A program made the translations under genes and the position numbers. The notes beneath the pieces were generated by a model. That model had not been told where the DNA came from and ran no database searches. It was given only the letters and a program-made list of their open reading frames with translations. 37,288 nucleotides of DNA from Bacteroidaceae bacterium (GTDB lineage: Bacteria > Bacteroidota > Bacteroidia > Bacteroidales > Bacteroidaceae): positions 1-37,288 of the forward strand of contig JAFUVM010000044.1 in the NCBI GenBank assembly GCA_017483665.1, written 5' to 3'. Within the stretch, counting starts at the first letter, position 1. Each line of letters opens with the position of its first letter. Positions 1 through 37,288 of the stretch are shown here, piece by piece.

Positions 1-299
1 GCCGCTACCGCGAGATAGCGCTTCGCAAGGTCAACGGCGCCACGTTCCGCGACATCGCCCTGCTCCTCTCGCGCCGCTACCTTATTATATTGGCTGCCGC
101 AGCCGCCGTCAGCATTCCCGTCTCGCTCATCGGCCTGCACCTGCTGATTACGCGCTACTACACCATCCACGCCACAATCGCCTGGTGGATTCCACTCGTG
201 AGCATTGCCATCGTGCTGCTCCTCTGCGCCCTCACGCTCTGGCAGCAAGTGTGGAAGGCAACACGCATCAAACCGTATCAAGTATTGAAGGAGAATTAA
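1..299 (+). CDS. FtsX-like ABC transporter permease, C-terminal fragment
   Basis: The gene is cut by the left window edge and the visible frame reads from base 3. The first residues carry the motif REIALRKVNGA, the conserved cytoplasmic segment found after a transmembrane helix in MacB/FtsX permeases. Two hydrophobic helices follow (roughly residues 28-48 and 58-78 of the fragment), then a short tail ending KPYQVLKEN. That is the normal C-terminus of the multi-domain Bacteroidetes permeases. It would sit in the inner membrane and couple ATP hydrolysis by the next gene's product to export or lipoprotein/envelope work. The ATPase gene starts 116 bases downstream on the same strand, so the two are probably co-transcribed. 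The substrate cannot be told. Confidence 0.85.
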   Translation, partial: RYREIALRKVNGATFRDIALLLSRRYLIILAAAAAVSIPVSLIGLHLLITRYYTIHATIAWWIPLVSIAIVLLLCALTLWQQVWKATRIKPYQVLKEN

Positions 300-415
300 G
301 AGCCCCTCTCCCGACCTCCCCCAAAGGGGAGGAGAAAAGTTACCACAAGCAACTCAAACAACTCGTCAACTCACAAACAACTTGTCAACTAACAAACAAC
401 TTGTCAACTAAAAAT
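300..415 (+). repeat. Intergenic repeats between permease and ATPase
   Basis: Bases 315-332 form a hairpin with arms CCTCCCC and GGGGAGG and a 4-base loop. It belongs to the same CTCCCC/GGGGAG family as the in-frame insert in gluQ at 1980-1997. Bases 352-412 then repeat a roughly 17-base motif built on ACAAACAACTTGTCAACT three times. No gene is visible here. Confidence 0.6.
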
Positions 416-1090
416 ATGATTCAGACCATCAACCTCCAGCGTGCTTTTACGACAGAAGAGGTGCGCACCATCGCCTTGAACGGCGTGAACCTTGAGATTA
501 ACGAAGGCGAATTCGTCGCCATCATGGGCCCAAGCGGATGCGGCAAGTCTACGTTGCTCAACATTCTCGGCCTGCTTGATGCGCCGACGGGCGGACAGTA
601 TTTGCTCGGCGGACAGGACGTGACGCCGCTGAGCGAACCCGAGCGCGACCGACTGCGCAAGGGACTCATCGGCTTCGTCTTCCAGAGCTTCAACCTCATC
701 GACGACCTCAGCGTAGAGGAGAACATCGAACTGCCGCTGCTCTACATGCGGATGCCGAAGGCCGAGCGACGCAAACGTGTGGAGGAAGCCATGCGCAGGA
801 TGGACATCAGCCACCGCGCCAAGCACTTCCCGCGGCAGCTCAGCGGCGGTCAGCAGCAGCGTGTCGCCATCGCCCGGGCCGTCGTCTCGCGTCCGAAGCT
901 CATCCTTGCCGACGAGCCTACGGGCAACCTCGACTCCAGGAACGGTCGCGAGGTGATGGACCTCCTCAGCCAGCTGCACGACGAGGGAGCCACCATCGTC
1001 ATGGTGACGCACTCGCAGCGCGATGCCAGCTACGCCCAGCGCATCGTCAACCTCAGCGACGGCCAGATCGTCACGGAAGTGGAGATGTAA
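416..1090 (+). CDS. ABC transporter ATP-binding protein (LolD/MacB type)
   Basis: A 224-residue nucleotide-binding subunit of the MacB/LolD family. Visible motifs are Walker A GPSGCGKST (near residue 40), the Q-loop in GFVFQSFNLI, the signature LSGGQQQR, Walker B LILADEPTGNLD and the switch histidine in VTHS. The start is set at 416: the protein then begins MIQTINLQ like its paralogue at 8854-9528 and has the family's usual length. The frame is open farther upstream, but that stretch translates the intergenic repeats. It should energise the permease whose end lies just upstream. The two ATPases of this window are clear paralogues, but this one uses more GC-rich codons. The exported substrate is unknown. 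Confidence 0.93.
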   Translation: MIQTINLQRAFTTEEVRTIALNGVNLEINEGEFVAIMGPSGCGKSTLLNILGLLDAPTGGQYLLGGQDVTPLSEPERDRLRKGLIGFVFQSFNLIDDLSVEENIELPLLYMRMPKAERRKRVEEAMRRMDISHRAKHFPRQLSGGQQQRVAIARAVVSRPKLILADEPTGNLDSRNGREVMDLLSQLHDEGATIVMVTHSQRDASYAQRIVNLSDGQIVTEVEM

Positions 1091-1096
1091 GGAGCC

Positions 1097-1192
1097 GGAA
1101 GCGCCTAGCGCTTATTGCGGAAGCGCCTCGTGCTTATTGCGGAAACGCCTCGTGCTTATTCCGGAAGCGCCTCGTGCTTATTCCGGAAGCGC
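1097..1192. repeat. 22-bp tandem hairpin repeat array (four units plus 8 bases)
   Basis: Units start at 1097, 1119, 1141, 1163 and 1185 (partial), exactly 22 bases apart, with consensus GGAAGCGCCTCGTGCTTATT plus two bases. Each unit can fold: AAGCGC pairs with GCGCTT, or with GTGCTT through a G-U pair, around a 3-base loop. The array begins 6 bases after the ATPase stop codon, in the gap between two convergent genes. Related arrays lie at 20326-20433 and 29740-29881. Confidence 0.9.
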
Positions 1193-1244
1193 AAACCACT
1201 CGTCACTCATCATATTGGGTCTTAATAGTCAGTAACTCAGCTGA

Positions 1245-1294
1245 TAATACCCTGACGAGTGCCTGATGAGGTCGTCAGGCACTCGTCAGGGTAT
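1245..1294. terminator. Long perfect inverted repeat, possible terminator
   Basis: Arms 1247-1266 and 1275-1294 are perfectly complementary over 20 bp; the stem can extend inward by a G-U and a G-C pair, leaving a 4-base loop. The arms contain CCTGACGAGTGCC. There is no T-tract on either side. It lies between convergent genes, so a role in 3'-end formation or termination is possible, as is a mobile-repeat remnant. Confidence 0.5.
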
Positions 1295-1299
1295 AAACC

Positions 1300-1683
1300 A
1301 ATGAAAAACACCCCATTCCGCCCAAAACATGATGAGTGAAGAGTGAATTTATCTTTTACATCTAAAAGCACGAAAAATACGAATGGCTACGCCCATATAA
1401 GTTTTTTGTCACACGGAAATCACAGAAAACACAGAAATTTAAAGGGCAGCAATTGCTGCCTTTTTCTTTTATTTCTATTATTTCTGCGGGACTTTTAAAA
1501 TGAATTGAGCGAATTAGGATTTCATTCATGAAATCATTTTTCTGTGATTTCCGTGCTTTCTGTGTGACATAAAAACACTAAACTCTAAACTGTTTCTGTG
1601 CTTTCCGTCTGAACTTATTATTATTCGTTCAATTCGTTTTAATTCGTTGTCGAATAAATATCAGCTTAATCTGTGGTTAAATA
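1300..1683. other. Non-coding convergent gap with short repeats
   Basis: No gene is supported here. Two blocks rich in CACGGAAATCACAGAAA (about 1412-1440) and its reverse complement (about 1540-1570) face each other around the terminator at 1441-1466. From 1620 the sequence shows TTCGTTCAATTCG-type repeats of the family that forms the array at 21148-21500. The last dozen codons of gluQ read into this repeat. Confidence 0.55.
1441..1466. terminator. Bidirectional intrinsic terminator
   Basis: GGCAGC (1445-1450) and GCTGCC (1455-1460) form a perfect stem around AATT. It is flanked by AAA on the left and TTTTT on the right, so it resembles a Rho-independent terminator on both strands. It lies between the ends of the ABC ATPase gene (plus) and gluQ (minus) and probably serves both. 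Confidence 0.7.
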
Positions 1684-2778
1684 TTAATTCGTGTCTTTCG
1701 TGTTTTTCGATGTTAAAGTCTTCGCTTCGATGTCGTGCAAAGGGACCTTCTGCCAGGAGAACAGAGGCAGGAGGTCGCGGGGAGAAACGGGAGTGGGGTC
1801 GGGGAGAAGTCCGGCGAGGTGGGCCAGGAGGCCAATGATGTCCTGCGGGCCGACGTGCCCGGCGCGAAGGGCACCGAGGTCGAGCGACTTGTCGCGCTTG
1901 CAGAGGCGCTGGCCGTTTTCGTTGATGAGAAGGGGATGATGGAAGTAGGAGACCCCCCGGCCCCCAAGACCCCCTCTAACTCCCCCTTTAGGGGGAGAAC
2001 TTAGGGAGGCGAGTATTTGGCGTAGATGGAGCTGCTGGGGAGTACTCAGGAGAAGGTCGCGACCGCGGACAACCTCCGTGACGCCCATCAGGGCATCGTC
2101 CACGACGACCGCCAACTGATAGGCCCAAGCCCCGTCGCGGCGGCGCAGGATGTAGTCGCCGCAGTGCCGCGCCAGGTTGACACGCTGCGGGCCGTAGTGC
2201 CCGTCGGTGAAGGAGATGTCTTCGTCGGGCACAAGGAGGCGGATGGCAGCAGGGGAGGGTATAGTCTGACTAGATAGGCTAGAAGGACTAGAAGAACTAG
2301 AAGAGCTAGAAGAACTAGATAGACTAGAGGAACTAGATAGACTAGAGGAACTAGATAGACTAGAAAATCTAGAAAGGCTTGCCTGGCTGGGAAACATGTT
2401 CTTTGGGCGGCAGGTGCCGGCGTAGACGATGCGGCCGTCCGTCTCGTGCGGGGCCTGCGTAGCCATGATGTCGGCCCGCGTGCAGAAGCAGGGATAGGTG
2501 AGACCTGCGTCCTCGAGCAGCCGGAGGTAGTGCTCGTAGATGTCCGAGCGCTGGCTCTGCCACACCACCTCGCCGTCCCAAGGGAGGCCGAGCCATTGCA
2601 GGTCGTCCATGAGCTGCAGGGCATAGTCGCGGCGCGAACGTCCGGGGTCGATGTCCTCGATGCGAAGCAGCCACTGCCCGCCCTGGCTCTTGGCCGAGAG
2701 CCACGAGAGCAGGGCACAGAACACGTTGCCCAGGTGCATGCGTCCGGTAGGGGACGGGGCAAAACGAGAGACTACCAT
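1684..2778 (-). CDS. gluQ: Glutamyl-Q tRNA(Asp) synthetase-like protein with in-frame repeat insertions
   Basis: A truncated class I glutamyl-tRNA synthetase paralogue lacking the anticodon-binding domain. Known members attach glutamate to queuosine in tRNA(Asp). The HIGH-type motif is at residues 5-18 (FAPSPTGRMHLGN), the probable zinc site is CFC around residues 97-99 with C123, and the KMSKS-type loop is KRDKS at 294-298. At 364 residues it is about 60 longer than usual. The excess is repeat sequence: a Ser/Leu-rich tract at 136-170 translated from a 9-bp CTAG array, and a Gly-rich stretch (about 258-277) translated from a CTCCCC/GGGGAG hairpin repeat. The last dozen residues also derive from intergenic repeat. 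The gene lies 82 bases downstream of ispB. The ATG at 2778 follows an AGGA ribosome site. The reading frame is intact, but activity is uncertain. Confidence 0.85.
   Translation of the reverse strand: MVVSRFAPSPTGRMHLGNVFCALLSWLSAKSQGGQWLLRIEDIDPGRSRRDYALQLMDDLQWLGLPWDGEVVWQSQRSDIYEHYLRLLEDAGLTYPCFCTRADIMATQAPHETDGRIVYAGTCRPKNMFPSQASLSRFSSLSSSSSLSSSSSLSSSSSSSSSSSPSSLSSQTIPSPAAIRLLVPDEDISFTDGHYGPQRVNLARHCGDYILRRRDGAWAYQLAVVVDDALMGVTEVVRGRDLLLSTPQQLHLRQILASLSSPPKGGVRGGLGGRGVSYFHHPLLINENGQRLCKRDKSLDLGALRAGHVGPQDIIGLLAHLAGLLPDPTPVSPRDLLPLFSWQKVPLHDIEAKTLTSKNTKDTN
1975..2005. repeat. CTCCCCC/GGGGGAG hairpin repeat inside gluQ
   Basis: CTCCCCC (1980-1986) pairs with GGGGGAG (1991-1997) around a TTTA loop. 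It closely matches the intergenic hairpin at 315-332. Here it is read in frame by gluQ as PPKGGVRGGLGG, a sequence that does not belong to the synthetase fold. Confidence 0.7.
2270..2373. repeat. Intragenic 9-bp CTAG tandem array (12 copies)
   Basis: CTAG occurs at 2270 and then every 9 bases through 2369, with no slip in period. Typical units are ACTAGAAGA and ACTAGATAG. The array lies inside gluQ and, because 9 is a multiple of 3, adds whole codons, read on the minus strand mainly as TCT/AGT serine and CTA leucine codons. A sister array with the same period lies at 2789-2864. Confidence 0.95.
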
Positions 2779-2788
2779 AGTTTTTTTC

Positions 2789-2864
2789 CTAGAGTGACTA
2801 GATTGTCTAGAGTGACTAGAGTGACTAGAGTGACTAGATTTTCTAGATTTTCTATATTTTCTAG
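2789..2864. repeat. Intergenic 9-bp CTAG tandem array between ispB and gluQ
   Basis: CTAG recurs at 2789, 2798, 2807, 2816, 2825, 2834, 2843 and 2861, with a degenerate CTAT at 2852, all on a 9-base period. The copy at 2861 supplies the TAG stop codon of ispB. The copy at 2789 runs into the AGGA ribosome site of gluQ. The whole spacer between these minus-strand genes is therefore repeat. Confidence 0.95.
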
Positions 2865-3832
2865 GATTTCCTTTCCGCTACGAAGGCGGTGAGCAGGTGC
2901 AGAGCTTCGGTGATGGCGGGGTCGCGTGTGTCGTCTATCAGGCCGTCGGCCATGCCCATCAGGTCCTTCATGTGCCACGCGGCGTAGTCCAGTCCGCCCT
3001 CGCTGACCGTGAAGTCTATGAGCTGCTGAATTTCCGCTTCGGTTGCTTCCTGGCGCCGTACCTTCAGAGCCAGCTCGCGGATGGCGGGGTCTTCGCTGTG
3101 CATCACGACGTAGATGGCGGGCAGTGTGAGCTTACCCTCGCGCATGTCGCCGGCGACGGGCTTGCCCACTTCGGCCGTTCCGTAGTCGAAGACGTCGTCG
3201 CGGAGCTGGAAGCAGATGCCGACGAGCTTGCCGAACTGTGCCATTCGCTCTGCGTCGGCCTCGGCGCCGCCTGCTGCCAGTACGCCCAAACGGGCACAGA
3301 CGGAGAAGAGGCTCGCCGTCTTGCGTGAGATGATGTCGAAGTAGGCGGCCTCAGAGAAGCTGTCGGAGTCCTTGCCCTCGAGCTGCAGGAGCTCGCCGTC
3401 GGCCAGTGCCTGTCCGAGCTGTGCGATGTACTGCACGATGCGTACGTCGCCTGTCTGTGCCGCACACTCCAGGGCCTTGCTCAGGATGTAGTCGCCGACG
3501 AGGACGGCAACCTGGTTGGAAAGGAAGGCCCTGAGGGAAGGCAGTCCGCGCCGTCGGTCGCTCTCGTCCACCACGTCGTCGTGGACGAGGGATGCCGTGT
3601 GGAGCATCTCCAGGGCCTGTGCCACAAGGATGACCTTGTCGCTGACCTTCCCCACTGTCCGTGCCGAAAGCAGCACCAGGAGCGGACGGAGCCGTTTGCC
3701 CTGCCCTTTGAGCAAGTGTTCGACCGCTTTTTCGAGCAGCGGGTTGTCGCTGAAGAGTGTTGTGCGAAAAGCCTCGTCAAACTGCGCCATTTCGGCAGCG
3801 ACAGGGGCCTTTATCTTGTCAAGTACGTCCAT
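2861..3832 (-). CDS. ispB: Trans-polyprenyl (octaprenyl-type) diphosphate synthase
   Basis: A 323-residue E-type prenyltransferase. It condenses isopentenyl diphosphate onto an allylic diphosphate to make a long-chain polyprenyl diphosphate, which in Bacteroidales feeds menaquinone side-chain synthesis. KGQGKRLRP near residue 45 binds substrate. The two aspartate-rich motifs are DDVVD (about 90, in SLVHDDVVDES) and DDVFD (about 213, in FQLRDDVFDY), each binding magnesium-diphosphate. Length is typical. The start at 3832 follows a TAAATTTG -7 box at 3859-3852. It diverges from polA and is followed by gluQ. The stop codon is part of the CTAG array. Product chain length cannot be read reliably from sequence. 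Confidence 0.93.
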   Translation of the reverse strand: MDVLDKIKAPVAAEMAQFDEAFRTTLFSDNPLLEKAVEHLLKGQGKRLRPLLVLLSARTVGKVSDKVILVAQALEMLHTASLVHDDVVDESDRRRGLPSLRAFLSNQVAVLVGDYILSKALECAAQTGDVRIVQYIAQLGQALADGELLQLEGKDSDSFSEAAYFDIISRKTASLFSVCARLGVLAAGGAEADAERMAQFGKLVGICFQLRDDVFDYGTAEVGKPVAGDMREGKLTLPAIYVVMHSEDPAIRELALKVRRQEATEAEIQQLIDFTVSEGGLDYAAWHMKDLMGMADGLIDDTRDPAITEALHLLTAFVAERKS

Positions 3833-3851
3833 TTATTTCATCTTTAGCCTG

Positions 3852-3859
3852 CAAATTTA
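3852..3859 (-). promoter_or_regulatory. Bacteroidetes -7 box for ispB
   Basis: Read on the minus strand this is TAAATTTG, matching TAnnTTTG, 20 bases before the ispB start codon. For polA on the plus strand, TACTTTTA at 3892-3899 is the nearest match, with one mismatch. Confidence 0.5.
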
Positions 3860-3921
3860 CATAAAAAAGTGCTTCTTTCATATTTTTTTCCTACTTTTAC
3901 CACATAAAAGGACAGAAAAAG

Positions 3922-6447
3922 ATGCAGAAACTCTATTTACTTGATGCCTACGCACTGATTTATCGTGCATATTACGCCTTTATCAAGAACCCGCGCATCA
4001 ACTCGAAGGGGGAGAACACGTCGGCCATCATGGGCTTCCTGAACACGCTGGAGGAGGTGCTGACGAAGGAGCAGCCTACCCACATCGGCGTGGCCTTCGA
4101 CCCCCACGGCCCGACGTTCCGCCACGAGGCCTACCCCCTCTACAAGGCGCAACGCGAGGAGACACCCGAAGCCATCCGCTTTGCCGTGCCCATCATCAAG
4201 GAGCTGCTGGCGGCCTACCGCATTCCGGTGCTCGAGGTGCAGGGCTACGAGGCGGACGACGTCATCGGCACCTTGGCACGGCTGGCCGACGAGCAGGGCA
4301 TCGAGACCTACATGATGACGCCCGACAAGGACTACGGTCAGCTCGTCAGCGACCGCGTGCGCATCTACCGTCCGCCCGTGGGACGCAACAACGAGGCGGA
4401 GATTCTCGGCCCGGAGGAAGTGAAGCGGAAATGGGGACTGCAGTCGCCGCTGCAGGTCATCGACATGCTCGGACTGATGGGCGACGCGGTGGACAACATA
4501 CCGGGCTGTCCCGGAGTGGGGGAGAAGACGGCACAGAAGCTCATCGAAGAGTTCGGCAGCATCGAGAACCTGCTGGCCTCTACCGACCGCCTGAAAGGGG
4601 CGGTGAAGGCTAAGGTGGAGGCGAATGTGGAGCAGATACGGCAGAGCAAGTGGCTGGCCACCATCAACCGCGAGGTGCCCGTCAGCCTCGATATGGACGC
4701 CCTCGCGCTGAAGGAGCCCGACCGCGACAGGCTGCAGGAGCTCTACAAACGTCTGGAGTTCCGCAGAAACCTGTTCCCCGTCTCCGAACCCGCACAGCCC
4801 GACCTGTTCACTTCTGCACCCGTTTCGCAGAAGTCCGCAGGCCAACCCCAGCAGCTCGACCTGTTCGACCAACCGACACCGCACGCCGCGTCGGTCAACA
4901 CGGCACGCCGCGATGGGCAACACGGCACGCGCTTATCGACGGAAGAGCGTGCGCTTATTTCGGAAGCGCCGTACGTCATCGTACCGACCCCCTCGGAGGG
5001 GGACGGAAAGGGACTGCTCGTGGGCCACAACCTGAAGGCCCACTGGCAGGAGCTCAAGGCACAGGGTCTGACGGACCTGCCCATGTTCGACACCGAGATA
5101 GCCCACTACCTGCTGCACCCCGAAATGCGCCACCACCTGGACTACCTGCTCTCGGCCTACGGCTGCACGGACGTCGTCGGCCTGAAGAACCTCTTCGAGC
5201 AGGAACTCAGACAGGAGGGCTTGTGGCAACTCTTCGCAGACATCGAGATGCCGCTGCTGCCCGTCCTGGCCGAAATGGAGGAGGCCGGCGTGATGATCGA
5301 CACGGAGGGACTGAAGGAGACGAGCCGACTCTTCACCACTCAGCTGATGGACCTCGAAAGGGAGATTCACGCCATGGCCGGATTCGACTTCAACATCTCC
5401 AGCCCGAAGCAAGTGGGCGAAGTGCTCTTCGACCGGCTGAAGCTCGACGCAAAGGCCAAAAAGACACGGACGGGACAGTATGTGACGAGCGAAGAAGTGC
5501 TGGAGGCTCTGAGAGGAAAGCACGAGATAGTCGGCAAGATACTCGAGTACCGCGGCCTCAAGAAGCTGCTCAGTACCTACATCGACGCCCTGCCGCAGCT
5601 CATCAACCCGCAGACGGGACACATCCATACGTCGTTCAACCAGACCGTCACCAGCACGGGCCGACTCTCGTCGTCGAACCCCAACCTGCAGAACATTCCT
5701 GTCCGCGACGCACAGGGCAAAGAGGTCCGCAAGGCTTTCATCCCCTATCCGGGACAACTCTTCTTCAGCGCCGACTACAGCCAGATAGAGCTCCGCATCA
5801 TGGCACACCTCAGCCAGGACCACAACCTCATCGAGGCTTTCCTGCAAGGCGACGACATCCATGCCGCCACAGCCGCCAAGATTTTCAAGAAACCACTGAA
5901 CGAAGTCACTTCCGACGAACGGCGCAAGGCCAAGACAGCCAACTTCGGCATCATCTACGGCATCAGCGCCTTCGGTCTGGCCGAAAGGCTCGGCGTCTCC
6001 CGAGGGGAAGCCAAACAGCTCATCGACGAGTACTTCCAGACCTACCCGGGCGTGAAGGCCTACATGGAGAAGAGCATCCAGATGGCCCGCGAACGCGGCT
6101 ACACCGAGACCATCTTCCAGCGCCGCTGCCAGTTGCCCGACATCAACAGCCACAATGCCGTGGTGCGCGGCTATGCTGAGCGCAATGCCATCAACGCACC
6201 CATCCAGGGCTCGGCGGCCGACATCATCAAGATAGCGATGGTGCGCGTCGCCCGCCGCATGAAACAGGAGGGCATGAAGTCGAAGATGATCCTGCAGGTC
6301 CACGACGAACTGAACTTCTCCGTCCTGCCCGAAGAGAAGGAGCAGATGCAGCGCCTGGTCGTAGAAGAGATGCAAGGCGCCGCCCGCCTGAGCGTCCCCC
6401 TCATCGCCGACTGCGGCTGGGGCACGAACTGGCTCGAGGCACATTGA
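3922..6447 (+). CDS. polA: DNA polymerase I with degenerate 3'-5' exonuclease domain
   Basis: An 841-residue family A polymerase for Okazaki-fragment processing and repair. Residues 1-290 are the 5'-3' flap nuclease (EADDVIGTLA, TPDKDYGQLV, GDAVDNIPGCPGVGEKTA). The polymerase domain is complete: motif A SADYSQIELR with D618, motif B RRKAKTANFGIIYG at 667-680, and motif C QVHDEL near 800. The middle domain is abnormal. The DxE-type exonuclease motif I is absent, motif II reads GHNLKAH without the usual aspartate, and the stretch between the nuclease and GHNLKAH is only about 80 residues. The protein is roughly 80-100 residues shorter than typical Bacteroidales PolA. A linker of low-complexity and repeat-like sequence (4925-5002) fills the gap. 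The ATG at 3922 has AAAGGA upstream. Proofreading is probably lost (inference). Confidence 0.95.
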   Translation: MQKLYLLDAYALIYRAYYAFIKNPRINSKGENTSAIMGFLNTLEEVLTKEQPTHIGVAFDPHGPTFRHEAYPLYKAQREETPEAIRFAVPIIKELLAAYRIPVLEVQGYEADDVIGTLARLADEQGIETYMMTPDKDYGQLVSDRVRIYRPPVGRNNEAEILGPEEVKRKWGLQSPLQVIDMLGLMGDAVDNIPGCPGVGEKTAQKLIEEFGSIENLLASTDRLKGAVKAKVEANVEQIRQSKWLATINREVPVSLDMDALALKEPDRDRLQELYKRLEFRRNLFPVSEPAQPDLFTSAPVSQKSAGQPQQLDLFDQPTPHAASVNTARRDGQHGTRLSTEERALISEAPYVIVPTPSEGDGKGLLVGHNLKAHWQELKAQGLTDLPMFDTEIAHYLLHPEMRHHLDYLLSAYGCTDVVGLKNLFEQELRQEGLWQLFADIEMPLLPVLAEMEEAGVMIDTEGLKETSRLFTTQLMDLEREIHAMAGFDFNISSPKQVGEVLFDRLKLDAKAKKTRTGQYVTSEEVLEALRGKHEIVGKILEYRGLKKLLSTYIDALPQLINPQTGHIHTSFNQTVTSTGRLSSSNPNLQNIPVRDAQGKEVRKAFIPYPGQLFFSADYSQIELRIMAHLSQDHNLIEAFLQGDDIHAATAAKIFKKPLNEVTSDERRKAKTANFGIIYGISAFGLAERLGVSRGEAKQLIDEYFQTYPGVKAYMEKSIQMARERGYTETIFQRRCQLPDINSHNAVVRGYAERNAINAPIQGSAADIIKIAMVRVARRMKQEGMKSKMILQVHDELNFSVLPEEKEQMQRLVVEEMQGAARLSVPLIADCGWGTNWLEAH
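4925..5002. repeat. Repeat-like scar inside polA
   Basis: Bases 4929-4970 resemble two degenerate units of the 22-bp hairpin repeat: GCGCTTAT followed by GCGCTTATTTCGGAAGCGCC, the latter nearly the intergenic unit. Bases 4988-5002 form a CCCCCT/AGGGGG hairpin like the CTCCCC family. Both are read in frame in the linker where the exonuclease motif I segment should be. The match is suggestive, not proven. Confidence 0.55.
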
Positions 6448-6489
6448 AGCAGTTCATAGTTCATAATTCATAGTTCATAGTAGAGAGCC
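6448..6489. repeat. AGTTCATA short repeat
   Basis: The gap between polA and the permease gene (convergent) consists of repeated GTTCATAGTTCATAATTCATAG, the same AT-rich family seen at 13736-13765, 13923-13938 and 32349-32474. No hairpin terminator is obvious. Confidence 0.5.
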
Positions 6490-8844
6490 TTATTCTGTCT
6501 TGATGCTATCTACGGGGTTCATCGTTGCTACCCGCCAGCTTTGGACGATGACGGTGAGGAGGACGACTATGCTGACGATGAGGAATGCCAGAGGGAACAG
6601 CCACCAGTGGATGGGAGTATGTTCGGCAAAGTTCCGGAGCCACCGCTCGCTGATGTAGTAGCCGGCAGGAGCTGCTATCACGAAGGAGAGGATGAGCGGA
6701 AGGGCGTAACGTGCGGTGAAGAGCGACAGCACCTCGCACACGCTGCTGCCCATCACCTTGCGGATGGCTATCTCCTTGCGACGATACTCCGTCTCGAACA
6801 TCGTAAGGCAGAAGACACCAATGATGGTGATAAGGAAGGCAAGGACGGTGCTGACCTCTATCTGCGTCATGAACCGCATTTCGTCCTTGTATGCCTGTTC
6901 CAGAATGTCATCCATAAACTTCAGCTCTGGTGCCGGGTGATCCTTGAAGAATGACTCCAGCTTCTGACTGACCTTCTTTCTGAGTGCTTTCTTATCTGTA
7001 TTGGCGCTCAGACGTATATACATAACATTCAACTGATTGCCCCAGCTGGCAAATCGCTCTCCATAGATAACGAATGCGAGAGGCTCCTCGTTGTTATCTA
7101 TGTGCGTAGTGCTGGCACGGGGGTTCTTGCATACCCCAAGCACTGTGAGATCGCCATCATAGAGGGGCTTGTCCATCTCTATTTCAGGGTACCTCTTCTT
7201 CATTGCCTCGTTGATAATATACACATCGCTGTCCGTTTCCTTGAAGTCGCGTCCCTCAATGACATCAATGCCCAAAGTGCGCAAATAGTTCCAATCCACA
7301 GGCCAGGCAATAAAATTAAAAAGCACTGCGTCGTTTCCACGTCCCCATTTCATGTGAATGTCACTTGCACCCAGGGCGAATTGGGAGAAGGATACGCTCT
7401 CTACGCCATTGATCTGTTCCAACTCGCTTCGCAGGGCAGTGTGTTGCTCCGAGAGCATCCCGAGGAGATTTGCTATAAGAAGTTCATCCTTGTCATATCC
7501 GTAGTCAGAGTTGTAGATGTAGTTTCTCTGGCAGAACAGGATGCCGACAAATATGACCATGACAAAGGCCATGACCATCTGCAGGCCGACAAGGAATTGA
7601 CGCAAAAGACGTCCGCTGGGATTCAGTCCGAAATTACCTTTCAGAACCAATGCGGGTTGAAAAGAGGTAATATAGCGAGCACTATAGAAGGTGGAAAGTA
7701 TGCCCACCAGGATACTGACGACTGCCAGCAGGAACACAATGTCCAGATTGTCTGCGACAGCAACAGAGCCATGCGTGTATTCGCCAATGTATTCCCACCG
7801 ACCGATGCAGATTGCCAGCAACATGGATACCGCAAAGGCACAAATGCTGACGACACACCCCTCTGCTCCCAACTGCAGACGAAGCATTCCGTTGCTTTCG
7901 CCCATTACCTTGCGTGTGTTGATACTGCGCAGACGTATAGGAGCCTGAGCCATGGAGAAGTTGGCAAAGTTGATGAGAGCTATAAGCAAAAGCAGAACGA
8001 AAGTCAATTGGAGGATGTAGCACACGGTTTTGTTGCCTTGATCTATCAAGGCGTCGTAACCCTCCATATAGGTTCTGTCCAGTGGAAGCGCAAAGAATTG
8101 TAACAAATTCATGAAATACTCATATTGATCTGATCTCCATTCTTTTTCAAGCATAACGTCGCCAAAGATCTTTTTCAGCGTAGCATTCAGCGCATCAGTA
8201 TCCACGTTTTCTTCTGTACGAATATATGTATCGTAATTCCAGTTATTGAAATCGTCTAGGCTCTCTTTGCCCATGGACACATAGATTGCATTAGCAAAGT
8301 TGGAGTTGACGGGAAAGTCCTTATACACACCTACCACATTCAATTCCGCTCCAACCGATTGTTTCATGGACTTGCCTGCCACCATCACTTCGCCAAAATA
8401 CTTTTCCGCAAATGATGCAGGGATGATGATGCCACCATCAACAGCCTTGGAGCCATCCAGCGTACCATCGACCAGTTCTGTGTTGATGGTCGTCAGCATA
8501 TCATCACTTATCAGGTACGACGGAGAAGTGAGGATGCTTCCATCCTTATCAAATTCAATCTCGCCCCAATAACGCAGATAACCTAAGCTCTGAACCTGGG
8601 GACATTTTTTGAAATTCTCTATCACCCCACGGGAGCATGTCACATTCCACTTATCATCCCCCATCGCTCCACGTATATAGATGCGACGAATGTTCTCATA
8701 GTCCTTGATGCCATGGTTGAAACGTCCGATGAAGTTGATCTGCGTGAGCAGGATGTAACAACCGGTGAATGCAATGACGAGCCCAAGAAGATTGAGCGAG
8801 GACGCTAACTTGTAGCGTCGGAACAGATACAATAAACCTTTCAT
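6490..8844 (-). CDS. FtsX-like ABC transporter permease (MacB-type, full length)
   Basis: A 784-residue inner-membrane permease of the large Bacteroidetes type: two copies of a periplasmic MacB-type core followed by FtsX helices. The first helix is near residues 16-36, a helix bundle lies around 275-430, and the last helices are at about 665-690, 715-740 and 755-775. The motif RKEIAIRKVMGSS near residue 700 is the conserved FtsX cytoplasmic segment, also seen in the fragment at the left edge. The gene is last in the order tolC, hlyD, ATPase, permease and starts 9 bases after the ATPase stop. It should work as the mechanotransmitting part of a MacAB-TolC-like efflux machine. The substrate is unknown. 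The coding sequence is less GC-rich than polA next to it. Confidence 0.92.
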   Translation of the reverse strand: MKGLLYLFRRYKLASSLNLLGLVIAFTGCYILLTQINFIGRFNHGIKDYENIRRIYIRGAMGDDKWNVTCSRGVIENFKKCPQVQSLGYLRYWGEIEFDKDGSILTSPSYLISDDMLTTINTELVDGTLDGSKAVDGGIIIPASFAEKYFGEVMVAGKSMKQSVGAELNVVGVYKDFPVNSNFANAIYVSMGKESLDDFNNWNYDTYIRTEENVDTDALNATLKKIFGDVMLEKEWRSDQYEYFMNLLQFFALPLDRTYMEGYDALIDQGNKTVCYILQLTFVLLLLIALINFANFSMAQAPIRLRSINTRKVMGESNGMLRLQLGAEGCVVSICAFAVSMLLAICIGRWEYIGEYTHGSVAVADNLDIVFLLAVVSILVGILSTFYSARYITSFQPALVLKGNFGLNPSGRLLRQFLVGLQMVMAFVMVIFVGILFCQRNYIYNSDYGYDKDELLIANLLGMLSEQHTALRSELEQINGVESVSFSQFALGASDIHMKWGRGNDAVLFNFIAWPVDWNYLRTLGIDVIEGRDFKETDSDVYIINEAMKKRYPEIEMDKPLYDGDLTVLGVCKNPRASTTHIDNNEEPLAFVIYGERFASWGNQLNVMYIRLSANTDKKALRKKVSQKLESFFKDHPAPELKFMDDILEQAYKDEMRFMTQIEVSTVLAFLITIIGVFCLTMFETEYRRKEIAIRKVMGSSVCEVLSLFTARYALPLILSFVIAAPAGYYISERWLRNFAEHTPIHWWLFPLAFLIVSIVVLLTVIVQSWRVATMNPVDSIKTE

Positions 8845-8853
8845 GTGACCCTA

Positions 8854-9528
8854 TTATAATATGGTGTTTTCAACTATCTCACCGTCGAACAGGTTGATGG
8901 TGCGGTTGGCGTAAGCGGCATCGTGCTGGCTGTGGGTAACCATCACAATGGTTGTTCCCTCTGCATTGAGCTGCGAGAGCAGTTCCATGACATCGAGACC
9001 GTTCTTTGAGTCGAGGTTACCCGTTGGCTCGTCGGCCAGGATAAGTTTTGGCTTTCCCACCACGGCACGGGCGATGGCTACACGCTGCTGCTGACCACCG
9101 GAGAGCTGCTGAGGATAATGGGTGGCACGCTGGGAGAGGTTTACCTTGCGCAGGATGTCCAGCACACGCTGCCTGCGCTCTGCCCTTGGCACCTTGAGGT
9201 ACTTCAGTTGTAGGTCGATGTTCTCCTCCACAGTCAGTTCGTCGATGAGGTTGAAGCTCTGGAACACGAAGCCTATACGTCCTTTGCGGTATTTGGTGCG
9301 GTCTTTCTCCTTCAGATGTCCCACCTCTTCGCCTCCCAGGTAGTAGTTGCCGCTGTCGGGATTGTCTAACAATCCGATGATATTCAGGAGCGTTGACTTG
9401 CCACAACCCGAAGGTCCCATAATGGCAACAAACTCACCTTCCTTTACTTCGAGGCTTACACCATTCAATGCTGTTGTCTCCACATTCTCGGTGCGGAATA
9501 CTTTTGACAGGTTTTCAATCTTAATCAT
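8854..9528 (-). CDS. ABC transporter ATP-binding protein (LolD/MacB type)
   Basis: A 224-residue ATPase subunit with Walker A GPSGCGKST, Q-loop FVFQSFNLIDE, signature LSGGQQQR, Walker B LILADEPTGNLD and H-loop VTHSQ. The length equals its paralogue at 416-1090. It lies 11 bases after the adaptor stop and 9 bases before the permease, so the four genes almost certainly form one transcript. In classical MacB the ATPase is fused to the permease; here it is a separate protein, as in LolCDE and most Bacteroidetes systems. Confidence 0.94.
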   Translation of the reverse strand: MIKIENLSKVFRTENVETTALNGVSLEVKEGEFVAIMGPSGCGKSTLLNIIGLLDNPDSGNYYLGGEEVGHLKEKDRTKYRKGRIGFVFQSFNLIDELTVEENIDLQLKYLKVPRAERRQRVLDILRKVNLSQRATHYPQQLSGGQQQRVAIARAVVGKPKLILADEPTGNLDSKNGLDVMELLSQLNAEGTTIVMVTHSQHDAAYANRTINLFDGEIVENTIL

Positions 9529-9539
9529 TTTGTTGTATA

Positions 9540-10790
9540 TTATTTCAGTTTTAATACTTCATTGTCCTTGAATGCTTCGTAACCACTGGTGATGACTCGT
9601 TCGCCGGGGTCCAGTCCATCCTCCACTTCGTAGAACTGAGGGTTCTGGCGACCGATGCGGATGTTGCGCCGATAGGCTGTGGTGCCGCTCTTGTCGAGCA
9701 CGAATATCCAGTTGCCACCAGTAGTTTGGAAAAAGGTGCCCTTTGGGATGAGGATGGCCTTGGAGGGTTTACCTAATTCAAGGTTCAGATAATAGGTTTG
9801 ACCGGAACGGATATTGGCGGGGCGTGTGCCCGTGAATACCAGGTCGGTGCGGAACTTGCCTTGGCGAACCTCGGGATAGATCTTGCGGACGGTGAGGTCG
9901 TACGTCTTTCCATCACGTTCGAAGGTAGCAGAGAGACCTACCTTGATGCGGTCGATGTAGTGTTCATCTATCTGTGCTTCAATTTTGAAGTCACTCAAAT
10001 CATTAACCTGACCTATCGTCTGCCCGGGAGTGATGCTTTGCCCAAGCTCAACATCCAGCAGACCTAACTCGCCATCAATCGTGGAGCGTACCTCCAGCTT
10101 ACTTTTGCGCTCGCGTACCAGCACAACGTTGCGTTGCATGTTGGCAAGATTGTCCTCCATCTGCTCCATCTGGATGCTGCGGTACTGGGCATCCTTTTTC
10201 AGTCGCTCACCGATGAGTGTCTGCTTTTTCATGGCCAAGTCATAGTCCTCCTTTGCCTGAAGATATGTTTCTTTTGAGATGAGTTTTTCTTTGTAGAGTC
10301 GCTCGTTCTGCTCATGGGCTCTGCGCTTGCGCACCACATCCATCTCGAGCGAGGCATTCTCTGTCTCGTTGTTCAGTTTGTCCTGCTGCATGGCTACCTG
10401 CGTGTTTCGCAAGAGGTTCTGCTTTTCTGCCAGTTCGGCTTCGGCATTGAGTATCTGCAGGTCAAGGCTGCTATTAGAGAGACGGATGATGACATCGCCT
10501 TTCTTTACAGCTTGACCTTCCTCTGCCACCTTCTCCGTCACGATGCCACCCTCCTCGGGAGAAATGTGCACCACTTGGATGGGGATGACCGTTCCATTCA
10601 GACGTACATAGTCCTTGAATTCTCCCTGCGTGACTTCGCTTATGGTGACATCCTCAGCATCAACTTGCAGGGTACTCTGGTGATTGCCGAAGAGAATCAA
10701 TAGCAGTACAATCAGCACGAATGAACCTCCTGCTATGTAAGGGATGTGCTTCTTCCGGAGACCTCGTTTTTTCTCTATTATTCTGTCCAT
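9540..10790 (-). CDS. HlyD/MacA-family periplasmic adaptor subunit
   Basis: A membrane-fusion protein of about 416 residues. It has a basic N-terminus (IIEKKRGLRKKH), one membrane anchor at about residues 17-35, a biotinyl-lipoyl half-motif (EEGGIVTEKVAEEGQAVKKGDVI), a long coiled-coil hairpin (about 110-230), the return lipoyl half and beta-barrel domains. It would bridge the inner-membrane permease and the TolC-like channel. The start is placed at 10790: an AAAGGA ribosome site lies about 8 bases upstream, and the frame's earlier ATG would lie well inside the tolC-like gene. The chosen start overlaps the upstream tolC-like gene by 13 bases, indicating translational coupling. Confidence 0.92.
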   Translation of the reverse strand: MDRIIEKKRGLRKKHIPYIAGGSFVLIVLLLILFGNHQSTLQVDAEDVTISEVTQGEFKDYVRLNGTVIPIQVVHISPEEGGIVTEKVAEEGQAVKKGDVIIRLSNSSLDLQILNAEAELAEKQNLLRNTQVAMQQDKLNNETENASLEMDVVRKRRAHEQNERLYKEKLISKETYLQAKEDYDLAMKKQTLIGERLKKDAQYRSIQMEQMEDNLANMQRNVVLVRERKSKLEVRSTIDGELGLLDVELGQSITPGQTIGQVNDLSDFKIEAQIDEHYIDRIKVGLSATFERDGKTYDLTVRKIYPEVRQGKFRTDLVFTGTRPANIRSGQTYYLNLELGKPSKAILIPKGTFFQTTGGNWIFVLDKSGTTAYRRNIRIGRQNPQFYEVEDGLDPGERVITSGYEAFKDNEVLKLK

Positions 10791-12094
10791 AGGGGTGTTC
10801 CTTTGTAATAGTTCAATATACGTGTCTTGTATAAGTATGTAAGCCGGCATTGCAAAAGTTGAGCCTTGCTCTGTAGCAGAGTGACTGTTTGCGTCTGTAC
10901 ATCGATGGAGGAAGCAAGTCCCTCTTCGTACTTTCGGATGGTCAAGCGTGATGCAATGCTGTCTGACTCCACTTTTGCCTTCATCTTCTCTGTTTCCTTG
11001 CGGCTGTTCTCCTGATCCGTAATGGCTTCCTGTATTAGTCTTTGTAGTTCGTTACTTCGATACTCTAATTCTTCCTCTGCCCGTTTGACATTGTTACGCT
11101 GTCGGCGAATGTTGGTAAGTGTGTTCAACCTGTTAAATATCGGAATGGAGAGCGAGGCATAGACATACTGACCGGCATTGTTGCGGAATTGTTCGCCGAA
11201 ACTTGTAGCAAGCGATACATTCAGTTGCTTATAGTACGTGGTAGAGACACCGGCTCCTAAAGATACGGATGGGAACAAGGCAGCTTTGCTGGATCGATAT
11301 GCAAACTTGGCTGACTGTAAATTGTATTCTGCTTGCCTGATGTCTGGATTAAGGAACTTTGCACGCTCATAAATTCCGGAGTCTTCGGCTAAGTTAAGTT
11401 CCAAGGATTCTTCCTCACAGTCTGCAATTTCAAGTATATCATCTATCGGGTAATTCATCAACTGCTTCAATGTCAAGATAGCACTGTCGTATAACCCTTG
11501 CTGGTGAATCACTTCGTAGTCATCGGCAGCGTATGTGGCTTGCATCTGTGCCACATCGGCTTCTCCCTTTTGTCCAACTTCTGCCATGACCTTTGTCTGG
11601 TGGAGGAGCATCTCGCTCTCCGCGCGTTTTTGTGTGGATATGTCTATACATCCCTTATAATATAGCGCGAGCACGTAAGTCTCCAGAACCCTCTGTGCTG
11701 TGGCATCTTTCTGTGCCATCAACTTACTTTTTCCCATCAATACATTTGCCATTGCTGCACGCAGATTGTTGTAGCGTTGGAATCCGTCAAAGACAGGGAT
11801 GCCTACACTCAGCCCATACGAATTGTAGAATGTGCTGACACTGGTGTAGGTGTTTGTCTCTGGGTCAATGGCGCGACCAAAGTTGTACTGTCCTCCGATG
11901 TTTCCTTCTGCTGCAGGCAGGAATGAACCGATTGCCCTTACCTTTTCTGCCCTGTAGTCGTCAAAACCAATACTCTGCAGGCGCACCTCATGATTATGAG
12001 TGACAGCATACTGAATGCAATCATCGACTGTCCACGGCTCCAGGCCATATCCATTGAGGCTGCATATAATTAATATGTACGTCAGTCTTTTCAT
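10778..12094 (-). CDS. TolC-family outer membrane efflux protein
   Basis: A 438-residue outer-membrane channel subunit. The start at 12094 gives a Sec signal sequence (MKRLTYILIICSLNG) and then WTVDDCIQYAVTHNHEVR, the usual opening of the first TolC repeat. Two long alpha-helical coiled-coil segments and the repeat pattern of OEP proteins follow (SLSIPIFNRL near the second strand pair). It is first in the efflux operon, 253 bases from the divergent response-regulator gene. A -7 box TAATTTTG lies at 12120-12113. Its coding sequence is visibly more AT-rich than genes to the right of 15.97 kb. Confidence 0.9.
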   Translation of the reverse strand: MKRLTYILIICSLNGYGLEPWTVDDCIQYAVTHNHEVRLQSIGFDDYRAEKVRAIGSFLPAAEGNIGGQYNFGRAIDPETNTYTSVSTFYNSYGLSVGIPVFDGFQRYNNLRAAMANVLMGKSKLMAQKDATAQRVLETYVLALYYKGCIDISTQKRAESEMLLHQTKVMAEVGQKGEADVAQMQATYAADDYEVIHQQGLYDSAILTLKQLMNYPIDDILEIADCEEESLELNLAEDSGIYERAKFLNPDIRQAEYNLQSAKFAYRSSKAALFPSVSLGAGVSTTYYKQLNVSLATSFGEQFRNNAGQYVYASLSIPIFNRLNTLTNIRRQRNNVKRAEEELEYRSNELQRLIQEAITDQENSRKETEKMKAKVESDSIASRLTIRKYEEGLASSIDVQTQTVTLLQSKAQLLQCRLTYLYKTRILNYYKGTPLWTE

Positions 12095-12112
12095 TTTGCT
12101 GTTTTTGTACTG

Positions 12113-12142
12113 CAAAATTACAATCAAGGTCATAAATAGCAA
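12113..12142 (-). promoter_or_regulatory. Promoter of the efflux operon
   Basis: On the minus strand, TTGC (12142-12139) is followed after 18 bases by TAATTTTG (12120-12113), fitting the Bacteroidetes TTTG/TAnnTTTG promoter. The transcript would start about a dozen bases before the tolC start codon. The paired palindromes at 12170-12209 lie just upstream of the -33 region, a position suited to an activator. Confidence 0.6.
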
Positions 12143-12169
12143 TGGTTTTTCACCTCGCCAAAGTACGAT

Positions 12170-12209
12170 TGTATTAAAACAATACACTTTTCTGTATTAA
12201 AATAATACA
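12170..12209. promoter_or_regulatory. Two tandem palindromic operator candidates
   Basis: TGTATT-N5-AATACA occurs twice, at 12170-12186 and 12193-12209, with centres 23 bases apart, about two helical turns. The half-sites are identical in both copies. They lie between the divergent efflux operon and the two-component genes, so the Fis-type response regulator encoded next door is the natural candidate binder (inference). Confidence 0.7.
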
Positions 12210-12248
12210 CTTTCACGCTACGATGTGGGTATTTTCACAAAAAAGCAT

Positions 12249-12256
12249 TACCTTTG
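12249..12256 (+). promoter_or_regulatory. -7 box of the two-component operon
   Basis: TACCTTTG matches TAnnTTTG and lies 91 bases before the response-regulator start. No convincing -33 element was seen, which could fit an activated promoter. An AAGGA ribosome site precedes the start at 12348. Confidence 0.5.
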
Positions 12257-12347
12257 CAACCAAGGAAAGTAGACGACTATGCATGCAAGCGTCCTAAGGA
12301 TGAAGTGTTGGTTGTACCTATCGGTTGCTTAAAAGATTAAGGAATAT

Positions 12348-12869
12348 ATGGCAAACTACGGAACAATACTTGTTGTGGATGACAATACGTCCATATTCAC
12401 AACGTTGGAAATATGTCTGGATGGTGTGTTTAACCGCATACTGACCCTCACAAAGCCTGAAAGCATTCTGACCACATTGGAACAGGAGGCGGTTGACATT
12501 GTTCTGCTTGACATGAATTTTTCTCTTGGTGTGAATAATGGTCAGGATGGATTACTGTGGGTACAGGCGATTCACCGCAGACATCCTGATATTCCTATCG
12601 TATTGATGACTGCATACGCAGATGTGAAACTAGCAGTCAAAGGTTTGAAGAGTGGTGCAGTTGACTTTGTAGCCAAGCCATGGGATAATCACGAACTTGT
12701 CCGTGTGCTGAAGGATGCCATTGATGCCAACACCGAAGTTATACCATTGGAAAAGATGGAAGAGGAACATGTCCGCAAGGTGGTTGACAAATGCCGTGGC
12801 AATATCAGCAAGGCTGCGGAATTGCTTGAGATTTCTCGTCAAAGACTATACAAAAAGTTAGGCAAATGA
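12348..12869 (+). CDS. Response regulator, receiver plus Fis-type HTH (no AAA+ domain)
   Basis: A 173-residue regulator. Residues 5-125 form a receiver domain with the acidic pair D11/D12, phospho-acceptor D55 (LLDMNF), T88 (LMTAYA) and K110 (KPWD). Residues about 135-172 are a Fis-type helix-turn-helix (VDKCRGNISKAAELLEISRQ). The central sigma-54-interacting AAA+ domain of NtrC-type regulators is missing, giving the layout known from the ActR/RegA/PrrA group. It should therefore bind DNA without activating sigma-54. The histidine-kinase gene overlaps its stop codon (ATGA), so the two are partners. The likely target is the divergent efflux operon. The gene's own -7 box TACCTTTG is at 12249-12256. 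Confidence 0.9.
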   Translation: MANYGTILVVDDNTSIFTTLEICLDGVFNRILTLTKPESILTTLEQEAVDIVLLDMNFSLGVNNGQDGLLWVQAIHRRHPDIPIVLMTAYADVKLAVKGLKSGAVDFVAKPWDNHELVRVLKDAIDANTEVIPLEKMEEEHVRKVVDKCRGNISKAAELLEISRQRLYKKLGK

Positions 12870-13711
12870 CAATGGTTGCAATTTTCGTCATCGTCCTTAT
12901 CTTGGCTGGTATAGTGTTCTTTTTTCACCACCAGAACAAACTGAAATTACGTGCCCGACTGATGCGTGAAGCTGTGAGAAACCATGAATTTACGTTTCGT
13001 CTACCAGTCAAAGGACTATTCTACGGAGAAAAGGCATTGCAAGAAGCCGTGAATGATTTGGGACAGGACATCAACAAGTTGGTGGCACAAAAGGAAGTGG
13101 AATCCTGGCAAAAACTTACGCGTGTACTTACCCATGAAATAATGAATGTGAGCACTCCAATCCAGAGTATTAGTCAGGCGTACCTTGAACATCCAAAGGT
13201 TATAGGTACATCGTTGGAGAAGGGCATCCATGCCATCAACGATGCAGCTGTTGGCTTGGTGACATTTGTAGATAGTTATCGCAAGCTAACTCAGCTTCAA
13301 GAACCTGTAATCTCAACTCTGCGGCTGAAAGACTTTCTCGCGGGAATCATGGAATTATATCCCGATATAGCCTGGAAAGTAGATGTTCCACCAGATACTG
13401 CCCCCCGCACAGACGAATCGCTCCTGCGCCAAGTCGTCGTAAACATCGTAAAAAACGCAGCCGAAGCCAATGCCAAGAACATAGAATGCAGATGGCATGA
13501 GTCTGCACTACGCATCAGTAATGACGGAACACCCATTCCGGCAGAGGTAAGGAGAGACATCTTCATCCCGTTCTTCACTACCAAAAGCACGGGTATGGGC
13601 ATAGGTCTTGCCCTGTCACGACAAATCGTCACCATGCTAGGCTGCTCGCTCGAACTCCAGGATAAAGCTGATACCGGCTATCACACTACATTCATCTTGA
13701 AATTTGAGTGA
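12866..13711 (+). CDS. Sensor histidine kinase with minimal membrane sensor
   Basis: A 281-residue kinase. One membrane helix occupies residues 3-21. A cytoplasmic segment follows, then the phospho-acceptor H90 in LTHEIMN, and the ATPase domain with N-box NIVKNAAEA (193-201) and G-box TGMGIGLALS. There is no periplasmic sensing domain and only about 55 residues between the helix and the dimerisation region, so the signal must be read in or near the membrane or through a partner. ATGA overlap with the response regulator gene indicates coupled translation. Phosphotransfer to D55 of that protein is the expected reaction. Confidence 0.9.
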   Translation: MTMVAIFVIVLILAGIVFFFHHQNKLKLRARLMREAVRNHEFTFRLPVKGLFYGEKALQEAVNDLGQDINKLVAQKEVESWQKLTRVLTHEIMNVSTPIQSISQAYLEHPKVIGTSLEKGIHAINDAAVGLVTFVDSYRKLTQLQEPVISTLRLKDFLAGIMELYPDIAWKVDVPPDTAPRTDESLLRQVVVNIVKNAAEANAKNIECRWHESALRISNDGTPIPAEVRRDIFIPFFTTKSTGMGIGLALSRQIVTMLGCSLELQDKADTGYHTTFILKFE

Positions 13712-13785
13712 CAACCTGCCTGAAGGCAACGGAGGCAGTTCATAGTTAAGAGTTCATAGTTAAGCTACGACATGAATTTTCTTTG
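13712..13785. other. Gap after histidine kinase, GTTCATAGTTAA repeats
   Basis: The gap holds AGTTCATAGTTAAGAGTTCATAGTTAA-type repeats (13737-13764) before the four-hairpin element. The same motif returns at 13923-13938, so the element is flanked by copies of GGCAGTTCATAGTT, resembling a direct repeat around an insertion. Confidence 0.45.
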
Positions 13786-13906
13786 TTCGGTAGGATTTGC
13801 AATCCGACCGTAGGGATTATAGGGATTTATAATCCCGCAACTATTCTCATGTCGGCATTACAAATGCCTATATTCACTTCTGGTGGATTGCAAATCCGCC
13901 AGAACA
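13786..13906. repeat. Four-hairpin palindromic repeat element, copy A
   Basis: Four hairpins, each with a 3-base loop, follow one another: 13788-13810, 13822-13836, 13854-13868 and 13880-13902. The cores are GGATT/AATCC or GCATT/AATGC. This copy differs from the other three in the outer stems (CGGT/ACCG instead of CGTG/CACG; CTGGTGG/CCGCCAG instead of CTGTCGG/CCGACAG), largely keeping the pairing. It lies between the convergent kinase and fimbrillin-like genes. Confidence 0.85.
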
Positions 13907-13925
13907 GGGGGCACACTGAGGCAGT

Positions 13926-15287
13926 TCATAGTTCACTATTCACAATAACAACTGAACTTTGTTCTTTATCGATAACGACAGCTTCAAAGGTAATAGGAAA
14001 CATTTCCTCCGGATTCATACTTGTCCCACCCCAAGATAAATCATATATCTTGAACAAATAAGTGTATGAATAGCCAGGCTGCCAGGAAGTATATTTCGCT
14101 GGAACCTGAGTTTTTGCTCCTTTTATGTTGATGATTTCACCACTTCCATCTGTAGCGACAAGCTTATAATCTACCTTGATGCTCAACGTTGCACCAGCCT
14201 CATTGGGATTGACACATGTAAAGTAATTGTCGTAGAGCTTTCCTGCGAATGATGCAGAACTTGAGGAACGTCCGAGATAGTATTGACCATTCGGTTCGTA
14301 GTATTCTTTAGTTGAATAGTTCAATGCTCCAAACGCTTTATTAGTCTCAACAGTGCCATTCGTGTCAGCTACAAATGCTATGTGAGGCTTATTGTAGTCT
14401 GCTGAACCTTGGTTGATGGCGCCTGTGGTAGGATAATATACAATGTATTTGCCATAGTCGCTGAATATCTCAGTATTGTCTGTATAGAGCCTTGCTTCGC
14501 CATCGGCAACAGTTTCATCATTTTCATAGAACTTCAAGTCCCTGACACTATAGCCGGGAATAGTTTCATAGAAGGCTAAGCGAACCTTAGGAGAAAGAGG
14601 ATAGAAACTCAACTCTACTTCCTTGCCGTAGTCGTTACCCTTATAGACTGTTTTCGCATCAGCAACATAGGCCTTGGCAATATCTGCTGTCTTACCCTTT
14701 ATGAAGAATGCTCCGTCTGTTACCTTGCCCTTGTCGTCAACAACGCCATTCATTTTGCTTGCATCGATGGAGGACACGAATACTTGACCATCGCTCAGCC
14801 CGGCTGCTTCGTTATACACAGCCATAGCATCGCCCGTGGAGTAGGCAATGAAGTTATACTTCTCTGAACTGTAGTCCCAATACTTGATGGGCTGACTCCA
14901 ATCGTATATGTTGGTCAGTCCCACATAATCCCAAATGCCTAGCATACCATCAACATACTTCACATAGTAGTCATCGAAAACAACTGACTGCTTGCTGTCT
15001 GCATACTTCACGCCTTCCACAACGAAGTGACTGTTCAGCTTGCCTTGCATCCCAGCACCAGCACTACGAGTTTGAGGCGTGTCATCATGTACAGTAAAGA
15101 CAATCGTACTGGAGTCAGTAGGATTGATTGGTGTTCCTTCACGCGGAAACATCTCCTTGATGTTTTCAATATCAAATTCCTTCTCGCTGTCATCATTGAA
15201 GCGAATGACCCATTTGCTTTGTGCGAAGGAAGTGGCACTTCCAAGCAACATAATTGAGAGCAATATGGAAAACTTAACCTTCTTCAT
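13926..15287 (-). CDS. Fimbrillin-like secreted protein
   Basis: A 453-residue exported protein. The start at 15287 gives a clean Sec signal peptide (MKKVKFSILLSIMLLGSATSFAQ, residues 1-23, cleaved after SFA or AQ). The frame continues upstream through sequence that belongs to the ORF6N gene. A short beta-rich N-terminal segment (KWVIRFNDDSEKEFDIENIK) resembles the FDVGDI-type repeat of many Bacteroidetes surface proteins. The C-terminal part, especially WQPGYSYTYLFKIYDLSWGG, resembles the fimbrillin/Mfa-like family. Unlike classical fimbrillins it has no lipobox cysteine, so the lipoprotein route of pilus assembly may not apply. It lies 40 bases downstream of the ORF6N gene on the same strand. 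Family call is moderate. Confidence 0.6.
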   Translation of the reverse strand: MKKVKFSILLSIMLLGSATSFAQSKWVIRFNDDSEKEFDIENIKEMFPREGTPINPTDSSTIVFTVHDDTPQTRSAGAGMQGKLNSHFVVEGVKYADSKQSVVFDDYYVKYVDGMLGIWDYVGLTNIYDWSQPIKYWDYSSEKYNFIAYSTGDAMAVYNEAAGLSDGQVFVSSIDASKMNGVVDDKGKVTDGAFFIKGKTADIAKAYVADAKTVYKGNDYGKEVELSFYPLSPKVRLAFYETIPGYSVRDLKFYENDETVADGEARLYTDNTEIFSDYGKYIVYYPTTGAINQGSADYNKPHIAFVADTNGTVETNKAFGALNYSTKEYYEPNGQYYLGRSSSSASFAGKLYDNYFTCVNPNEAGATLSIKVDYKLVATDGSGEIINIKGAKTQVPAKYTSWQPGYSYTYLFKIYDLSWGGTSMNPEEMFPITFEAVVIDKEQSSVVIVNSEL

Positions 15288-15327
15288 AATAATACTTGTA
15301 TTTGCCTGGTTATATATTCTTCTTTTA

Positions 15328-15897
15328 TCAATTGTCAGAAGTATCGAAGCCGATGGGGCGATGCGGTTTCTTGGGTGGTGCTTGCAATGCTGCCAAAGAC
15401 TGGTTGATAAGTTCCAACTGCATGCGTGTATCTTCGTTGATGTTGTTCTGGTCGGCAAGTATGTCCTCTATGTCGAGCTTCAGCTCTTCAAAGTCCTTGC
15501 GCAACTGGGCCACATCTGCAACTGTATTAGACAATACGCCCACCATACTGCGCATTGCAACAAAGGCACGGGTTATCTTAATACTCATATCTATGGCAAC
15601 ATCACTTCTTAACACACTTGCAAGCATGAGTGCACCATGTTCTGTGAAGGCAAAAGGCAAGGCTGATTTAGGGCGCTTTAATCGTGATGTCATCACAAAT
15701 TGTGATGAGATAAATGACCATTCTTCTGCTGTGAGTTGGAACATAAAGTCAGCTGGGAAACGCTCTGCATTGCGTTTTACTGCCTGATTCAGTACACGTG
15801 TTTCCACACTATACATCATAGCCAAGTCGAAGTCGAGCATTACGCGCTGACCCCGTATCTCGTATATCTTATTTTGTATGGTTTGAACTTCGTTCAT
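15328..15897 (-). CDS. ORF6N-domain protein
   Basis: A 189-residue protein whose N-terminal 110 residues match the ORF6N domain, found in phage antirepressor-like and genomic-island proteins (IYEIRGQRVMLDFDLAMMY, then LNQAVKRNAERFPADFMFQL and LPFAFTEHGALMLASVL). The C-terminal half is a coiled-coil-like acidic stretch (about 115-165) ending in a proline-rich tail. Such proteins are thought to bind DNA, but the role outside phages is not known. No phage or integrase gene lies nearby. It has its own strong promoter (15954-15924). Confidence 0.85.
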   Translation of the reverse strand: MNEVQTIQNKIYEIRGQRVMLDFDLAMMYSVETRVLNQAVKRNAERFPADFMFQLTAEEWSFISSQFVMTSRLKRPKSALPFAFTEHGALMLASVLRSDVAIDMSIKITRAFVAMRSMVGVLSNTVADVAQLRKDFEELKLDIEDILADQNNINEDTRMQLELINQSLAALQAPPKKPHRPIGFDTSDN

Positions 15898-15923
15898 ACG
15901 ACTGCATTCTGTCTTTCGCGCTA

Positions 15924-15954
15924 CAAAGTTAGTTATTTATTCCTTTCAATCAAA
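15924..15954 (-). promoter_or_regulatory. Promoter of the ORF6N gene
   Basis: On the minus strand TTTG (15954-15951), 19 bases, then TAACTTTG (15931-15924): a full match to the Bacteroidetes consensus, 27 bases before the start codon. The fimbrillin-like gene downstream has no evident promoter in its 40-base gap and may depend on this one. Confidence 0.75.
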
Positions 15955-15973
15955 TAAAAGGAAAGAAAAGAGT

Positions 15974-18223
15974 TTATATCACCATTTCCAGCATGCTGAG
16001 GTCGGCTTCTTCGCCTACGACCCAGACGATGTCGCCTTGGCGAAACTGACGTTTGGCTTGGGTGATGCCGAGATGACCGTGCTCGTCTTCCACTCCCACC
16101 ACCATGCAATTGTAGCGACGGCGGAAGTCGGTGTCCTGCAAAGTGTGCCCTATGAGCGGACTGCTCTCGGTGAGCGACACGGAGATGATTGACATGCTGT
16201 GCTTGTCCTCCTGTGCGGCTTCCTGCGGTTTGTACAGCTCTTCCGTGCTACGCGCCCGCAGCGATTCGATGGTCTCCGCGTCGCCTACCACCTCCAGCAC
16301 GTCGCCGGGATAGATACGGTTGCTGCCGCCCGGGATGTTGATGCGGTGCTCACCACGTATGATGGCGGCAATGTGTACCTGCGACGTACGGCCGAAGTTG
16401 AGCTGAGCCAACGAGTGTCCGCCCCAACGCGAGTGCATCGGCACTTTCACGTGCGCTATCTGCAGGTCCTTGCCGCGCAGACGCCGTCCGTAGCCGGTTG
16501 CCCCCTGCTGTTCGCGCAGCCGCAGGTTCTGCTTGAAGGTACGCTCTATGCGCATGCTCACGAACTGGACCGTGCGGTTCATCACAATCAGCATCAGCAC
16601 GCCGACGCTTATCAGTACGTTCCACACCCACCAGAGCGGCGAAACAAACTCCACCACATAATATATAATAGCTAAGCCGATGAGTAGTTTAACCGTGATG
16701 ATGATGCCCACCAAGGCCCTGCTGCCAGCATTCGACGAGCGCAGGTACTGGGCCTCCTTGCTGTTGTTCTTGCGTATGACGATAGGGCGGATGAAGGGCG
16801 AGAGGCACAGCAGCGTGACGAGGCCGCAAAGTGCCGGACCATAGGTTTCGCCCAGGATGTGATGGAAGAGGGGCAGCAGTGTGGCAAAGCTGAACATGGC
16901 GAGTGCTATGCAGATGGTCAGGAAGGCAGCCGTCTGGAAGAGCACTTCGACGACAAAGCGCCGCCGCACAAGTACGGACAGGCGTACCGCTTCTCGCTTA
17001 CGGCGACGGGCTGCAATATCCTCATGCAGGCGGAACAGATTGCCGGCATGCGAACTGAGCGTCTGATCCACACGGTCGCACACCGCCGGAGCCATGCGTA
17101 TGACGTAGGGCGTAAAGAACGTCGTGACGATGCTCACCGCTACGACAACGGGATAAAGGAAGGCGCTTGTGACGCCCAACTCCTGCCCCAAAGCGGCGAT
17201 GATGAAGGCAAATTCGCCTATCTGCACCATGGAGAAACCGCTGCGGATAGCGGTGTGGACGTCGCCACTCGCTACGAAGAAACTCAACGAACCGAAGAAC
17301 ATCTGCCCCAGCACAACGGCGAGTGTCAGCACGAGAATGGGCAGCCAGTACTCGACGAGCACGGAGGGTTCCACCATCATGCCTACCGATACAAAGAAAA
17401 CCGCACCGAAAAGGTCACGCAGCGAACCGACGACCTTCTCTATGTTCTCTGCCTCGATGGTCTCCGCCAAGATGCTTCCCATCATGAACGCACCGAAGGC
17501 CGGGCTGTAGCCGACGCTCGAAGCCACTACCGCCAGCAGGAAACACAGGCCGACGGACACGACGAGCAGGGTCTCGCTGTTGATGTAGCGGCCGGCCTTC
17601 CTGAGCAGGAGCGGCACAAGGTAAATGCCGACCAGGAACCAAAGCATCAGGAAGAAACCGAGCTCCATGAGGCTTTTCATCAGTTCCAGCCCTTCGAAGC
17701 GGCGGCTCACGGCCATGGCGCTGAGCACCACCATGAGCAGGATGCCCAGTATGTCTTCGAGGATAAGCACGGAGATGACGCCCGAGGCAAAGCGTTTGCT
17801 GCGCAGTCCGAGCTCGTCGAAAGCTTTGTAGATGATGGTCGTCGAGCTCATACTGAGCATACCGCCCAGGAAGATGCGGTCCATGCTGCTCCAGCCGAAC
17901 AGGAAAGCCACCATGCTGCCAACGCCTATCATGCAGCCCATCACCATCAGCGCCGTTAGGATTGGCTTCATGCCCATGCGCACAATCTTCTTGAACGAGA
18001 ACTCAAGTCCCAAAGTGAACATGAGGAAGATGACGCCAATCTGACTCCATTCCTCTATGCCCTCCATGCTGCTCACCGACGGCGTGTACGTCATGTGCGG
18101 CCCCGCCAGGAAGCCTGCCACGATGTAGCCCAGCACGAGCGGCTGCTTGAGTCGCTTGAAGATGATGGTGACGATGCTCGCTACGGTCAGAATGTACGCG
18201 AGGTCGGTTATTAAGGAAGACAC
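15974..18223 (-). CDS. CPA2-family cation:proton antiporter with two RCK_C domains
   Basis: A 749-residue membrane protein. Residues 1-390 hold about twelve helices of the Na+/H+ exchanger (KefB/RosB-like) domain, with signature stretches FLAGPHMTY, FTLGLEFSFKK and GYSPAFGAFMMGSILAETIE. Further helices follow (about 430-560). The tail carries two RCK_C-type regulatory domains, at about 600-670 (GGHSLAQLNF, IYPGDVLEVVGD) and 680-749 (LIGHTLQDTDFRR, GDIVWVVGEE). It should exchange K+ or Na+ for protons under ligand control. The start is a GTG at 18223; no ATG fits upstream before a stop. It is 48 bases downstream of nadA. Codon use returns to GC-rich here. Confidence 0.9.
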   Translation of the reverse strand: MSSLITDLAYILTVASIVTIIFKRLKQPLVLGYIVAGFLAGPHMTYTPSVSSMEGIEEWSQIGVIFLMFTLGLEFSFKKIVRMGMKPILTALMVMGCMIGVGSMVAFLFGWSSMDRIFLGGMLSMSSTTIIYKAFDELGLRSKRFASGVISVLILEDILGILLMVVLSAMAVSRRFEGLELMKSLMELGFFLMLWFLVGIYLVPLLLRKAGRYINSETLLVVSVGLCFLLAVVASSVGYSPAFGAFMMGSILAETIEAENIEKVVGSLRDLFGAVFFVSVGMMVEPSVLVEYWLPILVLTLAVVLGQMFFGSLSFFVASGDVHTAIRSGFSMVQIGEFAFIIAALGQELGVTSAFLYPVVVAVSIVTTFFTPYVIRMAPAVCDRVDQTLSSHAGNLFRLHEDIAARRRKREAVRLSVLVRRRFVVEVLFQTAAFLTICIALAMFSFATLLPLFHHILGETYGPALCGLVTLLCLSPFIRPIVIRKNNSKEAQYLRSSNAGSRALVGIIITVKLLIGLAIIYYVVEFVSPLWWVWNVLISVGVLMLIVMNRTVQFVSMRIERTFKQNLRLREQQGATGYGRRLRGKDLQIAHVKVPMHSRWGGHSLAQLNFGRTSQVHIAAIIRGEHRINIPGGSNRIYPGDVLEVVGDAETIESLRARSTEELYKPQEAAQEDKHSMSIISVSLTESSPLIGHTLQDTDFRRRYNCMVVGVEDEHGHLGITQAKRQFRQGDIVWVVGEEADLSMLEMVI

Positions 18224-18271
18224 TTTCTAATAATTAAAAATGAAAAATTAAAAATTAAAAATTTAATGATT
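18224..18271. repeat. AT-rich AATTAAAAAT repeat between nadA and antiporter gene
   Basis: The spacer repeats AATTAAAAATGAAAAATTAAAA, with no GC hairpin. It lacks a terminator, so read-through from nadA into the antiporter gene is likely. Confidence 0.5.
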
Positions 18272-19255
18272 TTACTGTGCTGAAAGGTCGAGCATGCGGT
18301 TGATGCACTTTACGGCCTTTTCTGCAACCTCGGGTGCGACCTCCACCTCCGGCCATTCGTACTTCAGACAGTTGTAGAGTTTCCGGAGCGTAATGAGCTT
18401 CATGTAGTTGCACTCGTTGCAGGCACAGGTGCTGTCGTCGGGCGGAGCGGGCAGGAAGACCTTCTGCGGACAGGCCTGCTGCATCTTGTGCAGGATGCCG
18501 CTCTCCGTGGCTACGATGTATTCCTTGGCGTCGTCCTCCTGACTGAACTTGAGCAAAGCTGCCGTACTGCCTACCTTGTCAGCCACCTTCACGACAGGTC
18601 CCTTGCACTCGGGGTGCACCAGTATCTTGGCTTCGGGGTGCTGTGCCTTCAGCTCCAGAATGCGCTCCAGGCTGAACTTCTCGTGTACGTGGCAGGCTCC
18701 GTCCCAGAGCACCATCTGACGACCCGTGAGGGAATTGATGTAGCTGCCCAGGTTGCGGTCCGGACCGAAGATGATCTTCTCGTCCTTGGGCAGGGAGTTT
18801 ACTATCTTGAGGGCGTTGCCGCTGGTGACCACGATGTCCGTCAGGGCCTTGATGGCAGCGGTGGTGTTGACGTAGCTGATGACGGTGTGGCCGAGATGAG
18901 CCTTGACGAACTCACCGAACTCCTGCGCCGGACAGCTCTCGGCCAACGAGCAGGTGGCGTTCAGGTCGGGCACCAGTACCTTCTTGTCCGGGCAGAGAAT
19001 CTTGTTCGTCTCGCCCATGAAGTGCACGCCGCACATCACGATGATGTAGGCATCTGTCTTTGCTGCCTGTTGCGCCAAGGCCAGACTGTCGCCCACGAAG
19101 TCGGCTATGTCCTGCACCTCGGACTCCGTATAGTAGTGCGCCATGATGACGGCGTTCTTCTCCTGCGCCATGCGGCGAATCTCCTTCTTGATGTCCGTAC
19201 CGGCAGGAACGGGTTCGTCCACGTAGCCTGCCTCTTTCCACTTGTTGTCAACCAT
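18272..19255 (-). CDS. nadA: Quinolinate synthase A
   Basis: A 327-residue iron-sulfur enzyme. It condenses iminoaspartate (made by NadB) with dihydroxyacetone phosphate to give quinolinate for NAD synthesis. Visible family features are NAVIMAHYYTESEVQDIADFVGDS near residue 35, the first cluster cysteine in the VMCGVHFMGETNKIL region, HPECKGPV around residue 215, and the C-terminal CACNECNYMKL with the last cluster ligand. Length is typical of NadA. The partner gene nadB is in this window at 30766 on the other strand. The upstream region has a -7 box TAACTTTG at 19435-19428, implying a leader of about 165 bases. Confidence 0.96.
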   Translation of the reverse strand: MVDNKWKEAGYVDEPVPAGTDIKKEIRRMAQEKNAVIMAHYYTESEVQDIADFVGDSLALAQQAAKTDAYIIVMCGVHFMGETNKILCPDKKVLVPDLNATCSLAESCPAQEFGEFVKAHLGHTVISYVNTTAAIKALTDIVVTSGNALKIVNSLPKDEKIIFGPDRNLGSYINSLTGRQMVLWDGACHVHEKFSLERILELKAQHPEAKILVHPECKGPVVKVADKVGSTAALLKFSQEDDAKEYIVATESGILHKMQQACPQKVFLPAPPDDSTCACNECNYMKLITLRKLYNCLKYEWPEVEVAPEVAEKAVKCINRMLDLSAQ

Positions 19256-19427
19256 TGTTATATCATTATTATATTATAGTTTTATTTTTTATAAAGAATA
19301 AATATGATGATGATGATGTACGGTGGATAAGTTGATAACTCACCCAGCGGCACCCTCATCCGTGTTGGAGCATTGCATTCACAGCCTTTCCTTATGCTTG
19401 GAAACGTAGGCAGTTAAATACGCACTG

Positions 19428-19435
19428 CAAAGTTA
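19428..19435 (-). promoter_or_regulatory. -7 box of nadA
   Basis: TAACTTTG on the minus strand. The distance to the nadA start (about 170 bases) is long for this genome and leaves room for leader regulation. Confidence 0.5.
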
Positions 19436-19596
19436 ATACTTTTCCTTCACATAGCGTATGGATAACTTTCTTTTTTCGGGTTGAAACAGGATTTATAACA
19501 TTTTGCTTTTGTTAATAACGCCTATCGGGGGTTCGATTTGTACACATTAGTGTGAATAAGTGTGGAGTTATTCACCGACTTGTGAACATAAATTGT

Positions 19597-19604
19597 TAAC
19601 TTTG
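19597..19604 (+). promoter_or_regulatory. -7 box of the SpoU methyltransferase gene
   Basis: TAACTTTG, 20 bases before the start codon. An inverted repeat at 19552-19575 lies just upstream and may be an operator. Confidence 0.55.
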
Positions 19605-19624
19605 CACAGAGAAACAACCGATAC

Positions 19625-20149
19625 ATGAGAAAGCTGAAGGTAACGGAAATGGGAAGGCTGAGCGTAGAGGAATACCGTGCAGCCGAGAAACAACCGCTGG
19701 TAGTGGTGCTCGACTGTGTGCGTAGCCTCTACAACGTTGGCAGTGTGTTGCGGACGAGCGATGCCTTTCGTCTGAGCGGCGTGTGTCTGTGCGGCATCAC
19801 GGCACAGCCGCCTCACCCCGAGATACACAAGACGGCTCTCGGAGCGGAGGACAGTGTGCCCTGGCGCTACTTCCGACGGACGGAGGAGGCCGTGGAGTGT
19901 CTCAGGGAAATGGGCTATACGTTGCTGGCTGTGGAGCAGTGCGAAGGGAGCACCATGCTGCAGGACTTTCGTCCGGAGAAGGGCAGGAAGTATGCCGTCG
20001 TGCTTGGCAACGAGGTGAAAGGTGTGCAGCAACAGGTAGTGGACATGTGCGACGGTTGCCTGGAGATACCGCAGTACGGCACCAAGCACAGCATGAACGT
20101 CAGCGTCACCGCCGGCATCGTCCTCTGGCACTTCACAGAGAAGTGGTAG
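19625..20149 (+). CDS. SpoU/TrmH-family RNA 2'-O-methyltransferase
   Basis: A 174-residue SPOUT enzyme, expected to transfer methyl from S-adenosylmethionine to a ribose 2'-OH of tRNA or rRNA. The three family motifs are present: motif 1 NVGSVLRTSDAF (about 38-49), motif 2 VVLGNEVKGV (about 128-137) and motif 3 IPQYGTKHSMNVSVTAGI (about 149-166), which forms the trefoil knot and cofactor site. It lacks the N-terminal RNA-binding extension of TrmH or RlmB, so the target RNA cannot be named. It is a single gene with its own promoter, divergent from nadA, and followed by the hairpin repeats at 20.2-20.4 kb. Confidence 0.92.
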   Translation: MRKLKVTEMGRLSVEEYRAAEKQPLVVVLDCVRSLYNVGSVLRTSDAFRLSGVCLCGITAQPPHPEIHKTALGAEDSVPWRYFRRTEEAVECLREMGYTLLAVEQCEGSTMLQDFRPEKGRKYAVVLGNEVKGVQQQVVDMCDGCLEIPQYGTKHSMNVSVTAGIVLWHFTEKW

Positions 20150-20197
20150 CAGCGGCGGTAAATATGAATTGTATTTGTTCGTGCGTATTTTTCCACT

Positions 20198-20325
20198 TGT
20201 TCGTGCGGATTTGCAATCCGCACGTGAGTAATATAGGGATTTGTAATCCCGCAACTCTTTTTTTTCGCATTAAAAATGCTTATATTCCATGCTGTCGGAT
20301 TTCAAATCCGACAGAACGTTACCAT
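20198..20325. repeat. Four-hairpin palindromic repeat element, copy B
   Basis: Hairpins at 20202-20224, 20236-20250, 20267-20279 and 20292-20314, each with a 3-base loop, then ACGTTACCAT leading straight into the 22-bp array. A partial extra copy of the leading TTCGTGCG motif lies at 20178-20185. It lies in the gap between the convergent methyltransferase and coiled-coil genes. Confidence 0.9.
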
Positions 20326-20433
20326 AAGCCCCTCGCGCTTATTTAGGAAGCCCCTCGCGCTTATTTATGAAGCGCCTCGTGCTTATTTAGGAAGCGCCTC
20401 GTGCTTATTTAGGAAGCGCCTCGTGCTTATTTG
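20326..20433. repeat. 22-bp tandem hairpin repeat array, five units
   Basis: Units start at 20326, 20348, 20370, 20392 and 20414. The first two read AAGCCCCTCGCGCTT, the last three AAGCGCCTCGTGCTT, followed by ATTTAGG or variants. The array directly adjoins four-hairpin element B, the same arrangement as at 29.6-29.9 kb. Confidence 0.92.
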
Positions 20434-20434
20434 A

Positions 20435-20473
20435 GAAAGGCACAGCGCTTTCGAATCAGCCGCTGTGCCTTTC
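20435..20473. terminator. Intrinsic terminator of the coiled-coil gene
   Basis: GAAAGGCACAGCG (20435-20447) pairs perfectly with CGCTGTGCCTTTC (20461-20473) around a 13-base loop. It lies 13 bases beyond the minus-strand stop codon at 20486. On the plus strand the stem ends in TTTCTT, so it may serve both directions. Confidence 0.65.
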
Positions 20474-20485
20474 TTCAGGATTGCC

Positions 20486-21070
20486 TTAGTTTCTTACGCC
20501 TTCTACGAGTATTCGCTTGGCAGCATCCTTGGCTTCCTTGGCCTGATCCACTGCTTCGCTCGCTACGTTTGTCTCGTTCGCCAGGTTCTCCAGGTTCTTT
20601 TGCGTGTTCTCGATGTCCTTGTTGATGTTCTCCAGGTTCTGCTGAGCCTTCTGCAGCTTCATCTGCATCTTCGAGATGTTCTGCTCGGCCTTGGTCGACT
20701 TGGACTGCAGCTTAGCCAGTTTGTTGTTTGTCTTCGTCTGCTTGCTCTGCAGCTTGGTGCCCTTCTTCTGGGCTTGGTTGTAGTTTTTGTCGGCCTTCTT
20801 CTCTTGCGAAGCTGCACGCTTGGCAACGCTGAGGTTGTGCTTGGCTTTCGAGAGCTCGGCCTTCTTCTGGCTGATTTCGCCCTTGATGCTCTTGTCGCCG
20901 CTCGTCTTGGCGTTCAGTTCCATCGTCTTGATTTCCGTCTTCAGACGGTCGACCTCCATGCTGAACTCGTTCTTCCAGTCCTCGCAGGACCTGCCGTCGT
21001 ACATCGACTGTGCCATTGCCGGCATCGAGATGGCAAGAGCCACCATTGCTAAAATTCTTCTGATTTTCAT
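20486..21070 (-). CDS. Periplasmic coiled-coil protein of unknown function
   Basis: A 194-residue protein. Residues 1-21 form a Sec signal peptide (MKIRRILAMVALAISMPAMA, cleaved near MAQ). A short segment with one cysteine follows (YDGRSCEDWKNEF), then an almost continuous Lys/Gln/Asn/Glu-rich coiled coil from about residue 35 to 180. Heptad-like repeats such as KLQSKSTKAEQNISKMQ and NLENINKDIENTQ suggest a long helical rod or oligomer in the periplasm. No enzyme motif is seen and I do not recognise a family. It is followed by a terminator and stands alone. Confidence 0.8.
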   Translation of the reverse strand: MKIRRILAMVALAISMPAMAQSMYDGRSCEDWKNEFSMEVDRLKTEIKTMELNAKTSGDKSIKGEISQKKAELSKAKHNLSVAKRAASQEKKADKNYNQAQKKGTKLQSKQTKTNNKLAKLQSKSTKAEQNISKMQMKLQKAQQNLENINKDIENTQKNLENLANETNVASEAVDQAKEAKDAAKRILVEGVRN

Positions 21071-21523
21071 TTTACTTGAAGTTTTAATTAGTAAGGTTTA
21101 TAATTAGAATTTATTTTAATATGTATTGCTTTATTCACTTCGTCGCCTTCAATTCGTTTAATTCGTGTAATTAGTGGTTAAAAATGTCGCCTTCGATTCG
21201 TTTAATTAGTGCAATTAGTTGTTAAAAAACATCATGAGTATCCGTCTAATCCGTGTAGTTCGTGGTTAAAAATGTCGCCTTCAATTCGTTTAATTCGTGC
21301 AATTCGTTGTTAAAAATGCCGCCTTCAATTCGTGTAATTCGTGTAATTCGTGGTTAAAAATATCGCCCTCAATTCGTTTAATTCGTTCAATTCGTTGTTT
21401 ATAATATAGCCCTCAATTTGTTTAATTCGTGCAATTAGTTGTTAAAAAACATAATGTGTATATGTTCAACCCGTGTAATCCGTTGTTTATAATCATACAG
21501 TCCTCGCGCACATTATATATTAT
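21071..21523. repeat. Degenerate 44-bp TTCGTTTAATTCG tandem array
   Basis: About eight units of 44 bases run from 21148 to roughly 21500. A typical unit starts TTCAATTCGTTTAATTCG and ends GTTGTTAAAAATGCCGCC. Inside each unit the motif TTCGTNNAA repeats every 9 bases. Some units are shortened or carry AACATCATGAGTA-like endings. The gap between the coiled-coil start and the dacB end holds no gene. Shorter runs of the same family lie at 1620-1700 and 34040-34158. Confidence 0.85.
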
Positions 21524-22945
21524 TTATTTGCATAGTTCCAGGCAGACCTTGTCCTGGAAGGTTCGTCCCATGGCCGATGAACTGATGCCCTGGTTGATGA
21601 TGGCGAAGGCCAGTACATGTCCGCCTGCAGTAGTCAGGTAGCCTGAGAGCGAAGAGACTCCTGTCACGGTGCCCGTCTTGGCACGTACATTGCTCTCCGC
21701 CTCCGTGCCCGCCATGCGTTTCTGCAAGGTGCCGTCCACGCCAGCTATGGGCAGGGCAGGCAGCAGATGCTCGCGGATGGCATCGGTGCGCCAGGCATAG
21801 CCGAGCATCGCCACCAGCATCTCCGCCGATACATAGTTGTAGAGCGACAGACCGCTGCCGTCCGCCACCTTGTAGCTGGCAGGGTCCAGACCGATGCGCT
21901 TCATCAGGTCCTCCGTACGCTGTACCGCCTGCTTGCGGCCCGCGCCCTTCGTACCCGTCGTCGCTGCCGTCTGGTAGAACAGGCACTCCGCGAAGATATT
22001 GTTGCTGTCCTTCATCATCGGCCAAAGCAGTTCGTCCAGACTATGATGGATGGTGCAGACCGAAACGCCCGCATCCACCTGCGTCCTGGCCTTGCCTTGG
22101 GCTTGACCACGAGCGTTCGGGTTACCCTTCTGTAGTATATTTTTAGTATCCTCGGCAGAAGGGTCAGGGCAGGAGGCTTTGATGCCCGCATCCTTCATCG
22201 CCTGCAGCCAGTATTGCTCGAAGCAGTCCTTGCCGTCCACCAGCAGTGCCGACAGCGGTCCGTAGTCGTCGTCCCAGCACCAGCCCCAGCCCAGCGGCGT
22301 GTCCTCGCGCATGGAGAGGTCGTAGACTATCCGACCCGTAATGCTGTCGATGCCCTTCTGCTGACGTATGCTCTCAGCCACCTGCCGCAGTTCGTCGGGC
22401 GTGACGAGCGGGTCCATCCCGCCCACCACGCGAAGGTCGCCCTGCAGCGTCCGGCCCACTATCTTCCCCGTGATGCGGAAATCCGTCTTCAGCTGGTAGT
22501 CGCCCCCCAGGTAGTGGAGCGCCGTGATGGCTGTGACGAGCTTCTGGCACGAAGCCGGTCGCATGCGCCACGCCGCGTTGACCGCATAGAGCGGCTCGCC
22601 GTCGGTCAGGTCGTAGACGTAGAGTCCCAGCTGTGTCGTCTCGAAGATAGGCGACAGGCACAGCGAGTCGAGCGCCCTCTGCTTAGCCGCCTGCCACGTC
22701 CCTTCCGCGGCCCGCCGCACCTGCGACACCAGCGGCCTTGCGCTCCTGACGGGTTCTTCCTGCGTCTCCTCCGCCTTCGTCTCCACCACCACCGGCGTCG
22801 GCACGTTCTGCACCACCGGCACCACCTCGGCCCCGCCCGTCTGCTGGTAGTAGTGCCTCCCCGTCCTCTGCGACGCACACGCCCCCGCCACCAGCAGCAG
22901 GGGCAGGCATTTCAGGTATTTATTATTTATGAATTTAACGGACAT
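21524..22945 (-). CDS. dacB: D-alanyl-D-alanine carboxypeptidase/endopeptidase (PBP4 family), lipoprotein
   Basis: A 473-residue class C penicillin-binding protein of the S13 peptidase family, which trims or cleaves peptidoglycan cross-links. The catalytic SxxK is SCQK in RPASCQKLVTAITALHYLGG (about residue 130), SxN is SNN in KDSNNIFAECLFYQ, and the KTG box is AKTGTVTGVSSLSG. The N-terminus is a lipoprotein signal with the lipobox VAGAC and Cys23, so it is probably anchored to a membrane; a Pro/Val/Glu-rich linker follows (about 40-75). An RQR-type stretch in the middle (QKGNPNARGQAQGKARTQ) is unusual and low in complexity. It is single-gene and faces the long promoter region of the AAA+ gene. 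Confidence 0.93.
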   Translation of the reverse strand: MSVKFINNKYLKCLPLLLVAGACASQRTGRHYYQQTGGAEVVPVVQNVPTPVVVETKAEETQEEPVRSARPLVSQVRRAAEGTWQAAKQRALDSLCLSPIFETTQLGLYVYDLTDGEPLYAVNAAWRMRPASCQKLVTAITALHYLGGDYQLKTDFRITGKIVGRTLQGDLRVVGGMDPLVTPDELRQVAESIRQQKGIDSITGRIVYDLSMREDTPLGWGWCWDDDYGPLSALLVDGKDCFEQYWLQAMKDAGIKASCPDPSAEDTKNILQKGNPNARGQAQGKARTQVDAGVSVCTIHHSLDELLWPMMKDSNNIFAECLFYQTAATTGTKGAGRKQAVQRTEDLMKRIGLDPASYKVADGSGLSLYNYVSAEMLVAMLGYAWRTDAIREHLLPALPIAGVDGTLQKRMAGTEAESNVRAKTGTVTGVSSLSGYLTTAGGHVLAFAIINQGISSSAMGRTFQDKVCLELCK

Positions 22946-23113
22946 AAAAAGCTTTTTTCATCTAAAACGGGCGTAAAGTTAAAAAAAAATAGCTACACAG
23001 CAAAACCATGCCGCCTATTTTTATTATAAGATGTGTGAAGTTCGTATTTTATAAGTCTGTTTAGGAACAACAGACAAAACGAAGAGAATAATTTAAAAAT
23101 AATTGTAAAATTA

Positions 23114-23145
23114 TTTGGCGGAAAGCGGATTTTGACATATCTTTG
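23114..23145 (+). promoter_or_regulatory. Promoter of the AAA+ leader transcript
   Basis: TTTG (23114-23117), 20 bases, then TATCTTTG (23138-23145): a full match to the Bacteroidetes promoter. The next protein start with a ribosome site is the small ORF at 23191; the AAA+ gene starts about 415 bases downstream. Confidence 0.75.
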
Positions 23146-23190
23146 CCGACGAAAACGACAAAACCATCACAAAAATCTTTTTTAAGGTAC

Positions 23191-23295
23191 ATGAAAAGAA
23201 ACATCATCAGACAGAGCCGAGGCAGGGCTGTTCCGCTGCGAGCGAGACAACGTCGCCTGTGGAATCGGTGTGCGCCTGCGCGTACTATGGAATGA
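23191..23295 (+). CDS. Small Arg-rich leader ORF (34 residues)
   Basis: ATG at 23191 is preceded by TTTTTAAGG, a good ribosome site, 45 bases after the -7 box, and the frame closes with TGA at 23293-23295. The peptide starts MKRNIIRQSRGRAVPLRARQ and has ten arginines in 34 residues, with one tryptophan and one cysteine. No family is recognised. It could be a regulatory leader peptide (translation affecting the downstream leader RNA), a small basic protein, or chance. The promoter and ribosome site argue for translation. Confidence 0.4.
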   Translation: MKRNIIRQSRGRAVPLRARQRRLWNRCAPARTME

Positions 23296-23469
23296 TGTGT
23301 GCTCTTTGACATGTTGTACCGCCTTTGCGTGTTTTTGTGATAGGGAAGTCCGTCCGTGATTTCTCTGTGGATCCCTTGCGACATCTGCCCCGGCAGGTGC
23401 CGCCTCTCTCGTGCGCCTTCGTCCGTGGGAGACAGTCCCCTCGAATGGTATCGTCCTCTTATAACTCCC

Positions 23470-23484
23470 ACGTGCGAAGCACGT
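23470..23484 (+). promoter_or_regulatory. Small leader hairpin
   Basis: ACGTGC and GCACGT pair around GAA, followed by a TTTACTTCCATTTTA-type stretch repeated twice. It lies 77 bases before the AAA+ start and might act as an attenuator or pausing site. The evidence is only the palindrome. Confidence 0.3.
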
Positions 23485-23560
23485 TTACTTCCATTTTAAC
23501 TTCCATTTTAACTCCCTAAAGCAGAGTATTGTTTTTATTAACCTTAAAAAGATTTTTGTT

Positions 23561-24706
23561 ATGCGTAAGATATTGAATTCAACCCCCGTCAACAACGAGT
23601 GCAAGCAACAGGAAAACTCCGGCGACGACTCCGTAAAGGAGTTCGAGAGGATGCTGGAAGAGTTTATTTCATCCGGTCTCAACTACGGGAAAGCGCCCGA
23701 CGAAGAGCCGGAAACTGAGGACGAGATGCCCGAGCCGGAAGAACTGCCCGAGGAGGAGGAAACGGACGAGGAGGACGACGAGACGCCCATCGACCTGCCC
23801 TCCGGCATCGTGGAGCAGAACGCGAACCTCTGCGTGAAGGTGCGCATCCTGCCGCCTATGGCCCGTCCGCGCGAGGAGCTGGACCGGCTGGTGGGCTGCG
23901 CGGACATCAAGGCACGCCTCGGCGAGCTGCTGGCCCTGACGCGCTACAACCGCATGCTCCGCAAGGCGTTCCCCCAGGCCAAGGAGCACGAGGTGTCGCT
24001 CCACAGCATCTTCTTCGGACGACCGGGCACGGGCAAGACCACCGTCTGCAAGATCTTCGGCTCGCTCCTCCACGAGGCCGGAGCCCTGTCGAAGGGACAT
24101 GTCGTCGTAGCCGACCGCGGCACGTTCATCGGCTCCCTGTGGGGCGACGAGGAGCGGAGCGTCCGGCAGGTGCTGGAGATGGCCCGCGGCGGCGTCCTCA
24201 TGATTGACGAAGCCTACCTGCTCAACGGCAAGAACGACCACGACCCCGGCAAGATCGTCATACAGCTCCTCATGGATGTGCTTGCCGACGAAGACCAACG
24301 CGACATCGCCGTCGTGCTCTGCGGCTACAAGGAACCGATGATGCGCCTGCTCGACTCCAACCCCGGGCTCCCCTCGCGCTTCCCAAACCGCTTCGAGTTC
24401 AGCGACTTCTCCGTCGACGACCTCTTGGAAATCAGCCGCCGGCGCGTGGACCGGTACCGCTACCACTTCACGCCGCAGGCCTGGCAGAAGTACAGCGAAG
24501 TGCTTGCCGCTGCTTACCGCGAGCGCGACCCGCAGACGTGGGGCAACGCCCGCTTCGTCGCCAACCAGCTGGAGCGCATTTACATCCGTCACGCCCAGCG
24601 TTGCACCCAGGGCAAAACCCCGTCCGGCAGGCAGCTGCTCACCCTTACGCCCGCCGACATCGTCTCCGTCGAAGTGCCCCGCCCCAAGCCCCACATCGGC
24701 TTCTGA
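23561..24706 (+). CDS. CbxX/SpoVK-type AAA+ ATPase with acidic N-terminus
   Basis: A 381-residue AAA+ protein. Residues 1-25 are polar, and 45-80 are strongly acidic (runs of Glu and Asp such as PEELPEEEETDEEDDE). The AAA+ core runs from about 105 to 320: Walker A FGRPGTGKTT, pore-like GTFIGSLWGDEE, Walker B GGVLMIDEAYLL, sensor 1 AVVLCGYKEPM, arginine finger LPSRFPNRFEF, and sensor 2 WGNARFVANQLERI. This order and spacing match the CbbX/SpoVK/EccA group, remodellers of Rubisco or of secretion-system partners. No Rubisco or secretion gene lies nearby, so the client is unknown. The long leader with an Arg-rich small ORF is unusual; the opposite charges of the leader peptide and the ATPase N-terminus are noted, nothing more. 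Confidence 0.9.
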   Translation: MRKILNSTPVNNECKQQENSGDDSVKEFERMLEEFISSGLNYGKAPDEEPETEDEMPEPEELPEEEETDEEDDETPIDLPSGIVEQNANLCVKVRILPPMARPREELDRLVGCADIKARLGELLALTRYNRMLRKAFPQAKEHEVSLHSIFFGRPGTGKTTVCKIFGSLLHEAGALSKGHVVVADRGTFIGSLWGDEERSVRQVLEMARGGVLMIDEAYLLNGKNDHDPGKIVIQLLMDVLADEDQRDIAVVLCGYKEPMMRLLDSNPGLPSRFPNRFEFSDFSVDDLLEISRRRVDRYRYHFTPQAWQKYSEVLAAAYRERDPQTWGNARFVANQLERIYIRHAQRCTQGKTPSGRQLLTLTPADIVSVEVPRPKPHIGF

Positions 24707-25093
24707 GGCACTTCAACAATTTCCCCTCCCCCAACCAACAATTTCCCCTCCTTACGCTCACAACTTCCCCACGCCACGGATAAAAACTTTTTCAGTGGCT
24801 TGGAAATTTATTTCAAAGCCTTGGAAATATATTTTAGTGCCTTTGAAATTTATTTCCAAGCCTTGGAAATAGTTTTATCCCACGGGGAGAAGATTTTTAT
24901 ATCACGTCCCGAAAAACTTCCCCACCCGCCGAAAACGATTTTAGTCCGCTGCAAACGAATTATTTTCACCCGAAAAGTTGGCTCGGATTCCTAAAAGTAT
25001 TAACTTTGCAAGCACATAGTCCCGTTCGCACACGACAGACGGGAATAATTGCATCGAACACCGAACCCGCACAACACACGAAAAGACAAGTAT
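24707..25093. repeat. Gap with 21-bp tandem repeat (24800-24872) and promoter
   Basis: Three 21-base units start at 24800, 24821 and 24842, then a partial one at 24863. Each begins TTGGAAAT or TTTGAAAT and ends AAGCC or GTGCC. The first and third are also near reverse complements of each other, so the block can fold. Upstream, CAACAATTTCCCCTCC occurs twice between 24714 and 24753. No gene is seen; the promoter of the next gene is at 24978-25008. Confidence 0.75.
24978..25008 (+). promoter_or_regulatory. Promoter of the 155-residue protein gene
   Basis: TTG (24978-24980), 20 bases, then TAACTTTG (25001-25008). The leader to the start codon is about 80 bases. Confidence 0.65.
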
Positions 25094-25561
25094 ATGGAAA
25101 CAAACCGCGTAGAACAACTCTGCATAAAGAAGGAACAGGAACTGCTGAATAAAGCCTTCGGAAACATCGTCCACGAAGCCGCCATCCAGCGGCCCGAGAC
25201 CATCGGAACCTACACCAAGGACCTCCCCGTGCGCATCGCCGCCAAGTACAAGAGCTATCTGGAAGAGCTCTGGCACGACTTCGCACCCGACGACATGAAA
25301 GGCACGCCGCTCATCCTGGAAGAAGAGAAGCTGCGCCAGCTCATGACCGGCGAGGACTGGACCCGCGTGGAGAAAGCCTTCGCCGACGCCGAGGAACAGA
25401 CCGTCTGGGAGTTCATCACGCAGACGAACCACAAGGACGTCGCCTACTACAAAGGCCTCCTGCAGGACTACACCCGCAACCTCCTCAGCCTCATGCGCCT
25501 CGACTTCCTCGAGGAAATCACCGGCCACTACATCAGAAACAAGACCTTCGAGGCAGACTGA
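25094..25561 (+). CDS. Conserved-looking soluble protein, function unknown
   Basis: A 155-residue, probably cytoplasmic protein, rich in Glu, Lys and Leu and predicted mostly helical; no signal peptide, membrane helix or cysteine-metal motif. It begins METNRVEQLCIKKEQELLNK. The start at 25094 is chosen because the earlier in-frame ATG (25049) lies in leader sequence and would add a polar, low-complexity extension. It has its own promoter (24978-25008) and a strong terminator (25627-25663), so it is an independent gene. It uses the same GC-rich codons as its neighbours. I do not recognise a family. Confidence 0.75.
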   Translation: METNRVEQLCIKKEQELLNKAFGNIVHEAAIQRPETIGTYTKDLPVRIAAKYKSYLEELWHDFAPDDMKGTPLILEEEKLRQLMTGEDWTRVEKAFADAEEQTVWEFITQTNHKDVAYYKGLLQDYTRNLLSLMRLDFLEEITGHYIRNKTFEAD

Positions 25562-25626
25562 CACCAGAGCTAAATGAAGATGATGCAGGATAATTAGGGT
25601 CTGGTTCTTTTGGAAAAACAATAAAG

Positions 25627-25663
25627 CGCAGTACAGTTATTACCGAAATGTACTGCGTTTTTT
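25627..25663 (+). terminator. Intrinsic terminator
   Basis: CGCAGTACA (25627-25635) pairs with TGTACTGCG (25649-25657) around a 13-base loop, followed by TTTTTT. It ends the unknown 155-residue gene and stands before the convergent ThuA-like gene end. Confidence 0.85.
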
Positions 25664-25680
25664 AGAAAATAATCTAATGT

Positions 25681-26454
25681 TTATTTTGGAAGTGCGGGCG
25701 CTTCGTGGCGGGAGGCAGCGGCCCAACGGATGCCGCGCTTCATGATTTCGAGGGCTTCGGGCACGGAAAAGTCGCTGGCCGAATGGCAGAGAGAGGAATA
25801 GAAGACGCGACCCTTGCCGAAGGTCTTCTTCCAGACGACGGGCATGACGGTGCCTTCTATCCAGGGGGCTTCGGGGTGGGAGCGGAAAGTGGTTGTGGCA
25901 AGGACATGGACGCCCGGGTCGACGAGCATGTAGTACTGCTCGGACTTCATGTGGAAGCGCTTCAGGCCGCGCGTCACGGGGTCCCGCTTGTCGCGGATGT
26001 CCACGTCGTAGTCCACGCTGCCGCCGGGATGGGCCACCCATTGTCCGCCCACCATGAACTGGTAGTCCGTGTTGCTGCGGAAGGCGTCGCACAGTCCTCC
26101 GTGCCAGCCTGCCAGTCCTGCGCCGCCACGCACGGCGCTGAGCAGGCCTCTTTCCTGTTCGGGCGTGATGCTGCCCATCGTCCAGGTTTGGATGACGAGG
26201 TCGATGCCCGACATCAGTTCCTTGTCGGTGTAGACGTCGAGGTTCTCGCTCAGGCGGACGCTGGCTCCTTCGCTTTCGAGCCACGGCTTCAGTACCTCCA
26301 TGCATTGGCGCGGTTCGTGGCCGTCCCATCCGCCGTAGACGAACAGTATCTTCTTGCCCTTCAGGTCGCTCTCCTGAGCGGCGGCTGGCAGCGATATGCA
26401 CGCGGCGGCGGCTACTGCCAGCAGGATTCTCAGTGTGTGTCGTATTTGCTTCAT
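25681..26454 (-). CDS. ThuA-like domain protein, secreted
   Basis: A 257-residue protein with a Sec signal peptide (residues 1-26, ending PAAAQ). The mature part matches the ThuA-like fold, a glutamine-amidotransferase-like flavodoxin-type domain: KKILFVYGGWDGHEPRQC, then LVIQTWTMGSITPEQE, GAGLAGWHGGLCDAF, FMVGGQWVAHPG and GKGRVFYSSLCHSASDF. ThuA was named from trehalose use in rhizobia; in Bacteroidetes such proteins are often exported and lie near sugar-degradation genes, but the reaction is not established. The -7 box TACCTTTG at 26479-26472 gives a very short leader. It is divergent from the carbohydrate-binding protein gene. Confidence 0.88.
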   Translation of the reverse strand: MKQIRHTLRILLAVAAAACISLPAAAQESDLKGKKILFVYGGWDGHEPRQCMEVLKPWLESEGASVRLSENLDVYTDKELMSGIDLVIQTWTMGSITPEQERGLLSAVRGGAGLAGWHGGLCDAFRSNTDYQFMVGGQWVAHPGGSVDYDVDIRDKRDPVTRGLKRFHMKSEQYYMLVDPGVHVLATTTFRSHPEAPWIEGTVMPVVWKKTFGKGRVFYSSLCHSASDFSVPEALEIMKRGIRWAAASRHEAPALPK

Positions 26455-26471
26455 AGTCGTAATGTTTGGTA

Positions 26472-26479
26472 CAAAGGTA
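26472..26479 (-). promoter_or_regulatory. -7 box of the ThuA-like gene
   Basis: TACCTTTG on the minus strand, 17 bases before the start codon. No clear -33 element was found at the usual distance. Confidence 0.5.
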
Positions 26480-26650
26480 AGGATAATAATCCGAATAAGT
26501 GTAAGGCGCAGGCAAGAAAATACGTTTTTACGTAAGATTGGGGTGGGGAAGAAGTGACTTTTGGAAGTTTTTTGCAGGGGAGATTAAACCTTTCGTCCGT
26601 TCGTGTGTCAAAAATACTAATAGACAACAATAACAAACTGTACAGATATC

Positions 26651-29500
26651 ATGAAGAACACGAGAATCATGAAAGCCTTCGTGGCTGGCCTGACTGCATG
26701 TATGGCAGCGGGCCTACTCGCCATCTACGCCGCCGATGCGGATGGCATCTACGTCTGGAAGAACGGGAAATACACGCGCTTCGACGTGGGCGACATCGTC
26801 TTTTCCGACACACAGATTGACATAGCCGACACGAAGTTCAGCGTGAATGACATCGACAGCATCACCTTTGTTCAGCCCGACGAGGCCGCCGTGGTGACGG
26901 ACACCGTGTACGTCGCCTACGACGGACAGACGGCTACGGTCAGTCCCGCCGTCGTGGAGGGCATCACTGCCGAGGTGGACGGGGCTGCGGTCACTTTGAC
27001 GAACGAGAACACCGACCGCGAGATGACGTTCGTCCTCAGCGGCGAGAGCAGCGCAGGCAGCTTCACGTACAACGGCTCGTACAAGACTTGCATACAGCTC
27101 GCCGGGGTCAGTCTGCAAAGCACGACAGGTGCGGCGCTCAACATCCTGTGCGGCAAGCGCATTGCCCTCGAGCTCCTCGACGGTACGGAGAACACCCTCT
27201 CCGATGCTGCGGACGACCTCGGGCAGAAGGCCGCCCTTTACTGCAAGGGACATCTCGAGGTGAGCAAAGGCGGCACGCTCAACGTCAAGGGTAACGTCAA
27301 ACACGCCATCAGCACCAAGGAGTACATGCTTGTGAAGAGCACCACAGGCCTTATCTCCGTCACCGGTGCGGCGAGCGACGGCATCCACGCCGGACAGTAC
27401 TTCAAGATGAACGGCGGCACCATCAACATCCTCGGGGTGAAGGGCGACGGCATCCAGGCCGAGGCAACCGGAGACGGCGACGACGACGACGGACAGCTCA
27501 TGCTGCGCGGCGGCAAGCTCGACGTGACCGTGACCGAAAGGGACGTCGCTGCCATCAAGAGCGACAGCCTGCTCACCGTCAGCGGAGGCAGCATCACCAT
27601 CCATACCACGGGCGACGGCGACAAGGGCATCAAGAGCAAGACCGACATCAGCATCACCGGCGGAGAGCTCGAGGTAGTGCAGAGCGGCAAGTACATCGTG
27701 GAGGACAACGACCCGGGCTACGTCGTGGCCATTAAAGCAGCAGGCGACCTCGACATCAGCGGCGGCTCGATAACCGTCAACAACACGGCCGAGGCTGGCA
27801 AAGGCCTAAGCGCCGACGGCAACATCACCACGAGCGAGGACAGCGCTGCGCTCACCATCAACATCACCGCCAACGGCACTGGCGCCGCACTCGACCTTTC
27901 GCGCAACGTCGACACGGGCACTTCGGACGACAACACGGGCGACGACGAGCAGACCGTCTACCGCATCTGTGCCACGCTAAGCTCCTCCAGCAGCCAGTAC
28001 TGGAACCAGGTCGTCTACCTCTGCAGCAGCGACGGCACCCGCATCGCGCAGCTGACGAAGACCATCACCGTGCAGGCCTCGGGGCAGACCACCCGCACCT
28101 TCTTCTACTATGACTTCGAAGAACCCACCACCGGACAGTTCTACTTCTCCAGCGACGACTATACCCGTACGGGCGGAGGTCCCGGCGGCGGATGGGGAGG
28201 TCCCGGCGGTGGCGGCGGCACGACCTACACCGTCCGCACCGCGGCTGTGAGCGGTCCCACGGAGAGCACCCCGGTCGTCTACTACTACATCAACACCTCG
28301 TCGCCATCCCGCAGCGGCAACGTCTACACCTTCTCCACTACCGACTACACCTCGCGCTACTCTGGCGGCACCATCACCGACAGCGGCTCCGTCTCCTCCG
28401 GCAGCAGCTTCGCCACGGCAGCAGGCATCAAGAGCGACGCAGACATCTGCATCGGCGGCGGCAACATCACCATCTCCAGCACCGGAGCGGCTGCCAAAGG
28501 CATCACCTGCGACAAGGAGCTCCGCACCACAGGCGGCACTCTCGGCATCACCATCAGCGGTGGCGGACTTGGCAGCGGCAATAACACTGCCACGGCCAAG
28601 GGCTTGACGTCAGACGGAAGCATCAACCTCGTGGGCGGCAACATCACGATAAAGATGTCGGGCACGGGCGGCAAGGGCATCAAGAGCGACGGCACCCTGA
28701 CCATCGGCAGCGACGATGAGGACCCCGTGCTCAGCGTCACGACCACCGGAGCCAAGTACGCCAGCACCTCGTCGGCCAAGGCCATCAAGGCCACAGGCGC
28801 CATCACGGTGAACGGCGGCGAACTGACCGTCAACACCAGCCAGACGGGAGCCGAGGGCATGGAGAGCAAGCTGAAGTCGAAGGACGCAGTGGTCATCAAC
28901 GGCGGCAAGCTCTACTTCAAGTGCTACGACGACTGCATCAACACCGCCGGCTGCATCCGCTTCGAGGGCGGTGTCACCGTCTGCTACAGCAACGGCAACG
29001 ACGCCGTGGACAGCAACTACGGGCAGAGCGGAGCCATCACCATCGGCAATGGTGTCGTCATGGCCTACACTACGAAGGGCAGTCCCGAAGAGGGATTCGA
29101 CTGCGACAACAACTCGTACATCCAGATTACGGGCAACGGCATAGGCATCAGCGCAGGCGGCAGTCAAGGCGGAGGCGGCGGTTGGGGCAGCTCGTCGGGC
29201 GGCATCGGCAGCGCCGTGCAGGGCTACTACCTCAGCACGTCGTCCATCAGCTACGCCACCGGACGCTACTACACCCTCTCCGACGCGAGCGGCAACAACC
29301 TCGTCACCTACAGCTTCGAGGCCGGCGTCAGCAGCTCGCTCTCGCTCATCACAGCCACCGGCATGGTGAAGGGCAGCACATACAGCCTCAAGTACAGCAC
29401 CAGCAAGCCTACCGACGCGGAGACCGAGTGGCACGGCCTCTACCTGGGCAGCACCGCCACAGGCACGACCAACGTCCTGAACAGCTTCACCGCACAGTAA
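26651..29500 (+). CDS. Secreted carbohydrate-binding-domain protein (Cthe_2159-like beta-helix)
   Basis: A 949-residue exported protein. Signal peptide residues 1-27; a shorter start at 26669 (MKAFVAG) is also possible, as no clear ribosome site decides. A FDVGDIVFSDTQI-type N-terminal segment follows, then two stretches of many short turns repeating patterns like GDGIQAE, ITGGELEV, SDGSINLVGGNI and INGGKLYF (about 150-420 and 580-880). These match the Cthe_2159-type family, a right-handed beta-helix that binds acidic polysaccharides and calcium. A Gly-rich insert (GGGPGGGWGGPGGGGG, about 505-522) splits the two halves, and a second Gly/Ser-rich patch lies near 835-855. No catalytic motif is seen. 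Likely cell-surface or periplasmic. Confidence 0.82.
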   Translation: MKNTRIMKAFVAGLTACMAAGLLAIYAADADGIYVWKNGKYTRFDVGDIVFSDTQIDIADTKFSVNDIDSITFVQPDEAAVVTDTVYVAYDGQTATVSPAVVEGITAEVDGAAVTLTNENTDREMTFVLSGESSAGSFTYNGSYKTCIQLAGVSLQSTTGAALNILCGKRIALELLDGTENTLSDAADDLGQKAALYCKGHLEVSKGGTLNVKGNVKHAISTKEYMLVKSTTGLISVTGAASDGIHAGQYFKMNGGTINILGVKGDGIQAEATGDGDDDDGQLMLRGGKLDVTVTERDVAAIKSDSLLTVSGGSITIHTTGDGDKGIKSKTDISITGGELEVVQSGKYIVEDNDPGYVVAIKAAGDLDISGGSITVNNTAEAGKGLSADGNITTSEDSAALTINITANGTGAALDLSRNVDTGTSDDNTGDDEQTVYRICATLSSSSSQYWNQVVYLCSSDGTRIAQLTKTITVQASGQTTRTFFYYDFEEPTTGQFYFSSDDYTRTGGGPGGGWGGPGGGGGTTYTVRTAAVSGPTESTPVVYYYINTSSPSRSGNVYTFSTTDYTSRYSGGTITDSGSVSSGSSFATAAGIKSDADICIGGGNITISSTGAAAKGITCDKELRTTGGTLGITISGGGLGSGNNTATAKGLTSDGSINLVGGNITIKMSGTGGKGIKSDGTLTIGSDDEDPVLSVTTTGAKYASTSSAKAIKATGAITVNGGELTVNTSQTGAEGMESKLKSKDAVVINGGKLYFKCYDDCINTAGCIRFEGGVTVCYSNGNDAVDSNYGQSGAITIGNGVVMAYTTKGSPEEGFDCDNNSYIQITGNGIGISAGGSQGGGGGWGSSSGGIGSAVQGYYLSTSSISYATGRYYTLSDASGNNLVTYSFEAGVSSSLSLITATGMVKGSTYSLKYSTSKPTDAETEWHGLYLGSTATGTTNVLNSFTAQ

Positions 29501-29613
29501 TTGCACTCCGCCCGAAGAAACACCCAAATGACTTTCACCACGAATTGCACGTACCGCCTAAGCACCGCCGTTCGTGCGGATTTGACCTCCGGCTTTTCCG
29601 CCTGAGCACCGCC
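29501..29613. repeat. Degenerate partial copy of the four-hairpin element's 5' end
   Basis: GCACCGCCGTTCGTGCGGATTT occurs at about 29564-29585 and again at 29606-29627, where element C begins. The first copy lacks its hairpin's right arm (followed by GACCTCCGG), so it looks like an abortive duplication. No gene is seen. Confidence 0.6.
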
Positions 29614-29739
29614 GTTCGTGCGGATTTGCAATCCGCACGTAGGGAATATAGGGATTTGTAATCCCGCAATTCTTTCTTTCGCATTACAAATGCTTATATT
29701 CAATGCTGTCGGATTGCAAATCCGACAGAACATTACCGT
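29614..29739. repeat. Four-hairpin palindromic repeat element, copy C
   Basis: Hairpins at 29617-29639, 29651-29665, 29681-29693 and 29706-29728, all with 3-base loops, then AACATTACCGT into the 22-bp array. It lies between the convergent carbohydrate-binding and rubrerythrin genes. Confidence 0.92.
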
Positions 29740-29881
29740 AAGCCACACGCTCTTCTCTCCGAAGCGCCTCGCGCTTATTCCCGAAGCGCCTCGTGCTTAT
29801 TTCGGAAGCGCCTCGCGCTTATTGTCGAAGCGCCCCGTGCTTATTTCGGAAGCGCCTGGCGGTTATTCTGGAAGCGCGGGG
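29740..29881. repeat. 22-bp tandem hairpin repeat array, six units plus partial
   Basis: Units start at 29740 (degenerate), 29762, 29784, 29806, 29828, 29850 and 29872 (partial), exactly 22 bases apart. Loop-side changes (CTC, CCC, CTG) and stem changes (GCGCTT, GTGCTT, GCGGTT) occur. The array ends 7 bases before the rubrerythrin stop codon. Confidence 0.92.
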
Positions 29882-29887
29882 AGTTGT

Positions 29888-30430
29888 TCAATAGTTCTCG
29901 GCCAGGATCTGGAAGTAGCTCTGCGGGTGGTTGCAGGTGGGGCATACTTCGGGGGCTTTCTTGCCGATGACGATGTGGCCGCAGTTGGCGCACTGCCAGA
30001 TGACGTCGCCGTCGCGCGAGAAGACCACGGCGTCCTGGATGTTCTGGAGCAGGCGGCGGTAGCGCTCCTCGTGGTGCTTCTCGATGGCGCCCACGAGCTC
30101 GAACTTCTCGGCAATCTCGTCGAAGCCTTCCTCGCGAGCCTCGCGTGCCATGCGGGCATACATATCGGTCCATTCGAAGTTCTCGCCTGCGGCAGCGTCG
30201 GCCAGGTTGGTCACCGTGTCGCTCACGCTGCCGCCGTTCAGGTACTTGTACCACAGCTTGGCGTGCTCCTTCTCGTTGGCGGCCGTCTCATCGAAGATGG
30301 CGGCTATCTGCACGTAGCCGTCCTTCTTGGCTTTCGATGCGAAGTAGTTGTACTTGTTGCGAGCCATGCTCTCGCCGGCGAAGGCCTCCTTGAGGTTCTT
30401 CTCCGTCTTGGTTCCTTTCAGTTCTTTCAT
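29888..30430 (-). CDS. rbr: Rubrerythrin
   Basis: A 180-residue peroxide-scavenging protein for anaerobes: a diiron four-helix bundle reduces H2O2 with electrons from a C-terminal rubredoxin centre. Diiron ligand motifs are [13 protein letters not shown] (about 15-27), EKEHAKLWY (about 53-61) and [10 protein letters not shown] (about 117-126). The FeS4 site is formed by CANCG and CPTCNHPQ (about 147-167). Length is typical. It has its own promoter (30496-30466) and stands alone, divergent from nadB and convergent with the beta-helix gene. Start at 30430. Confidence 0.96.
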
Positions 30431-30465
30431 AATCGTTTTGGGTTAAGGGTGAATGATATCTGGCG

Positions 30466-30496
30466 CAAAGATACTGTTTTTTAGTGATACCCGCAA
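30466..30496 (-). promoter_or_regulatory. Promoter of rubrerythrin
   Basis: On the minus strand TTGC (30496-30493), 19 bases, then TATCTTTG (30473-30466), 35 bases before the start codon. Confidence 0.65.
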
Positions 30497-30630
30497 GCGC
30501 CGGGCGAATTTTTTGCATTGCGTGCGGAGAGTGACTGTCCTTCGCAAAAGGAGGAAAACCGTCGGTTTCGGCAGGCTCCGGCCCGCCGAATCGCGAGTTA
30601 AGGCCGTGTCGCGATGCCACTTTTCCCCGG

Positions 30631-30665
30631 AAAAGCAAAAGAAATTGCGGTTTTCTTTTGCTTTT
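30631..30665. promoter_or_regulatory. Inverted repeat overlapping the nadB -33 box
   Basis: AAAAGCAAAAGAAA (30631-30644) and its exact reverse complement (30652-30665) are separated by 7 bases. The right arm includes the TTTG of the nadB -33 element, a position suited to a repressor. The 10-mer TTTTGCTTTT also occurs upstream of nadA at 19501-19510. Confidence 0.5.
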
Positions 30666-30687
30666 AGCGCACTTAATCGTAACTTTG
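30657..30687 (+). promoter_or_regulatory. Promoter of nadB
   Basis: TTTG (30657-30660), 19 bases, then TAACTTTG (30680-30687), giving a leader of about 70 bases. Confidence 0.7.
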
Positions 30688-30765
30688 CCTCGATATTACG
30701 TTAAAAAGAAGCGCTGGAGGTGCGTTCCGGCTCCCAGTGCCTGAACAAAACAGAAGTCATTGACG

Positions 30766-32355
30766 ATGATAAAAAAATGCGAATTCCTGATTATAGGTAG
30801 CGGCGTGGCCGGAATGAGCTACGCGCTGAAAGTGGCAAACGCAGGCAAGGGCAAGGTGACGCTCATCTGCAAGACAACCCTCGAAGAGGCGAACACGGCG
30901 AAGGCCCAGGGCGGCATCGCCTCGGTGACGAACCTGCTGGTGGACAACTTCGAGAAACACATCGAGGACACGATGATAGCGGGCGACTACATCAGCGACC
31001 CCGCGGCAGTGGAACAAGTGGTACGCAATGCGCCGCAGGGCATCAAGGACCTGCTGCGCTGGGGCGTCAACTTCGACAAGAAAGACGACGGCGAGTTCGA
31101 CCTGCACCGCGAGGGCGGACACTCCGAGTTCCGCATCCTGCACCATGCCGACGATACCGGTGCCGAGATACAGCGCGGGCTCATGGAGGCCGTTCGCAGC
31201 AATCCGAACATCGAAATCCTGGAGAATCACTTCGCTGTCGAAATTATCACCCAGCACCACCTCGGCATCCGTGTCACCCGCCGCACGCCCGACATCGAGT
31301 GCTACGGCGCTTATGTCCTCAACCCAGACACGGGCAAGGTGGACACCTACCTGAGCAAAGTCACCCTCATGGCAACGGGCGGAACGGGCGCCATCTACGC
31401 CACGACGTCGAATCCGAACATCGCGACGGGCGACGGCATAGCGATGGTCTACCGTGCCAAAGGCAAGGTGAAGGACATGGAGTTCGTGCAGTTCCACCCC
31501 ACTGTGCTCTACAACCCGCAGGAGACCCATCCGGCCTACCTCATTACCGAAGCCATGCGCGGCTACGGCGGCATCCTCCGTCTGCCCAACGGCGAGGAGT
31601 TCATGCAGAAGTACGACGAGCGTCTGTCACTCGCTCCGCGCGACATCGTGGCTCGCGCCATCGACCGCGAGATGAAGATTCACGGTCTGGACCACGTCTG
31701 CCTCGACGTCACGCACAAGGACCCCGAGGAGACCAAGCACCACTTCCCTAACATCTACGCCAAGTGTCTGAGCATCGGCATCGACATCACCAAGCAGTAC
31801 ATCCCCGTAGCGCCCAGCGCCCACTACATGTGCGGCGGCATCAAGGTGGACCTCGACGGGCAGAGCAGCATCCGCCGGCTCTATGCCGTGGGCGAATGCT
31901 CGTGCACCGGACTGCACGGCGGCAACCGCCTGGCCAGCAACTCGCTCATCGAGGCCGTGGTCTACGCCGACGCCGCCGCACGCCACTCGCTGGAGGTCGT
32001 GGACCAGTACGACTTCAACGAGCGCGTGCCGGAGTGGAACGACGAGGGCACGATGACGAACGAGGAGAAGGTGCTCATCGCCCAGGACGTGAAAGAGGTG
32101 AACCAGATCATGAGCACCTACGTGGGCATCGTGCGCAGCGACCTCCGCCTGCACCGCGCCTGGGAGCGCCTCGACCTCCTCTACGAAGAGACGGAGCACC
32201 TCTTCAAGCGCGTCAAGCCCACCAAGGACATCTGCGAGCTCCGCAACATGATCAACGTGGGCTACCTCATCACCCGCCAGGCCCTGGAGCGCAAGGAAAG
32301 CCGCGGCCTGCACTACACCATCGACTACGCGAAACACGCTTTAGATAATTCTTAA
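30766..32355 (+). CDS. nadB: L-aspartate oxidase
   Basis: A flavoprotein of about 529 residues that oxidises L-aspartate to iminoaspartate, the first step of de novo NAD synthesis; under anaerobic conditions fumarate can accept the electrons. The N-terminal FAD site is LIIGSGVAGMSYALK; NTAKAQGGIASV follows. Central features are MATGGTGAIYATTSNP, EFVQFHPTVLY, PRDIVARAID, APSAHYMCGGIKVD and GECSCTGLHGGNRLASNSL, as in the succinate dehydrogenase/NadB group. The helical C-terminal domain is present. The start ATG at 30766 is preferred over a TTG six bases upstream. The stop codon lies within the left arm of an AT-rich inverted repeat. NadA is encoded at 18272-19255. Confidence 0.95.
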   Translation: MIKKCEFLIIGSGVAGMSYALKVANAGKGKVTLICKTTLEEANTAKAQGGIASVTNLLVDNFEKHIEDTMIAGDYISDPAAVEQVVRNAPQGIKDLLRWGVNFDKKDDGEFDLHREGGHSEFRILHHADDTGAEIQRGLMEAVRSNPNIEILENHFAVEIITQHHLGIRVTRRTPDIECYGAYVLNPDTGKVDTYLSKVTLMATGGTGAIYATTSNPNIATGDGIAMVYRAKGKVKDMEFVQFHPTVLYNPQETHPAYLITEAMRGYGGILRLPNGEEFMQKYDERLSLAPRDIVARAIDREMKIHGLDHVCLDVTHKDPEETKHHFPNIYAKCLSIGIDITKQYIPVAPSAHYMCGGIKVDLDGQSSIRRLYAVGECSCTGLHGGNRLASNSLIEAVVYADAAARHSLEVVDQYDFNERVPEWNDEGTMTNEEKVLIAQDVKEVNQIMSTYVGIVRSDLRLHRAWERLDLLYEETEHLFKRVKPTKDICELRNMINVGYLITRQALERKESRGLHYTIDYAKHALDNS

Positions 32356-32474
32356 TTCATAATTCATAATTCATAATTTGGCTACGCCCGAAGGCTTGGC
32401 GAAAGAAATAGTTCATAATTAGGCTACGCCCGAAGGCTTGGCGAAGGAAATAATTATGAATTATGAATTAAGAA
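32349..32474. repeat. Inverted repeat enclosing two 31-bp direct repeats
   Basis: The arms 32349-32371 and 32452-32474 are perfect 23-bp reverse complements built of AATTCATAATTCATAATT. Between them GGCTACGCCCGAAGGCTTGG plus eleven bases occurs at 32380-32410 and 32422-32452, with one mismatch. The nadB stop codon is inside the left arm. It resembles a small MITE-like or recombination-made element. Confidence 0.8.
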
Positions 32475-32494
32475 TTATGAATTAAAAAAAAGTT

Positions 32495-33967
32495 ATGAAG
32501 AAAGGCATACTCGGCATACTCGTCATCATGGAGAGCTTCTTCCTGCTGCTCTCCATGCTCATCGCCATCCTGAACGGCGAGGACGGTTGGCTGTGCTTCC
32601 TGGCTACGGCGCTGGGTGCGACGGGCATCGGTTCGCTGTGCCTTTTCCTGAGCCGCAGGGGTGAATGCCGACGGATGAACCGTGCCGACACCTTCCTCAT
32701 TGTGGCGCTCTCCTGGATTGTCTTCTCGCTGATTGGCATGGTGCCCTACCTGTGGCTGACGGAGATGGACGTCTCCAGCGCGTTCTTCGAGACAATGAGC
32801 GGCTTCACCACGACCGGTGCCACCTGCATCCGCGAGATAGACAACCTGCCGCGCTGCCTGCTCTTCTGGCGTGCCATCACGCAGTGGATAGGCGGCCTGG
32901 GCATCGTGGTCTTCTCGTTTGCCCTCATCCCTGTCTACGAGATGAAGAACAGCAACCTCTACTCTGCCGAGGTGACCGGCCTGGGGCTGGACAAGCTGAG
33001 GCCCAAGATTGGCGCCACAGCCCGCCGCGTCCTGCTCATCTACATCGTGCTGACCAGTGTCTGCGCCCTGCTCTATTGGGCCGGACCGATGTCGCTCTAC
33101 GATGCCTGCTGCCATGCCTTTTCCACCATCGCCACGGGCGGCTTCAGCACCCACAGCGACAGCATTGCCTACTTCCACAGCAGCTATATAGAATATGTGG
33201 CGAGCCTGTTCATGATAGTGAGCAGCATCAATTTCTCGCTCTACTACTACATGAGCATCCGTCGCAGCCGTGTCTTGTTCCAGAACGAGGAGGTGCGAGT
33301 CTTCCTCGGCTACCTGGCCGTGGCCGTGGTCGGCTTTGTGTTGCTCTTCTACTTCGAGCCCATTCCCGACGACGCCACCGCCGCCTTGCCCCGAGGCTTC
33401 GAGGAGACCTTCCGATCGGCCCTCTTCCATGTCAGCAGCGTGGCGACGAGCACAGGCTTCTCCGCACAGAAGTTCGACTATGTGGCGTGGGGCGCTTCGT
33501 TCTGGATGCCCACGGTGGTCATCATGGCTATCGGTGCCTGTGCGGGTAGCACGGCGGGCGGCATCAAGATGATCCGCATCATCATCTGTGCCAAGAGCGT
33601 CTTCAACGAGCTCATCCTCATGCTCCATCCCAGGGCCGTCATCGGCGTGCGTGTGGGCAGACAAATCGTGCCGGAGCACAAGGTCCGCCAGGCTCTCTCG
33701 TTCATCTTCATCTACATCCTGCTCGTTGTCATCGCCATGACGTGCTATTCCCTGCTGGGTGCCGACGTCGACACAGCCCTGGGCAGCAGCATCAGCATGC
33801 TGAGCAACGTCGGTCCGGCCACCGGAGCCACCGGACCAGCCAGCACCTTCGCCGGAGTCCCCGCCCCGGGCAAGTGGCTCATGAGTGCGTATATGCTCAT
33901 CGGACGTCTGGAGATCTTCACCGTACTGTTCCTCCTCATGCCCAACTACTGGAAGGACAGGAAGTAA
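32495..33967 (+). CDS. trkH: Potassium uptake protein TrkH
   Basis: A 490-residue inner-membrane K+ transporter of the Trk/Ktr family. Four selectivity-filter loops are visible: SGFTTTGATC (about 105), STIATGGFSTH (about 210), SSVATSTGFSAQ (about 310) and LSNVGPATGATG (about 430). About ten to twelve membrane helices surround them. GGLGIVVFSF and GACAGSTAGGIKMIRI are family stretches. The regulatory partner TrkA is not in the window. The gene follows nadB after the AT-rich repeat and may share its transcript or start independently; no strong -7 box was seen in the gap. Possible link to K+ homeostasis with the CPA2 antiporter is only functional. Confidence 0.94.
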   Translation: MKKGILGILVIMESFFLLLSMLIAILNGEDGWLCFLATALGATGIGSLCLFLSRRGECRRMNRADTFLIVALSWIVFSLIGMVPYLWLTEMDVSSAFFETMSGFTTTGATCIREIDNLPRCLLFWRAITQWIGGLGIVVFSFALIPVYEMKNSNLYSAEVTGLGLDKLRPKIGATARRVLLIYIVLTSVCALLYWAGPMSLYDACCHAFSTIATGGFSTHSDSIAYFHSSYIEYVASLFMIVSSINFSLYYYMSIRRSRVLFQNEEVRVFLGYLAVAVVGFVLLFYFEPIPDDATAALPRGFEETFRSALFHVSSVATSTGFSAQKFDYVAWGASFWMPTVVIMAIGACAGSTAGGIKMIRIIICAKSVFNELILMLHPRAVIGVRVGRQIVPEHKVRQALSFIFIYILLVVIAMTCYSLLGADVDTALGSSISMLSNVGPATGATGPASTFAGVPAPGKWLMSAYMLIGRLEIFTVLFLLMPNYWKDRK

Positions 33968-34184
33968 CGCCCCGCGTACACCGCCAGGCCACCGCACACG
34001 ATTCCCACGGGAATTGTTTATTTTCACAACGGATTACACGGATTGAACGGATTAATTCTTCTCCGTCGCTCAGCGAATAGTTAATTCGTGTAATTCGTGC
34101 AATTCGTGGTTGAAATAATAAACTCGCGTTCGTGTAATCCGTGCAATTCGTGGTGAAGTATATAGGTGCATGGGTAAATGACGG
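33968..34184. other. Gap after trkH with TTCGTG repeats
   Basis: ATTCCC/GGGAAT at 34001-34014 is a weak hairpin followed by a T-rich run, a possible trkH terminator. Bases 34040-34158 carry TTCGTGTAATTCGTGCAATTC-type repeats of the 44-bp family. No gene is seen. Confidence 0.45.
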
Positions 34185-34221
34185 AAGCGCCCGGTTCTTG
34201 TTGTCGAAGAGCCGGGCGCTT
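34185..34221. terminator. 15-bp hairpin related to the 22-bp repeat
   Basis: AAGCGCCCGGTTCTT (34185-34199) pairs with 34207-34221 (one G-U pair) around 7 bases. The outer AAGCGC/GCGCTT equals the stem of the 22-bp repeat. It lies 20 bases beyond the minus-strand stop at 34242, between convergent genes, and is a likely terminator, though without a T-tract. Confidence 0.6.
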
Positions 34222-34241
34222 GTGGAGGGGGAGCCTGGGGA

Positions 34242-36971
34242 TTATTTCCTCAGTTTCTTGCCGTCGACGATGTAGATGCCGCTAGGCAGGGTAGTGATGC
34301 CGTCGGCGGAGTTGGAGACGACGGAGCCGCTGATGTTGTAGACTCTGCCTGTGGTCGTGGCGCGGTCGCGGGCGTCGATGCTGCCGATGCCTGTGCCTTC
34401 CTCAAAACCGATGCGGAGCTCGCCGAGGATGGGCATGTGGTCGGAGGTGACTTTGTCGTTGATGACCTCGTAGCTCAGCTTTTCTACGCCGCCTATCTCG
34501 TCGTAGCTGATGATGTTGTCGATGACGTATGTGCCGTCGCTCCACGTGGGAGTGGTGAGGTCGGAGTGGAAGGTGAAGCCGTTCTCCTGCAGGTACTTGG
34601 TCAGTGCGCCGCGTGCTCCTTCCATTTCGCCGTCGGTGCCGTCGTCGTTGAAGTCGCCGGCTATGATGAGGGGCTTGCCTGTTGCTACCCAACGCTCTGC
34701 TTCAGCCTTGATGATAGGACCTGTGCCGCGGCGGGCGCTGGCGGAGAGTCCGACGTGGACGCTTGCGAAGACATAGTTGTCGAACTCGGCAATCAGCATG
34801 CGACGCGGTTCGAAGTCGGATGCCAGAGCCACGACTCTGACGGAGAGCGGCAGCTGCTTCGAGAGGATGCCGATGCCGTAGCCTGTGAGTGCGCTGCAGA
34901 AGATGCCGTACATGCCTGTGGCCTCGGCCAGTTCCTTCACCTGGTACTTGTTGTCGGAGCGCGATGAGAAGACGCTGTCCACCTCCTGCAGGGCCACCAC
35001 ATCGGCCTGCTGTGCGGCGATGACACTGGCGGTGCGTGGCAGGTTGAGGCCGTCGTGGTTGCCGGCGCAATGCTTCACGTTGTAGCTCAGCACGCGCAGG
35101 TCTTGCTTCTTGTACTTGTCGTAGACGGGCTCGGTGTATTCGCCTTTTGCTGCTGCATCGAGGTCGGCTGCCAGACGCTCGAGGATGATGTCGTAGGCAC
35201 CGTTCGTGACGGCTTCGTCAGCTTTCGCCCAAACCTTGCGCAGGGCAGCGAGCTGCTGCTGGCTGAGGTTGCTGTGGTCCGTGAAGTCGGGGTTCCCCAC
35301 CTCGTCCATCTTCTTGCAGAGTGCGAGTCGGAGCTGCATGGCGGGACTTTCCAGCGAGGCTGCATCCACCTTCTGCGTCTTCCAGCATTCCACCACGGCT
35401 GCGTCCGTTGTGCCGATATGGGTGTAGGGAGTTCCGCTGACGGGAGCAAACATCTCGCTGTCGACGCTGTAGATGGAGAACTGTTTGTTGTTGGTCAGCA
35501 CGCGGAAGAACGTGAGCGGTTCCTCTTCCGTGTCGGACATGAGGACCAGTCCGTCTTCGGTCATCGTGCCGGTGACGTACCTGCCCGACGCATAGTTGCA
35601 AATTCGGTACTGCCCTTTCTCCCTGTCGACGGCCTCGATGCGGAAGATGCTGCGCGGGTCGCCGCTGTGCTGTGTGTCGAGGATGAGGCTTGCGCCTTGC
35701 TCGTAGGCCTGTGCGTCGGCCTTCTTGTCGCTCCAGCACTTCTTCTCCGTGCCATAGGCGTAGAGGATGTTGTAGTAGCCGTTGGCCAGGTTGAAGTAGT
35801 CCGACTGTTCCTCGCTGCCCGGGTTGACCTTGAGCAGCTTCCATCGTCCGGGATAGCCGTTGGTCGCTACGTCGTCGGAGTAGTCGTCGTCGCCGACGTA
35901 CTGCTTGGCGAGGCTGTTGTTGGGACGGTCGCTGCGCAGGTAGCCCTGGACGTGCAGTGAGTGTTCCGACTCGCTGTTGGTCATGTAGAAGCGTCCGGCG
36001 CCGTCGGTGAGGTCGGAGAGCGTGTAGCCCACGGGTGTGTCGGAGAAGACGACGTCGGCCTCGGCAGGGCTGGTGTTCATGTTGCCCAGGTACCTGTTGT
36101 TCTCCTTGTTGAGGAAGGCCCACTGGTCCCCGTCGGCTTTCTTTGCGGTCCACACGAAGCCGTCGGACTCTCTGTCGAGGTCGCCCCAATAGACGTACTG
36201 GCTGCCCCAGTTGACCTTGTAGCCTTCCTGTGCGGTGGACATGGCCTTGGAGAGTCCGGAGCTGTTGCCTGCGAACTTCGTGCGGTCGCTGATGATGTAG
36301 TACTGCTCGCCGTCCTTTATCTGGCTCACGTCGGTGATCCATACGTCGACGTTGCCCGTCTCGGCCTCGTAGATGTGCCAACGGGCAGGATAGCCGTTGT
36401 CGGCGACGTCACTCACGTAGGTTGTGAAGCCGGTGTCCTGCTTGCCCAGGCTGTTGTTGGGTCGGTCGCTGCGCAGGAATCCCTGGACGTGTGGCGAACG
36501 TGCGTCTTCGCTGCTGATCATGTAGAAGCGTCCTTCGCCGTCCTCGAGGTCGGTCAGGGTGTAGCCGACCGGTGTCTCGGAGAAGGTGACGTCGTTGTCG
36601 GAGCCCGACTCGCGCCCCAGGTAGAGCCCGTTGGACTTGTTCTTGAATGCCCACTGGCCTTCGTCGGCCTTCTCGCAGACCCACTGGAAGGCTTCCTCCT
36701 CAGCGTCGAAGTCGCCCCAGTAGACGTACTCCGTGCCCCATTTTATCTTGTAGCTGTCCAGCTGCGGGGACATGCCTTTGGGTTTGCCGGTAGTGTTTCC
36801 GGCGAACTTCGTGCGGTCGCTGATGATGAAATAGGCTTTTCCTTCCTTCAGGTCCCCGGGGTAGAGCACGCGCTTGTACCCTTCGATAAGGTCATTTGCG
36901 CTGGCGCTTGTGCCGCCCAGCAACAGCAGCGCGGCCACGAAGAGCTGCAATAGTGAGTACAACTTTCTCAT
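34242..36971 (-). CDS. Secreted multi-domain endonuclease/exonuclease/phosphatase protein
   Basis: A 909-residue exported protein. Signal peptide residues 1-25 (ending SASA). Residues about 27-205 and 212-375 are two copies of one beta-rich module; both contain ISDRTKFAGN, QYVYWGD or EYVYWGD, DTPVGYTLSDL-type and LRSDRPNNSL stretches. A third beta-rich module resembling ricin-type lectins follows (about 385-530). The catalytic domain is at about 622-855: LRVLSYNVKHC, ADVVALQEVD, IIAGDFNDDG and SDHMPILGEL are the metal and catalytic motifs of the EEP superfamily (DNase I-like, sphingomyelinase and inositol-phosphatase relatives). The substrate is unknown. The tail (VYNISGSVV then LPSGIYIVDGKKLRK) resembles C-terminal sorting tails of Prevotella surface proteins. 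The -7 box is TAACTTTG at 37037-37030. Confidence 0.85.
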   Translation of the reverse strand: MRKLYSLLQLFVAALLLLGGTSASANDLIEGYKRVLYPGDLKEGKAYFIISDRTKFAGNTTGKPKGMSPQLDSYKIKWGTEYVYWGDFDAEEEAFQWVCEKADEGQWAFKNKSNGLYLGRESGSDNDVTFSETPVGYTLTDLEDGEGRFYMISSEDARSPHVQGFLRSDRPNNSLGKQDTGFTTYVSDVADNGYPARWHIYEAETGNVDVWITDVSQIKDGEQYYIISDRTKFAGNSSGLSKAMSTAQEGYKVNWGSQYVYWGDLDRESDGFVWTAKKADGDQWAFLNKENNRYLGNMNTSPAEADVVFSDTPVGYTLSDLTDGAGRFYMTNSESEHSLHVQGYLRSDRPNNSLAKQYVGDDDYSDDVATNGYPGRWKLLKVNPGSEEQSDYFNLANGYYNILYAYGTEKKCWSDKKADAQAYEQGASLILDTQHSGDPRSIFRIEAVDREKGQYRICNYASGRYVTGTMTEDGLVLMSDTEEEPLTFFRVLTNNKQFSIYSVDSEMFAPVSGTPYTHIGTTDAAVVECWKTQKVDAASLESPAMQLRLALCKKMDEVGNPDFTDHSNLSQQQLAALRKVWAKADEAVTNGAYDIILERLAADLDAAAKGEYTEPVYDKYKKQDLRVLSYNVKHCAGNHDGLNLPRTASVIAAQQADVVALQEVDSVFSSRSDNKYQVKELAEATGMYGIFCSALTGYGIGILSKQLPLSVRVVALASDFEPRRMLIAEFDNYVFASVHVGLSASARRGTGPIIKAEAERWVATGKPLIIAGDFNDDGTDGEMEGARGALTKYLQENGFTFHSDLTTPTWSDGTYVIDNIISYDEIGGVEKLSYEVINDKVTSDHMPILGELRIGFEEGTGIGSIDARDRATTTGRVYNISGSVVSNSADGITTLPSGIYIVDGKKLRK

Positions 36972-37165
36972 GATAACGAATGTTTAAAGGTTAATAATAA
37001 TGTTGGTTAGTTTAGTGTTTATTCTCACGCAAAGTTACAACTTATTGTTAACATAACAAGCAAAAACGGTAAAAACTTCGGACAAAATGGATTTTGCGGA
37101 CGGGGATTATTTATGTCCCGCCGTTGAGGGCGCAGGCAAAGACCATTTCGTGGTCGCCGGCACCC
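36972..37165. other. Upstream region of the EEP protein gene
   Basis: It holds the -7 box at 37030-37037 and an AT-rich stretch (37038-37080). No gene is supported between there and the repeat element that runs to the window edge. Confidence 0.45.
37030..37037 (-). promoter_or_regulatory. -7 box of the EEP protein gene
   Basis: TAACTTTG on the minus strand, about 60 bases before the start codon at 36971. The TTGC at 37063-37060 is a possible -33 element but 22 bases away. Confidence 0.5.
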
Positions 37166-37288
37166 GTTCGTGCGGATTTGAAATCCGCACGTGGGGAATA
37201 TAGGGATTTGCAATCCCGGAATTCTGTTTTTCGCATTGCAAATGCTTATATTCCATGCTGTCGGATTTCAAATCCGACAGAACGGCGA
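37166..37288. repeat. Four-hairpin palindromic repeat element, copy D
   Basis: Hairpins at 37169-37191, 37203-37217, 37233-37245 and 37258-37280; the element reaches the window edge after GACAGAACGGCGA. Whether a 22-bp array follows cannot be seen. Unlike copies A-C, its left neighbour is the 5' end of a gene. Confidence 0.9.

Follow-up and report, generated by a model that had tools for sequence, protein, structure and literature searches.

In the portions of the literature available for this comparison, canonical REPINs or BIMEs consist of two inverted REPs, and the RAYT gene is flanked by inverted REPs (PMC2817692; PMC8266576; PMC3116915). It was reported that TnpA-REP cleaves single-stranded REPs close to the structure, at CT and, in the case of one group 3 enzyme, also at CA; a change of the GTAG tag shifted the cut site for this enzyme, and the same approach failed for two others, and the spreading of REPs was described as still unresolved (PMC8266576). 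RAYTs of subclass 2.6 are found mostly in Bacteroidetes and carry the motifs NH[LIV]H, WQ and YIH[QN]NP, with about 82 amino acids from HuH to Y (PMC6006769). Their flanks were described as 'atypical secondary structures' that are weaker, are without GT[AG]G and have copies elsewhere in the genome (PMC6006769).

The window, i.e., the whole stretch of 37,288 nucleotides of Bacteroidaceae DNA that was analyzed, holds four copies of a four-hairpin repeat, with GTT marking the left end and AAC the right end of each:

13785-13905, + strand: copy A, full element of 121 nt; hairpins at 13788-13810, 13822-13836, 13854-13868 and 13880-13902; stem subfamily CGGT../CTGG.., like the RAYT flanks
20199-20317, + strand: copy B, full element of 119 nt; hairpins at 20202-20224, 20236-20250, 20267-20279 and 20292-20314; subfamily CGTG../CTGT..
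29614-29731, + strand: copy C, full element of 118 nt; hairpins at 29617-29639, 29651-29665, 29681-29693 and 29706-29728; subfamily CGTG../CTGT..
37166-37283, + strand: copy D, full element of 118 nt; hairpins at 37169-37191, 37203-37217, 37233-37245 and 37258-37280; subfamily CGTG../CTGT..

All four copies named in the original prediction exist, and the right ends that it gave for copies B, C and D take in flanking bases. Copy D is separated from the contig end by only 5 bases. The plan of four hairpins with 3-nt loops was recovered, with stems of 10, 6, 5 and 10 bp, the third stem having 6 bp in copy A, and the element is, as had been proposed, an inverted pair of two-hairpin units. Seen inward from either end, each half-unit starts with YGTT, followed by two stems that are each closed by a 3-nt loop. 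The first stem has 10 bp and the second 5-6 bp, and the linker between them measures about 10 nt and is close to NNNGAATATA. The inner hairpin of the window copies reads GGGATT-AATCCC in the left half and GCATT-AATGC in the right half. Outer and inner apices have ATT-N3-AAT in common, mostly as ATTTGCAAT. The window contains nine perfect hairpins (at least 8 bp, 3-4-nt loop), six of which represent the outer stems of copies B, C and D. Copy A is missing from these because each of its two outer stems carries one mismatch.

Folded as single-stranded DNA, the copies have z values of -7.28 (A), -7.13 (B), -8.17 (C) and -8.97 (D), and for each of them 0/200 shuffles fold as well as the real sequence. 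The plain four-hairpin fold is the minimum in copy B only. In the minimum folds of copies C and D the outer two hairpins are kept and the halves pair together in the middle of the element, and copy A shows end-to-end pairing. Covariation was analyzed in 66 distinct half-units, of which the window's own genome supplied 50 and six related genomes 16. In 116 cells both partners of a pair are changed, and these cells are not independent events because left and right halves constitute two lineages; the number of 116 was reached by 0/500 shuffles. The claimed compensatory stem changes are therefore real, and the paired arms are conserved. Pairing is found in 95.7% of the cells compared with 25-41% if the partners are slid by 1-3 columns, and the outer helix is 99.1% paired with 5/10 pairs changed on both sides. 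By two weaker measures, six pairs show a double change (reached by 3/500 shuffles) and there are 12 further pair types (reached by 135/500 shuffles).

The genome to which the window belongs (G000) comprises 3.06 Mb in 150 contigs and is 78% complete. With copy C as query, 102 overlapping matches were obtained in it on both strands, and in its fetched loci a half-unit pattern matched 65 times, including a few inner or overlapping hairpins. The genome has at least 17 clean full elements (19 rows minus two 97-bp rows), so that many copies exist beyond the four of the window, as the proposed genome-wide search had anticipated. In these 17 elements, as in 52 distinct elements from loci of the family, the repeated unit is composed of two inverted REP units, i.e., it has the form of a REPIN. 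Tandem sets occur on contigs C105, C100 and C75, and copies at different sites of one genome reach a similarity of 92-93% over the greater part of their length. The commonest stem type of the genome is CGTG/CTGT and not the CTGG/CGGT type found beside its RAYT. Contigs C100, C116, C105 and C95 and the window itself (37166-37288) end inside an element or no more than about 200 bases away from one; copy number is therefore probably undercounted, and the copies may break assemblies. A mini-element of outer arms only (GTT..GGATTTG joined to CAAATCC..AAC) adjoins a full copy at about C27:9966-9998. It resembles the 'double foot' REP, which was suggested to arise by central deletion in the part of PMC6006769 considered here.

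A search for a Y1 HUH transposase gene of the TnpA-REP type, which had been advised, was positive. The own genome encodes a single Y1 transposase above the Pfam cut-off (C3:33148-33681), with one weak match below the cut-off. This gene is identified as RAYT by the NCBIfam model NF047646 (96.1 bits, cut-off 80); it scores 30.2 bits with PF01797 (cut-off 23) and 25.8 bits with the IS200 model, which is under the cut-off of 55. By sequence match the protein is weakly similar to the solved TnpA-REP 4er8 (E 0.00049). Its motifs are NHLH, WQ and YIHQNP, and H55 and Y140 are 85 positions apart. N54, H55, H57, W119, Y140, H142, N144 and P145 are invariant in 33 aligned homologues, and H55, H57, Y140, N144 and P145 are also invariant in 17 sequences that include the one of the own genome. 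Judged by these motifs, the spacing and its homologues in Bacteroidota, the predicted protein fits subclass 2.6 (Bertels group 5) as far as this subclass is characterized in the material compared.

The gene is bracketed by the same halves that make up the repeats, one of right type and one of left type, with whole elements on either side. The stems beside it are of the CTGG/CGGT type of copy A, and copies B-D form the second subfamily, CGTG/CTGT. In the genus, one cognate RAYT per genome flanked by the same REPs, the arrangement that marks REPINs, was found in 9/9 RAYT-carrying genomes, with half-units within about 250 bp of the gene and on both sides in the eight that have both sides on the contig. 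The arrangement is less tidy in G036, where a whole element stands on the downstream side, and in G090, where the distances of the halves from the gene are about 140 and 240 bp. The RAYT locus occupies at least two, probably three positions in the genus, shared by G000/G027/G102/G128, by G013/G042/G054 and by G036/G090; between G036 and G090 the flanks match at only 65-82%. The locus is unoccupied in the relatives G080, G090, G093 and G124, with junctions too diverged to read a duplication; in G090 the unoccupied locus is that of the first group. The sequence AAGGACGATGTGCTTCC comes after the RAYT cassette in G027 and on both sides of RAYT in G000 (L053 near 1394 and 2381; C3), the latter being a local duplication around the gene.

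Elements and RAYT genes also go together at the level of genomes. RAYT was found in 9/139 genomes of the genus, one gene each (E 1e-10). The half-unit covariance model R1, built from the own genome and six RAYT-carrying relatives, matches 27/139 genomes, namely 9/9 with and 18/130 without RAYT. The RAYT genomes have from 7 to at least 39 matches each, and the RAYT-negative genomes with matches mostly 1-3, the highest being G016 with 10 and G080 with 6. At least seven matches were counted in 9/9 RAYT genomes compared to 1/130 others (Fisher 2.4e-13). In a family sample of 399 genomes RAYT was detected in 13 (E 1e-15) from 7/30 genera, G304 with only a 57-residue piece, and any half-unit match was present in 13/13 RAYT genomes compared to 52/386 others (Fisher 1.9e-11). 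The association leans towards RAYT genomes because the model was built on RAYT carriers and RAYT-flanking halves count as matches, and the counts per genome are lower bounds, with 39 candidates scored in the genus search and 13 in the family search. Ten RAYT-negative family genomes have at least 12 half-unit matches with at most 13 scored. NF047646 gave nothing above its cut-off in 28 RAYT-negative genomes (18 with at least five element matches, 10 with none or one); 14/28 have a weaker match, the best being that of G120 (76.2 bits), a genome without any match to the element. The element-rich RAYT-negative genomes therefore suggest that elements outlast or outrun the gene or that other Y1 enzymes serve them.

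Hairpins of the same kind flank RAYT genes in the wider phylum. From a scan of named genomes the best 80 of at least 537 confirmed RAYT loci were taken; these span Prevotellaceae and Bacteroidaceae MAGs from the ruminant gut and loci of Bacteroides xylanisolvens XB1A, Phocaeicola (P. coprophilus among them), Paludibacter, Pontibacter, Rufibacter and Larkinella. Flanks of 180 bp were available at 72/80 loci. Perfect hairpins of at least 8 bp occur upstream in 45/72, downstream in 55/72 and on both sides in 38/72 compared to 3/130 control windows, so that 34/72 loci do not have them on both sides. The stems measure 8-14 bp, most often 10. Within 300 bp, 231 GATT-N3-AATC anchors were found in 60/80 loci, compared with 15 in 41,400 control bases; this apex is demanded by the anchor itself, and it was also seen in most loci by the hairpin scan, which makes no such demand. 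Out of 178 distinct anchors, 99-116 are paired at each of positions 3-6 beyond the anchor (shuffled means 47-60), and all four pair types are present at each of positions 2-6. From position 7 pairing is about the shuffled mean or below, so that it runs 6 bp past the anchor. This drop after 10 bp throughout the phylum would fit a protein that measures stem length. A second, inner hairpin is present on the gene side of 78/101 flanks and on the far side of 27/101, a control that is raised by neighboring elements. Hairpin arms are more alike where the RAYTs are more alike (r 0.307, 0/2000 permutations), as determined with a crude arm alignment in the 51/80 usable loci. In some distant RAYT loci the tag is GCT.

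The sites of insertion were analyzed in 52 distinct full elements from fetched loci of the window's family, which are not all independent, as relatives share sites. A target-site duplication of 2-9 nt is present at the ends of 0/52, and if the ends are shifted by up to 4 nt, of at most 1/52. Likewise, no target duplication is known for the IS200/IS605 family. The length is 116-122 nt in 49/52. A pyrimidine precedes GTT at 51/52 left ends, at 49/52 right ends and in 162/174 GTT half-units. With a loose pattern that does not require GTT, takes in some inner hairpins and leaves out half-units with A or G after the stem, copy A among them, GTT precedes 156/195 hairpins. The canonical GT[AG]G tag is absent, and the canonical single-hairpin REP with GTAG was not found, since each half has GTT and two hairpins.

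Copies A and C are present at the same sites in the nearest relative, G102, in which the site of copy B is a run of Ns. Five of 15 other joined-flank sites were searched in G102: two (C11, C27) are without the element, a third (C105) has one copy compared to three in the own genome, the search for C141 matched only 22-bp arrays, and that for C117 ran into a contig end. Because the empty sites belong to another species, at about 74-90% identity, exact pre-insertion junctions are not readable. A preference for convergent genes, suggested by 3/3 window copies with genes on both sides, was dropped, as 15/43 copies and 28/81 background gaps are convergent (Fisher 1.0); divergent gaps account for 4/43 and 19/81 (Fisher 0.087). 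These rough ORF-based calls cover the 43/52 classifiable copies; seven others lie at contig edges and two inside called ORFs.

Several smaller repeats are found close to the elements. Two are palindromic tandem arrays with a 22-bp unit close to GAAGCGCCTCGCGCTTATTTCG, which occurs at many loci of G000 and G102:

20326-20432, + strand: 22-bp palindromic tandem array of 4.9 copies, on the right-half side of copy B
29759-29877, + strand: 22-bp palindromic tandem array of 5.4 copies, on the right-half side of copy C

Such an array lies within 200 bp of 18/52 full elements, on the right-half side in 17/18. Arrays also occur without an element, at window positions 1095-1192 and at C27 in G102; from the latter case it follows that arrays may be preferred insertion places or that array and element may have spread together. 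A sequence of about 45 nt with two small hairpins was found at four places inside element hairpins, directly after GGATT or GCATT (L013, L030 and L038, on C116, C76 and C115, with a similar remnant at window positions 29578-29610). It may be a second small repeat that targets element loops. Furthermore, the window contains seven copies of a 44-bp tandem unit between two called genes (21142-21448) and 9/18-bp tandem units of CTAGA type at 2268-2373, inside a called gene, and at 2785-2869.

The reading as a REPIN-type non-autonomous element, offered in the original prediction, is supported by the RAYT gene, by its bracketing with the same halves and by the many further copies. We consider it highly likely that these repeats of about 118 bp are non-autonomous mobile elements similar to REPINs and belong with the single RAYT elsewhere in the genome, and they were very probably moved by it as single-stranded DNA. 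The outer hairpins would fold when the element is single-stranded, e.g., in the lagging-strand template, and a RAYT dimer would bind the conserved apex, close to GGATT-TGC-AATCC, and read the GTT tag as a guide. The RAYT tyrosine would then cut next to the Y|GTT boundary, and the excised strand would be joined elsewhere, mostly at extragenic places, without target-site duplication; such activity may be current. By analogy with the canonical systems, GTT and the conserved apex would form the recognition signal, and the bases of the outer stem could vary freely provided that pairing is kept. More tentatively, RAYT and the double-hairpin end on each of its sides might together constitute a mobile IS-like unit in Bacteroidota, of which the four-hairpin repeats would be internal-deletion derivatives. 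If true, this unit would link IS200/IS605 transposons to domesticated REPtrons, and the two-hairpin end on each side would be a recognition grammar.

Inverted-repeat ends and a short, multicopy element would also be expected of a MITE that depends on an insertion sequence of DDE type, with GTTC...GAAC as terminal inverted repeats, a reading to which we give a very slight chance, because duplications are absent from the ends of all 52 elements, with at most one at shifted ends, and the gene that was found flanked by one half of either type encodes a Y1 RAYT. That the repeat encodes short conserved proteins has a practically negligible probability. Frames across the repeat do give RICNP/LQIRQN-like peptides, which agrees with the earlier remark that similar sequences are known as short spurious proteins, but covariation keeps the pairs while both bases change, and the spacing varies among copies.

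Stable stems and an extragenic position are also compatible with an RNA-level role, in which bidirectional terminators or mRNA-stabilizing hairpins keep the repeats and mobility is only history. Each of the three window copies that have called genes on either side is located between convergent ones, and many REPs are plausibly transcribed according to the sections of PMC3733652 considered. This role is nevertheless improbable, except perhaps as a secondary one: the gene context of the 43 classifiable copies is not clearly unlike background gaps, the unit is self-inverted, has stems that follow the relatedness of the RAYTs and goes with the presence of RAYT, and an Rfam search of the window gave 0 matches at the gathering score. 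Alternatively, elements once mobilized by RAYT could now be relics that spread only by tandem duplication and recombination, similar to BIME arrays. Tandem sets with shared spacers (three copies at C105 compared to one in G102; C100; C75) and genomes with elements in which no RAYT was detected speak for this, and we regard it as rather unlikely, given that the catalytic motifs of RAYT are intact and conserved, that copies sit at unrelated sites with different flanks and that the closely similar copies mentioned above lie at different sites of one genome.

As REPIN-like elements with a cognate RAYT, the repeats can be compared with four known systems, in each case within the parts of the cited papers considered. 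They share with canonical REPINs and BIMEs the inverted REP pair, the RAYT with inverted REP flanks, the clusters and the mostly extragenic position; a canonical REP, in contrast, has only one hairpin and carries GTAG as its 5' tag, while here each half has two hairpins and GTT. The Y1 HUH enzyme and hairpins near the ends are in common with IS200/IS605, from which the system differs by a RAYT that scores well under the IS200 cut-off (25.8 bits compared to 55) and by one gene per genome with many non-autonomous copies. TIRtrons or TIRYTs also have RAYT-like genes with long inverted repeats, some doubly palindromic and some with repeat families; compared by description, they differ in their TIR motif GGGGWSAS, and Bacteroidetes are named in these sections only for CGTC repeats (PMC3733652).

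With a defined end structure, a sharply bounded stem, a tag and a cognate enzyme, binding, cleavage and mobility become open to direct tests, and a model is available for the annotation of repeats that could otherwise be read as short proteins. In a search that covered titles, the beginnings of abstracts, parts of main texts and a minority of subscription papers, no published description of the double-hairpin element was found. The system is most similar to subclass 2.6, with Bacteroidetes as hosts, the same motifs, flanking structures copied elsewhere and no GT[AG]G, a Bacteroidota RAYT branch that had been left 'atypical' in the text of PMC6006769. Unlike those 'atypical' flanks, the structures described here share a single plan of two hairpins per half, the YGTT tag, an outer stem of typically 10 bp and a common apex. 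As far as seen in that text, the present analysis extends what was reported in PMC6006769: each half has an explicit plan of two hairpins, its tag comes with a preceding pyrimidine, pairing is limited to 10 bp, the elements have the full form of REPINs and are associated with RAYT at the level of genomes, and target duplications are absent.
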